Shown here piece by piece: positions 1-64,000 of a stretch of DNA of 64,000 bases. How positions within the stretch are numbered: the stretch's first letter is position 1; every line of letters begins with the position of its first letter. This DNA comes from Micractinium sp. NFX-FRZ (Eukaryota; Chlorophyta; Trebouxiophyceae; Chlorellales; Chlorellaceae), in NCBI GenBank assembly GCA_029339195.1, contig JAPTJF010000066.1:1-64000 (forward strand). Reading direction: 5' to 3'. A program made the position numbers and the translations under genes. The notes beneath the pieces were generated by a model. It saw only the letters and a program-made list of their open reading frames with translations. It ran no database searches and was not told the DNA's origin.

Positions 1-1089
1 AACGCGCAGGTGGGCCTGGGGCGGGCGGCGGCGGGCGGCACGGGCAGCGGCGGGCGGCGCCGCGGCGTGGGCCGGCGTCTGGTGCGGGGTTGTTGCTGCC
101 TCTTTGAAAGCAGGCAGGGCCAGCCCACGACCTGTTTGAGCTGCACTGACTTGCTTGTGAGGCCGATGCACGCCTGCTGTCCTGCTTCGCAGGCCGTGGT
201 GGACTCGTACGGGCGAACTGCTGCACAGTTTGAGCAGCCCGGCTTGGAGTGCTGTGCTGCTGCCGGCTGGGTGCGGCAGCGCTTAGCTGCATCCTACCGA
301 GCTCTGCAGGACTATCGCCACCAGCGAATGCAGCAGGTGGGGTGAGGGAGGGGGTGGAGTGCTGCCCTCGGGGGCCGCTTGCCTGCCTGCCTGCCTGCCT
401 GCCTAGCTCCCTGCGCGCCGGCACGCTGTTTTTGCTGCCTTGCTCAGTGTTTGCTCTTCATCCCGGACCCTCTCACCAAGACATGCCCCAGCCCCGCCCT
501 GAGCGCAGTTGACCGAAGAGCTCGCAGCGGCAGAGGCGCGGCGCCCGGCTGCCCTGGTGGTCCAGCCCACCCTGCGCCTGCAGCTGCCAGGGGCGCTGCA
601 GCACCCGCCGTCGCGCCTGGAGATGTGCAGCGCGTGCGCACTGCGGATAGAAAATGTGAGGCATGGGGCTGATGTAGCTGATGGGTGGTGGGGAGCCGGG
701 CGGGGAGCGGCTTGTGTTTATCGTAATGTGCACTTCGAGTTCTTGGGCGCGTGCCCTGCCTTGCCGGTACCTTGTCTTGCTACAGATTTTGGCTGGACAA
801 ACACCTTCTGCCCGTGTGCCTGCCCGCCCCTTGCAGGCAGAGAGGAGGGAGCTATCGCGTGTCCTGCATGGGCAGAGTTTGCAGGAAGGGTATCAGACTA
901 GGGGCCTGCAGCCTGCCCATGTCGCTGCCAACCCAGAGGCGGCAGAGGCAGCGGCGGCAGCATCGGCGCTATCTGCCTGTGAGGCACAGCAGGGCTCGCA
1001 GCAGCAACAGCAGCAGTGCGGTGCCGGCAATGACGGTGGTGTCAGGGCGGATGAGCCGGCCACGCCCACACAGCAGCAACAGCAGCAGC

Positions 1090-1120
<31 letters not shown>

Positions 1121-1223
1121 CGCCTCTTCAGAAGAGGAGCAGGAGCAGCAGCAGCACACCGGAAACATTGTCGCTGCCACCCAGCAAGCCGTCGCAGCAC
1201 AGCTGGCACCGCAGCAAGAGTAG
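1..1223 (+). CDS. 3' part of a polyglutamine-rich protein of unknown function (partial)
   Basis: Only the 3' end of the gene is in the window. A consistent exon chain is 1-9, 193-336, 509-655 and 837-1223, all phase 0, with CAG|GTGGGC, CAG|GTGGGG and AAT|GTGAGG donors and CAG acceptors; the stop is TAG. The visible part (about 165 residues) starts with an alpha-helical, Glu/Arg-rich stretch, then a segment with a CSAC pair, and ends in an Ala/Gln-rich tail with Q runs encoded by CAG/CAA. I do not recognise a family. The low-complexity tail is typical of regulatory or scaffold proteins in chlorophyte algae but does not identify a function. The first exon's frame rests on nine bases and is the weakest point. 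Confidence 0.6.
1066..1163 (+). repeat. CAG trinucleotide tract coding for polyglutamine
   Basis: Interrupted CAG/CAA/CGG run inside the last exon of the first gene. In the coding frame it gives two Q blocks separated by a short acidic stretch. Length is probably variable between strains. Confidence 0.85.
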
Positions 1224-3043
1224 CGCGCCACTAGGTTGCCAAGCAGGCAGCGCCCCACACTTCCGTCTTCGCGGCGTTCCCCTTTTGATTCTCTGTTTCG
1301 TTTACGGTCAGGCAACGGCAACAATCTGCCCTTGATGGCTAGCGCCTGCCCTTTGATTCGTTGTACAGCACCCAAAGCACCTGCACAACATCCAGGCACA
1401 CACTTGCACACGTTTTGTTTGTTAAGTATTTTACCCCTACTTTGCTTCCAGCAGCCTTGGCATCCCACTGCATAATGTGCACAGGCCGGCATAAGATCAG
1501 CATGTACATGCAGCTCAACTCGAGCCAAAGGCAGGGAGGTCAGGCTGGGGCTTCGCTGTCGCAGCACGGTGCCCACAGGTCAGGCTGCGCTGCAGCATCA
1601 GGACAGGCGCCAGCCACTCCCCTTGCTGGTGCACGCACATTTGTACAGGCCTTGCCGGTGAACAGAGCTCCCTAGCTGCGCAAGAATGCAAGAATTGCCG
1701 TGCCCTGAAGGGCGTTGCACCTGTTGCGAACACTGCCTGCCTGCCCGCCTGCCCACAAGCCTGCACGTGCCCGCGTGGGGCTGCAAGGGAGGGTGGCCCT
1801 CTTGAGGAGGGCAGGATTGCGCTGAGAACTGGAGGGCGGCGCTCTTCAATTATCAATCGTTCTGAGAAGGTATGGGGACGTGCAGCAAGTGTGCATCCCG
1901 CAGCAGCAGGCACGGTGCCTGCAAGGGAGGTGCACAGCCTTGGGGGTTGAGGACGCACTCCGGGGGCTATCAGCATGTGGCGCCGGGGTAGGGGAAAAGG
2001 GGTTTGCAGTGAGGAGTGGGGGAGGGGGACGGGCAGGGAGAGCTGGATAAACCAGGATTGCCAACCAGTGGTGGCAAGAGTGGGAAGGAGGGCGAGGTTG
2101 AAGAAGCCACTTGGAAGCCACTTGGAAGCCATACGGAAGCTGGGGCACATGAGGCGCTAGTTGGCATTCGGGGACGTCATGTGGTGCCAGCATGGCAGCA
2201 AGGTGGAGAGCGCTGCAGCAGCTCAACAGTGCCGGCGGGCTTTGGTCAGCGTGCGCCCCACAGGACATGGAGGAGGGGCCAGCCGCTCCTGCCAGCAAAG
2301 GCAGCACGGCGTTTTTTGCAGGTGCAGTGCTGCCCTCTGCGGAACTGCCTCGGAGGCAGCAGAGATGCGTGCACTTGAGTTGGTACTGCCAAAGAGCCTG
2401 GCGCTGTCACAGTGGCAGCTTGCCCCGCTGGCAGCGACAGAGTTCAACGCTTGGCACGTGTGGTGCGGTGTGCTGTGCGATGTTGTAGCGGACGGACGAA
2501 ATGTTCCCCTCCTCCCTGGACGAGATGCCGCCAATGCCTTTCCGGGTCATGCTGTAGGCTGATGAACCAAGCGCCTCTGCCGCAAGGCTTGCTGGTGATG
2601 GCCGCCTCGTGTGTGTGCTCCTCTGTCGCAAGGGGCCGGTCAGATTTTGCACTTGTCTTGACGTTGCATGCCAATGAAAGGCCAAAATAATCGTGGTGCG
2701 GGGAGCAAAAAGGGGAGGTCAGGTCAGGTCGTGGCAAGCAGTGGATAAGCGTACAAGGCAGAGCAGAGCGGACAAAGGCAAATGCAGAAGCCAGGGGAGG
2801 GGCGGGGAAGGCAGGCAGCTGGATTCCGCAGCAAGCGGTGAGCTCAAGGAGGGAGGAGGGAGGGGAGGCGAGCGGTCAGGTCAGGCGGGGATGGTGGGTT
2901 AAAAAAGTGTTGGGAAGGGGAAGGGCGGAGGACCATGCTTGGCTGAACACGTGAGAAGTACTGGGGAGCAATCAACCGGCAGTGCTGCGTGCGCAGGCGC
3001 CAGCTCAGCACCACGCCATGGTCACGGTGAGCAGAGCAGGCAT
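1224..3043. other. Convergent intergenic region, no gene seen
   Basis: Lies between the 3' ends of two convergent genes and probably carries both 3' UTRs. Open frames here lack a coding look: biased to C/R/S/P, no splice-consistent extension, no recognisable motif. The only clear structure is an 11-bp tandem repeat at 2103-2140. Confidence 0.5.
2103..2140. repeat. 11-bp tandem repeat (about 3.5 copies)
   Basis: Unit GAAGCCACTTG is repeated twice exactly, then as GAAGCCATACG, then a partial copy. Noncoding context. Confidence 0.85.
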
Positions 3044-5487
3044 TCACACGCGCAGGATCTGTGTTTTGTTGCCAAAGCAGACGGCCAGCCAGTCGGGCTG
3101 GGCGGAGCTCCACTGCAACTGGTTGATCTGCGCCCCGGCATTGTACGCCAAGATTGGGTCCAGGCTGGCGCCAGCCGGCGCGCCAGCCTGGCCGTCCAGC
3201 CCGCCAGCCTGGCCACCCAGCGTGCCCAGCATGCCCAAGTCCCAGATGAGCGCCTGGCAGTCGTCGCCAGCCGAGCAGAGGTGCGCCGAGCTGTGGGGAG
3301 CCCAGCAGATGGCGTTCACGCTTGCCTGCAGCGGTTGTTGGGGAGGGCAGGAGGAGGGGAGCGGTCACCCTGGCGGCAGCACAGTTGGGGGGAGGCCATC
3401 GTGGCCGCAGTGCATTGGGGGGAAGCGCGATGCGCAGTGCTTTAAGAAAGTGCCCAGCGCCAGGCCAAGGCACGCTCTTCTGGGCTGCACAGGTGAGCCC
3501 AAGAGCAGGTGAGCAGGTGAGCAGCCCAAGAGCGGGTGAGCAGCCAGCAGCCCAAGAGAGGGGTGGTGCAGTCTGCCCGTCAGCCGGCATGACCCCCCCA
3601 GCCAGCCCACCTGGTGCTGCTGCACCTCCGCTGCCAGCTGGCATGACTGGGGAACCAGCACAACGACACACTGAGCACACCACCAACCAAGGGGTAGAGC
3701 AGACCAGCCAGCCAGCCCGAAAGCCGGCCAGCCAGCCACCAGTGCGCCCGCCCACCTGGTGCCGCTGCAGCTCCGCCACGGGCATGGTTGGGTAGCGGAT
3801 GTCGAGCACCATGACGCGGGAGGAGTCCATGGCCAGGGCTGCAGAGTGAGGATAGAATGGGTGGTGTTCATGGTGCTGATGTGAATGCTTTGTTGGTGAT
3901 GTTGTTGTTGGTGGTGGGTGGGTGGGTGGGTGGGGGGCTGGCGGATATTGAGCACCTTGACGCGGGAGTCTACGGCCAGGGCTGCACGTAGGAAGTCAAG
4001 AGTGTGTTGCGTATGTGAGAACTTTTGGTGGTGAAGGGCGGGGCGGGGCAGGGAGGTGGCAGCAGAGGCCCAAAGGATCTGCCGCTTCAGAGGCGTCCCT
4101 GGCTCGTGCTGCGGCAAGGGGGCAGTGGGGCAGGTGCGTTGCTTGGCACTAGTGGGCGAAAGTGGGCTCATGAGGAGCACAAGTGCAGCGACACAAGATT
4201 CCAGCCAGGAATGAGGAGGGCCAGACTGTTGGGAGCAGGCAGACGACCTACGGGGGCTCGAGGCAACACCCCTGGGCGTCGCAGCTTGCCCATGCTGTGC
4301 ATGAACAATGCCAGCTGCATGGCACCGCAGCAGCGGGCACTTCGTTTCTGTGCCGCCCACAGTCCCGCAGGCATTGGAGTACTGCATCCACAGCAGTACA
4401 GATTTCCACAGCAGTACAGCACACCCTGTACCTGCGATGTACCGCGGGTCCTGCTTGTTCCAGGAGAGGCGCAGCAGCGGGGTGTCGGGCTGCGGGCACT
4501 CGTAGATGATCGTGCTGTGCTCCTTGTCGCTGCACCGGGAAGCAAGCACATGGGAGTGCGTTGGAGTTTTGATAACACGTATTACTACTCTCAGAATACA
4601 GTAGCAGAGGGCGCTCTGAATTGACGTGCCAAACGCAGCCAGGGCAGCATGCAGGTCGAGCAATCACACAACCGCTGGCTGGTCAAATGCCAAAGGCACA
4701 ACCCCTGCATGCTCCTGTTGGGCACAGCGCCAAACTCACTCACCGCAGGTCAAATACGCGCACCGACCCGTCGGCAGACACAGAGGCAAAGATGCCGACG
4801 CCGCCCCACGCGATGTCGTACACCTGCACACACGAAGGGGAGGCGCGCCAGGGAGGGAGGAGGGAAGGAAGGAGTGGTCAGCGGTGCGGGCGGGCAGGCG
4901 GGCTCCTGACCCTTGCTCCTCACACCCACATCCTTGCTTAAAGCACTCTGCAGACAGGCACACATACTCGTGGGCGGGGTGGCTGGTGGGCGCTACGTAG
5001 GGTGCTGTGTGCACCCCGCCCACATCCCCAGCTGGTGCCAGTGGTGTTGACATCAGCCCAACCTTAACTCTACCCCCAACAAACCCTAACCATCACCTTC
5101 ATTCCTGACCCCAGCCTGAAAACCACTGAACCCTACCCATCACCCCCAATCCCGCCCCACCTCTTTGTCGTGTGCAATCAGCTGGGTGTCCACCAGCCCC
5201 CGCTCCACATCCCAGATCGTGCATGTCGTGTCGATGGAAGAGGTGCCCACGCGGCGCGGGTCCAGCTCGTTCCAGTCAAACGAGGTGAGCGGGGCTGAGA
5301 ACTCGCCGCCCTTGTTCTGCCCGAGGGAAGGAGGGGAAGGGGTGGGGTTGGGACCAGAGGAAGGAGGGTAGGCGGTTTGCAGAAAGAGCAGGTGAGGCGG
5401 GCAGGAAGGCGCCATGAGTAAAGCCACGCTGCGCTCCCGTTGCTGAGCGGCTCCTCCAGCCGCGCGCCCTGGTGCCTCCTCAGAACA

Positions 5488-5520
<33 letters not shown>

Positions 5521-7351
5521 TGTCTCCAAGCAACCGCATGAAAGCGCCCTACTCCCAGGCACTTTTTGAGCAGCTCCTCCAGCCGCATGCCCTGCTGTAT
5601 CCTCGGCACGCACACACGCACACACCACACCACACACACCCCTGCAAACACTTGACACACCACATCACCAAAAAAGAAAAAAAAGAAAAACACCCACGCA
5701 CGTTGCTCAGCAGCTTCTCCAGCCGCACGCCCTGCTGCGCCCCCGGCTCATCTGAGATCCTCCACAGCCGCAGAAAGTCGCCGGTCGTGGCCAGCAGGTC
5801 GGGGCGGGTGCCATCCTGAGGAGCCAGGCAAGGAAAGGCAGGCAGGCGGGCGGGTGGGCACGGTATGTGGGCACAGAAAGAGAGGCAATGTGGGATGAGC
5901 AGGTCGGGGCGAATGCCGTCCTGGGGAGGCAGGCAAGGAGAGGCAGGCAGGCGGGCGGGTGGGCACGGTATGTGGGCACAGAAAGAGAGGCAATGTGAGG
6001 TGGGCAGGTTGGGGCGGGTGCCGTCCTGAGGGGCCGGCAAAGGTGAGCAGGCGGGCGTGCACAGGGTACAATACTGGCACAGAAAGAGAGGCAATGTGAT
6101 GGCCAGCGGGTCGGGGCGGGTGTTGTCCTGGGGGGCGGCCAAGGTGGGCAGGCGGGCAAGTGGGCACAGGGTACAATACTGGCACAGACAGAGAGGTCGT
6201 TAACCACCGACGGAAGCTAGCAAGGCGTGGCCGTTGCATCGTTGTCCTTACAGGGGCAGATGTCATGGCGGCCAAACAGGGGATCTGACGGCACACATGC
6301 GGCCTCTGTTGGCAAACAGGACCTCCTCCCTGCCACTCCCAGCCCTTGCACCCCCTCACCTTGTCGGGAATGAAGGCCACTTTTGTGGGCGGGTAGGGGT
6401 GCTGGAACGCGAGGTTCGGGTTGCTTTGCACCACGCCGCGCTGCTCATCCACTGCAGGCAAGACGGTACAGCCAGGGGAGGGGGCAGGAAGGGGAGGGGC
6501 AGACCAGTGAGAGGCAAGGGGCGGTGGCTGCGCAGCAGGCGTAGCACGCGCCTGGGAGCACAGTGCACACCAGTACAATCGGCGACACCTGCTCTGCAAT
6601 GTGCAGCACTGGTGGGTGCACCCACTGTTGGCTCAGCCTTGAGCTAATGCTGCACTCCACACTGCCTGCCCCACACATCTGCGATCGTGCGCACAAGGTT
6701 CGGCCCACCCTCCTGCACCACGATCTGCAACCTGTGGTGATACCCCTCTATGACTCGGGCCCGCAGCTTCGTGCTGGCTGCACCCGCCCCGTCAATTCTC
6801 AAAGGGCCTCTGCCGTGCAACCACCACCCCCAGTGCGCCTTGCAACCTTGAAACTTGTATCGTACAATGCTCTGCCCCCCTCCCCAATGCTCACGCTGCA
6901 GGATTTCCACCCGGTTGTTGTAGTCCTCTATGAACGAGCCCACAGCCAGGCGGAAGGGCCGGTCGGGGCGCACCTGCAGAGGGGCACCGGGGTGGTGATG
7001 ATGTGGTGCTGTGCTTGCACAGCAGGTGGGCACGGAGACAGCGGCAGCAAGTGCACGCCACAGGCGGAAGAGGTGGGGGGCGCGGCAGCAAGGCGTGCGG
7101 CGGGGGCGCAGCAGCAGAGCGCCCCTTAAGCGGAAGGGCAGCACTTGGGGCTGCGACCGGCAGACTACCCAGCAAACCAATTCGCTGCTGTGGCTGCGGC
7201 TGCGGCAGCTGCTGGTCGTGCTGGTGCTCTGCTGGGCTGCCCCTGTGTGTTGCTGGCAGCGGCTGCCACTCACGCTCCAGGCGCAGCTGTAGACCAGGCT
7301 GGCGCTCTCATAAGTGTAAATCTCCGCCCGTCCCTCCCCTGGCTGCTGCAT
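3044..7351 (-). CDS. DCAF7: DCAF7/WDR68 (LWD1/TTG1)-type WD40 protein
   Basis: Nine exons: 7351-7274, 6973-6895, 6451-6360, 5815-5702, 5316-5161, 4823-4744, 4529-4432, 3838-3756, 3325-3044. They join in phase to 353 aa, close to the roughly 340-350 aa of the family. Diagnostic blocks are [88 protein letters not shown] and a C-terminal ILRV. The family forms a seven-blade WD40 scaffold: DCAF7 serves CUL4-DDB1 and DYRK/HIPK kinases in animals, while LWD1/TTG1 act in clock and MYB-bHLH complexes in plants. An algal single copy most likely reflects the ancestral scaffold; I cannot tell LWD from TTG1. Introns around exons 4 and 8 hold repeated junction fragments. Confidence 0.95.
3912..3990 (-). 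repeat. Degenerate copy of the start of DCAF7 exon 8, abutting a GGGT microsatellite
   Basis: On the minus strand an acceptor CAG is followed by an exon-8-like stretch reading [15 protein letters not shown] (true exon 8: [15 protein letters not shown]). It then runs into a CCCA tetranucleotide repeat with no usable donor consensus. Confidence 0.8.
5435..5745 (-). repeat. Three copies of the 3' end of DCAF7 exon 4 (one true, two in the intron)
   Basis: The true exon end reads [11 protein letters not shown] and stops at 5702. Related segments lie near 5558-5610 ([11 protein letters not shown]) and 5438-5485 ([11 protein letters not shown]). Between the copies are intronic CA/GT-rich stretches, including a (CA)n run at 5489-5519. 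Confidence 0.85.
5795..6205 (-). repeat. Four tandem copies of the intron 3 / exon 4 junction, period about 105 bp
   Basis: The core GGGGCGGGTGCCxTCCTG starts at 5801, 5906, 6011 and 6113 (spacing 105, 105, 102). Each copy carries an acceptor-like AG followed by a codon run for DGTRPDLL or a variant, plus intron sequence with a shared AGAGAGGCAATGTG block. Only the copy at 5815 continues into the full exon. Confidence 0.92.
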
Positions 7352-8048
7352 GGCGGCCCCAGGGCGGCCCCACTAGGGCGGCAGGGGTGGCGCCTGCAGG
7401 GCGGAAGGAGAGGCGGCGGCAGCAGTCAGGCGGCAGCAGACAGGTTGTCGTAGCCGGCGCAACGCTCGCTGCTAACGCCGTTCAATCGTTCGTTGGCCAC
7501 TGCGCTGCAGTTCACAAGCGCTGCACGGGCTGGGGAAGCGTGCTTTGGGCAGCCGGAGGTGGGGCAAGAAGGAACCGGCAATCAATAGCTGTTTTTGCGC
7601 GTATGCAAGGCACCTGAGTCGGTTTGCGCTTCAAAAAACAGGCGTGGGGGGCCGGGAGGGGCGACGAGGGCGCCTGGGGTTGCTCTCACTATCTGACGCT
7701 CACAGGCTGTCGGCGGCTTGCGAAACGAAAGCTTTACTATTATGAGCGACACCCAAGGCTGTGGCAGGCGCTGCTGCTCAGAGTACAGTTTGCGCAGCAT
7801 GGCTCAGCACGGTGTCTCGCCTGCCGCCTGCCTCGCTCGGCCCGCTCCATCGCCGTGCATTTGTTGGAGATCTGAACTCGAGTCCAAAGGAGCAATTGTG
7901 AGGTGGGTGCCCCGGCCTGACCCGCCCTCAGCAGCGCCTGCAGGCCTCCGCTGGTGCCGTTTGTGCTGCCATTTGGCATTTGATGCTCCACGAGCGGTTT
8001 TGCTGGTGCGCCGAAAGGCATTTTCTGGACTCTCTCGTGTGCTGCAGA
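7352..8048. promoter_or_regulatory. Divergent promoter region, DCAF7 / MPH2-like
   Basis: About 0.7 kb between two head-to-head start codons. No coding exon fits here. It must contain both 5' UTRs and both promoters. I see no convincing TATA box or named element. Confidence 0.5.
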
Positions 8049-9926
8049 ATGCAGGCTATGACTGTCGCCAAGCCCTTTGCGGCCACCACCGGCGTCGCCC
8101 GCGCCTCTCGCGCGAGCCGCTCCGTGGTGGCGGTGCGTGCCAGCACTGAGCCGGAGGCGGAGCCCCTGCGGGTGCCGCGCCGCGCTCTGGCGGGCCTCTT
8201 CGCCGCCGCACCGGTGCTGCTGTCCGCCAGCCGTGCGCTGGCTCTCATCCCCGATGACGATGATGAGGAGCTGGTGGAGAAGGCGCGTGCCAACCGTGCC
8301 AAGCGCCTGGCTAGCGAGCGGCAGACGGAGCAGGCGTTCTCTCGCTCCGCAAAGGGCATTGGTGGGTGCTCGCTCCACTGCTCCGGCCGCCGCCCTGCGG
8401 CGCCTTGCATGTCACACATAGCAGGCGGTTTGGCCGCCAGTGCTGCCCTAGCATTGTTGCACTGCCTGCACCTGCACGGGATGCACCGTGACTTCTCCAG
8501 CAGAGCTGATGTATGCCCGGTCTGAGCACACTGCAGCGCCGTTCTTTCCGCCCCCTCCACTGTGTCCTCCCTGCCTTCCCCAACCCTCCTCTTTGCTCGT
8601 CCCCCTATCAACTCCCCTCCTACCCCCCCTACAAGTTCTCTCCACCTGCAGGCCATGTGCTGGTAGGCGAGAACCTGCCCTCTGCTGCCTGCCTTTCCGA
8701 CTGCCTCCACACCCTCCCTTGCCTCCCCTCCGCCTTTGCGTCTCCTTTTGCAAGCCTTTGTTGTTTCTCCCTCTCCACGTCAGCCAGCCCCTCCCCTGGC
8801 CCCACCCTCACCTGTTAATCTGCGATCTTCACCACGCTTGTTGCAGATCGGGTGCTGGAGAGCGAGCTCATCCCGGTGCAGCGTGCCGTCAACTCCCTGG
8901 CGGAGAGCGGCGCACAGCTGGAGGCGGGCGACGTCAAGGCAGCCGCCGCAACGCTCAAGTGCGAGCCGCCGCCAGTGCTGCTGCCCTGTCATGCCATGCT
9001 GTCGCTGCAATGGCGCTTATGCACTTTGCACTGATGCAAAGCCGCTGCCGCCACCACCAGCACAAGTGGCCACTGCTGCCCGTCTGCTGCATGCTGCTGC
9101 TGGCATGCTGCGGCTGGTTCAGCGGCTGTTGTTGGCATAGAACTGCCCCTGGTGCAACTGACTAGGGGTGGGCAATGGCCGGCAGGCGTGGAGTGCACAG
9201 CACAGCACAGCTGAATTGCCTGCAGGCCACCCCCCTGTGCCGGCAAGAGCCCGACTGGCCGCCAGTTCCGGGAGCTCCTCACCACTTGCACCGCTCCCTT
9301 GCCCCGTGCTGCCTGCAGCGGTGGGTGGGTGCGCGAATTCAAGTCTGCTGCCAACAAGCTCTCCTACACTGACGCTGCCAAGTCCTCTGGTGAGCCAAGT
9401 AGTACCGCTTCCTTTCCACGTCATTGTACCGCCCTTGATGGACTGTTCAGCCTGCTGCCCTGAAGCTGTCCAGCACCCACCGTTGCCTCCTCCGGCTAGC
9501 GTTTTCTAGCGCTGCCCCTGCCTCCCTTCCCTGGCTCTTGCTGCACTGTTGGCCGTGAGCAGCACTGTGTTTGGCTTGCGCGGCAGTAAGCACAGGCCGC
9601 TTGCTGGGCTGGCCCGGCAGCAGTGCGGCGCCTGGCGGGGGGCGTACCGCTGCTTTGCTGACAGAGCTGAGTCAGCCTCATGCAATCTGTACCGCCTGCA
9701 TAGCACCCAGCATGACCGTGCCCGTGCCCTGGACTGTGCGTCTCTCCCCCACCCCCTCCCCCACCCACGTGCAGCCACGTCTGTGTTCACCAGCCTGTCT
9801 GCTCTGGAGGCTGCCGCGGCAAAGGGCTCCGCTGGCGATGCCAAGCGCAGCTTTGTGGCTGCTGTGGGCGCCCTCACCGCCTGGACCGCTGACGCCAACA
9901 TTGCTGCTGACATCAAGGGCCTCTGA
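8049..9926 (+). CDS. MPH2: Thylakoid lumenal 16.5 kDa-like protein (MPH2 family)
   Basis: Exons 8049-8361, 8847-8958, 9319-9389 and 9775-9926 join in phase to 215 aa. The N-terminus is a bipartite plastid signal: an Arg/Ser/Ala-rich transit peptide (ending near VVAVRAS), then a twin-arginine (PRRALAG) ahead of a hydrophobic core ending SRALA, a typical Tat-type lumen signal with likely cleavage after ALA. The mature part begins with an acidic DDDDEEL followed by a basic helix, and ends AFVAAVGALTAW-like with a terminal IKGL, the arrangement I know from Arabidopsis At4g02530 (maintenance of photosystem II under high light 2). The role inferred is photosystem II repair or protection in the lumen. 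A second ATG at 8058 is an equally good start. The third exon (71 nt) is the least certain. Confidence 0.8.
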
Positions 9927-10747
9927 AGGCAGCCCAGCAAAGCGGTGCAGGCGGTGCGGCAGGCCGCGACAAGGGCGTGGCGGCCAGCTGGGGCGGCGGT
10001 CCGCAGCCGCCGGACCCCTGTGCTGAGATTTGAGAGAAGAACATTTGGCACCAAATTTTGCTTGCATTGTGAGTAGTGACTGGTCGATTCTCCCCTCTGC
10101 CACTGTAAACCTTGCATCCACACTGTTTCGATATGCCAAGCTAAACGACTGCCCCAGGCCATCTCAAGACCCACGCACCGCCGCCGCTCCACTGCTCGCG
10201 GGTGCGGAGGGGTGGGCAAAGGCCCCCAATCGGCATGGCTGCTGGCCTGATGCGAGTCCAGGGTGCACATGAGGACACTGTTAGCCTTATTGCCACGTGT
10301 TTGTGGCTCTGTGTGTTGTGGCAGCCACCGGAGACAGGGCTGCCACCCCAGCGCAGCAGCCGGCCCGAGCGGGAGATGACAAACACAGGGCGCACTGAAA
10401 AGGCATGAAACTTCTGCCCGACATCCGAACGGGCACATCAACGGTCATAGTATATGGCGTGTCTAAGCCCATGCCGCTTCTTACAGTACGTCTGCGCCGT
10501 AAGAGAAAGAGGGATATCCCACGCGTGTGACGTGCACATGCAGGCCTGTTAGGGTGACGGTAGGTGTGATGGCGGCACCAAGTGGCCACCACCTGGCCAC
10601 CATGTGGCTCCCCACCTACCTTTCGGTCTTGGGTTGTCTGCACTCCGAGCCCTTGCTTCAACAGTGGTTTCCAATCCCGGAGGCCTAGTGTTTGTGTCTG
10701 CTGTGCCGTGAACTCGCTTCACGAGTGGTTCAGAACCTCGCATAGCT
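9927..10747. other. Intergenic, no gene seen
   Basis: Contains the 3' UTR of the lumenal protein gene and the upstream region of membrane protein A. A long open frame on the minus strand across 10549-11391 is the shadow of the first exon of the next gene. Confidence 0.45.
10104..10108 (+). terminator. Candidate TGTAA poly(A) signal
   Basis: TGTAA about 180 nt after the MPH2-like stop codon. TGTAA is the usual polyadenylation signal in Chlamydomonas and related green algae; the assignment rests on position only. Confidence 0.4.
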
Positions 10748-13700
10748 TTGGGCGTGCGAAGCTCCTCTGGCGTGTGCGTGCTTTTAGCATATCCAAATTG
10801 CTTCAAAACCCAGGCACCTCCAGTTAGCAGCGTTGCCCCAGCCTGCGGCAGCGTTGCTCCAGCCTGCGCCAGCTTCATGTGCAGCAAAGCACTCACTGCG
10901 GTACTCACTGCGGAAAAAGCTGCCTTCGTCGGCGTGGAGCCTGGAAGCAGCGGCAGGGCGATGCCGCCGGCACTGCCGGGCGGCCCCGCCTGGTCTCTGG
11001 AGGCTGCTGGGGTAGTGAGAGACGTCAGCTCGCCCTTGGCGATCGGGCCGAGCGTGGGCAGCGCAGGCGCAGTGGAGGGCCACACACAGACCCCCGCCGT
11101 CGCCGCTACCGCAGCAGCAGCGGGACCATCGGGCCAGTCAGTCTGGCGGAGAGTCGGCAGTGCGTGGGCCGGCTGGCTGGATTCCCTGGCCACAGAATGC
11201 CACCACAATGACGAGTACGACAGGTACGCGGCCCAAGGGTAGCCGGGGAGCTGGGAATGGGCGCATGGTGTGGGGGCACATCGCGCTGTTTGCGCCCCCT
11301 GCCGCCCGCGTCGCCCTTGCTTCCCCACGCTTGCGCGCCTGCTGTGTCCCCCCGCCAACCTGCCGCGTGCGATGTTGCCAAGCCACGCCAAGTCTCCCCT
11401 GCGTACTTAAACTGACCTGTTCTCGTCACTGGCTACCGCATCACTGGCAGCATCTTTGGCGCCTTCCTCGTACTGCTTTATTTGTGAGCTCATCGGTAAG
11501 CACACCACACAAATGCTTGCTGATGTGCCGCCCCCCTGGCTCGCAGGTTCTACTGGCCCTTGGCCTTCCTAGTGTATGGCTCTTACATGGTCAAGCTCGT
11601 GCCCCGGCTGGGCTGGCACGAGAACGCACAGAACAGCGTCATGTTGCTCAGCCTTCTGGCTCTCACGCTGATGAGCGGGTGAGGGGCCAGATGCACACCC
11701 ATGCTCGCCCGTGCATGCCGCCGCCTGCGCATGCCGTTGCCACATGTGCCGACTTGCCCATGCCTGTGCGCCTTGCCGCCGCCGCTAGCGCACGTATGCC
11801 CCAAACGCCGGCCGCCCCGCGCATGCCAGGCATGTAGTGTTGATGGTCATGCGTGTTTCTGCCGTCGCGCATGCAGCACCAGGCACGGGAGCTTGCACCT
11901 GATGCGTTCCCCGCCCCCCCACCATGCATGTGCCTCGGCGCCTGTGCGCGTGCAGGCTGCGCCCTGAGGCGTACAGCAAGCACGGCAGCCTGTTCCGAAT
12001 AGTGCTCCTCACTTATGCCTACCTCATGCCCGTCCTCACCTCTCACGCCGCCATGCACGCCTTCATGCCAGAACCGTCAAAGGTGTGTGGGGCGGGGCCG
12101 CCCTGCTGAGGTTGCCGCGGCGCGGGGTGTGCTGGGTTCAAGCAGCGCACGCTGCGCACAGTGCAGCATGTATGCTGTGCCAGCCTGCAGGGCGTACCGC
12201 CTCGCAGCATGGGTGCAGCACACACCACCACAGCACGCATGGCGCCATGGTGCGCAGCACAGCAGAGCATTACAGGAGCGGGGAGGGGCAACCTCGCACG
12301 TGCAGAGCGCAGCCGAATGCCCGCCCACCCAAGCTCTGTTGTGCCGTGCACTCGCTGTTCAAGTGCCTGTCTGAACACCCACCGTGGTTTCTTGTGAAGA
12401 ACCGTTCCTTGGCCATGTGTTTACACGTATGCATGGATGCAGCCAAGCTTGTATGCGTGGTTGCAGCTGAGCACTACACCCCGTGGCCACCATATGGCCA
12501 CCATACCATGGGGAGTTATCAGTGCTGTCTTTAGCTGTGCCTGCATGCACCTTTGCGCCACCCTTATGCTCCTTTGTGCCTGCACCCTTGCGCCATCCTT
12601 CTGAGTGCAGATCAAGTACCTCAACTTCTTGGTGGACACATATGCCCTCTGGCTGAGCTCACGCAACGCCTTCCTGGCGTGGGCCGCCGTCGGCTGCCGC
12701 CCGCCGCTCTACCTGGCGGTCCCCTACCAGCTCTGGGGCCTCTGGCGCATCACTGCGGCCGACTTCTGCCAGGCGCCGGTGCGTGGGTACCCACGTAGTA
12801 TGTCCTGCCGCCGTCCCTGTCCCGTCCCCTAGCACTAGGCTACTACGCTACTGCTGGCCATGCCCCGTTTCCCAGGCTGTAGGCCTAGGGAAGGAGAAAG
12901 GTTATGTGTCTTTTTTGTCTTGATTTCTTACGGGCGCTCGTCACGGCCGTAGGGCACGGCCTGCTTGCACACCCAGCTTCTTGCTGGGCATGCACTCCAT
13001 GCAGGCGCCTAGCCGTCAGGATTTTGTTCGGAAACAGTGCGTAGCTGTACTGCACTGGGTAGATGTGTGTTTCAAACAGGCATGGCGCTGCCCCTTTTCT
13101 CACCAGTGCTGCTGTTCTCCCTATCTCTACTTCTTTGCAGGTGCTGCTCCATCCAGTCATGCAGGAGCGGACAGGTGAGAGGCGCTCAAGGAGTGTCCTG
13201 CCGTGCCGCGCCCCTTCATGCGCCGAGCGAGCACGAGGGGCGGCACTGCCCGGTGGTTGGGCCAACCGAATGCTGCGTGCGTGGCACTCCCAAGGGCCAC
13301 GTGCCTTCGCATGCACTGTCACTGCCTGCACAGAGGTCCAAGTGAGGGTTCCAAGTGAGGGAAGCAGCACCCATGCGACCCTGCGCTGCCTGCTGTGCCT
13401 GCAGAGATGGCGCACCTCGTATTCTCCCTCAGCCTGGTGGGCCTGGGCGGAGCCTTCCCCTGGCGTCACCTCGTCCCAGCAAGTGAGTGTGTGTGTGTGT
13501 CTGTACCCCGCGCGCGGCATGGCCCCCCTGCCTGCTGCAGCCGCAGCCACCGACCCCGGACGCCCTGCCTTACCACCGGCCCGCTGCTGCGCCCAGCGAT
13601 GCCGCTACTGCCCCGCCGGCATTCTGGTTGCCATGCCTGGCAGTTGGTGCGCTCAAACTGACCTCTCCTCCCCCCGGCCCTCCCCTCCCCTCCCCATGCC

Positions 13701-13935
13701 ACCGCCTGCCTCCCGCAGCGCCCCAGCTCCGCTGCAGCGCGCTCCTCCTCTTCTACAACACCGTCTTTGCCTTCCTTGTGCCGCTGCTGCTGCTTGTACC
13801 GCTGCGGCGGCAGGCGGCGCCGCAGCGCTCACGGGACCACCCCCCCGGGCGGCGGGCCGCCCTCGGCCGCGCAAACGCGCAGATAGAGAGCTGGCTGCGC
13901 CTGCTGCTGCTCCCGAGCGCTGTTGGGGCAGGGGC

Positions 13936-13980
<45 letters not shown>

Positions 13981-14095
13981 GCAGCAGCAGCAGCAGCCTG
14001 TTTTGGCCGTCCAGGGTGCCAAAGGCACCCTGCTGCTTCGGTGGTGGGTGCTGCTGGCGGTGCTCTGGACGGCCTGCTGCGTGTTTGTGGGGTAG
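10748..14095 (+). CDS. Multipass membrane protein A, unknown function, with polyQ loop
   Basis: Eight exons: 10748-11223, 11451-11483, 11547-11678, 11956-12082, 12611-12778, 13141-13174, 13405-13482, 13719-14095. They keep phase throughout and give 474 aa (432 aa if the ATG at 10876 is used). The first exon encodes an Ala/Gly/Pro-rich soluble leader with no clear domain. It is followed by about six hydrophobic helices, for example in exons 2-3 (GAFLVLLYLFYWPLAFLVYG), exon 4, exon 7 and both ends of exon 8. A cytosolic-looking loop in exon 8 carries a long Q run. No transporter or receptor signature is visible. It resembles membrane protein B (22664-24185) in size class and in an HPVMQ-like loop only loosely, so paralogy is a guess. 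The start codon is uncertain. Confidence 0.7.
13936..13998 (+). repeat. CAG repeat coding for polyglutamine
   Basis: Uninterrupted CAG run with one CGG, in the last exon of membrane protein A; it encodes about 20 Q with one R. Confidence 0.9.
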
Positions 14096-15102
14096 CAGCG
14101 CCCGGGTGCGGCAGCCCCCAGCCAAGCGTCCGCCACACGATTCCCCTGCGCCCCTCCCAGCCCGCCTGTCACCCTCCGGGCCTGCGGCTCACTACTAACG
14201 ACGCCCTATGTAGCGAGCCGAGTTTCTTGATATGCGTTCATATAACACTTGTTCTGCTAGTGACCCTGCCGCTGGCGCTTGCGACACTCTACCGCCTGTC
14301 ATCATACTGCTTATCTCCCTTCACACCGTCAACGCTGCCAAGACAGACCGAGACAGACCAGCTCCTGTCCACGGCCCACTTTCTTGTTGCCCCACCTCTC
14401 AATTCCTACATCCAATTCCAGGCCACAAAATTAGCATGAAACCCGTGTGCCTCTCTGTTCATTTGTCCCCGTGTGCTCCCTGGCACCCCTCGGCATCCCT
14501 CAGCATCCCTCCGCTTATTTTTCTCTCCAACCCCGCCTCTCTCACCTGTCTCTCTCTCTCACTTTCACCCAGCCTCCCATTGTTCACGCCGCCCGCTTCA
14601 GTAACACAGCAGTGTCAGCACCGCCTCTTCCCCGCCGCAGTCAGCGCTGCCGAATGCAGCGGTGGCGCACAGGCAGTCAGATTACGGGATGTTGAGCAAC
14701 AGAGAGGGGGTGGGGTCATGTGATGCACTCCCGCCGATGCCAGGACGGCAGCACATGTGGCCCGAGTGGCGGGTAGAGGGAGGAGCGCAGGCGAGCGATG
14801 AGTGTACGCAGGTTGAAACGGAGCAGGGGTGCCAAGCGTTTCTTGAAGCGAGCATTATTGAGTGGTTCATTGGCGAGGTTGGGGCGGTACCAAGCATGGG
14901 CCGCATGGAAGGAGGAGGCCCTGACTGGAGGCTGACAGGAGGAGGGCCTCCGAAAAGGCAACGAAATGGCAAAACTGGGCGAAGCGTGCATAGCGGCTGC
15001 CTAGGGAGACTGGCTGGTAGTTGGTAAGCGGCAGTACTGGTACTTGCTGGTACTTCTTAAGCAGCACATTACTGGGAAGCGCCCCAAGTGGCCCCCAGCT
15101 TC
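14096..15102. other. Intergenic, 3' UTR-like, no gene seen
   Basis: Downstream of membrane protein A. It holds a CT-rich stretch near 14545-14570. No frame here links to flanking exons. Confidence 0.45.
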
Positions 15103-15275
15103 CTAGATGAGGCGGAAGCTGCCCATGACGCCGCGGCACAGCGGGCACAGCGGCGCGGTGGCATGCCGCGCCGCGCACTCCTCAGCGCTCAGGTGCAGCG
15201 CACATTCCATGCACAGGACGTGGCCGCAGGGCGAAGCTGCAACCTCCAGGAAAGAGTCCAAGCACACCGGGCAGC
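15103..15275 (-). pseudogene. Orphan copy of the RING-finger terminal exon
   Basis: This 173-nt segment matches the last exon of the ankyrin-RING gene (18080-17908) base for base in length, with roughly ten substitutions. It keeps an open frame, the same acceptor AG, the same stop and all eight zinc ligands (CPVC, CGH, CMEC, CPLC). About 80 nt of the flanking intron is also copied (to about 15357). There are no ankyrin exons between it and the true terminal exon, and the opposite strand carries a separate gene. It is either a dead duplicate or an alternative last exon of the gene ending at 17908, because its splice phase is identical. Confidence 0.8.
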
Positions 15276-15970
15276 CTGCACGTTGAGGGGAGAGGCAGTG
15301 GGAAGGCGGCAGGCACATCGCGGGCGAGAGGCTGCTCGTGTGCGTAGCAGGATGGCGACCTGGCGTTGATGCCCTGGCACCAACAAAGGGAGCATGTGGC
15401 TACTTTTATCTGTTGTGGTCACGATAACTGTTGCCGTCACGCTTCTGCTGAGCTGGCGGCTTTGGACTCATCGACCTTCCTCACTTGCACGCTCCGGATG
15501 GCGCTGCAGGTGAAGGCGACGCAGAGTGGGCAACGTGGCGGCACGCACGGTGGACGCGAAGAGCGGCGGCGCCGTGCGGCGGAAGACACAGCGTCAGCAG
15601 CAGGGCTGCGGAAGCGCACTTTATTGAGCAAGGGCAGCAGCAACAGAGCGACAGGGGCGCACGGCGGCGTCGGCTGGCTCATACCCCTGACGACACAGAG
15701 GGCGACGACAGCGGCGGCAGCTACGGCACTTCTGGTGGCAGCTCTCAGTACTCTCAGGCAGGGCAGCAGCACCGGACGGGTGTCGGCTGAATCCTTTCCG
15801 GGGGGATTGATTTCGTTTTATTGATTGGCTGCTCTTTCACTTTTCGGCCGGGCCGGTTGCCACTCCCTCCTCGCCCCCGTGGCGGCCAGTCACGCATTTC
15901 TGCGTTCCTCTTCTTCTTTCTCCTTCTTGGTCGTTCAAGAAAGGGGCTGGCATTTGCCTGCAGCCACACC
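15276..15970. other. Intergenic, upstream of the small unknown gene
   Basis: The first 80 nt are the copied intron flank of the RING exon. The rest has GCG/CAG-rich low complexity and no supported gene; it should include the promoter of the + strand gene starting at 15971. Confidence 0.4.
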
Positions 15971-17020
15971 ATGGGGAAACGTGGGCAAGCGGCCCTTGTC
16001 ATGCCGCCAATGCTTCCTGAAGGCAGCAGTCACCGAAGCCAAGGTGAGGGCATGTACATGAGTCTTAGACAGTGTTAGACCATGCCCCATGGCATGCCTC
16101 GATGACATGCACCGTTTGAACTGTGCCCCGTTCGAATAACAAGTTTGCAAACCCTGTTCGCTTCCCTGGCGCTGCAGGCGAGCGCCTTCTGAAAGCCGCC
16201 GGCTTCGAAAGCTCCCGGGACGGCAATGCTAAGCGCGGCAAGCTCGCTGTAGCGGTGGCTGCACCGGCAGCAGTGCCAACGTCACAAACGCCACGCGCCA
16301 GCATTCGCTCTATCAGCGTGCTTGGGCAGAGCAACTCAGAGACATTGTACTGGACTCGTTCACCACCGATTTTTGGTACTAAGAAACAGACCAGGGCAGT
16401 GATTGCTCAGCGAGAGCAAGCAGCTGATAACGCCGTCATCACCACTGCAACGGCTATCGTTGCCAACATCGCTAATGCCGATGAGGAGGAGGGCGTGGCG
16501 GGCCACTCAGTGCAGAAGGGCGATCCAAGTGCCAGCCCGCCTGCGGCGGCAGCAGCTGGAGTTGGAATGTTGGGCGCTGGCGTGGCGGTGGCGGCAACGG
16601 CGCTGAGCCAGCGTCGCAACATCCCTCGCAGCGAAGCTCTGGTGCTCCGGGGGGCTGCTGCATCCAGCGCCAAACCAAACCCTTTCACACGCACGACCCC
16701 AACAAGCACGACCGGTGAGTGCCTGCTATAGGTTATGCCACGCCGCGTGCTCCCTGGCATCAACTGAAGGGTCCGGCATGCGCACAGCAAGCTGCTCACC
16801 TTGCAGCTGCCCACCTCAGGCAGTGTCTGCTTTGGGCTTGATGCTGAATGGTGGCTGACCAAAAGCGCTATGGTCCTCGTTTACCTCCCCCACCTTTGCA
16901 GGTGGTGCCCGCAACACTATGCAACCCTCCAGCAGCGTTGCTTCCAAGCCATATCGGTATGCTCAGCGGCGCCACGATTTGCACTCATCCACGGCCAAGC
17001 CACTGTGTTTTGACGATTGA
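15971..17020 (+). CDS. Unknown basic, low-complexity protein
   Basis: Exons 15971-16043, 16178-16714 and 16902-17020 join in phase to 242 aa. The start ATG is in a good ACCATGG context. The protein begins MGKRGQAALVMPP, has a short conserved-looking block (GERLLKAAGFESS) at the exon 1/2 junction, then an Ala/Ser/Thr-rich middle and a Ser/Arg/His tail ending CFDD. There is no membrane segment of convincing length (an Ala/Gly/Val stretch near residues 170-185 is borderline) and no known domain. An alternative acceptor near 16807 would give a shorter, poorer tail. The gene lies entirely between the true RING exon and its copy, on the opposite strand. Confidence 0.6.
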
Positions 17021-17058
17021 GTCGCACGGCTTAGGCCACGGCTTACGAGGGGTGATGT

Positions 17059-17063
17059 TGTAA
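17059..17063 (+). terminator. Candidate TGTAA poly(A) signal
   Basis: TGTAA 39 nt after the stop of the preceding gene; assigned by position and the known algal signal. Confidence 0.4.
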
Positions 17064-17907
17064 TGAATTTGCAAGAGACATTTGCTCTCCTGTGTTGGCC
17101 GCGCTATTTCTACCCACGTTGCCTGCTTCGCCAGCCAGCCACCGGTTGCAACAACGTTTTGTTTTTGTTTGCTGCCCCGTCGGTCGCTCCGGAACCCCTC
17201 CACCGCCTGACCATGAGCCCCGTTCGCCCTCACTGTCCAACAATTGAGCGTAATTCCCAAGTGCGTCCTGCCGTGCACTCCTTCCAACCGCCTCTATCTG
17301 AGTGAGGCTCGCTCAAACTTGTGCAACACTATACCGCTCATCTCTTGCTTCCGTAGTCGCAGCATGCTGATCCCTTGAGGTAAGCTGTGCCGACGCATTT
17401 GTTGGCCACTCCCCGTGGTTAGAATGCACACACCTTGTCTTGTGCAACAGCCCTCAGTCAAGCCGGTGTCCTGTGCTTCCGGTACTCGTGTACTTTGAAC
17501 AAACGGGCACGATGACATGGACAAACGACAGTGCTAAGCAGTAGGAAAACGGCATTGTTGTGTTGTGTGGCAGAGTTGCACGGTAGCCAGTATGAGGCAG
17601 ACATCTTGCCAGCACGTGGGCTGAGTACAAGGGAGTAGAGGAAGCTGACCGCTTGTTGGAGGCTGAGGCGGGCGGAGCCCATAAAGGGGGAACGTGCGCT
17701 TTGGAGGGAGGGGTGCTAGCCGGAGGCAGCGCCTCTTGGAAGGCAAAAAATGGCGACATTTGTTTACTGGCAAGCTCAATGGTGTTCGGGCTGAAAGTTT
17801 GTCTACATCGCATGTTGTGAATGGCATGGCATGGTGGCTGGCTAGACGACTGGCACGGTGACTGGTTGGCTGGGGTGCCTGGCTGGGGTGGCTAGTAACT
17901 CTGCTTC
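17064..17907. other. Convergent intergenic region
   Basis: Separates the + strand small gene from the 3' end of the ankyrin-RING gene. No frame with coding character or splice links is visible. A TGGCTGG-rich low-complexity patch sits at 17830-17895. Confidence 0.45.
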
Positions 17908-20900
17908 CTAGATCAGGCGGAAGCTGCCCATGACGCCGCGGCACAGCGGGCACAGCGGCGCGGTGGCATGCCGTGCCGCGCACTCCTCAACGCTCAGGTG
18001 CAGTGCACATTCCAGGCACAGGCCGTGGCCGCAGGGAGAAGCTGCAACCTCTAGGAAAGAGTCCAGGCACACCGGGCAGCCTGCACGTGGAGGGGAGAGG
18101 CAGCGGGATGCACCGAAGGTGGCGCATCGCGGGTGAGAGGCTGCTCGTGTGCGTAGCAGGGTTGCGAGGCAGGCAGGCACTGTAAGGTGTTGCACAGTCG
18201 GATGCGCCAGTGCTCAGCAGCAGCAGCAGCAGCAGCATGTGCGGCCAGTGGCAGCAGTACGGCTGCAGCACCAGTCATTGGATGCAGTCGCAGCAGTACA
18301 GCCGCAGCACCAGCGAGTCGTTGGACGCAGTGCAGATGAGCAGGAGCAGCAGGAAACGCAGCAGGAACAACACACGGCACAAGGTTAAGGCAGCAAGGGT
18401 AGCAGCGCGGCAGGGCGCACCTGCCACGGAAGTGACCGAGGTGGCGGTGGGGCAGCCAACAACACTGCCTGCTGCATCTCTCTTGGCTGCGGCATCGCCG
18501 GGAGGGCAGCAGGCACCCGCCAGCGGAGAGCCCGGGGCGGCGGCGGGGGCACCAGGGGCGGCAGCGTGGAGGAGGGACGCATATGCGGTGCCGCCCCGCC
18601 AGCTGCCCGACAGGCTGCCCCGGCGGCCAGCGCCAGGGGCGGGGGCAAAGGCGGGCAGGTTGCCAGCCAAATTGCTGTCGCTGGCTGTCCGCCTGTGAAG
18701 CCCGCCGCCGGCGCCTGTGGCCCCCATGCTGCCCCGGCGGCTGCTCATGCCCAGACCGCCTGGGGCGGCGCTCATGCCGCCCACGCCGCTAACGCGGGAG
18801 CTGCCAACGCAGCCGCTGCTTATGCGGGCCAGAACCGCCGCCGACAGGCCGCGCACCGCGGCATAGCCCGTGCCTCCGTGCGCCGACCCTTCCCGCGATG
18901 AAGCCCTGCTGAAGCTGCGGCGCCCGTGCCTGCTGCCCTCCTCCCCACCACCCGCAGCGCCGCTGTTATGTGCTTCTTGCGCCGCCTCTGCCAGCTGCCC
19001 CAGCTGCTGCACCAGCCGCCCACGCAGCGTGGCAGCCGCCAGGGCTGCCAGCGACGGCACTTGGCACTGCACCATCGGCTGCTGCAGCAGTGCCGCCAGC
19101 GGCACGCGCGGGTTGAGCGCCCACAGCAGCGAGTGGTGGCGCATGGACGCGGCGACGTCGTAGGGCCGCTGCCCTGCAAGCCACAAGCAGCAACAGCCGA
19201 AAGCAGCGCGGTTTGAGTTCTTCAGTCTGTGCTGTGGTCAAGAGCAGTCTACACGGCGATGAACAGGGCAGATGCACAGCGGTGAGGGCTGTGCTGGTGC
19301 GCGGGCGCCACCCCGCCCTGCTCACTCCATGCCCGCTGCCGCTGATCCGAGCCCTTCAAATCCCTCCAACCCTGCCTGCCCCCCAGCCCTCCCACCCCTG
19401 AAGTCTTGCAGCAACCGTATGTCCACAGCCCGCGGCTCCGTGCGCTGCCGCTCCGCCGCCGCCTGCAGGATGGCCTGCACCACGCGCCCCTTGCCCCCCG
19501 CGGCTGCATAGTGCAGGGGCGTGGAGAGGGGCGTCCAGTGCTCGCGAGTGCCCATGCCAAAGCTTGTGTTGCACCGCACTGCGTGGGGAAGAGCGGGGGG
19601 GAGGGGGGCGGAGTGTGGTGGAAGGGCAGGGGGATGAAATGGGAGCACAGCTGGAACCAAATGTTGGGCAGGCAAGCTGCGCAGGCAGAGCAAGACGAGC
19701 GCAGCGTATCCTGGCTTAACCACTGGCTGGCAGGCACGGCAGCACAGGCAGGCAGCCGTCCTGGCATGCCCCCTCAGCAGCAGCGCCACACGGGCGGGTG
19801 TTACCTGTCAGCGAGGCTCCCCACTTCAGCAAGGCCTTGACCGCTGCCAGGTGTCCGTGGCTGGCCGCCAGGTGCTGCATGGCACGGGCATATAGCAGGA
19901 GCGGGAGTGGGGTGGGATGCACAAGCCGCTGCATGGCAAGCAGGGTTGGTGGCACGGCATGGCATGACATCGGCACGGCACGACGTGGCGTGGCACGACA
20001 CAGGCCATGGCACAGCGTGGCACAGCGTGGCACAGCGTGGCACAGCGGTGCGCGGCCTCACCAGCGGAGCCAGGCCAAAGCCCTCCCTCCCATCAATGTA
20101 GCTGCAGGGAGGGCGGGGGGGCGTGTGCGGTGCAGCAGGGAAGTCAGCGGGAAGCCACACGCATGCAGGAGGGCCTGGGGAGCCACCCGTTCCACCCATC
20201 CACCCACCCAACCACCCATGTCGCCCCGCCCGCCCGCCCACCCAACCCACCGGTGGTGCCCCTGGGAGTCGGGTAAAAGCACCTCCCTCTGGGGCAGCCC
20301 CTGACCACCCGCTTCATGCAACTCCCGCCCCGCCCACCCGCCCACCCGCCCAACCCACCGGTGGTGGCCCTGGGAGTCGGGAATGAGCGCCTCCCTGAGC
20401 GGCTGCCGCTGCCCATCCGCGCCATGCACCACCGCAGACTCATCCTCCAGCAGCGCCTCCACAGCCTCGGCCCAGCCGTGCAGCGCTGCAAGCGGCAGAA
20501 GAAGAAGATCGCAGCCCAAAGGCGTGGGATTGAGGGAGCCGACAGGAAATTGAGCGAAAGGCACCAGTCAGCAACCCGTACACTGCAAGCGGCACCACCA
20601 GTGTTATCAGGGGCGGGGTGAGGACGATAGTTGACGAGGTGGGTGCTGGCCGACAGACCCGACTGTGCAGCTACTCCCCCGCAGCCGTGCAGCACTGCTT
20701 GTGCGGTGGTAGGCGGTAGGGTGGCAAGCCACAGCCTGGGGCTGGCTGAGAGCTAGCTGGTGGCTGCTTTCCTCTAGCACGTGCGCACAGCGCCTCATTC
20801 TCGACCTCTGGCATCCCCCCGCCTGCCCTGCTTCCTACCCACCCGCCCGCCCGCCCTGCCCTGCCCCACCCGCATAGTGCAAGCAGGTGCGCTGCTGCAG

Positions 20901-21986
20901 GTCGTCAAACAGGGTTGCATCCCCCCCTGCCTCCAGCAGCAGGCGCACGCAGTCGGCGGCGCCGGCCCGGCACGCCAGCATCAGCGGCGTCTGCCCGTGC
21001 ACGTTCTTCTGGTTGATCTGCGGAGGGCAGGGAGGCGGTCAATGGTGCGCGGCGGCATGAAGGCAACTGGAGCTGCGCGCGGCAGTGGTAGTAAGCTGTA
21101 AAGACAAGACTAGAGTAGGCGGTCAAAGGGTGGGGGATCACATGAGCAGGTGCCACTGCCGTGAGGGGCGCACGTGGCGAGTAGGAGACCAAAGGGGCAG
21201 GTGCCGCTGCCATGGGGGCGTGCGCACACGAGGTGGGGCGGCGGCTGTCAAGCGTGCCCCATATGGCACAGCAAGGTGTACAGCCGAGCTGCACCCCAGT
21301 CGCATCGCGCACCCCCGCGTGCACGCACCGCTTTGCTGAAGGCGCGTCGGGCCGCCTTGGGCTGCCGCTGCGCCCCCGCCCTGTGCAGCGCGCTCAGCAG
21401 CTGCTCCAACAGGTCTGCCCGACGAGCGGCTGCAAGCACCGCAGATAAACCGTGCACGGGCTAAGTGGGTGCGTGGGGCGGGCCTGGCGGCAGCGGCCGC
21501 ACAGGTCCGAAACGAGGGATGTGTTGCGGCGAGAAAGGGCGGCAAGAGCTCACAAGCGCACAGCTGCAAGAGGGCGGCCTGTTCCCTGGTTGCTCCCACC
21601 ACATTTCCCAGTACATCCAACCCTGCATCAAGCAGCCGAGGTCGGCTATAGTAGAGTAGCCGAGCGGCGGACCGAGCGGTGCCCGCCCGCCCGCCCACCC
21701 ACCGGCCGCAACGTGCAGGCAGCTCTGGCCCTCCAGCGTGCAGTAGGAGGCGGCGCCCGGGCAGTGCTCTAGCACCTGCGGCAATGTGGGGGCGACCAGG
21801 GGTTGCGAGAACAGGCCCCTAGAGTGAGCACGCTTGTGCCAGCGAGAATGTGGGGCACGTTCCGCCTCCTGCTCTCCACCCTATATTGCCCACCTCATGA
21901 GTGCTCTGCTCATCAAGATTCTTGACATGCTTCAGCAGCTGCGGGCCCCTGTGCCGCTTCCTCGCCACAGAGACTGTGCCGCCCAT
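17908..21986 (-). CDS. Ankyrin-repeat RING E3 ubiquitin ligase (XBAT31-type)
   Basis: Ten exons: 21986-21894, 21775-21703, 21429-21329, 21017-20870, 20485-20359, 20101-20062, 19874-19805, 19578-19396, 19173-18421, 18080-17908. They join in phase to 586 aa. The N-terminus MGGTVS fits an N-myristoylation signal with basic residues behind it. Ankyrin repeats follow (SCLHVAA, GQTPLMLACRAG, RTCLHYAA, HLAASHGHLAAV, STPLHYAAAGGKG), including the extended repeat insert typical of plant XBAT31/XBOS31. Exon 9 is a long Ser/Gly/Ala-rich linker. The last exon is a C3HC4 RING: CPVC, CGH, CLEC, CPLC. It should act as a membrane-associated ubiquitin ligase; substrates cannot be inferred. It is divergent from membrane protein B. 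The order (ANK then RING) and length match the plant family, so confidence is high. Confidence 0.92.
20011..20047. repeat. 10-bp tandem repeat in an intron
   Basis: Unit CACAGCGTGG occurs three times exactly followed by a partial copy, next to a degenerate CACGGCATGG region; it sits in intron 6 of the ankyrin-RING gene. Confidence 0.9.
20235..20300 (-). repeat. Intronic copy of the 3' end and donor of ankyrin-RING exon 5
   Basis: True exon end reads LIPDSQGHHR and is followed by GTGGGT at 20358. A second segment in the intron reads LLPDSQGHHR with the same GTGGGT donor, about 100 nt downstream in transcription. Confidence 0.88.
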
Positions 21987-22663
21987 GCTTGGTTGTGGGA
22001 CCTACTGAGCACGCCGCATCCTCCTCTCAGACCCCCGAGCCAGATTGCGAATTCGATCCCTGCCACAGGAGGCCACAACAAGCTGCACAATACTCCTCCA
22101 CCTTGCCTTGCTGGCGCCATGGCACGCCAGCTTCGCCGCAGCGCCCAGGTAGCACTGTGAAGTCTCCAGGATGGTCAGTAGCTCAATTTTTGCCCAGCGT
22201 TTCTGATATTGCCGTACGCACCATTTGGGCCAATAGGCTGCGCAGGAGCAGCTCCCCGCCCGGCTGGGTGGGCGGACGGGAACCGCACTTAACCACGGAG
22301 GCAGGCACACCGGCGCTGGCGGGTTGTGCTGCCACATCAATCAAGAACATCACCGGAGAACCACATGCAAAGACGGGCACTAAGTGAATGCATGCATAAG
22401 TTGCCGGGAGTAGTGAGGGGGTGGGCGGGCGGGCGCGCCGTGGGGTCCGCAGCCACTGTCAGCCGTCATGACGCGTCAGGCACCCACACAGTCTCGCCCC
22501 ACACATCCATCGTGACCCTGCCGTTGCATTGATTTCTTCTGCTCATTTCCGTGCTGATCCACGCCAAACCCAAGGCTGAATCGGCCAAGACGGCACTCCC
22601 GGCGGGAAGGTGTGCGCGCAGAGGTGCACAGCGGGGCTATTGGGTCCCCGTGTATCAACGGCC
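21987..22663. promoter_or_regulatory. Divergent promoter region, ankyrin-RING / membrane protein B
   Basis: Intergenic space between head-to-head genes. A non-ATG upstream extension of membrane protein B or an additional 5' exon could lie here but I could not support one. No named element is visible. Confidence 0.45.
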
Positions 22664-24185
22664 ATGATGCCCCTGGGGCATAGAGGACAGCCTCATCCTG
22701 GCCCGGCGTGCCGCTTCACCACCCAAGCGTCTGCCATCCTCATCGCGGGTGCAGTCACAAGGGCGCTAACTCGGCCAGATGTGAGCAGCGCATGCGCCTT
22801 TCACAAAGTGCGGTGCACGGGACGGCCCGCGGTGCGCTTTTGGTACTGTGATAAAGCGCGCGGCCAGCAGCGGTCGCCGCCGGCACCGGGTGCACCCCAT
22901 TCATGCCCCGTGCCCCGCCCAACCTGGCCCTCCCTTGCAGGGCGGCGCACAGTTCCTGGGGGTCACGCTTGCGGTCACCGCATGCGCCGTGATAGCGCTG
23001 GCGCAAGGGCGCTGGGCCCCGCGCTGGCGCCACGGCACCAAGCTGGTCGCCCTCCTGCGCTTGACCGTGGGGCTGCTGGGTGCTGTGCCGTTCCCCATTC
23101 CGGAGCCCCCCAGCGCCTCTTGCCCAGGCTACCTGTGGTACTGGATTACCAACTCGGGGGCCTTGGCAGCTTTCTTCCTGTCCCTGGCCATGAGCCTGCC
23201 CTCCGCTTGGTGAGTGCCCACGGCCATGCTGCCACACCACCCACCCGTCCTGCAGTTGCTGCTTGCGGGGGCAAGCAGGCCGGCAAACCCCGCCGGGAGC
23301 GGGGGAGGAAGGGAGGATGGGGGGCGTGCAGCGTATGGGGGCGTGCCGCAGTGGGTGTCGCGCTGCAGGGGCGCAATGGCGCCGCCCCTGCAAGCCGGTG
23401 CGAACTGCCAAGCGGGCGGGCTGCCGCTCACAACCGGCCGTGAGACAGTGGATGAGACCAAAAAAAAAAACCCACTGGGTTCGCCCCTGCCTGCCCTGTT
23501 GGCACCGGCCCTCAAACACACCCTTTTGACATGACCATCCGCACATGCCACACCACATTCTGTACCCTGCAGCCCCAGCTGTGCGCTGTCTTCCGCCCGG
23601 CCGGCGCGCCTCCGGGCGCCTCCCCACCCGCCGCCCCGTCCCCTCACCCAATTGCACAATGTGCCACACACACCCTGCAGGGCCAACTTTGTGCTGTCTC
23701 TCATCCAGTTGGCAGCCCTTGGCTGGATGAGCGGCGTACGCTGCGGCGTGCTGCTACCTCCCGACGAGCTCCCGCCAGGCGTCAGCCTGGTGTCGGCAGA
23801 CCCCGGCAACTGCCTGCTGCCGCTGGCTGGCGTGCTAGACTGGCCTTTCCACACCACATTCCCGCACGCTATGCTGGATGAGGGCAGCGCGCTGTCCCCG
23901 CGCGCCGCCTGCCTGGCGTGCACGCTGTGGGTGCAGGCGGTGGCGGGGCTGCTGGTGCCCACGGCGCTGCTGTGGGTGCCGTCGGCGCGGCCGCCTTTGG
24001 AGGCAGCCCGGTATGCAGCCGGCGGGCAGCAGCAGGAGCGGGAGCAAGAAGGGGGCAGAGCCCAAGCCTTGCTGGACAGCTGGCTGCGCGAGCAGCCGCT
24101 GCTGTGCACCGTGTTCGTGGCCCAGCTGCTGTGGATCGTGCTGCGCACAGCATGCGCCTACGCTGTGTGGACCCTGCCGACTTAG
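22664..24185 (+). CDS. Multipass membrane protein B, unknown function
   Basis: Exons 22664-22780, 22941-23209 and 23681-24185 keep phase and give 296 aa. Hydrophobic segments occur near residues 17-30, 42-60, 70-88, 105-145 (two helices split by the intron), 205-228 and 265-290. A loop between helices carries an aspartate/proline-rich stretch with three cysteines, and a Gln/Glu-rich loop precedes the last helix. No catalytic or transport motif is recognised. The tandem ATGATG at 22664 is the only good start I see, but a 5' exon further upstream is possible. The intron before exon 3 contains a decoy copy of the exon 3 acceptor. Confidence 0.65.
23540..23600 (+). repeat. Decoy copy of the acceptor of membrane protein B exon 3
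   Basis: The segment with CCACACCACA, CCTGCAG and then CTGTGCGCTGTC resembles the true junction at 23665-23715 (CCACACACA, CCTGCAG, TTTGTGCTGTCTCTC). The copy precedes the true site by about 105 nt. Confidence 0.7.
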
Positions 24186-24663
24186 AAGCCCTGCTTGGCA
24201 GGGGTGCGTGGTGGTGCCTCCCCATGCATCAAAGACGTACTGAACGTTCTCAATCAGCGTTACAGTGCCCGCTGAAGGCGTCCAATTTTGCGCTTCAATA
24301 ATACCTGCTTCCTGGTCCCATGCAGCACTCCTTCCCCCCAATTCATACTTGTTTCTCAGATGTTATGTAAGATGTACCTTTTGAACGACACATCCATGAT
24401 TGTGGAACACATGCGGTTGTCCAGAGCAGGCAGCTGCAGGCGCGCCGGCGGCGCAGCTGGATACTGGTCAGCCACCTCACATGCATGCGCCGCCGCCCCT
24501 TGCCACTGAGTTTATAATACATGCAAGCAAGTGAAACGCACGCAACGCAGCGAGAATACTCCTCCTCCCTCCTCCTTTCCGCCCGATCGCGCGCGCCGCG
24601 CCATCTCACCTTGCCCCAGCTCGAACCCGATTGGAGCGAGCTTGGGACCCCTTCCAGCTCACC
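24186..24663. other. Short intergenic region between tandem genes
   Basis: Carries the 3' UTR of membrane protein B and the promoter/5' UTR of the acetolactate synthase gene. No gene seen. Confidence 0.45.
24366..24370 (+). terminator. Candidate TGTAA poly(A) signal
   Basis: TGTAA about 180 nt after the membrane protein B stop codon; by position only. Confidence 0.4.
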
Positions 24664-27600
24664 ATGGAGCAGACTACGGGCGCGCACGTGCTGGTCAAGA
24701 ACCTGATCGCGCAGGGTGTGAGGCGCGTGTTCTTGCTGCCCGGCGCCAAGATAGACCGCGTCATCGAGGTGCTGCGTAACACAGGTGAGTGCTTGCCTGC
24801 ACGCACCGCTGCTCCCCGAGGGAGCAGGCAGCGCCGCCGCCCTCGCCCGCCGCCGCGTGCACACAGCCCAAGGGGCGCAGGTGCGTGCATACGGGGCTAG
24901 CCTGCCCCGATTCAACGTTGCGTTAGCTACTGGGAAATCACACGAAAAAAATGGGTGAAGACAGGCCAATGCTGGTGTGCACGATGGGCTGAGTGAAAGC
25001 GTCCCAAAACACCCGCCCAACCGCTTCCTGCCATCCTCCTCTGCCCTGCCTTCCTCCCCTCCTTCTCTGTACGGTGCTGATGACCAGCAGATGAGATTGA
25101 AATTGTGCTCTGCCGCAACGAGCAGTCAGCGGCATTCATGGCCGCAGGTGCGAGCCTGACCAATGGCGGAGCAGGCAGCAGGCAGCAGGGCAGCTGTGTG
25201 AGCAGAGAGGCGTTGTTGCATTGGCAGCGGCATGGAACCGCGTGCATGGCAGCACCGGCACGCACCCAGCCTGGAGTGCTGCTGTACCAACCAGCCTGTC
25301 CCACAGCTGCTCAGCCTGCGCCTTGCCGCTCGGCCCTGCCTGCAGGCCACGGGCGGCGCACCGGACGGGCGGGCGTGGTGCTGGTGACGTCGGGTGAGCG
25401 GGTGGGCTGCGCACTTGCGCTGCCTGAGGGCCAGTACGGCGTGGCGGGTGGAGAATGTCCCCTGGTCTGCAGCCCCGCCATCAGCCAGCCGCGCTGGCCT
25501 CCCATAGGTTATCCGGACAGGTTACATCCAACCGCACGCCCTGCTCCCTCCTGCCTGCCTGGCCTTCACCCCTCAACCTTGCACACTCACTGTGCCCCAC
25601 CCCTCCTCCACCCTCTTTGCCCACCCCTTCCCCCACACACCCCTCCTTTCAGGCCCTCCCAACCCCATAGTGTGCTGGCCGACCCTCTGTTTCATGCCAC
25701 AACATACACATTTCTCGGCATTCGCCCTGCAGGCCCCGGCGTCACCAACCTCACACCGCCTTGGCCACATGTGGCGTCGAATTTCCCACACGTCCGGCTC
25801 ACCACCCCCTGCCTCCCCTGCTTCCCTCCCTGTGCAGGCCCCGGCGTCACCAATCTCACCACCGCCCTTGCCACCGCCAACTGCGAGGGTGACCCAGTGG
25901 TGGCGCTGGGGGGCGCCGTCTCCACCTGCCAGCGCTACAAAGCCACACACCAGGTGAGGAGCAGGGCTGCTGCTGTGTCGTGCTGTGTCGTGTTGTGTCA
26001 CGCTGTGTTGTGCTGTGTTGTGCTGTGTTGTGCTGGGTGTGAGCGCCGGCACGTGGGGAGACTATTTTCCCCCATCCATGGGTGCCTGGCATGCCGTCTC
26101 CACCTGCCAGCGCTACAAGGCCACGCACGAGGCGAGGCACAAGGGGCTGCTGCTGTGCCGTGTAGCGTGCGAGCTCTGCTGCCCACAAGCTTGGCCTTGC
26201 ATTGGCTGCCTGCCACCCCTCCTCCCACCACCCTCCTCCCTGCCCCTGCTCTTTCCTTCATGTGCCCAAAGCCTCAACAACTGCGACGCCTTGGGAGCCC
26301 TGCATTCCCCTGTCCCACCCGCCTCCTCCCCGCCTTCATCCCGTCCCCGCAGGGCCTCAACAACTGCGACGTCATGCGCCCCGTCACCAAGTTCAGCGCG
26401 GAAATCCCCCACCCCGACGCCATCTCAGAGGTGCTCACAAACGCCTTTCGAGCGGCAGGTAAGAAAGCATTGCGTGAGTTGAGGGTTGGGGAGAGGGAAG
26501 GGGGTGCGGTGGAGGGGCAGGCTGGGATGGGCATTCAGCAGTGCTCATTGTCGCAGGGCGGCAGGCAGGGGGCTGGGTAATGTGTCTAGGATGGGCGGCG
26601 GGCATGCTGTGGCCTATTAGGCGCTCCGCATGAGGTGGGCAAGGCGTGGTTTGGCTTTGGTTCCCAACCCCTGCCTGCTGTCCCGCCCTGCGCCACCCTG
26701 CTTACCTGCCTGCTGCACCCCACATCGACCCGCCCTGCACCCGCAGAGTCCATCGGCCGCCCTGGCGCTGCATTCGTGTCGCTGCCGCAGGTTGGGGGGG
26801 GGGGGGGGGGCAGGGGGACAGGGCAGCCTGAGCAAGCATCCCAGATGCGCCTGCGGGGCGGCGTGCTCACGGCACAGGATGGGCAGCGTTTTTGTATATA
26901 TATGTATGAGGATGTTCTACCTGCCATCTAACTTCAGATGCACCAAACAGGGCACATGCTGTTGCAGCCGAATATCTACATTCTTGCCAATAACCCGCCC
27001 ATGTTCCTCTGTTCACCCCCCTTTAATCACCCCGCAGGACATCATGGTGGGACCCGCCCTCATGCGCGTCCTGGGGCACTCGCTGCACCTGGGGGGCGGC
27101 CACGAGGACGACGTCGCCAAGGTGGGTGCGGCGCCAGGGGAGTGGGGTTGTTGCGCCAGGGGAGTGGGGTTGATGCCCCAGGGTAGCGGGGTTGTTGTGC
27201 CATGGGCGCTGGGTTGAAGGGCGGGGCAACCTGTGGCTTCTTAGCCCACACCCAAGAGCGTGCTCATTCAACTCGCCGCGCCCATTTACACACGCTCAGC
27301 CAGGCATGCATCCGCTTGCCCCCTCCCCTCCCATCCTCTCCCCTCCCCCCTCCCCTCGTGCGCTGCCCAGGCCGCCGACCTGATCAACGCCGCCGCCTGC
27401 CCGGTGCTGCTCTCCGGCATGTTTGCCAGCTCACCCGACGCCGCCGCCGAGCTGCAGAAACTGCTGCACTGCTGCGCAATGCCTGTGGTGACCACATTCC
27501 AGGTGGGTTGGCGGGCGGGTGGGAGGGACGGTGGGGGAGGGTGGGGGTGGTGTCAGAGGGATGCAGAGTAACAGGGAGCCATGTTCATTGAAAACAGGGA

Positions 27601-30600
27601 CGGAGAACAGAGTGTGGTGCTGCACCGCGGCGCTGTGCCGGAGGTGAGGGGCTGAGGGGAGTTCAACCCCTCGCCGCCGGCACAGCGCACGAGTGCAGCA
27701 CTGCACTCTGTACGCCATTCCCGCTTTCAATGCAGCTGCGCCCCTGCGCCGTGCCGTGGGGTGGCCACATTGCAGAGGGTGGCATGAACATGCGTAAGGC
27801 ACAGGGAATCCCACAGTACAAGTGACGTGACTGCGCTCCCTCGCTGTGCCAACGTTCAGCTCCCTATAATGCCTGCAGGCGCGTGTGATAGTGTCCTTCT
27901 TGCCTCCCTCTCCCAAGCAAGCTGCTTGTCCCCACCCTGACACTACCCTGCCCCACACTTGAACTGCAATGCTGTCGCCGCCTGCAGGGCACCGGCGTGG
28001 TGGGCAAGGCCAGCGGGCTGCTTGACCTGTATGGCGGGCGGGTGGGCCTGGTCCACAACACGCTGGCAGACAGGCTGCTGGACATGGCAGATGTCGTGGT
28101 CTGCGTGGGCTATGTGAGTTTTGAGTTCATTTACCCGTTGACGACAAGCTTATCTTTTACTTTACTGCACACGTGTTGAGTCCGTGCTTTGCCTGTGGGC
28201 CAGTCTGGCTGCTGGCAGACAGGCTGCTGTGCCTTGCTGTGCCATGCTGTGCGGTGCAAGCTCCGACCATGCCGTGCCATGCTGTGCGGTGCAAGATGCG
28301 ACCATGCCGTGCCATGCTGTGCACTGGTGCCATGCTGAGCACTGCATGCTCTTGGCCAAGCTGTGCGATGCTGTGCCACGATGTCCACCCTCCATGTCAC
28401 GCGGTACCGTGCTGTGCCATGCAGGCCATCCTCCATGCCATGCTGTACCCAACTGTGCCATGCTGTGCAGGACCCAGTGCACTATGATGCCGACCAGCGG
28501 AGCGCCCATACGTGCAGGCACATGATGCCCACCCTCCTTGTAGCGCTGCGCCATGCTGTGCCCATGCTGTGCCCATGCTGTGCCATGCTGTGCAGGACCC
28601 GGTGGAGTATGACGCCGACCTGTGGAACTCCGACCGACAGGACCGCAAGATTGTGCACATCGATCTCAGTGAGACGGGCGTCAAATAATAAAGGGTCAGA
28701 GAGGCAGTCAGGGCAGAGGCAGTCAGGGGCAGACGGGGCTAGAGGCAGAGTCAAGAGTCGGGGTCCGAGTCAAGAGGCAGAGTCAAGAGTTGGGGTCAGG
28801 GTCAGGGGTTGAAGTGGGAGTGTGAGCAGCATGAGGGGCAAATGAAGGGGCGCTCCTTGTCTGGCCGGCTGGGCGGGGTTGGCATGCCTGGTTGGATGGC
28901 AGGCAGAGCAGCGTGGGGCGGCGGCTGGGGCTGAAAAACGACCCGAAGCTGTTGAGCTTGGTGAGCGCCGGGGCGTGTGGCAGCGCGGCACAAGGGGGGT
29001 AGAGGAGCAGGGGCACTTAGGAGAAGTCCGTCTTCTTCGTCCGTCTTGTCCAATTAGTACTAGGTGCACGTGGTTGATTAATGCTTGCAGCTTGTTCACG
29101 GACCCTCACACACCCTCTCCCCGCCGGTACCCCCCTGCCCCCCGCTCCGCAGCTGCCGCGGTGCTGGACAATGCGTACGTGCCACAGGTGCGCTGTGCAC
29201 GCTTTGGTCGCATGCGCGCTGCGCTGCGCGCACTGCGTTGCGCTGATCTGTGCATGCAATGCCCCCTGTCCCCCACCCCATACTGCCAACACGTCTGTGC
29301 CTGCTCGCCTGCTGGTCGCGTGTAGGTGGATGTGGTTGGCGCAGCCTGGCCTCCCTTGCCCCGCCCCTCACCTCTTACATGAAAGGCACATTCTGCTGGG
29401 TGCATGCAGGTGGAGCTGGTTGGCGGCATTGGGCACAGCCTGAGGAGCCTGGCTGGGCTGCTGGAGGAGCGCACTATTGCATCGGTCATGGCCTCCTGCC
29501 AGCCGCTGCGGGACTCACACGACGACGTGCTGCAGGTGAGACATGAGGTGTGGAATTGAAAAATATATAAAAATATATCAAAAAAAAAGAAAAATGGGTG
29601 TGCTGCATGTACGAGTGTGGGAAGGAGCACACCATTGCGTTGGCCGTGGCCTCCTGCCAGTCGCTGCGGGGCGCGCACGTGCTGCAGGTGTGATGAACAG
29701 CAGGAACCCGGCTGTGTTGTGTGCACGGTGACCTGCGCGTGACAATGCATGTGCGGGGAGGAGCGCACCGTTTTTTGGCTGCGGCCACGGCCTCACGCCA
29801 GCCGCTGCGGGAGGCGCATGCTGATGTGCTGCAAGTGGGGCTGGAGTGGGTGTTGTTGTCGTGGGCGCTGCCATAGTGGATGCGTTAAGGCCCGGCTAGG
29901 TTGCAGCTGAGGGCCCCGAGGAGCAGCGCATGTGTGTGCATGCGCGCCTTCCAAAGGCGGGGGCAGGGGATGAGGTATGCAGCCCGCCCCATGTGATCTT
30001 CCACCTCTCGCCGCCCGCCCTGCCACCCCTGTGCTGCTCGCCCAGGCGCGCCTGGCCCACGCCCACGACACCGCCTACCCGGTGCACCCGCTGCGCCTGG
30101 TCAACGACATACAGGTGGGTCCAACAAGGAGTGGTGCATCAGAGGGGTAGGACGGGGTGGGCCTGGCCCGCTGGGCGTGCCACTCCCTGAGACAGGTTGG
30201 GATCCCGCCTCTCATGTAAGGAAAGGGTGGCCCAACCCCGTCCCATGGACCTCGCTTCATTGGGAAAGGGCGGCCCACCCCGCCCAGCGCACCTCACTGC
30301 ATCAGGAAGGGGTTGAGTGCATGCGATGGGCAGGGGCGGTCGGGGCAAGACTGCGCGGCGAACCGCGGAGCAGCGAGGGACATTTGCAGAGGGGCATGGC
30401 TGGCCATGTTGCCTGAGGGGCATGGCTGGCCATGTTGCCTGTCCCCAGGCACGTCAAACCCGTGTCGTTGACTTGGCTCTCACACACTTAACGTGCACCC
30501 CCTCCCTTCCCCTCCCCTCCCCGCCAGTCCCTGCTCGACCGCCCTGATGGCGCAAAGTACCAGGCAAGTCGTTGGGCAGCGCTGCTTTGCTGCTGTCCTG

Positions 30601-33573
30601 CTTGTCGGAGAGGGTGTGCACGATCCTGCGAGCATGGGGTCCCACCCGTGTTTACTTATCAGACGTGTTAATTGGCATACTGTAGTAAGCTGGGCTAACC
30701 CTCGTATCCACTGCAGCTCTTCCTGGACATGGGATCCCACCACATCTACTGCGCCCGCTACCTGTACGTGAACAACCCGCGCCAGGTGGGCTGGGCGCCA
30801 GCAGGGCGCCAGCAGGGCACTGCCAGCTGGGCACCAGGCGCCGTCAACAACTGCCTTTCCTTGCGCTGTCAGCAACGTCCTGTCCTCCCCTCCCCAGCGG
30901 CATGCCTGTCTGGTCAAGCCAGGCGGGGGAACTGATCCCCACATATGTGTTTGCACGTGGTCGCCGCCCCCCGCAGGTCGTCATCAGCAACGGGCAGCAG
31001 ACCATGGGCGTCAGCATGCCCTGGGCCATCAGCGCCGCCCTGGATGCACGCGACCCGGGCAGGTGAGCCTGGGACTGTGCCTCAGAGGGTTCTAGAGGGA
31101 CGTACGCCCCAGAGGCACAGGTATGATGAATGATTATTGAGGCATACAGTTCTGCCCTGGATGCATGTGACCCCGGCAGGTGAGCCCGGAGCTGTGCCTG
31201 GGGCGGTTGTAAGGGGAAGTGACCAGAGGCACAGGTGCATTTTAGGAATGGTTGTGGCCAGCAGCGCTGCCCTGCATGCACGCGACCCCGGCAGGTGAGC
31301 CCGGCTGCCACCCGTCTTCAAGAGAAAAGTGGAAGTTCACTTTCCATGTGCCATGTACCTGCCTGTGGCTCCGGGCTAGTCCCATGGATGGTCACTGCAC
31401 ACATGCGTACTTGCCTTGTATGGCCTGTGCGTCTGCTGCCGCCTGCTGGCCGGCACAACGCCGCGTCCACTGCTTGCGCCCGCCAGTGCCTCCTGGCCCC
31501 CCTGCCAGCTGTGCAGTCAGCCGGCTCGGGTTGCTGCCAGTAACCGCCAGACACCCCTCTCTGCCTCTCCCCCTCCCTTTGGCCACCCCTGCAGCACGCC
31601 TCACCACCAGTGGAGCAGCGTCATGTCTGCTCGCCAGGTGGGGGCCCAGCTTGCTCTGCGCATGCCTTCTTTGAACACCACGGTCCTTCTATTAGACGCC
31701 TGCTCCTGCCCCTCGCCGCGCTCCAAAACCCTACTCGCAGCGGACTGCCCCCTGGCACACCCCTATATAACCTGCCCGTTCCTCTCGTATGATCACACGC
31801 CAGCACACCCCTCCCCCCCCCCTCCCACTTTCCCTGCCACTTCCTTTGCCAGTCTGTCTCGTGCCACCGCGTGATCGCAACTCACCGTGATAACACACCT
31901 CACCGCCCCGCCTCTCAGGTCTCCCTGCGGGGCGGCTTCCCCACAGCCAAGCGCATCATTTCGTTGTCTGGGGACGGGGGCTTCCTGTTCTGTGCACACG
32001 AGCTGGAGACAGCTGTGTGAGTGGGTGGGGGGTGGACGGTGGTGTGGGGGGGTAGAGGCGTCAGTGGGGGGTGGGCGGCGGGGTGGGGTGGGGCTGTGTC
32101 AGTGGGTGCGCAGCATTGATGCTGTGTGTGAATCAGCGTCCGGAGTGAGGGGCAGCACCGCCTGGGGGCTGGGCACATGCATGCAGGGGGCCATCGGCGT
32201 TCACTGCAGACCGCATGTTACCCAGATTCCTGACGTGTCGCTGCCTCGCCCTCTCTTCTCCCCTACAGCCGCTATGGCCTGCACTTTGTGCACATTGTGT
32301 GGGTGGACGGGGCGCTCGACATGGTCAAGGTGGGCGGGGCGGGGTGGGTGGAATCTTGCCTCAGTGGGGTGCGGCAGCATGCAGGCACGGGGCGTGGGAA
32401 ACGAAATAATGCGTGCGTGGCGTGCCAATCGCCCATCCACCCACCCACCCACCTGCCTGCCTCCGCTCCTGCCAGTCTGCCCCATTCTGCAGCCCTGACG
32501 GGCAAAGCAGCACGGGCATTCCTACTCAGCTGCCTTCCCCTTGTCCAAAAATTGCTATGAAATGTTCAACAATTGCTATATTATAATACCAATGACGCTC
32601 GGTGCGTTGCTTTTATAGCAGGAAACTTCCACCCTGCCCCGCAGACCCAGCAAGTGAAGAAGTATGGGCACGACTGCGCGGTGGAGCTGGGTCGGCTGGA
32701 CTACGTGGCATTCGCCCAGGCCTTTGGGGCCACGGGTGAGGCGGTTGCCGGCAATGCATGGCGAAAAATTGGAGGCCAAAAACAATCCCATAAATCGTAT
32801 CGTTTGTTAAAAGTCGTTCCCGGGGCATCCACACGACAGCCGCTGGCGCCTTCCACCCAGCCTGCCCCCGCTCCTGCCCCCCTCCCCTCCTCCGCCGACT
32901 TGCTCCGCTCCCGGAACTCGTTGCAGGCCTCTCTGCACCGCCTCCGCCGGCGACCTCCTTGCCTGCCCGCCCCCCTCTGCACCCCCATAAACTGGCCAGT
33001 GTGCTGACCCTTGATTGCAGGCTTCCTCATCACCGCCGCCGATGCCTTCCTGCCCAACCCCGCCCCCGCTCCTGCCTCCCTTCATCGCCGCTTCACTGTG
33101 CTTTCCCTCCCAACAATTCCAGGCTTCCACATCACCGCCGCCGACGCCTTCCTGCCCACCCTGGAGAAAGCGCTGGAGCTGGAGGGGCCGGTCATCATCT
33201 CGGTGGACGTCGACTACTCCCACAACGGGTGAGCTGCTCAATCTAGTAAGAGTCGAATTCAATGGCAGTGGGTGCATATTCATTAAGGGATGTTGCATCA
33301 AGTCCAGCACGTCGTCTGCGCACACAATGGGTGAGCCTCACTAGTTGCGTGATGTTCACGGGGGCAGGTGGGGCGCGCGCGTGCGGCTGTGCGCCTGCTT
33401 ACCCTGCCCGGCCAACTGCCCCTGCTGCCCACCCACGCCCCTGTGCCGCCTGGATGTGCCGCCAGCCCACCTCTCTGCTTCCTGTGTGTACCGCCTGACG
33501 GTACCGCCTGCCCCCTGTACTGCCCCCTTGCAGCGAGCTTTTCAAGGATGCCATCGAAGGCCGCTTCCACTGA
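24664..33573 (+). CDS. alsS: Acetolactate synthase, bacterial catabolic (AlsS) type, 22 exons
   Basis: Exons: 24664-24784, 25091-25147, 25346-25393, 25838-25953, 26353-26458, 26747-26790, 27038-27121, 27371-27502, 27988-28113, 28596-28668, 29153-29187, 29410-29535, 30046-30114, 30528-30563, 30717-30785, 30977-31062, 31595-31637, 31919-32016, 32269-32329, 32645-32735, 33123-33228, 33534-33573. Phase holds throughout: 588 aa. The enzyme condenses two pyruvates to 2-acetolactate using TPP and Mg. The catalytic Glu lies in RNEQSAAFMA; the TPP motif is SGDGGFLF followed by VHIVWVDGALDMV, keeping the second metal-site Asp. Blocks such as GAKIDRVIEVL, DPVEYDADLWN, SNGQQTMGVSMPWAI and ISVDVDYSHN follow Bacillus AlsS rather than plastid AHAS. 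The protein starts directly at the fold, so no transit peptide is visible and a cytosolic location is inferred. Intron 14 begins with GC. Confidence 0.93.
25715..25775 (+). repeat. Decoy copy of the ALS exon 4 start
   Basis: CTGCAG|GCCCCGGCGTCACCAA occurs here and again at the true exon 4 (25838); the decoy loses frame similarity after about 25 nt. Spacing is about 104 nt. Confidence 0.92.
25975..26040. repeat. 10-bp minisatellite in ALS intron 4
   Basis: Repeats of GTGTTGTGCT and variants, directly after the exon 4 donor. Confidence 0.85.
26080..26160 (+). repeat. Copy of the ALS exon 4 end with a broken donor
   Basis: GCCGTCTCCACCTGCCAGCG recurs 170 nt after the true exon end. The donor is changed from CAG|GTGAGG to GAGGCGAGG. 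The following intron sequence (GGGCTGCTGCTGTG) is also shared. Confidence 0.92.
26794..26810. repeat. Homopolymer run of 17 G
   Basis: Lies just after the exon 6 donor of the acetolactate synthase gene. It is a likely site of sequencing or length variation and a potential G-quadruplex on this strand. Confidence 0.85.
28225..28600. repeat. TGCCATGCTGTGC-rich satellite-like tract containing a decoy exon start
   Basis: Intron 9 of the acetolactate synthase gene is filled with variants of TGCCATGCTGTGC. Within it GTGCAG|GACCCAGTGCACTATGATGC at about 28471 mimics the true exon 10 start GTGCAG|GACCCGGTGGAGTATGACGC at 28596, spacing 125 nt. Confidence 0.88.
29320..29850 (+). repeat. Copies of both edges of ALS exon 12 in the flanking introns
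   Basis: Upstream, GTAGGTGGATGTGGTTGGCG (29326 on) mimics the exon 12 start GTGGAGCTGGTTGGCG. Downstream, two segments (about 29622-29692 and 29757-29838) repeat GAG..GCC..GCCTCCTGCCAG..GCTGCGG..GTGCTGCAG, the exon 12 end and donor. Confidence 0.88.
31140..31300 (+). repeat. Two copies of the ALS exon 16 end with intact donors
   Basis: GCCCTGGATGCATGTGACCC and GCCCTGCATGCACGCGACCC, each followed by CGGCAG|GTGAGC, repeat the true exon end at 31045-31062. Both copies carry the donor consensus, so they are real competitors in principle. Confidence 0.9.
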
Positions 33574-34311
33574 GGCCGTCCGTCTTCAGCCCAGGCGGGA
33601 AGAGGAAGAAGAAGATTACAGCCAGCAGACGTGGGGTTGAGGAAGCCAACAGGAACCCAGGCAGGCTGAGGTGGCGCCACCGAGCGCTCTCACCCACACC
33701 TAGGCAGGCTGGGGAGTGGCGCTGAATGCCAGTGAGGCCCACCCCCCCACATGGCTCAGATGCAAAATCCAGCCGTGCACGTCAGCAACAGATGCAAATC
33801 GCACCAGCACGCCACGCCAAGGTGCGCAGCTGCAGGCGGCAGCAGGCCGCGGCTGGAGCTCCGCTGCCACCAACCACGAAGCCTGCACCACCCCTGAACT
33901 GCACACGTTGATCATCTCCTCCTCCTTGCTGCACAGCGTAACACGGTGCCTATCACCGCTGCGCCTCCTCCTCTCCCTCCTCATCGTCATGCCAGCCTCC
34001 CCCCTGCATTCAAACACATGCCCCCTCTCCCTTGCACCACATGGACTTTTATCCGTGGGAACGCTCACCTGTACCTGCCTGCATCTCTCCTCTCCCCTGC
34101 CTGTCAGCACTTGCACACCGCTCTCCATTCGAGCTTCCCGTCACTCCCTCCTTGAGTCATCAAGAATTCACCCCTGCTATGGTGCCCCCCTCCTGCACTT
34201 TCTTGTGTGCGTTCTTTATCCGTCGTTGCAACACGGTCAGGTCAACACACTCATAGCGCAAGGCCAAGGAAACGACTTCCATAGGCGGAGGCAGAGGCTG
34301 ACAGAGGGCTG
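33574..34311. other. Convergent intergenic region, ALS / ceramide glucosyltransferase
   Basis: Holds two 3' UTRs. The stretch 33590-33690 resembles 20490-20590 (a possible dispersed repeat). No gene seen. Confidence 0.45.
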
Positions 34312-37300
34312 CTACCTCTGGTACGAGTGGAGCACCCGCACAATCTTGCCCCGCTTCCGCGAGTATCGAATGCCGCTCCAGTCGATGTGGCTGGTCAAAA
34401 ACGTGTAGGCAATGCACAAGGGGATGACTGCAGCACAGGGGGCAAGAGCGAGGGAGACGAGGTTGAGGTGGCTGGTCAGAAAGGCGTGGGCAATGCAGTG
34501 GAGAATCAACACGAGGGGAAAGTACAGGGTAAGGGGTAGGAATAGGGGGGAGGGGCGATACGGAGGGTGGGCGGGGGACAGCACCTGCGGCATGCAAAGG
34601 ACCCAAGCGGGCACAAGAACCATGCCACAGCAACCGGGGAACGCAGGCGGGTGCGCAGGCGGCCAGGCAAGCCTTTCTTCTTGCAGCCGAGCACCGCGTG
34701 TCCGCTCCTCAACTGGGCACATGAGCACAGTCAGCAACAGCCCACCAGCACGGTGCAACAGAGACACCTCCAGCTGTGCACCACCCACCAGCATTGTTCA
34801 GGTAGAAGGCCAGCCAGAGCTTGGGCCAGCAAAAGGTGTCCAGCTGGTGCCGCTTGAGCGCGGGGTTGAGCGCACAAAACAGGTCGAGCACGGTGTCTGC
34901 AGGCGGGCGGGCAGGCGGCAGGGACACGGGCGGATGGTGAGTTGCAGAGAGTCGGCACAAACGGGTTGAACGCATGAAGGAGGTGCAGGAAAGTGTCCGA
35001 AGGCGACCAGGCGGCGGGGAGGGTAGGAGGCGGGGGCGGTGCGGTGGATTGGGGGTCATGCAAGTGACCTTGCTGGCACGTGAGCACGCACAACCAGCTA
35101 GGATCGGCATTGCTTGGCATAATGAGCCGGTTAGTGTTGAGACCAGGAACGACATTACATGACTGCCATGCCATGACAGCCATGCTATGCTGTGCTGTGC
35201 CGTGCTGTGCTCACGTGTCATCCATCTCAGCGCGGCCATGAGGTAGACGATGCTGAGGGTGAAGGCTGCCAGGGAGGCCAGGGACCAAGGGCACCTGCGC
35301 ACAAGACGGTGTGTGCAAGACCACCTCCCTTGATGGCACTCACACAGAAGGGCGCCCGCAGGGTCATCTGCATCATTAGCATCATCGTGGCGATGGGGAA
35401 GGGGGCCGGCATGCAGGCAGGCCGCGCCCCACAGCTGGCAGCAATTCTTGGTGCAGCAGGCAGGCAGGCAGGAGCAGAAGTGAGAGCGGCAGGCACGAGC
35501 GGCACCAGCAGGTCATGCACACGCCCAGCAAAGGCCCAGTGCCCGCCCGCCTCCTCACGCACCGCTCCACACCAAAAAGTCGCAGCCAGAGGTAGCTGCC
35601 GCCGCCGGGTCCCCCATACACCTGCTGGGTTGGCAGCAGCAGGATGGCCAGCACCCACAGCAGCATGCGCAGCATGACTGCACAGGCCAGGGAGGCAGAG
35701 GCGGGGAGGGGGCTGGGGTGGGGCAGCAGGTGAGGTGTGCAGCCAGGGAGCTGGGTGTGCAGCGGCGGTCAGGGAGTGCCAAAGAGAAATGCGGTGAGCG
35801 GGCGCAAGGCATGGGCAGCTCGGCACTGCCGTGGACTCCTGTCCTTGCAGCCGGCCGTCTTCCCGCCCACCCACACCCCCACACACTCCCAGCCTGGCGC
35901 GGCTGGCACCCACACCCCCACCCACGATGCGCACCTGTGAGCGCCGCTCATGTTGCTGTCATCCCCACCACATCCATGCCGTGCATGCAAGCGGATGCTC
36001 ACACACACTGCTTTTCCGGTTGGGCAGCCGGGACCGCAAGGGTGACTACCTTGCTTTTCCGGTTGAGCGGTAGGGACAGCAAGGGTTAGCCATTCTACGC
36101 ACCTGTAGTGGCGGGCAGCACCACCCCCCAGGACGCATAGCTGTGGAAGGCCGCCAGGCCGTGGTTGGTGCGGCGGTTGTGGGAGTTGCTGTATGTGTCC
36201 ATCACGTACAGCTGGCGCCGCAGGTAGTTCCACCAGCGGCGCAGGGGGTAGGAGCCGTCTAGCCTGCAGGGGAAAGGAGAAGAGGCAAAAGGGAGGTTGT
36301 GGGGGTGAGAAATGGTGCGCTTCGTGCAGAGCTGGTGCCTCAGATAGTTCCACCAGCGGCGCACGGGGTAGGAGCCGTCTAGCCTGCTCGATGAGGGAGG
36401 GAAGAGGAGGGGGGCGAGGTGGGGCAGGGAGGGAGGTGTGAACGCAAGCCGGGTGGGGAAGGGAGGCGGGGAGGGGTGGAATGGGAAGGGGGCCCAGGGT
36501 GCGAAAGAGATGGAAACACGGTAGCATTCACACAGAGCACACAAAGAGCATCGTCAGGCTGCCCCTGAAGCAGCCGCGCCTCCAGACCTCCGCATTGTGG
36601 GGAGGCCGGAGTGGCTTCCCCTGGCCCCAACTTCAACACAACAGCAAGGTGCTACATAACAAAGGATAAACACGGCAAGGCGCGCCCACGACAGAGGGGG
36701 TCGTTTGTGGACTCGCAGCCGGCCTCACCACTGGGGGAAGATGGAGTACCCGGGGCAGTAGATGGTCAGCTGCTGCCCCGTGCACTGGGAGGCCACTGTG
36801 AGGTCATCCGAGTAGCCCCCATCTGACCAGGCCTGCACAGGTGGGACCAGAGCAGGCAGAGCACACTACCACATGTTGACATTACCTGAAAAGATTTAAC
36901 ATGCAGAGCTCAGGTTGAATGTGGGGGTGCATGGTGAGGTCATCCGAGTAGCCGCCGTCCGACCAGGCCTGCACAGGTGGGACCACAGCAGGCAGAGCAC
37001 ACTACCACATACATGTTGATATACACCCGCAAATTACACATGCAGAGCTCATGTTGAATGCGGGGTTGCACGGTTGTAAGGTCATCTGGGCAGCCGCCTT
37101 GCTACCAGGCCTGCAGAGCGGGCGGGCGGATGGTTGGAAGCAGAGCAATCGACAGCAGGCAAGGTGGGAGCGGAGGTTGGCTGGCGGGCAAGGTCAGCCG
37201 CCTCACCAAGCCTGAGCGGGCCTCAAACAACCAACCCCAGGCCCCCTTCCCACCAGCCAGCTAGACTCCCACCAGGGCAGCCCCATATTGCAACTGCAGT

Positions 37301-39420
37301 ATGCCGCACGCGCCGTGCCGCATCCCAGCAGCACACAGCACAGCAGGCATGGCACAGCAGGCATGGCGTGGCACAGCTGGCGCACCTGCAGTATGCCGCG
37401 TGAGTCGTGCCGCATCTCGGCGGCCCGGAACAGCATGCAGCCGCCCCACACAAACTCGGTTCGCTCCTGCGGGCATCTAGGATAGAGGGGCAGAAGAGGG
37501 GTGTGAAGACATGGGGCAGAGGCCAGGGGGCCAGGCATGCAGGTCAGGTGTGGTGTGGCCTTGAAAGCGGCACCGCCGGCCAACAGTGCTGGCTGGCGCT
37601 GGCATGTAGGCACCGAGCAAGAGCATGCTGCGCATGCTGTGAACGCGGGTGCAACTCAGCCTGGCTTGCCTTGACTGAGAAAGGGACGATGAGGGGGAGG
37701 TGGTAGGAGAGGGCGCAGTAGGAGAGGAGGTCGGCGTCCTCGGCAGGCACGTCAAAAGGGTAGCCTGCAGAGAGCAACAAAAGAAAGGCAGGGAACAACA
37801 CCATGCAACTTTGAGGAGAGGGCATGGCACCAGAGCACCTTTCCGTGTTTGTGCAGGAGGGGCACAGGGTGCTGCCTCGCAGGGGATTGCCAGTTCTGCT
37901 GAAATGGCGTGCCGCACGTGGCGTGTGCAGCGCAGCATCCCCCCCCACCTCTGGCCTTTGCACAGCCGGCTGTCCGCCTCCACGCCCCTGCCCGTACAAG
38001 AGCCCCCACCCTGGCGTGGCTGCGGCCGCATACATATAGCATAAGTAAAGCTCCCTGCCCTCATTCACACACCTGTGGCCATGAAGAGCGAGCTGTCTGC
38101 CTCCATGTCCCGCACCAGTGACGCCAGCAGCCCCGTGTGCAGCAGTACATCGTCGTCCAGGCACAGGATGTACTGCGCCTCCCCGCCCGCCTGCCGTATC
38201 CCCGCCAGCAGGCTGCAGGGTGGGCAGTCAGGACGGGACGGGGCAGCCAGAAGGCGTGTCATCGGCAGAGGCTGGGCCGGTGGGGGCACCCTCCCTGCCC
38301 GCCAGCAGGCTGCGGGTGTGCGCAACCCGTTCGGAAAGGGACAGAAAAGAAGGTGCGCAAGCTGCGTCATCATGACGTGGCAGGCCCCGGGTCACAACCG
38401 AAAGAAGGAAACCTTGGGAGACGTGGCTGCAGGGTGCTGGACCACAGTGCTTTGTGCGCACGCACCCACAAAGGCATGGCCCAACGGGTCGGCCCCCCTC
38501 CTCATCCTCACTTGTGGATTTTCTGGCTGGTGCGCTCAGCGGTGCCGGCAGAGTAGATGCGGGCGGTGAGCCCCCCACGGGGCGCCTGTGCCGCCACCTC
38601 CCGAATGAGGGAGCTAATTGCTGCATAGGCTGGGTCCGCCTTATCCTCTAGAACAAACAGAAACTCCAGGCCTCCGCCTGCATTGTGGGGTCAGGCATGG
38701 AGCAGGTGGGTGGTGTGGGTGCTTGGCGGCGGTTGACATGGCATGGCAACCCAGGAGCTGAGCTGGCTGACTCACGGAAATGTAAGACATTCCAATTGGG
38801 TTGTTGTATGGTCTTCACCTGCACCGCCTGGGACAGGGCGGATGGCAGCACATGCACACTCACCTGCCCCCCGAGCACCCTCACATACACCCCTCGCCCA
38901 CCTCCCAGCGGCGGGCACCCACCGTAGTCAAGGTTGAGCATGGACCGCCAGTTGGCCATGCTGTGGCTGCGGCACCCCCGCACCGGCAGCACCACTGTTA
39001 CCGGCGGCAGCCCCGGCTGGCCGGCCTGCAGAGGTGCAAGTGAGGGGTGGAGGGTTGGTGCAGGAGACCGGGCAAGTGAAGAGGCACGAATGGCGGCGGC
39101 GGCGGCGGGTGGAGGCAGTTCACCCGCAGGCCGTCCCTCACCTCCTGCTCCGCTGCTAGCGATGCCAGGCTGCCTTTGCTGCTGTTGGACTTGCTTTTCG
39201 GCCCGGCAGGGCGCCCCAGCGAGCGGCGCCGCTGGCGCTGCAGCTCGCGGCTCCGCGCCTTGCCCGCCAGCACCCAGAGCGTGGCCAGCAGCACCACCAG
39301 GTAGATGCCATGGAATTGGAGGGCCGTCACCCACGGGCTGCACAGCAGAGCGTTGCCCTGTTCAATGCGGGCGCTCAGCCAAGCCACTGCGTTGCTCAGC
39401 AGCACCGGAGGGGGCAGCAT
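34312..39420 (-). CDS. GCS: Ceramide glucosyltransferase (glucosylceramide synthase, GT21), plant type
   Basis: Thirteen exons: 39420-39142, 39025-38923, 38677-38512, 38212-38073, 37764-37670, 37466-37386, 36832-36729, 36263-36103, 35677-35563, 35434-35346, 35265-35215, 34896-34789, 34427-34312; 535 aa. It transfers glucose from UDP-glucose to ceramide at the ER/Golgi. An N-terminal hydrophobic anchor (about residues 32-55) is followed by the GT21 signature residues: LPPVTVVLPVRG, the D1 region (EDKADPAY), D2 CLDDDV, WGGCMLF, D3 DGGYSDDLT and an RRWWNYLRRQ in place of QxxRW. C-terminal helices end with the plant-like DWSGIRYSRKRGKI. Intron 5 uses a GC donor. The exon 10/11 junction is the weak spot: phase requires T|GTGTGA at 35345 and an acceptor at 35266, while a better GTGAGT two bases on would break the frame. 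The exon 10 acceptor may be 12 nt upstream. Confidence 0.9.
34450..34505 (-). repeat. Decoy copy of the GCS exon 13 start
   Basis: CATTGCCCACGCCTTTCTGA followed by CCAGCC mirrors CATTGCCTACACGTTTTTGA and CCAGCC of the true last exon, about 90 nt upstream in transcription. Confidence 0.8.
36310..36392 (-). repeat. Decoy copy of the GCS exon 8 start
   Basis: AG|GCTAGACGGCTCCTACCC then a frame reading LDGSYPVRRWWNYLRHQL duplicates the true exon 8 (LDGSYPLRRWWNYLRRQL) about 125 nt upstream in transcription; it then diverges. Confidence 0.9.
36895..37120 (-). repeat. Two decoy copies of the GCS exon 7 start
   Basis: The true exon 7 begins CAG|GCCTGGTCAGATGGGGG. Copies near 36969 (GCCTGGTCGGACGGCGG) and 37110 (GCCTGGTAGCAAGGCGG, with a stop codon) precede it in transcription, together with shared intron sequence (GCAGAGCACACTACCACAT). 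Confidence 0.9.
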
Positions 39421-39646
39421 CGCTGCCGATCAGAAGGTTGGGAGCATGGTGCGGCAAAAATGGCCGCACAGGGCCCGTACTCCATGGCTGTGAGGCCGCC
39501 GCTCAAACGCGGCGGCACCGCCAGGCGCCGCCAGGTCGGGCCACCGTGGGTACAGTGTATTGCAGTTATAGATTGAGCTGGGAAACAAAACAGGGCTGCC
39601 TGAGTATACTGTACATGGGCAATCATAGTCGCATCATAGCATAAAG

Positions 39647-42600
39647 TCACTGCCTGCCCGGCAGCGCAAGCCGCAGCAGCGGCACGCGGCGGCCACTGCC
39701 GCTGCCGCTGCCCGCTGCACCACCCGCCGCGCCACCCGCTGCCGCATTCACCCCTGCCGAGGAGGCGGTGGACACCTGCCGCCCCAGGTTGCTGGGCAGG
39801 CGTGGCCGCTGCCCACCCACACCCGCCTGCTGCGCCGCCCCATGCTGCTGCTTGTGCTGCTCCTGCTCGCTGCCGCGGCTGCGGGGCGTGCTGGCGCCAT
39901 CAGCCAGGTCCATCTCTCGCGAGCTGCCCGTCAGCATGTCGGAGGTGGTGCGGCCCAGAGGGGTGGGGCTCGTTGCCTCCTGCAGCGTGCGCTCTTTCTT
40001 GCCCAGCTGCAGGCGTGGCAGGGGCGATGGGGCAGGGATGAGCGGGCGTCGGCAGGCGGCCCAGCAGCAGTGCACGCCGCATGGCAGGGGCGGCGGGGCA
40101 GGGATGAGCGGGCGGGCAGAGGCAGCCCACCAGCAGCCGCACAACCAACTAATCAACTAAACTGATAAAGCCCAGAAGCAGTGCATGCTGCCAATGCACA
40201 GAGCGTAGGACAGCTGTGGAGCAGCCAGAAGCAAGCGGCTGCGCCAACCAATCTCCGGATCCAGGCTGCCGCCCCCGCCGCCAGACACCATGCTCAGCTG
40301 CATTGGCCAGCCTCCTTGCCGCTCCCGACTCAGGGTGCACATGCAGCCCTCCCCCAGCCCTTTTCTCATCCTTGAGAGGTCCTATGCCGGCACCAACACA
40401 CCTGCGCCGCGGCAGAGTCCATGCTGACGCACTGCAGGTCGTCCAGGGTGAGGTCTGAGGGCGGCTCACGCCGACGCTTGCCGGGCGACGGCGGCCGCTC
40501 CTCGCCGCGCGCCTGCACGGGTGGCCGGGCAACAGAGCACGCGTCAGGTATTGTTCAGAGCCAAGAAATGCACATGTGAAGATGGGGCGCAGGTATTATG
40601 GATGCTCCTCTGCCCAAACCAACACCAGCGCTTCTGCTGCTTGTCCACCTCCCCTCTCCTGCCTCCCACCTGCTTCCTCAGCCGGTCGTTGGGGCTCGTG
40701 GCCGTGTCCCCCTCCTCCCGCGGCGTCTTGCGCCCCCCGCTGCGCGCGCTGAGCCCGCCCTGCGAGTCGGCGCTGGTGCGGGAGGTGTGGGAGCGGTGGT
40801 ACAGCTGCAGGGGCGGGCGCGGGGGCGGCCCAAGCAGGGGAAGGCAGCACGGTCAGTGTGAGCAGGCAGCTGTGCAGGCTTCCGTGTGAGAGAATGTACA
40901 GTCGGTGCAGGCAAGTCAGCACAGGAGCATGCAGTATATCAGAGAGACGCCAATGCAGGGGTCAACTACAGCTGCTGCCATGCCACCTCTCTCTTGTGCA
41001 CCAACAGCATGCAAGACAAACAAAGGCTGCCAACCACGCAGGGGATAACCAAAATAAGCTCGCCTCACCTCAAAGTCCTTGTCATACGTGCTGTTCTCAG
41101 CCACCACCGGCGGCCTGCCCTCTGCCGCCGCTGCCAGCATCTCCTGAACCGCCGCGGCCGCCGATGCCGTGCTGCGCGCCCCTCCTGACGTGGCGGGGCT
41201 GGCGCTGCGGCTCACGCCGCCGCCCTCGCCGGCGGCCGCCAGGCTGGCCCAGAACGCAGGCGGCTCCTCACTCTGCTTCACCACTACTACAGGCGCCGCC
41301 GCAGCTTCGTATTTGTGCAGCTGCTCAGCAAAGCGGTGCGCTGCTGCCAGGAACGCCTCCGGGCACTGGCTGCCCACCCAGATGGTCAGCGAGGAGGGCC
41401 CCTGCAGCAAGAAAGCGCCACGCGGGTCCAGGCTGGCCGCCAGGCTGGCGCCACGTGGGCTGGCTGAGCTGGATACCGGCTTGGCGACCAGGTAGCGGGG
41501 CGCCGAGTGCGACTGGGGGCCGATGCGGTACAGCCGCCATGCGTCGCCCGCTGCATGCCGCCGCTTGTGCCATTGCAGCAGCTGCGGGGGGACGGGGGAG
41601 CAGGAGCAGCGTGGCAAATGCGACAGCGGAGGTTGGGTAGCCATCAGCAATTCAAATCTGCTTCCTGATCTACTGTTGCAGACTGCCTCGTCCGCCAGGA
41701 GACTGCCCCTGCCCTTACTTAAAGCCAGCCCGGAAAGGATCCAATCCCTCCGCCCGCTCAGCACTGCTTGCCCGCATCAAGGAGCAACACCCTCAGCCGC
41801 AGCTGTCCGGCTGGCATATATCATGTAGCAGGGCAGTCTGACTTGCAATGCCACACACACAAACTTGCCAGCGCCACATCAGCAGCGGCGGCTGCCCACC
41901 TGGCAGATGAATCCGATGTTTGGATTTGCCACCCCTCGGGCCGCCTTGACCTCCTGGAACACGTCGTCATACACCGCCGCCCGCTTCCACATCAGGTAGG
42001 CAATCGCCAGGCTAGCGGAGCGGGACACGCCCTGGGAGCAGTGGATGAGCACGCGGCCAGAGGCCGCACCGCTGGCACCGCCGCCGGCGCCGCCCGTGGC
42101 GGCCTGCAGATACGCCAGCAAGAGCGGGCTTGGTGAGAGGCTGCTGTTTGGAGAACACACCATTGGGGTGCCTGAAGCACAATTGCAGTCATGCTTTGCA
42201 CCTGCTGTGCTGCTGCTGGACCTGCATTATCCACTGGGCCCCAGGCTTGCTGCTGACGTCAGCGCACCTCAATGAAGTCAAACACGTCGTACAGCACGCA
42301 CAGCAGGTCCTCCCCAGGGGTATCTGCAACAAGGCCAGAGCCACGGAGGGCGGATGAGTAGTTGGTAGTTGTGGGAGCGAGGAGCCAGCCAGGAGCCCCT
42401 GTAATTCAACGACACATGCAGCACCCACTTAGCCCTCAACGCAACCCGGTTGGCGCCAGCTGGCCACGCCACTGGCAGCATGAGCCTGGCCCCAACCGCA
42501 GCATTGGCACAATTGCCATCACAGCTGCAAATGCACCACCGCAGCAGCCCTGCAGGCAGCATTTGCTGACTGGCTCTGAGCATTGGCCGGAAGGCGCGCG

Positions 42601-43096
42601 CACCCTGCAGGTAGAGAGTCTGGTACGCGAGCTCGCCCTCAAAGTGTGCCGGGTAGAGGAAGCCGACGCAGTTGACGACGTGGGTGATGCCGGCATCGCG
42701 CAGCGTGTCGCGCGACCGCGCCACTGCCTCAGCACCCACGTACACCCCCTCTGCCACGCGGGTGCACTGGCGCTCGTAGAAAGTGAGCTTCTCCTTGCGC
42801 GCGCGCAGCTCTGTGGGCGGGCCATCGTCGCGGGGCAGCGCTCTAAGGTCCAGCATGCGCAGGCTGCCCATGCGGCTGGCCGCCTTGCTGGGGCTCAACG
42901 CAGGGTCACGGCCGGGAGCGGCGGCGCCGGCGGCCGCCACACCGGCACTCCCGCCGGCGGGCTGTGCTGGGCAGGCGCCCGCCGCCGCCAAGCCGCTGCC
43001 AGAGGGCGCCGGGGGTGGCGCGTTGCCATCCGCCAGCGGCTCCCGCTGCCAGAACCGGTCCCTAAACAGGGGGTAGGCGCAGGAGGGGGCGGCCAT
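39647..43096 (-). CDS. MKP1: MAP kinase phosphatase, plant MKP1 type (dual-specificity phosphatase plus gelsolin-like domain)
   Basis: Seven exons: 43096-42604, 42323-42268, 42103-41900, 41581-41069, 40804-40670, 40512-40402, 40006-39647; all in phase, 623 aa. The protein removes phosphates from Thr and Tyr of MAP kinases. After a Pro/Ala-rich leader the phosphatase domain starts near residue 120 (ITHVVNCVGFLYP), and the active site HCSQGVSRS (HCxxGxxRS) sits in exon 3, followed by the MKP1-typical RGVANPNIGFICQLLQWHKR. Exon 4 holds a gelsolin-like segment (RGAFLLQGPSSLTIWVGSQC). The Ser/Arg-rich C-terminal third is disordered, as in Arabidopsis MKP1. The domain order is diagnostic. A Gly/Ala insert (exon 3 start) lies between the general-acid region and the active site. 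Stress or UV signalling is the role known in plants. Confidence 0.93.
40007..40140. repeat. Tandem duplication of about 60 bp next to the MKP1 exon 7 acceptor
   Basis: GGCAGGGGCGATGGGGCAGG...GATGAGCGGGCG is repeated as GGCAGGGGCGGCGGGGCAGG...GATGAGCGGGCG about 65 nt on, in the intron just upstream of exon 7. Confidence 0.8.
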
Positions 43097-43777
43097 AGGG
43101 GGGCGGGCCGCGCAGACTGGAGCCGAACCGACGGCTGGTGGATCAGCAGGTAGCTTTCATGTGCGTGCCCTACACTACAGCGTGCTGCGGAAGAGCTGCA
43201 GGAAGCTGTGCAGCTGGCGGGCAAACCAAACTCGGGCAGCAGGCCCAGCATGTGCCGCCAGTAGTTCACCCTTTAGGTCATCTTCCTAGTGTTTCCAGCT
43301 TGCAAGGGCCACTGCAAGTTATTCTGCGCTTTCTCCGCCTTCCTGTGCCCCATCGCTCTCCAGGTAGGTTGCAGCCCGTGTGTCTTGCTCTGCTGCCGCC
43401 CTGTGTCCCTCGGCTTGCTCTTAGGTGCTCAAAGGACTGTGGCCATGGCCGGCTGAATTGACGGCAAGCCCAGGCGGAACCGCAACGGGCAGTTGCGAGG
43501 CAGCAGGTGGCGGCGAGGCGCCTGTGGCGGAGCTGCGCCGCCAGCGGGGAGAGGCCTGCGTCAGAACACCGGTTGGATCACGTCAAGGGACTCACATCAT
43601 TGGCTGATCAGCTCCGTGGCTGCCCCCTGCAGTGCAGCAACGCTGGAAGCCCCCGCCAGGCCCCGTCAGCCCCGCAGGCGGCGGCCCACAACCCCGCTCA
43701 CCCCACTACCCCTGCTGGTGCTCGTGGCGCTAGCCCAAGTGACCCCCTCGGCAGCACTCCCAGTCAGGAAGGCAGGC
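43097..43777. promoter_or_regulatory. Divergent promoter region, MKP1 / pirin
   Basis: About 0.7 kb between head-to-head genes. The reading frame of pirin stays open upstream of its ATG to about 43493, including a hydrophobic stretch, so part of this could be a longer pirin N-terminus. Confidence 0.45.
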
Positions 43778-46700
43778 ATGTCGACGGCAGCTGCGGCGGC
43801 CATCCGCCCCATCAAGGCGGTGGTTCGCGGGCAGAAGATGATGTGAGTGAGCAGGGTGGGGTGGGGTGCCGTCCTGGCCTGTCCAGCCAGCTCCTGCCGC
43901 CTGCTGTGCTGGGTGGTGGGGTGCCAATTGGTGCAGTTGGCTCATCTTCTGTTGGCATTCTCGAATCCCGCGCCCCAAGTGATGTGATATTCTTCTCGTT
44001 CTGCTGGCTGGCTGCGTGGCAGCTGAGGCGTGTGGACAACGGAGCAGCAGGGCCCTTGGGGGTCCTTCAGGCCGCGGTGGTTGAGCGCCGGTGAGCGAGC
44101 CTCCACTCTCCCACATGGCTCCCTTCATGCCTGCAGGGAGGGCGCGGGCGTGCGCATCTGCCGCACACTGGGCACAGGCGCGCTCAAGAACCTGGACCCT
44201 TTCCTCATGCTGGTGAGCCGGCGGGCAATCCTTGACCAGTCAGAATGGCATCCTCACGAGTATAGCCTTCCCAGAGGGCAGGCAGGGGGGCACGGCATGC
44301 GTTGATGACCTGATGCGACAGCACCTTGGAATGAAGGCCCCAATGGTGATCGGCCTTGCCCGCTCTCAGCCGAGGATGCCGGCAGACCAGCCTAGCGCCG
44401 GCTGTTGTGGCATTCTGTTTCACAAGCAACATATCCCTCCGACCCTCCCTGGCCTTTATTGCAGGACGAGCTGAGGATGCCGCAGACCAGTCGAGTGCTG
44501 GCTGTTACGGCACCTTTGCTTCAAAAGCAAATGCCTCCCCCGCCTCTTCTGCAGGATGAGCTGAAGATGCCCCCAGATGAGGCCAGCACCGACTCTTTGC
44601 TTTCTTTACATGCTCGCAATCTCTCTGGCCTTCCCCATCTGTTCCCCCTCTTGCAGGACGAGCTGAAGATGCCGGCAGACGAGGCCAGCGCCGGCTTCCC
44701 CGACCACCCCCACCGCGGCTTTGAGACCTGCAGCATCATGCTGAGGTGGGGACAACCACAGCGGGCAGCTGGTACCGCCTGCCACACACACAAAGCGTAC
44801 TGCCCGCCACCCATACCTTCCGCAGTGAACTGCCGCGTACGCTGCTGACCCTTCTGTTGGGAGCCTATCGGGATTGTGTATTATGTATCTGCTGTTGCTC
44901 CTTGCATGACCCTGCCGCTCTGGCATGCCTTGTGCAGCGTCAATATGGCCACGCAGGCGCAGCGGGGAGGCTTGCATGCCCCTGTGCCTGCTCGGCTTCT
45001 GCACCTTTGCTCACTGCCTGCTTGCTGTGGCTCGGTGCCCTGCAGCGTTGTGCGGCAAGATGGTTCACGTGCACTGACTGTGCTGACTGCCTGCTTGCCG
45101 TGATTGTTGGTGCCTTGCAGCGGCAAGATGGACCATGCTGACTCAATGGGCAACAAGGGCACCATCGGACCTGGTGAGGACGGCACCCGACCCGCCTGCT
45201 GGGCTGTCTCGACTGCCAGGCTGGCTGCCTGGTATGCTCTGGCTGGGCCAGTGCTGCTCAGGGAGTCTGGAGGAACTGCTTGGCTGCCTGGGTGGCGGGG
45301 GCAGCGACGTGTCAGCCACGGCAAGCACGAATCAGCCTTGCCCCAGGCGCCCCTGCCGCTACGACTCTATGTGCGAGCAGAGCTGCGGCCCCTTCCCTCC
45401 ACCCCTCGCGCATCCCACCGCCCCGCCACCCCTGCCCCTCCTCCCCTCCTCCTGCTTGTGCTTGTGCCCTCCCCCGCCCCCTGCAGGCGGCGTGCAGTGG
45501 ATGACGGCAGGGCGGGGCATCGTTCACAGTGAGATGCCGGTGGTGACGTCGGGCGAGCTGCACGGCTTCCAGCTGTGGATCAACCTGCCAGCAAAGGTGG
45601 GTGGGGTTGCTTTGTTGGTGCTATGTAAGGGTGGGTTTGAGTGGGCAGGGGACTAGCTGCACAGCTGCTGGCACCAGCTGTGGGTTCAACCTTGCAAGCA
45701 AGGTGGGTGGGGCTGAGGCAAGCGGGCTGGCCAGGCCGGCAGCTGAGCTTGCTTGCCCTTGCGGCACTTGTTCATTGGCAAGACCCCAATCAGCCTTCCA
45801 ATCCGCCGATGTTTTAGCAAATCATACCCCATCCCGCCGTGGTCAGAGAGTACCAAGCGCCTCGCTGCCGCTGCCATGTTGAACTGTGTGTGCTCAGCTT
45901 GCCTCCATCAAAGCAGACCTTGTGTCAGCCCGTCGTCAACATGCCCCTCCTTCCTCCGCTCTGCAGGACAAGATGTGCAAGCCCCGCTACCAGGACTACC
46001 AGAGCAGCGACATCCCAGTGGCTGAGCAGGACGGCGCCTCAGGTGTGCACGCTGTGCCTGCCTGCTGCGCCTGTCATGCCTGCTGCGCCTGATGTGCTGA
46101 CACAGCGGCGCAGGCGGTGGCTGACCAGACGGCGCCGCAAGTGTGCACTGCCTGCTGTGCGACTGTACATGCTATGCCTGCTGCCTGCGGTGCGTCAACA
46201 CCCCAGAGCTTCTTCCCCTGCTCGCAGTGCGCGTGATGGCGGGCAGCTGGGGCGGCGTGGATGGCCCCATCAAGCTGCGCAACCCCGGCATGCTCATGGA
46301 TGTGCGCCTGGCACCAGGAGCCAGCTTCTCGCAGGTGTGTGGTTTGGTGGGCAAGCCCGTTTATTGGTCGTTGGTGGCGGTTGAGCAGGGGAGGGCATGC
46401 TGCTGGGCGTGTGCTGGGCGTGCACTTGCCACGCAGGACGTGCCGCTTCCTTGGCTGCTCACATTGGGACCCGGACCCCGCCCTCCTCCCCCCCCCGCTC
46501 ACGCCCTCCACCTGCGCCCCCCTGTCCCACCTGTGCCCGCTGCAGCACGTGCCCGAGGCCTGGAACGGGTTTGCGTATGTGTACGAGGGCAAGGGGCGCA
46601 TCGGAGACAAGTCGGTGCAGGAGCAGCACGCATACGTGTTCCACAACGAAGGCGATACGGTGAGGAGGGCGCCCGGTCCTCATTTATCTCCCTTGCCCTG

Positions 46701-47793
46701 CATTCATTGATGCCCGTGTGCCTGCTGGCCTGCAGCTGCCACACACGCAGCGTGGCAGCATGCGCCGCCTTGCCCGCTGCTCATATGCTTTGCACGCCCT
46801 GCTCACCGCATGCGCCACGTCCCACCCATCTCCCACCTGCCCCTCCACCGTGCCCCTCTCCCCCATGGGCATGGCATGCATGTGGCTGCCTCCCGGGGGG
46901 TGGGCATCGCCTCCGTTGACTGCTCACCTGTGCTTCACACATTATCATGCACACTCGCCACACACCACATACACCCGCCCCTCTGCTTGCTCTCCTTACC
47001 GCCCGCAGGTGGCTGCCACAGCGGGCGACCAGGGCCTGAAGTTCATGCTCATCTGCGGCAAGCCCATCGGAGAGCCCATCGTGCAATGTGAGTGTTGGCG
47101 TCTATTTGTGGAATGTTTTGAGTTTGAGTGACGCGGACTGTCAGCACGTGTGGTCAGAATTGTGTGGCACAGGAGCAGGTTGCTGCCCGTAAGGCGCCCT
47201 GCCATCAGGCAGCCCAGGCGTGCAGTGTGTGGGACGGGTGTGCCTGTGCCAGGAGCGTGTTTAGGCTTGCTTTTGGCAGGTGGTGCCCGGTCGACTTCCT
47301 GCTTGTGTACATACGTATACTTGCCTCTTCATATCTGTTTTTGTGTATTGCCACCCCCGCAGACGGCCCCTTCGTGATGAACCACGAGCTGGAGATCCAG
47401 CAGGCATTCCACGACTACCGTTCAGGTGCGATTTGGGGAGGCGGCTGCGGGGAGGCAGCTGCACGGTGGGCGGGGGAGGTTGGGCGGCTGGGGTGGCTGC
47501 AGGCCCGGCTGCTGCACGCGTGTGGGAATGCAGCTTGGGATTGGCTGTGGTGGTTGGTAGATTTTGGGGCTGGTGCAGATGTTCTTGCCTTCCTGCCTTG
47601 GCAGTGAGGTGCAGGCTGGAGGGCGTGGGGGATCAAGGGGGATGCGGACTCGGCCGCTTGTGCCACCAGTGGTCGCCCCTTGAGTGATGTGCTGCCAAGC
47701 AGCTGGCACTCAAACCTCCCGCATGCCTGCCTGCCTGCAGGCCAGCTGCAGAACCCTGACGACGACCCCTGGAAGGATGATGCGGAGCTCTGA
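43778..47793 (+). CDS. PRN: Pirin (cupin-fold iron protein)
   Basis: Exons 43778-43842, 44137-44212, 44657-44745, 45121-45173, 45487-45596, 45967-46042, 46228-46334, 46546-46659, 47009-47087, 47363-47425, 47741-47793 keep phase and give 294 aa; human pirin is 290. The N-terminal cupin contains the iron ligands in [11 protein letters not shown] (two His) and GIVHSEMP (His, Glu), with [10 protein letters not shown] before and WMTAGRG between. The C-terminal cupin has [20 protein letters not shown]. Pirins are nuclear/cytosolic; reported activities are quercetin 2,3-dioxygenase and transcription cofactor function. With all four ligands present an iron-bound protein is expected, but the substrate is not predictable. 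An in-frame hydrophobic extension upstream of the chosen ATG is possible. Several introns hold repeated copies of exon edges. Confidence 0.94.
44365..44600 (+). repeat. Three decoy copies of the pirin exon 3 start
   Basis: The true exon 3 begins CAG|GACGAGCTGAAGATGCCGG at 44657. Related segments occur at about 44367 (GAGGATGCCGGCAGACCAG), 44465 (CAG|GACGAGCTGAGGATGCCG) and 44555 (CAG|GATGAGCTGAAGATGCCC). The last two have intact acceptors and readable exon sequence. Confidence 0.93.
45660..45712 (+). repeat. Copy of the pirin exon 5 end and donor
   Basis: CAGCTGTGGGTTCAACCTTG then CAAGCAAG|GTGGGTGGGG repeats the true exon end CAGCTGTGGATCAACCTGCC AGCAAAG|GTGGGTGGGG about 110 nt later. Confidence 0.88.
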
Positions 47794-48410
47794 GCTGCCT
47801 TGGGACGGCTGCCAGGTAGCCAAGTAGCTGCCGAGAAGCCGAGGAGATGACCCGCACCAATGACTACTACTGAAAGAAGAATCATCATGGAAGGACGGTA
47901 GAGATGTATCTGACCAGGCGCCTGCCAGCAAAAGATGTGCAGAACACGGCAGGCATGGGAGGCGTTTGAGGAAGGACGACGCCTGAAGGGAAGACTCTTG
48001 AGGGTTGGCAGCTGAGGGTGTGACGGGCCGATGGTGGGGCATCACTGGGTGCAGCACACTAAAAGGGGCAAAGCCTGCCAGCCTGCTTCCCGCCCCCATG
48101 ACTCCATTGTTGTGTATGTGACCTTTGTATGTGACCTTTGTAACTCCCGACAGACAGGACAATTTAAGAGTAGCATTCACACAAGTGGGCAATATGGTGC
48201 CAGGGGCAGAGATAGTGTGAGGCAACAGTGGGCAGGGTAACTGCCCACCGACCAAGGGAGGGGAGGTGCCACCCACAGACCACCGCTGGCGGTCAGCATC
48301 CCGCCAATGTGCCTCCAACGCCGACTGCCCGACCGTCTCTCTCTGCTGGGAGATAATGCCCCAGGCCAGGATGCACCGTCCACAAAGCAGGCTCCCTCTA
48401 CCCGCTGCCC
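47794..48410. other. Convergent intergenic region, pirin / MYND gene 1
   Basis: Two 3' UTRs. A duplicated GTATGTGACCTTTGTA lies at 48113-48142. No gene seen. Confidence 0.45.
48139..48143 (+). terminator. Candidate TGTAA poly(A) signal of pirin
   Basis: TGTAA about 350 nt after the pirin stop codon; by position only. Confidence 0.35.
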
Positions 48411-50223
48411 CTAATCGTGCCGCTGCTGCCGCCGCCGCTGCTGCCGCCGCCGCTGCTCGGCCTTGCAGGCAATGCGGTGCTGCGGCCAGTGCGTATGCTG
48501 GCACTTGGAACTGCATGACAAAAAAAGGCACAGGCACGTGTGCTTAGCTCTGGTGGGTCGGAAACAAATGCACCGGTCAGAGGGCTAAGAGCACACCGCC
48601 GCTACACCAATGCAGCTGCAAGGCGTGGTGACTGACCAGCGCTCACTGCCTCTGTAGCAGCGGGCAGGCAGATGTTGCGCATCTGCCTTCCCAGTGAGAT
48701 ATGCCGTGCCAACCCAAATCTGCATCCTAACGAGCCCCAGGCCAGCCGACCCCTCGCCTGCAGTACTGGGTGAGCCTGCAGCCGGCGCAGCGCTTGAGGT
48801 GCGGCACGAGGGCGCCGCAGCCGGAGCACTCCAGCGCAGCCGCCGGGCGGTGCAGCAGCTGAGGCACCGTGGCTGTGTTGAGCTCAATGATGGCTTGCTG
48901 GTCGGCCGCAACCATGGGGCGCCACCTGTCTCCCTCCAGCTGCAGCTGCTTCAGCCATGGTTTAAGCTCCTGAGCAGAACTGTGGCGGCGCGCCAGCCCG
49001 CACGTCCACTGCTGGGGCAGCAGCGCCTCGCAGCGCCGCCGCGCCTCGCGTGCCTGCCGCACCCAGCCCAGCACCTCACCGGGGGTGCACGCTTCCTGAA
49101 GCCCCCCGGCTCCCGTCCTGTGCGCCCACCGGTGTGTCGTAACTGCCATCTGGTAGCCGCACAGCGCAACGGTATAATCGCTGCCCTGCCGCTCTGCTGC
49201 CTCCAATAGCGCCCGCACAGCGCGAAGTTCGTGCCAGGGGTCACTTATTTCTGGCAACCCGGCAGCCACTGCGGCAAAGTACTGGTAGGGGTGGTGTGGA
49301 GGCATCAGGCGGGGCACCAGCTCGGCGGCGGCCCTTCATGGAGGTGGGAGGCGGAGGGGGCCGGATGTCAGGCAGTGGGTGGCTGCTGCACAGCAGGTTC
49401 TTCCAGAGAGGTGTGAAGACTTCCAGCACAGGCAGGCAGGCACACACTCTCACAGATGCGTGCATGCACACACAAATCCGTTCCGAACATTGGGACGCAC
49501 ACTCGAGAGGCTTGCAAGCCCCAAGTCGAGCACCCACCTGCACGCTTCTGCCACAGCGTTCACAGCGCTGTCGTCGCAACCATGCCGCAGCGCTGCGAAC
49601 ACCTCCATAGCCCGCTGGCGAGCAAGGGCCACAAAGAGCGCCAGCAGCTGCTCATAGCTCAATAGTGGGGCCGGCAACTGCGCCTGTGCTGCCGCCAGTT
49701 CCTGCCGCAGCCGCGCCGCCTCGGAGAGCTGCCGCAGCCGGTTGACCACGGCATTGGTCATGGCTAACCAATCTGCATTGTGCTCGATGTCTCTAAGGTA
49801 TGGAAGCGCTGCTGCGGCAGTCAGCAGCGTGGTTAGGCTGCAGTCCTGCCCAAGCAGAGCACCCAGCTGCAGGCCGCCTGTGCCGCCAAGGGCAACGCTG
49901 CTGCCGAAGCGCGCTGCTAGCAGAGCATCTAGCTGGTCTGTGGCAGCCGTCGAGAGGCCGCTGCAGTAGTGCAGCACAGTATCTGTGGGCTTGTGGCAGT
50001 GTGAAGCGGTTACCCGAAGCAAGAACAGCAGCGACTCCTGCCGCCGGCGCTGCAGAGAGCGTGCCGGGCGGGCCGCTAGAAACGCCGCCGCGTCCGTCTG
50101 CAGGTCAGCGGCTGTCACAAACGCGGCTACCTCGGGATGGCGCTCGTGCTCTGGTATGGCGCGGCACCGGGCCAGCCGCGCCTCCAGGAAGCTGGCGCTG
50201 TCCGCGGCGCCTTGGCTCGTCAT
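48411..50223 (-). CDS. MYND zinc-finger protein, tandem copy 1
   Basis: Exons 50223-49538, 49333-48758 and 48510-48411 keep phase: 453 aa. The N-terminal 400 residues are helical and Ala/Leu/Arg-rich with no recognised domain (FLEARLARCRAIPEH, LLSYEQLLALFVALARQRA, GWVRQAREARRRCEALLPQQ). The C-terminus is a MYND finger split across exons 2 and 3: CSGC, CAGC, YCSSKC, then HTHWPQHRIAC, giving all eight Cys/His ligands, followed by an Arg/Gln tail. MYND fingers bind proline-rich peptides; no SET domain is present. The gene is the most diverged in splice sites: the exon 2 acceptor is ATGAAG instead of CTGCAG, and intron 2 starts GC (CAG|GCGAGG). Both deviations were read against the two sister genes. 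Confidence 0.82.
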
Positions 50224-50666
50224 GCCGGCCGACGCCCAACACAAGCAAACGGGCGCTGAGAGCACTTCAGGCGATTCGGAGTCTCGGTGGTCGCAGCGGT
50301 GTTGCAGAAGTGGAAGGGACAGCGGCAGGTGCCAACCTGGCGCCGCTCAACAGCGCCGCCCAAGCGCCAGCACGGGGTGACCAAGACCCGGGATGCCCCG
50401 CCATTAGCATTTCAAGGCTTACTGATGGGATGTCGCTTCGAGGCTGCTGTGCACTAAATGATGGCACTGCCGCAGCTGCCGCCCACAGCCATTTAGCACC
50501 AATCCCGCCCCTCCCTCACGCTCTGTCGTGGCAAACCGGTACAACAGCATCCAACAGTGCTGTCAGATGAAGGTACATATAAGGCAAGAGAAATGCGTGC
50601 ACGCGATCGAACCGTTGCACTGACATCAGGCGCCAGGTGTGGGCCCCGCGGGCGCCGCCCGCTGCC
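50224..50666. other. Spacer between MYND copies 1 and 2
   Basis: Contains the copy 1 promoter and copy 2 3' UTR; no gene seen. Confidence 0.45.
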
Positions 50667-52422
50667 CTACTCGCGCCGCTGCTGCCGCTGCCGCTGCTCG
50701 GCCTTGCAGGCAGCGCGGTGATGCGGCCAGTGCGCGTGCTGGCACTCGGAGCTGCGTGCCAAGGGTGGCACATGAGTGAGAGTTGGTAACAGGTGGCTAG
50801 GTAATTGGTTCTTGATTGTAAATGCACCAAACGGGCACACCAGATGGGCACTGTTTGGGAGGCGGGGCTGCCACCACTAGGCACTACCAAGCAAGGCGCC
50901 TCCTCCAACAGGCGGCAACCTTTGCCACATAACCCCTCCAAGCTGCCCTCAGCTCCCACCTGCAGTACTGGGTGAGCCTGCAGCCGGCGCAGCGCTTGAG
51001 ATGCGGCACGAATGCGCCGCAGCCGGAGCACTCCAGCGGCGCCGCAGGCCGGTGCAGCAACTGAGGCACCGTGGCCGTGAAGCGATCGTGGAAGGCTTGC
51101 GCGTCGGCTGCCTCCATGGGCTGCCACCTGTCGCCCTCCTGCTGCAGCTGCTTCAGCCAGGGTTTGAGCTCTTTGGCAGTTTGGTGGCGCCGTGCCAGCC
51201 CGCACGTCCACTGCTGGGGCAGCAGCGCCTCGCAGCGCCGCCGCGCCTCGCGTGCCTGCCGCACCCAGCCCAGCACAGCGCTGGGGGTGCACGCCTTCTG
51301 AAGCCCGCCTGCCTGCTTGTCATGCACCCACTTGTACGCCGTGACTGCCAGCTCGTAGCCGCACAGTGCCACAGTGTAATCGCTGCCGTGCCGCTCTGCC
51401 CCCTCCATGACTGACCGCAGCAGGCGGATCTCGTGCCGGGCGTCGGCTCTCTCTAGCAAGCAGGCAGCCTTTGCGGCCAAGAATTGGAAGGGGTGGTGCG
51501 GAGGCATCAGGCTGGGCAGCAGCTCGGCGGCGGCACTGCAGGGTTGCACAGGGGGGTGGGAGGCGGAGGGGTCGGGTGTTAGCCGTCAGGCAGGTGGGTG
51601 CTCTGCTGCACAGTTCAACATTCCGGTGCGTCACAGGCAGGCAGACACTGTCGCAAAGATGCGTGCATGAACAGCGCAGATTCAAGACGAGGGCACCGCA
51701 TAGTGCACTCTTTCCAGGGGCTGGCAAGCCCCCAATCAAGCACCCACCTGGAGGCTTCAGCCACAGCGTGCACAGCGCTGTACTCGCAGCCCGGCCGCAG
51801 GACTGCGAACACCTCTGTGGCACGCTGGCGCGCAAAGCCCACAAAGAGCGCCAGCAGCTGCTCGTAGCTCAGCAGGGGGGCCGGCAGCGACGCCTGCGCT
51901 GCCGCTAACTCCTGCCGCAACCGTGCCGCCTCCAAGGGCTGCCGCAGCCGCCTGACCGCGGCGTTGGTCATGGCTAACCATTCTGTATTGTGCTCAATGT
52001 CTTTATAGTAGGGAATCGCTGCTGCCACTGCCAGCAGCGTGCCCAGGCTGCGGTCTTGCTCAAGCAGAGCACCCAGCTGCCGGCCCAGTGCGCTGCCGGC
52101 GGCGGTGGCGCTGCTGAAGTGCGCTGCTAGCAGAGCATTTAGCTGCTCTGCGGCAGCCGGCATTAGGTTGCTGCGGTAGTGGAGCACCGCATCCGTGAGT
52201 TTGCAGCAATGCGAGGCTGTCACCTTGAGCGAGAACAGCAGGGACTCCTGCCGTCGGCTGCAGGGAGCATGCCGGGCGGGCCGCCAGCGCCGCTGCCTGG
52301 GCCTGCAGGTCGGCGCAGAGCACGAAAGCGGCCACCTCGGGCGGGCGCTCGTGCTCCGGGATCTCGCGGCACCGGGCCAGCCGCGCCTCCAAGAAGCTGC
52401 TCTCCATTGCGCCTCCGCTCAT
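50667..52422 (-). pseudogene. MYND zinc-finger protein, tandem copy 2, frameshifted
   Basis: Same three-exon plan as its neighbours: 52422-51748, 51535-50960 and 50751-50667, with exon 2 exactly as long as in copy 1 (576 nt). In exon 1, at about 52259, the sequence GTCGGCTGCAG corresponds to GTCGGCTCTGCAG in copy 3: two bases are missing. The frame upstream (FLEARLARCREIPEHERPPEV) and downstream (LLSYEQLLALFVGFARQRA) are both intact but differ by this shift; without it the protein would have about 445 residues. The MYND finger (CSGC, CAGC, YCSSEC, HAHWPHHRAAC) is complete. Everything else looks under coding constraint, so this is either a recent pseudogene or a sequencing error. Confidence 0.7.
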
Positions 52423-52899
52423 CACGCCGCCGAGACACACACCGACACAATGAGAAGGGAGCTGTATAGCGCTTGTGGCGACACTCAGTCACGGCGAGGC
52501 GAAGCGGTGAGCAGACGTGGGACGGGAAGACAGCGCCGTCAGCAGCGCCCACCTTCTAAGCAGCGCCTGAGCGCCAGCGCCGGCATGACGAGGCAGGGTC
52601 CCACCCACGCCCTGCCCTTGACTCTTCAAGGCTTAATGATATCAATGCTGCTGGAAGGCTCACACATGTGTGCGTTCCTACATAGCTGCTATGCGCTCAA
52701 TGTTACCACTGCCGCTGCTGCCGCCCGAAGGCCCATGCAGCCCCAATCCCGCCCTTCTCTTGTGCTCTGTTGTGGCAAACTGTGCGCAACAGCACTCAAC
52801 AGTGCCAACGAGGTGTGCAGGAACACTGCATGCACGCAGACAAACAAGTGAACTGGTATCAGCCGCCAGGTGTGGCCCCCGCCGGCGCCGCCCGCTGCC
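52423..52899. other. Spacer between MYND copies 2 and 3
   Basis: Homologous in part to the spacer 50224-50666 (both contain a CTCTGTCGTGGCAAAC-like or CTCTGTTGTGGCAAAC block). No gene seen. Confidence 0.45.
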
Positions 52900-54701
52900 C
52901 TACTCGCGCCGCTGCTGCCGCTGCCGCTGCTCGGCTTTGCAGGCGGCGCGGTGCTGCGGCCAGTGCGCATGCTGGCACGTGGAGCTGCGTGGCAGTGGTG
53001 GCGCATGAATGGGAGTCGGTGACAGGTGGCTAGGTAATTGGTTCTTGATTTTTATATGCACCAAACGGGCACAGCAGTTGGGCACTGTTTTAGAGGCGGC
53101 GATGCCACCACTCGTCACCAAGCAAGGCGCCTCTTGTAACAGCCCGGCAACCATTCCCACCTAAGCCCTCCAAGCTGCGCTCGGCGCCTCACCTGCAGTA
53201 CTGCACGCCCCTGCAGGCAGCGCATCGCTTGAGGTGCGGCACAAGTGCGCCACAGCCTGAGCACTCCATCCCAGCCGCTGGGGTGCTCTGCAGCTGATGG
53301 ATGATGCTTCTGGCAGCATTGGTCAAGGCCTGCTGGCTGGCTGTAGCTGTGGGCTGCCACCTGTCATCCTCCTGCTGCAGCTGCCTCAGCCAGGGCTTGA
53401 ACTCCTGGGCAGTCTTGTGCCGCCATGCCAGCCCGCACGTCCACTGCTGGGGCAGCAGCGCCTCGCAGCGCCGCCGCGCCTCGCGCGCCTGCCGCACCCA
53501 CCCCAGCACGTCACCGGGGGTGCACGCCTCCTGAAGCCCGCCCGGCCCCTCCGTGCGCACCCACTCATATGCCAGGGATGCCAGCTGATAGCCGCACAGT
53601 GCAACCGTGTAATCGCTGCCGTGCCGCTCTGCCCCCTCCATGACTGACCGCAGCAGGCGCAATTCGCGCTGTAGGTACGGGAACGTGCCGCCCTCCAGGA
53701 AGCGAGCAGTTAGCGCTGCAAAAAACTGAGACGGGTGGTGTTGCGGCACCAAGTCCGGCAGCAGCACGGCGGCGGTGCTGCAGGGGGCGTGCAAGGGCTG
53801 GGCAAGTGGCTTCAGGTCCTAGGCCCAATACCACAGCATCACCGCCAGCATCAGGTAGAGGGCCCAGGGGCATTGATGAGCGATTTTCAAGGCAGTGCTT
53901 GGCGACCCGCTGGTGCACTTGGTGCAGGGCTACCTGACGTCCCTCAATTCCCAGTCAGCACACTGCACACGCACGCCGACCACCAGCAAGCAATGCGCGG
54001 CGTGCACAGTGCCAGCACTGGCCAGCGAAAGCGAGCACCCACCTGCAGGCCTGCAGCACTTTTGAGGAGTAGCTGGCGGGGTTGTGCAGCAGATCGGCAG
54101 CCCGGCACCGGGCGAATTCCACAAAGAGCGCCAGCAGCTGCTCATAGCTCAGCAGGGGGGCCGGCAGCTGGGCCTGCGCTGCCGCGAGCTCCTGCCGCAG
54201 GCGTACCGGCTCCAAGGGCTGCCGCAGCCGCCTGACGATGCCGTTGACCATGGGGAGCAGCTCTACAGCGCTGCTGAACTGCTTCATCCTTGGCAGCCCT
54301 GCTGCCACTGTCAGGAGCGTGGCCAGGCTGCGGTCCTGCTCAAGCAGAGCACCCAGCTGCTGAGCCAACGTACGGTTGCCGGCGCCGGCGCCACGCGAGA
54401 GTAGGGCGTGCACCTGGTCGACGGCAGCATGCAGCACCTCCGCACGGTATTGCAGCACAGCTTCTGCGGGCCGGCAGCAGTGCGAGGCGGTCAGCTTGAG
54501 CGAGAACAGCAGGGACTCCTGCCGTCGGCTCTGCAGCGAGCGTGCCGAGTGGGCCGCCAGCTCTGCCGCCGCCTGGGCCTGCAGGTCCGCGCAGAGAACG
54601 AACGCGGCCACCTCGGGGGGGCGCTGGTGCTCCGGTATTGCTCGGCACCGGTCCAGACGCTCCTCCAGGAAGCTGGCGCTGTCCGCGGCGCCTTGGCTCA
54701 T
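52900..54701 (-). CDS. MYND zinc-finger protein, tandem copy 3
   Basis: Exons 54701-54043, 53777-53193 and 52984-52900 keep phase: 442 aa. It has the same architecture as copy 1, with clean splice sites (TGCAG|GTGGGT, CTGCAG|C, TGCAG|GTGAGG, CACGCAG|C). The finger reads CSGC, CAAC, YCSSTC, HAHWPQHRAAC. Exon 1 is shorter than in copy 1 and exon 2 three codons longer (insert around FLEGGTFPYLQ). Introns of copies 2 and 3 are more alike than either is to copy 1 (shared CTAGGTAATTGGTTCTTGAT in intron 2), so copy 1 is likely the older branch. Confidence 0.85.
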
Positions 54702-55258
54702 GACGACCAGTTCAAGAAGCGCCAAACTGTATGAGTTAACGTACGTGAGCTGTGCTGAGCGTGTCGAGAGGTGGAGAGAATTAGGGTGAGAAGAAGGACA
54801 TGGACGTGGCGGCCTGCCTCACGCCTGGCTGGCGCCGGTGCCCACTGGCTGCTGACTTGAAGCCCCCTCATAATGATTCATGTCGCTCGTGTGACGGTAG
54901 CTTGAAATCAAGAAACTCAACCAAGTGTGACCACACCTCATCTGCTGCCCTGCGTGCCCTGTGCTCTCGGGGAGCCTCAAGAGTGCATCCGCTTGTGACA
55001 GCGGCAACGCTCGACAGCGCAAGGGGTACGTGAAGGGTAGGCAGGGCGCATGCATGCATGCAGACAAGCAGTGCACTTGGTCTGCCGGCCTCGCCGGCAG
55101 CCTCAACTTGCCCAGCCAGCACTTGGCCGGGGCCGCTGCACACGCACGCAGGATGCATGCGCCTGATTGTACGTCACCACGTGGCACTTCGCACACGCTG
55201 CGCATGCCGTGCACCAGCATCGCCAGCATCATCGTTACGAGCAGCAGCCTCCGCCTCC
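54702..55258. other. Intergenic, MYND copy 3 promoter and PRP3 3' UTR
   Basis: No coding frame with splice links. GCATGCATGCA-type alternating stretch near 55045. Confidence 0.45.
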
Positions 55259-58200
55259 TCAGTCTGTGGTGTAGGCCGCGCACAGCTCCCAGTAGTGGCC
55301 CACCCCACGGTCCCCTAGCAGCTTCCGGGCAGCTGCCTCGGAGTGCACTGTCTCTGACCGGAACTTCTTGAACTGCGGCTCCTTCACCACGCCCTGCACA
55401 CACACATAAAGGGTAGCAGAGGAAGGACCACCGATCGATGACACACAAACGGGTAGCAGTGAAAGGACCAACTGTCAGGATTTAGGACTTAGAACTTCTG
55501 CAGCCGGAACCCCTGTTGTGCTAAGGCTGTCAATCCACACCGTACAGCCACACGAGCGAGCAAGGCATGTAGCAGCTGCGCAGCAGCCAGGCGAGCAGGC
55601 TCCCCCGCTCAATGCCCCACCGGCTTCACTGCCCTCGTTCCAGCCCAGCACTGCTCACGACAGCCACCTGTCAGATGACGTGACAATGCCGCGCCCCTTT
55701 CCCACCCCAACCCACCTGCACCACATTAAAGTAGACCACCCCCTGTATCCCTTTCATGTCAAACCAGCAATGCCTTCTGCTCAAGCCAAGCCTCACCTGC
55801 CAGACCAGGTGGCAGTAGTTGGGCCTGCGGGGCTCTTTCCCCGCCTCCTCCTCCTCCTCCTCCTCGTCCCGCCCCGCATTCCAATCGATGCGCCGCAGCA
55901 TCAGCTTCTCGTACCTGCACGTACAAACCGCATGAGAAGAAGTAAGAAGCCGACATGCACATGGGGCGCGCTCACAGCGCTCCAGCGGTGCGCCGCAGCA
56001 TCCGCTTCTTGCCCTGCATCCAGTAAAGCACATCGACCCCTCCCTCGCAGCGCCCTGCGGCCGCACCTGCGCAGCGCCTTGGCCGTCCCTCAGCCACGAC
56101 GAGTGAGACAGCACCAGCAAGCCACCGCCCACCCCGTGCTTTCCATTCAATAAAAATAAACTCTCAGCTTGGCAGCAACATGCCTGCCCCCTGCCACCGC
56201 ACCTGCGCAGCGTCTTGGCTGTCCCCTCCACCACCACGAGCGAAAAGGCGCCTGTGAGCCACCGCCCACCCAGCCCTAGTTTGGGACACGCACCGCCCTC
56301 CCTGGCCCCCTGCTCCTTCCTCACCTGCGCAGCGTCTTGGCTGTGCCCTCCACCACCACGAGGGAGAAGGCGCCCTCCCCGCCGCCCGCCAGCAGGAGGG
56401 AGCACCCCGTCATGTGGTTCTCCCGCGCGTTCACGTCCACCTTGAAGCGCAGCTGGCCGTCTGACAGGTCCCCCAGCTGCGGCAGAGGTGGCCACATTTC
56501 AGAGGTTAGCAGGAGTTGATGCAACATGCAAAAGGTGCAGGGAGCGGGGCAGCGGGCCCCGTAGCAAAGAGCAGCCCAGCCATCCCAGCCCAGCTCAGCA
56601 CACCTTGCAGATCCACGCATGCAGAGCACCACAGCGAGCACAGCGCAGCGCACCACAGCGCAGCACAGCGGCAGCGCACCTTGTAGAGCGCCACATGCGT
56701 CTCCACCCCCTCATCTCCAACCAGCTTCCTCAGCTTCTTGTCCCTGCACACAAACAAATGCAAGAGGCAAACCGATTTAAAGGCAGGAGGAAGCAGGACG
56801 GAGCTTCCTCAGCTGCCTGTCTGGAGGGCAGGCGGGGGCATACAAGTGGAGGGGCAGTGGAGGCCGGCAGGTGGACGGGCGGGCACGGCGAGGTGGTGGC
56901 AGCAAGGAGCAACCAGAGGGTGAAGGTGCCTGGCACGATGCGTCTGCCAGCATGGCGGGCAGCAAGCACAGATGCAGGGCAAGCACCCCAAGCAGCAGCA
57001 GCAACGGCGGCCTGCTGCTGCAGCAAACCGCAGAGGCACCAACCAGAGACAAGTGCATGCGTGCCCGCGCATCTCGCTTTCACAGGCAGCATAGCGCGGC
57101 AGCCGAGCAAGCACAGGCTGGTGCACGCACTTGCGCTCCGAGGGCGTCAGCATGCGCGCCAGGTTGCGGTCCTCGTGCGCTGCGGCACGCTCCGCCATCT
57201 GCTTGCGCACCTCCGCCTCCACGGCGGTGGGGTCTGCAGGAGGGCAACAGTGATGGAAAGTGTTTGGAGGGAAGGTGGCAAGTTTGCACGGCACACATTG
57301 GGAGGGGGCTGGGGGGATGGGCACGCAGGGCCGGCAGGGGCGGGAGGGGTGAACCCTGCCAGCGCCAGGCGCATACGCGTCACAGGTGCTGTAGCGTGCA
57401 GGCTGCAGCGGGTTTGCTCCTCTAGTTTGCCCCACACCCCACCCTGCCGAGCAAAAACTATGTTCTAGCCACATACCGCCGCCTCTGCCCCCAGCACCCG
57501 CATCAGGTTTGCTCCTCTCTGCCCTGGGTCCCCACCCACACCAGCCTCCTTTCTGCCTTCTTCCCTCCCTGCCCACCTGCCGTCGCCTCTGCCCCCAGCA
57601 CCCGCATCAGGTTGCTGATTTTGACCTTGGGCGCCGCCGGCTCCAGCAGGCCCTGCCGGATCAGCTCCTGCTTCTCCTTCTCACGCGCCACGCGCCGCTG
57701 CGTGCGCAGCTTTTTCAGCTCCTGTAGCAAGAACAGGTGCACTTAATGTGAAGCCTCCGGTTACGTATGGAGCAAAGCATGCAGCTTCAACGGCAGGCAG
57801 TTGCACTGATGAAGCACGCAGCTTGAGCGGCAGAGACACAGTGCACTCGGCACGCGCCGCAGCTGGCACCCTTCCCCCCTCCCGCACCTCCACCTCTGTT
57901 ATCACTTCGTTCTGTGCTGCCCAGCCCACCCCAGCCCACGCACCCGCTTGGTGAGCTTCAGCGGCTGCGGGGGCGGCGGCGGCGCCTCTGCTGGCGGCTC
58001 AATCAGCACGGGGTGCTCCACTAAGTCAGTGATGCGGTCCTCCCGCAGCTGCAGAGGATATACAGAAGAGGGCATGGTGACATCAGGGAGATGAGCGGCT
58101 CAATCAGCACGGGGTGCTCCACCATGTCCATCACGAGGTCCCCCCGCAGCTGCGCGTGGCAAGGGGAGAAGGCGGGAACACACCAGGGAGCAGAGATGGG

Positions 58201-60589
58201 CTGTGCGGCTCAGTCAGCACTGGGTGCTCCGGATGCCCTGCGACGGGATGCAGTCGCCACGTCCCCAAACCCGCCGCAAAGCCGTGCCTACCACCTGCCT
58301 CTTAGACCACCCCTCTGACCTGTGGCCCATCACGTTTCCATACCTGCGTCATCACGCCTTTGCCCCTCACCTGCCTCCCGCCCCACCCAGCTGCCTCCCG
58401 GCCCACCCAGCCGCACCCCACCCCCCTTACCTTTGCAGGCTCCCCATCAGTTACGTTGCCATACCTGTCTTCATCTGCCTTCCCACCCAGCTGGCCCCCC
58501 TCACCAGCTGCCCTCCAGCCCACCCAGCTGCCCTCCCACCCCCCACCTGTGCAGGCTCCCCATCAATCACGTTGCCGTAGCTGCTGCGGTCTGCCAGGAT
58601 GCGTGCGTCCCACCACTCCACGTCTGGGATGGGCTCCTCGGGCGCCGCCTCTGGCTGCGCCTCCACCTGCGGGGCGGGGTGCCCAGGTATAGAGGAGGAG
58701 GAGGAGGAGGAGGGAGTTCGTAATGCATGTGTTGTGTGTGAAAGACAAGGGGTGGCCTCCTCGAGTGCCGCCGCCGCCCCTACCTGCGCCGGCACCTGCT
58801 GGCGTGCCAGGCGTGGGAATCGAGTTGGGCAAAGGCAGATGGGGAGGGCTGCCCAGAGTGTGTGCCAGGCACGCGATGGGTGGATTGGCCTCCTCAGTGC
58901 CTGCCCAGCTCCCGGCCCTCACTCTCCCAAACATGCGCCCCGCATGCACACCTCTCCAACTCCCCCGCCTCCACCCCGCCTCCCTCCCACCTCCCACCCA
59001 CCCACCCGCGTGCCCAGCGGTATCAGGTTGGCGTCCTGGCCCGTCGCCGCTATTGCTGCCTCCTTCCGCCGCCGCTCCGCCAGCTGCCGTGCCCCCTCAT
59101 CCCCAAATTTGGCCTGCAGGGCAGCAGCAGTGGGGCAAGAGCGTGCTGAAAAGGCCAAGAAATTGTATGGTGATGTAATGACCCTTGCCACACATGCAAA
59201 ACGTACCCCACCCACCTCTGATTCTTTCCCACGCAGCCTCCGGACTTCAGCCCCTTCACCTCCTCCTTCACTCCCTCAATCATGTGAATAGGCATTGCAA
59301 GCGCCCCGCCCCACCCAGAGCCAAAGCACCCACCCGCAGCCGCCCCATCTCCGCCTGCTTCTGCAGCTTGCCCTCCTCCACAAACTGGAAGGAGGCGCGC
59401 GGGCGGCGCTCCAAGCGCCGCAGCCCCCGGGTGCCCAGGCTGGGATCAAAGAACCTGCAGGGGGAGCAGCAGCGCAATTTTTGAAAAAATGGGGGCAGCG
59501 GCGGCGGCAGGGTGCTGCTACAGCATGGATGGGAGCAGCAAGGGGCAGGCGCAGGTGCACAGCAGGTGCTCATGTTGCTTTGCAGCACAGCGGGGTGACC
59601 GGCGGTGGCAGCTGCGGCAGCAGTAAAACTATCAATGCACTGCTGGGCGCTACGGCGGCTACGGAAGGGACACCCCAGGTGGGACGTACCCCCTTCATTG
59701 CAACCCCGCAAGCACACACATGGCACTCCAGTCAACCACAGCTTGCCATCCGCACTGTGCCCGCTTTCCATCCACGTCCGCCCCATACGCCTCCACACAC
59801 CACCTCTACGCACAGCTACCACACCCCGCCAAGCACACTCACTTGGCTGCGTCTTCCTCTGCCTTCCTCTGCTGCTCCTCCAGCTGCTGCTGCAACGACG
59901 GCCCCGGCGCCGGCTCGGGCTGCCGCACAATTGGCTTGCCAGTCAGTGGGTCAATCTCTCGTCCCTGGTCGTCCAAAATGAGCGGCGGGGGCATCTTTGT
60001 GACTGGCTTGGGTGCTGCAGCGGGTGCTGCGCCCGCGGCAGCCGGCGCACTGGGTACAGCAGCAGCAGCGGAGATGCCCTTTGCGATCAACAATGCTGGC
60101 ATCACGCCTGCTGCCGCCGCTGCTGGCGGCACGCCGGCCGCAATGGCCGCCGCCACCGACGCGGCTGTGGGTGCTCCGGGCGGCCGTGCCGCTGCGGCTG
60201 CAGCGCCGCGGTTGCCAAGCTGCAGCAGAACCAGGGGGGCCAGGAGGCATGCTTGAGAGGGAACCGACACAAGACCAGCTGCCCTCGCCACCGCCGGCGC
60301 CCGCCTGCCGGCTGCCGCCAATGGCCCAGCCAGCACGCATCCCGCTTCCGCGCACCGTGATGCCCGCCTTCTTCAGTTTTTCCGCAAGCTCCTTCTGCTT
60401 CTGCAGCGCCAGCTTGGCCTTCTGCAGCTTCTCCAGATCGATGCCGAGCTTCTTGGGAGCTCCTGCTGCAGGCGCTGCTCCGGGTGCTGCTGCTGGTGCC
60501 GGAGCGCTGCCGCCATTGTTGAGCTCCACCTTGGGCCGCTTAGCAGCCCCCTCCTCCCCGTCCTCTGCCTTCCGCTTGCCCGCCTCCAT
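55259..60589 (-). CDS. PRP3: U4/U6 snRNP protein PRP3
   Basis: Twelve exons: 60589-60356, 60219-59843, 59454-59334, 59113-59006, 58666-58547, 58048-57944, 57721-57577, 57233-57131, 56743-56680, 56476-56325, 55914-55797, 55393-55259; in phase, 593 aa. PRP3 clamps the U4/U6 duplex in the tri-snRNP. The N-terminus ([16 protein letters not shown]) is a nuclear-signal-like region followed by an Ala/Pro-rich stretch and [16 protein letters not shown]. The PRP3 core carries [37 protein letters not shown] and [12 protein letters not shown]. The C-terminal DUF1115 domain has [27 protein letters not shown] and a final [10 protein letters not shown]. There is no N-terminal PWI domain, unlike human PRPF3 (683 aa). 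Introns next to exons 5, 6, 7 and 10 contain repeated junction fragments. Confidence 0.94.
56055..56250 (-). repeat. Two copies of the PRP3 exon 10 end and donor
   Basis: The true exon end GTGGTGGAGGGCACAGCCAA...CTGCGCAG|GTGAGG (56325) is followed in transcription by two intronic copies. The one near 56200-56250 still reads [17 protein letters not shown] and ends CTGCGCAG|GTGCGG; the one near 56065-56110 is more degenerate. Confidence 0.92.
57474..57512 (-). repeat. Copy of the PRP3 exon 7 end
   Basis: CCTGATGCGGGTGCTGGGGG then CAGAGGCGGCGG repeats the true exon 7 end (CAGAGGCGACGGCAG|GTGGGC), about 110 nt later in transcription, without an intact donor. Confidence 0.88.
58085..58260 (-). 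repeat. Two decoy copies of the PRP3 exon 6 start
   Basis: The true exon 6 starts CAG|CTGCGGGAGGACCGCATC at 58048. Copies at about 58092-58153 and 58205-58262 repeat the stretch encoding [18 protein letters not shown] to varying degree. Confidence 0.88.
58312..58478 (-). repeat. Two copies of the PRP3 exon 5 end
   Basis: True exon end TACGGCAACGTGATTGATGG...CACAG|GTGGGG at 58547. The copy at 58430-58475 reads [11 protein letters not shown] and has an intact GTAAGG donor; the one near 58315-58350 is shorter. Confidence 0.88.
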
Positions 60590-61255
60590 AGCGCTGGCGG
60601 CGCTGCAGCCGCTCTTGAACTATGCTGGATGGGCTTATAGCACGTGCCGACAGTAAAAAGACGAACCACAAGCGAGCGATGGGGGTGCCCGACGTCCGAG
60701 CGGCCCTCCTGGTGTTGAGCGTGCAAAAGCAATGAACAACAAAAGTGCAGTATGGATCGGTATGCCGCATAGCGGCAGGCTGCCAGATAGGGCTGTGAGC
60801 GCCAGGCGAGACGGGTCCCGCCACTGTGGCGGCAGTGGCGGCGGCCGCCGGCTTGTGATGCTCCCAGCCAAGGCTGCAAGCTGCACAAGAACTCCCATGC
60901 TGTACATGATGAAGCAGGAAAGCAAAGCAAGCCACAAAGAGCCATACCAGTAGTTCACAGGTCCGGTTTGTATAATGCCCGCTATGTGTATAATGCCCGC
61001 TATGTGTATAATGCCCGCATGTGCATGTCTTCCCAACCCGCCAAGCAAAAGTTGACACTGCCAAGCGACTGTGAGTGCGGAGCCGCCGCTCGAGTGTGCC
61101 CCAGAAGTTTCTGTATCGCATGTTTATCACAGGAGGTGCATTGCTGAAAGAGATGGACGCAATGCGTGCACATGTCAGAGTGCAGAGCGCGGGCAGCAGC
61201 AGGTGCCCGACACGCAGCACAGGGTGACGGGTGAAATGAAATGGGTGCTGGTCAG
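60590..61255. promoter_or_regulatory. PRP3 upstream region and 3' UTR of the next gene
   Basis: Tandem same-strand arrangement. The only distinct structure is an 18-bp tandem repeat (60969-61018) that contains TATAATG in each unit. Confidence 0.45.
60969..61018. repeat. 18-bp tandem repeat, 2.8 copies
   Basis: Unit TGTATAATGCCCGCTATG is repeated exactly twice and then for 14 more bases. It lies about 400 nt upstream of the PRP3 start. Confidence 0.93.
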
Positions 61256-62003
61256 TCAACGTGTCCATTCCCCAGGAAATGCAGTGCGGTGTTTCCTAGA
61301 GCCCCGCCCAGCTGTCACCCCTGCAAGAACCAGGGAGTAGAGTTCCATGACGAACGGGAGACCACGTTGTTTACACAACCTCCCAAGTTCGTGGGTTGGA
61401 AGCTCGTCGCCATGCGCAGCTCTCCAGCGCTCCAACCACTGCGGGGGAGACAGCGCGCCCTCGCTGTCCTCACCGCCCACCCCTGTATTTCCCGCTCCTG
61501 AGCCGTCCGCCGCTGCTGTTCCCGCTGCTGCCACGCCCCCTGTTCCCCCTGCTGCTGGCCCCGCCGCTGCTGGCTCGTCCGCAGCCGGTGGCTTGAGCGC
61601 CTGGCGCCTTTCTACGTCTTGAGATTCGGGGTTCAGGAACAGCGTCTGGCCTTGGAGCTGCAGCAGGAAGGACGAGCAGTGGCGAGCCAGCACCCAGAAA
61701 GGTTGAGCTCTTGGTGACAGAGGTGTGAAAAAAAGTAGCACAAGTGCCGGCTGCCCACAAGGTGCGAGTCGACAAACCAGTCGGCTCGGAGTGATCACTG
61801 CCACCTAGCCTGCCTACTGCCTCGGCAACACTGAGCAGCGCCCACGCTGCGGGCCACAGAGCAGAATAGAATGCACTGAGGTACACTCTGCTGAGCTGGC
61901 AGCGTACCGATGGCCACGGCTCATGCCCGAGCGCCGCTGCTGCTAGCGCGGGTGTGGCGAAGAGGGCCAGTGCAGCCAGCTGCAGCAGCACAATATGAGG
62001 CAT
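61256..62003 (-). CDS. Small protein with N-terminal signal sequence, unknown function
   Basis: Exons 62003-61908 and 61657-61256 join in phase (TCG|GTACGC donor, CTGCAG acceptor) to 165 aa. Residues 1-24 form a typical signal peptide or signal anchor (MPHIVLLQLAALALFATPAL, then AAA). The mature part starts near GHEPWPS and has LQGQTLFLNPESQDVERRQ, a 60-residue Ala/Gly/Pro low-complexity stretch, then a well-formed C-terminal segment (SPPQWLERWRAAHGDELP, CKQRGLPFVMELYSLVLAG). No family is recognised. It starts only 191 nt after the stop of the RRM-like gene on the same strand; a single longer transcription unit is not excluded, although the frames do not connect. Confidence 0.55.
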
Positions 62004-62194
62004 TTCTTTAGAAGGCGGGGAAGCAGGCAGGGTGGCAAACAACGGGCCGCAGAAGCTGGTGCACCCGCCTGGCCGCCGACAGCACCGCCCACCGCTGCCG
62101 CTGCCGCTGCAGGCGCTGCGCTACAGGGCTGTCTGCAGCTCCGGTGCTGCCAGCATCCGGCAGGAGTCGATTCTACCCTGCTGCTGCGTGGCTC

Positions 62195-64000
62195 TCAAAT
62201 TGGGCGTCGAATGCACCGCAGCAAGCTGGAAAGGAGGCCTACCTTGGACTTCTTGGCCCAGATCAGTTCAACCAGCAAGGGCGCTGGCCTGCACACGTGG
62301 CAGTACATGCGCAGTGAGCCAGGCTATGGTCTGCTTGCAGTGAGGATCCAGGCCAGGGCTAGCCACGCAGACAGGCAACAAGGCCTGCCTTGCCCAGCAG
62401 CAGGCGGCACCGCAGCAGCAGGAGGCCGCAATCACAAGGTAGTCGGTCGCACCAGCAGCGCAACATGGCGCCTGCTGCTGCCATCGCCCCGGTCTTTGAA
62501 GCTCTCTGCGCATCAGCTGCATGCCAACAAGCCCTTAGCTGCGCACATCCCTGCCCACCTGATCGCTGCCGCAATCTGGGCCGCAAGGTCGCCAAAGGAG
62601 GTCCCCTTGGGGCGCTTCCCCCCTGACACGTGGACCAGGCACCCAACCTGGCGTGCAAACTTGCCCCCATTGCGTCCTGCAAGCACGGGCCAGGGACAGA
62701 ATTGCAGGTGGGCGGAACCGCCGTGCTGAGTTGCTGGCACACCAGCAACGCTGTTGAACTGTGCTCCAGCATGAGTAGGGTAGGCAGGCGCACTGCACTC
62801 GTGCACACAGCAGCAGCAGGCAGCCCGCCTGACCGCCACACTTGCCTGTGCCAGTCACGGTCGCCAGCAAGCAGTCGCCTCCCCTCACAGCAGGCATGGC
62901 AGGCATGCCGCCGTACGCCTTTTGTGCTGCCTCCTCCTCTGGCAGTGGGTAGGCGGGAGGGTCCCTGAGCAGGCGCTGCCTCCGGGCCTCCCACATCTGA
63001 GCGGCTGTCTGCATTGCCAGGAGGGCAGCGGCTCCCTCGCTTGGGTGGTCCTGCCACACAGACTCCACGTTGTTCCACTCGGGCCGCAGGAAGACGCGGT
63101 TGGCGGCGGGGTGCTCAAGCTGCAAGGCGGCGCAACGACGGGAGCGGGAACAGGCGCAGGGGCAGGGTGGAGAGTTCAGTTTGCATTGGGAGGTGGGGGG
63201 GAAGGCACATGGTAGTTGAGAGGCAAAGCAGGCAAGACCTAGAAGCCGCCTGGCTGTGCATGCCTCGCATACAAATGCTGTCAAAGACCATCAGACTGGG
63301 CAGGCTGCATGCACGCGACGCTTCCGGCAATGTGCGCGCAATTACAAACCCAACCTGCGGCAGCCCTACCAGCGCCACAAACCCAACAATGCACACTACT
63401 ACGGCAAGCGCGAATGCTACACCACCCCCCCCTTACCAGCAAGCCCTGCAGGCGGTATGCCACCAGCGCAGCCTGTTGTGCGGTTGCAAGCGTCAGGTGG
63501 GCATAGGAGCCGCGGTCATCCCCTGGAAGCACCCGGACCCGGTTCACCACTGCAGCAGCAGGAGGTCGTCCCATGCGTTCCATGTGAGGGCAGGGGAAGG
63601 AGAGGGCAGGGAAAGTAAAGAGCAGCAAGTGGCAGCCAAACCCAGGGGGCAGTCTGGGCACTCAGACTGCTCATGAACGGCTTGTGGGACACCAGAACAG
63701 CTGCCCCCTTCTTCCACCACCCCGACCCGCCCGTCCCCGGCCACTCACGCTTGCCGCCCGCGCCGTTGACCAGCTCCTCTATGCGCGCCCTTCTCGTGCC
63801 GACTGGCAGACCGCTTAGAAACAGCTTGCGGGAGACGAGCACCCACTCCTGGCCAGGCGCGTCGCCCCTTCGGCGGCCCGCATAGTGCCGCCACAGCAGC
63901 GGCACCAGGCGTGGCTCCTGGCCCAGCGTCGCTGCCAGGCTGGCGCCAAAGGCCGCCCATGGGGGTGCCTCTTTGACTTCCTCCCGCCACGCGGCCTCCC
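62195..64000 (-). CDS. RRM-like protein of unknown function, 3' part (5' end outside the window)
   Basis: Visible exons: 64000-63749 (5' incomplete), 63549-63437, 63119-62846, 62676-62559, 62477-62436, 62288-62195; about 297 residues in a continuous frame. The first two exons look like a divergent RNA-recognition motif: an RNP2-like KLFLSGLP and an RNP1-like GSYAHLTLATAQQA, with the helix sequence RARIEELV between. Later exons (NRVFLRPEWNNVESVWQD, GGKFARQVGCLVHVSGG, RRHVALLVRPTTLPAPLLVE) match no domain I know. The intron after 62846 has a perfect CAG|GCAAGT GC-type donor; a GT-donor alternative 38 nt earlier breaks the frame. Exons 5 and 6 are short and less certain. Confidence 0.6.

Follow-up and report, generated by a model that had tools for sequence, protein, structure and literature searches.

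About one in ten introns in the sampled parts of the Micractinium sp. NFX-FRZ genome carries an echo of its own neighbouring exon edge—a copy, within the intron, of some 40 nt of exon that terminates at the splice site. At a score of at least 16, we find such echoes at 69 junctions, of which 37 are donors and 32 are acceptors; they belong to 60 of the 566 introns from 314 kb, as compared to a mean of 0.2 donors and 0.0 acceptors when exons are paired with the wrong introns (five pairings, same score). The original prediction that exon edges recur together with their splice site in the adjacent intron is confirmed and extends beyond the DNA on which it was made. As an explanation that we hold to be about evenly poised between right and wrong, we propose that duplications spanning splice junctions lengthen introns and then decay.

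Methods

The window is the whole analysed stretch of 64,000 nucleotides (GCA_029339195.1, contig JAPTJF010000066.1, positions 1-64,000); it was analysed with other loci, 24 of which enter the per-locus counts, in a sample of 314 kb out of a 66 Mb genome. An HMM gene finder was trained on these 314 kb, and all gene models are predictions. The tail or head of each exon, at most 100 nt long, was aligned with the intron that it adjoins, and a score of at least 16 counted as an echo. Since detection requires a match in the exon part, echoes with fewer than ~16 exon nt are invisible, a limit shared by the simulations. Besides the five mismatched exon-intron pairings, introns two apart (n = 485) served as controls. 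One locus, L028, is a coding protein repeat; it is included in the 69 junctions, the 60 introns and the 566 introns, and excluded from the per-locus counts and from the tests of spacing, codon-position divergence and orientation. Fourteen predicted mini-exons repeating a neighbouring exon were converted to intron by rule, and two more were dropped by hand in the window proteins only. A predicted exon at 29661-29687, part of the first echo of donor 29535, was taken out manually when the protein was assembled, and nowhere else. In the reading-frame check, the WD40 gene model has a truncated start. The names DCAF7 and ankyrin-RING come from the original prediction; for the first of these genes, a family scan gave only WD40. 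The glycosyltransferase gene is taken to be the one formerly called GCS.

Results

Within the window, 19 of 114 introns harbor echoes at 22 junctions, 11 donors and 11 acceptors (Table 1), matching the 'roughly two dozen' of both kinds first counted; at the 24 other loci, 40 of 433 introns have an echo. Introns two apart yielded 0 donor and 1 acceptor matches among 485. A search of the window for local direct repeats at offsets of 20-300 returned 67 ungapped segments (47 complex), and none in two Markov sequences, one of order 2 and the other of order 4. Seven genes had been named as affected, six of which stand: WD40 (4 echo junctions), ankyrin-RING (1), acetolactate synthase (8), glycosyltransferase (4), pirin (1) and PRP3 (4). 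The plus-strand genes at 11.3-14.1 and 22.9-24.2 kb, possibly the seventh, 'membrane protein B', had no echo at threshold.

Table 1. Echoes of exon edges inside their own introns in the window. Exon ends adjoin donors, exon starts adjoin acceptors.
Gene	Junction and echoes	Positions	Strand	Remarks
WD40	exon end, donor 3756; one echo	3611..3651	-	37 exon nt, identity 0.86
WD40	exon start, acceptor 3838; one echo	3942..3981	-	43 exon nt, identity 0.88
WD40	exon end, donor 5702; two echoes (5569-5597, 5439-5475)	5439..5597	-	
WD40	exon start, acceptor 5815; three echoes (5898-5920, 6004-6025, 6100-6122)	5898..6122	-	spacings 105/105/102, spacers repeated
ankyrin-RING	exon end, donor 20359; one echo	20252..20320	-	70 exon nt
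acetolactate synthase	exon start, acceptor 25838; one echo	25733..25768	+	
acetolactate synthase	exon end, donor 25953; one echo	26093..26131	+	GT changed to GC in echo
acetolactate synthase	exon start, acceptor 26353; one echo	26271..26288	+	
acetolactate synthase	exon end, donor 27502; two echoes (27618-27647, 27735-27775)	27618..27775	+	
acetolactate synthase	exon start, acceptor 28596; one echo	28471..28501	+	
acetolactate synthase	exon end, donor 29535; two echoes (~29623-29670, ~29782-29837)	29623..29837	+	
acetolactate synthase	exon end, donor 31062; two echoes (31154-31179, 31256-31294)	31154..31294	+	
acetolactate synthase	exon start, acceptor 33123; three echoes (33021-33059, 32944-32972, 32825-32864)	32825..33059	+	exon parts 39/39/41 nt
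glycosyltransferase	exon start, acceptor 34427; one echo	34462..34497	-	
glycosyltransferase	exon start, acceptor 36263; one echo	36330..36383	-	54 exon nt, identity 0.93, spacer not repeated
glycosyltransferase	exon start, acceptor 36832; two echoes (36934-36968, 37075-37110)	36934..37110	-	first spacer repeated too, z 10.8
glycosyltransferase	exon end, donor 37386; one echo	37294..37349	-	shares intron with acceptor 36832 echoes
pirin	exon start, acceptor 44657; three echoes (44555-44594, 44465-44503, 44368-44403)	44368..44594	+	40 exon nt each, spacings 102/90/101
PRP3	exon end, donor 56325; two echoes (56203-56252, 56067-56108)	56067..56252	-	
PRP3	exon end, donor 57577; one echo	57476..57545	-	71 exon nt
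PRP3	exon start, acceptor 58048; one echo	58095..58149	-	
PRP3	exon end, donor 58547; one echo	58431..58467	-	shares intron with acceptor 58048 echo

Placement is specific. Among 289 exons of at least 100 nt, the tail matched the downstream intron in 28 cases and the upstream intron in none, and the head matched the upstream intron in 19 and the downstream intron in none; exon middles (exons of at least 150 nt) matched the flanking introns in 0 and 1 of 140. Direct copies were found at 36 donors and 32 acceptors, inverted ones at 0 and 1 (threshold 16, without L028), which is not above background, and copying in both orientations was rejected. That the repeated unit nearly always includes the junction holds true: the exon part ends within 3 nt of it in 57 of 69 cases. 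The nearest copy lies at a median distance of 110 nt (25-75%, 96-126), similar in scale to the predicted 100-140 nt but a little shorter. Copy number, expected to range from one to three, was one at 43, two at 14 and three at 8 of 65 junctions, and multi-copy arrays inherit their spacing from step to step (Spearman 0.79, n = 20, excluding the L009 and L012 arrays with very short spacings). Duplicated blocks measure 43-65 nt in the middle half of their distribution. On the intron side they tend to stop at the splice site, homology ends no more than 15 nt beyond the junction in 38 of 53 anchored events, and exon-part and intron-part lengths show no trade-off (correlation -0.07).

The spacer between copies often shows no visible repetition. 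It is repeated in 17 of 63 nearest pairs, in 29 of 68 events by another score and in 35 of 68 when either of two criteria suffices. The remaining 33 included 31 that were re-tested against all the rest of their intron, 4 of which reached p 0.05. Repeated spacers diverge by 0.185, as compared to 0.213 expected under neutral duplication of the full unit, in a set biased toward similar spacers. Judged by the exon part, echoes lacking such a spacer are no older than others, and its absence is therefore not explained by simple decay.

The copies differ by ~13%, with a median block identity of ~0.86. Differences between exon and echo amount to 0.11-0.12, 0.12 and 0.16 at the three codon positions, and 1-nt gaps are frequent. 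GT is retained in 19 of 28 echoes and AG in 20 of 25, where 0.76 is expected from the neighbouring identity. Echoes hence evolve like non-coding DNA and lose their GT and AG at a neutral rate, which disfavours the earlier suggestion of selection for decoy splice sites: the dinucleotides are no better kept than their surroundings. At their other end, echoes had a matching splice site in 6 of 31 and 3 of 32 cases, no excess over random frequencies of 0.20 and 0.26; given this and the near-equal codon-position divergence, mini-exons, alternative exons and duplicated exons were rejected. Read without echoes, the seven window gene models tried have no internal stop, and it is the outer junction that keeps the frame. 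Acetolactate synthase shows no insertion relative to solved homologues at the echo-bearing junctions covered (all but 31062), and in pirin the alignment runs on through the echo junction, a gap of 3 residues lying a few positions into the exon. Of 45 coding-repeat offsets, 31 of which belong to two protein-repeat arrays, 43 are divisible by 3, while echo offsets spread over the three residues modulo 3 (25/23/21); a purging filter would predict this difference.

Introns with a single echo exceed those without by one spacing in length. After subtracting one spacing, their median length is 238 nt (n = 33), close to the 225.5 nt of introns without echo (n = 428, p = 0.59). There-and-back copying of the block alone was rejected, since the observed single-echo introns are longer than it would make them (p = 0.0004, with the caveat that longer introns offer more room for an echo). 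The six single-echo introns with a repeated spacer retain 340 nt after the subtraction, more than one spacing explains.

Discussion

How might echoes arise? In the proposed course of events, short direct duplications of ~80-160 nt per step would span splice junctions. Splicing would go on using the outermost exon-intron junction, as any other choice would alter the protein. The second copy, made up of ~40 nt from the exon edge together with the splice site and part of the spacer, would stay in the intron, lengthen it and decay as non-coding DNA. Repeated steps at one junction could leave two or three echoes in a row. Each step, we infer, duplicates DNA in tandem, whether or not filler is added. 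Direct adjacent copies, inherited spacing and the lengths of single-echo introns all agree with the part of the original prediction that invoked intron growth by tandem duplication; for intron gain, the other half, the geometry offers no sign. Counting against growth, further copies add less than one unit (slope, 52 nt per copy). Moreover, growth as such leaves the preference for junctions, the exon part that rarely exceeds 55 nt and the often non-repeated spacer unaccounted for.

Could these features be a by-product of plain tandem duplication anywhere in the gene, with exonic events purged and conserved exons keeping junction copies visible for longer? Part of the pattern is indeed geometry: a tandem pair with one copy exonic and the other intronic must span the junction. 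The in-frame offsets of exonic repeats also favour such a neutral process, as do the 17 of 63 nearest pairs that fit neutral decay of a full unit. We simulated neutral duplication with uniform breakpoints and the same detectors, at three indel rates and two age ranges with stronger exon constraint. The repeated intron part appeared in 75-82% of simulated events, as opposed to 29 of 68 observed, and the exon part had a median of 58-63 nt with 54-57% above 55 nt, as opposed to 40 nt and 8 of 68. Lastly, in predicted introns of the 314 kb, there were 68 junction events to 4 pure-intron repeats (offset at least 80, introns without echo; 10 when introns with echo are counted), where simulation gave ~1.1:1. 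The remaining pure-intron repeats in introns without echo, with offsets of 43-68 nt in 9 clusters, look like a separate class. Geometry plus survivorship thus failed in simulation on three measures, and a neutral process devoid of junction preference appears rather doubtful. The suggested mutational mechanism at splice boundaries may exist; neither the excess over pure-intron repeats nor the ending of the block at the junction is geometry. It is conceivable, and we advance it tentatively, that a duplication anchored to the junction—tied to splicing, transcription or splice-site DNA—copies the outer ~40 exon nt and the splice site inward as a main route of intron lengthening. If true, splice sites would be mutational hotspots that generate their own decoys.

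Repair of staggered breaks is another candidate, in which fill-in duplicates a junction segment of ~45-60 nt and ~65 nt of filler ends up between the copies (A C becoming A B A C), so that filler B is unrelated to C. The spacer is indeed unlike the sequence after the echo in 46 of 63 nearest pairs (z 2), block sizes fit, orientation is direct and placement adjacent, a single echo goes with one extra unit of intron length rather than one block, and tandem duplications have been described at breaks with 50-bp overhangs in mouse cells (PMC8355091). Such repair should, however, be common in intron interiors, where it is not; it sits poorly with the absent trade-off between exon and intron parts, the clustering of the intron-side end at the splice site and the inherited array spacing, and no filler source turned up in the 314 kb sample. 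We consider it unlikely. Alternatively, full units may be duplicated and the exon-edge block kept similar by gene conversion or by a splicing function at the nucleotide level, with the spacers left to drift. Blocks at a median identity of ~0.86 next to mostly undetectable spacer similarity would fit, as would spacing inherited despite unlike spacers, private differences numbering 109 in far and 84 in near echoes, and the array L032:2384-3007, whose blocks are 97-100% identical while its first spacer stands at 0.86 with 6 gaps. Yet detectable spacers, albeit a set biased to similar ones, show about neutral divergence and hence no continuum of faster spacers is seen, and the unprotected splice dinucleotides speak against a decoy function; maintenance strikes us as quite improbable. 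An assembly or haplotype artefact is scarcely credible: although a single assembly is the sole basis, the copies differ by ~13%, form arrays of up to three echoes and occur only in introns adjoining their own exon edge, and exonic repeats keep the frame that false duplication would ignore.

As for mobile elements, 6 of 67 between-copy sequences had hits elsewhere in the 314 kb, mostly short or low-complexity, and among themselves these sequences shared only matches of 13-34 nt. An introner or mobile intron element should leave similar copies scattered over many genes, and none were found in the sample, which covers 314 kb of the 66 Mb.

Duplication-born introns are among the closest known systems; Hellsten et al. 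in 2011 and Gao and Lynch in 2009 reportedly described duplicated AGGT sites that become both ends of a new intron. Tandem duplication of gene segments with splice signals (reviewed in PMC3443670) is common to both phenomena, but there the copies bound a new intron, whereas echoes sit inside an existing one whose old junction is still used; in none of 69 echo rows did the offset equal the intron length, and the classical scheme was rejected. In the potato RdRp gene, a single tandem duplication across an intron-exon junction likewise created a new intron, and the same gene carries an 83-bp duplication inside its first intron (PMC4974935). This is one case, in contrast to dozens of echoes in 314 kb, which show a unit limited to the exon edge and give no hint that introns have been created. 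At staggered breaks, small tandem duplications are direct as well; they are described as common insertions below 100 bp, formed where breaks have overhangs (50 bp in one assay), but they were made with engineered nicks in mouse cells and have no tie to splice junctions (PMC8355091). Introners, too, change introns of eukaryotic genomes on a large scale (PMC9860276), yet as one element copied into many genes, while the between-copy sequences of echoes form no family in our sample. In open-access literature screened by title and abstract start, a weak search with subscription papers mostly outside it, exon-edge copies in introns were not found as a genome-wide pattern.

For gene finders, echoes call for caution, given that our HMM called parts of them as exons (the 14 mini-exons plus 2 more). 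How splicing tolerates strong duplicate splice sites ~100 nt away becomes a testable question. Transposons and unspecific insertions are the usual explanation for intron growth. Here the exon-edge copy, as it decays, would be a countable footprint of individual growth steps and, as it marks each step, would render the rate, size and position of intron growth measurable.

Exon edges recur in the adjoining introns

In the window, bases 1–64000 of its contig, exon edges together with their splice sites recur inside the adjoining introns as decaying direct copies, here called echoes. A repeat scan found 67 direct segments at offsets of 20–300, and Markov sequences passed through the same scan gave none. 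To reach beyond the window, we sampled 25 stretches of 10 kb on 25 other contigs of this 66-Mb assembly (838 contigs), probably from a green alga, and the total of 314 kb underlies all statistics; at a score of at least 18 it holds 298 segments, block-wise Markov controls 0. Window GC content is 63–67% in 4-kb steps, and its genes bear introns. Gene models, all predicted from sequence, came from a custom HMM-based gene finder that was self-trained on the same 314 kb, with a splice consensus of about CAG/GTGNG for donors and TGCAG/G for acceptors. Once 14 predicted mini-exons duplicating a neighbouring exon had been discarded by rule, 587 introns (median 245 nt; exon median 113 nt) were counted, 566 of them with both flanking exons.

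When the 100-nt exon edge (exon only) was aligned to its own intron, 37 donors and 32 acceptors in 60 of the 566 introns reached the threshold score of 16, against 0.2 donors and 0.0 acceptors in mismatched exon-intron pairings, which bears out the original prediction that exon edges recur next door. The pattern also appears in loci that the prediction had never seen, and is thus not limited to the window: 40 of 433 introns carry an echo elsewhere (leaving out L028, a sampled locus with a coding protein repeat), compared with 19 of 114 in the window, and 18 of the 26 sequences have at least one echo while 8 have none. Nine of the 566 introns have echoes at both ends, where about 2 would be expected under independence (37 x 32 / 566); greater intron length may explain part of this excess.

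Anatomy of the echoes

Leaving out L028, the copies are direct at 36 donors and 32 acceptors and inverted at 0 and 1. Among 289 exons of at least 100 nt, 28 have a tail that recurs in the downstream intron and 19 a head that recurs in the upstream intron, with no tail matching upstream and no head downstream; exon middles (140 exons of at least 150 nt) match introns in 0 and 1 cases. The exon part has a median length of 40 nt, exceeds 55 nt in 8 of 68 events and stops no more than 3 nt short of the junction in 57 of 69. Beyond the junction, a similarity of about 0.9 gives way within ten nt to about 0.47, where controls stand at 0.34–0.35, and homology stops within 15 nt in 38 of 53 anchored events. 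The nearest copy lies at a median distance of 110 nt (below 73 nt at 3 of 65 junctions: 30, 47 and 53), and arrays of two or three copies occur at 22 of the 65. In 20 arrays, a set that excludes two with very short spacings, the first two spacings are correlated (Spearman 0.79).

Which copy is the coding one? The predicted echo-free spliced products of seven window genes contain no internal stop, the WD40 (DCAF7) model being truncated at its start, and a Pfam scan of five of the seven matched WD40, TPP enzyme, glycosyltransferase 2/21 (weakly), pirin and PRP3. Compared with structurally solved catabolic acetolactate synthases, the acetolactate synthase has no insertion at echo-bearing junctions, with donor 31062 falling outside the printed alignment; the pirin alignment runs on across its echo-bearing junction, a gap of 3 residues opening a few positions into the exon, and the WD40 protein gave partial repeat matches only. 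The absence of internal stops and the homologue alignments together place the in-frame copy furthest from the intron centre. Exon-echo differences are nearly equal across codon positions (0.11–0.12, 0.12 and 0.16) and single-base gaps are frequent, so the echo itself is non-coding.

The acetolactate synthase is closer to catabolic enzymes (E ~1e-142) than to chloroplast ones (~1e-34), yet is split into 21 predicted exons; an ancient horizontal transfer followed by intron gain is one possible explanation. This and other features are collected in the table.

Coordinates of features in the window and in sampled stretches (L0xx)
Sequence	Position	Strand	Feature
Window	15103-15290		Ankyrin-RING C-terminal end, first copy; predicted as isolated fragment
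Window	17908-18090		Ankyrin-RING C-terminal end, second copy; ~2.8 kb apart (by eye)
Window	24664-33573	+	Acetolactate synthase; 21 predicted exons
Window	50667-52407	-	Predicted gene, likely a tandem pair with the next; similar stretch ~52.0-52.4 kb (by eye)
Window	52900-54701	-	Adjacent predicted gene; similar stretch ~54.3-54.7 kb (by eye)
L017	5879-6312		Pure-intron tandem repeat
L022	3727-3983		Pure-intron tandem repeat
L028	5740-7100		Coding tandem repeat, repetitive protein; offsets all divisible by 3, among them 42, 63 and 105

Random duplication, decoys and gene conversion

When a tandem duplication leaves one copy in an exon and the other in an intron, the junction is necessarily included, and duplications inside exons are weeded out, judging by exon-exon repeat offsets, 43 of 45 of which are divisible by 3 (two protein-repeat arrays supply 31 of the 45). 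Because geometry and purging partly mimic the pattern, uniform tandem duplication was simulated on real introns lacking echoes, with neutral decay, a constrained exon and identical detectors, giving junction and pure-intron events at 1.05–1.2 : 1. The raw scan of introns and flanks found 56 pure-intron segments (34 introns) against 96 exon- or junction-to-intron segments, many of the former being echo against echo; 21 pure-intron clusters do not touch an echo block, 10 of them with offsets of at least 80, 6 of these in echo-bearing introns. The 68 junction events thus face 4 comparable pure-intron ones (at most 10, counting echo introns). Exon parts above 55 nt made up 54–57% of simulated events against 8 of 68 observed, and the intron part was repeated in 75–82% against 29 of 68. 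The limit of about 55 nt could stem from selection against longer copies being recognised as exons. Nine pure-intron clusters in echo-free introns, at offsets of 43–68 nt and away from junctions, look like a separate, ordinary class.

Selection for decoy splice sites, also raised originally, finds no indication here: the splice dinucleotide is retained in 19 of 28 donor and 20 of 25 acceptor echoes, matching the 0.76 expected from neighbouring identity. Among echoes lacking a repeated spacer, donors resemble their own real site beyond consensus (22 sites), and acceptors resemble their own acceptor no more than other acceptors (20 sites). The spacer is repeated in 17 of 63 nearest pairs, a subset biased to similar spacers, with a divergence of 0.185 against 0.213 for a neutral full unit, which fits neutral decay of the whole unit. 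In the remaining pairs spacer homology is undetectable and exon blocks are no more diverged, so the echoes would be either of two kinds sharing a geometry or of a single kind whose spacer has been exchanged by some hidden process. Gene conversion could keep the blocks alike, but the near-neutral divergence of detectable spacers opposes a general role.

Echoes and intron growth

Median intron length is 392 with an echo and 233.5 without. Subtracting one spacing from single-echo introns (n=33) leaves 238, against 225.5 in 428 echo-free introns (p=0.59), which fits growth by whole units; growth by the exon part alone was rejected, as subtracting only that part leaves them too long (p=0.0004). The fit is poorer for further copies, each adding only 52 nt, and for six single-echo introns with a repeated spacer, which are longer still. 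The low gain per copy could reflect loss of sequence elsewhere in the intron.

Among the open-access papers listed by literature searches we recognised no description of intronic exon-edge echoes as a common genome feature. Relatives of the process are known: tandem genomic duplication is a reviewed route of intron gain (PMC3443670), a potato duplication that spans an intron-exon boundary created a new intron (PMC4974935), and small tandem duplications arise at overhang breaks, with an overhang of 50 bp in one assay (PMC8355091). The echoes would have arisen by repeated duplication steps of tandem type, with filler perhaps added at staggered breaks during duplication. The duplication is local, direct and junction-spanning, leaving longer introns and copies that decay neutrally.
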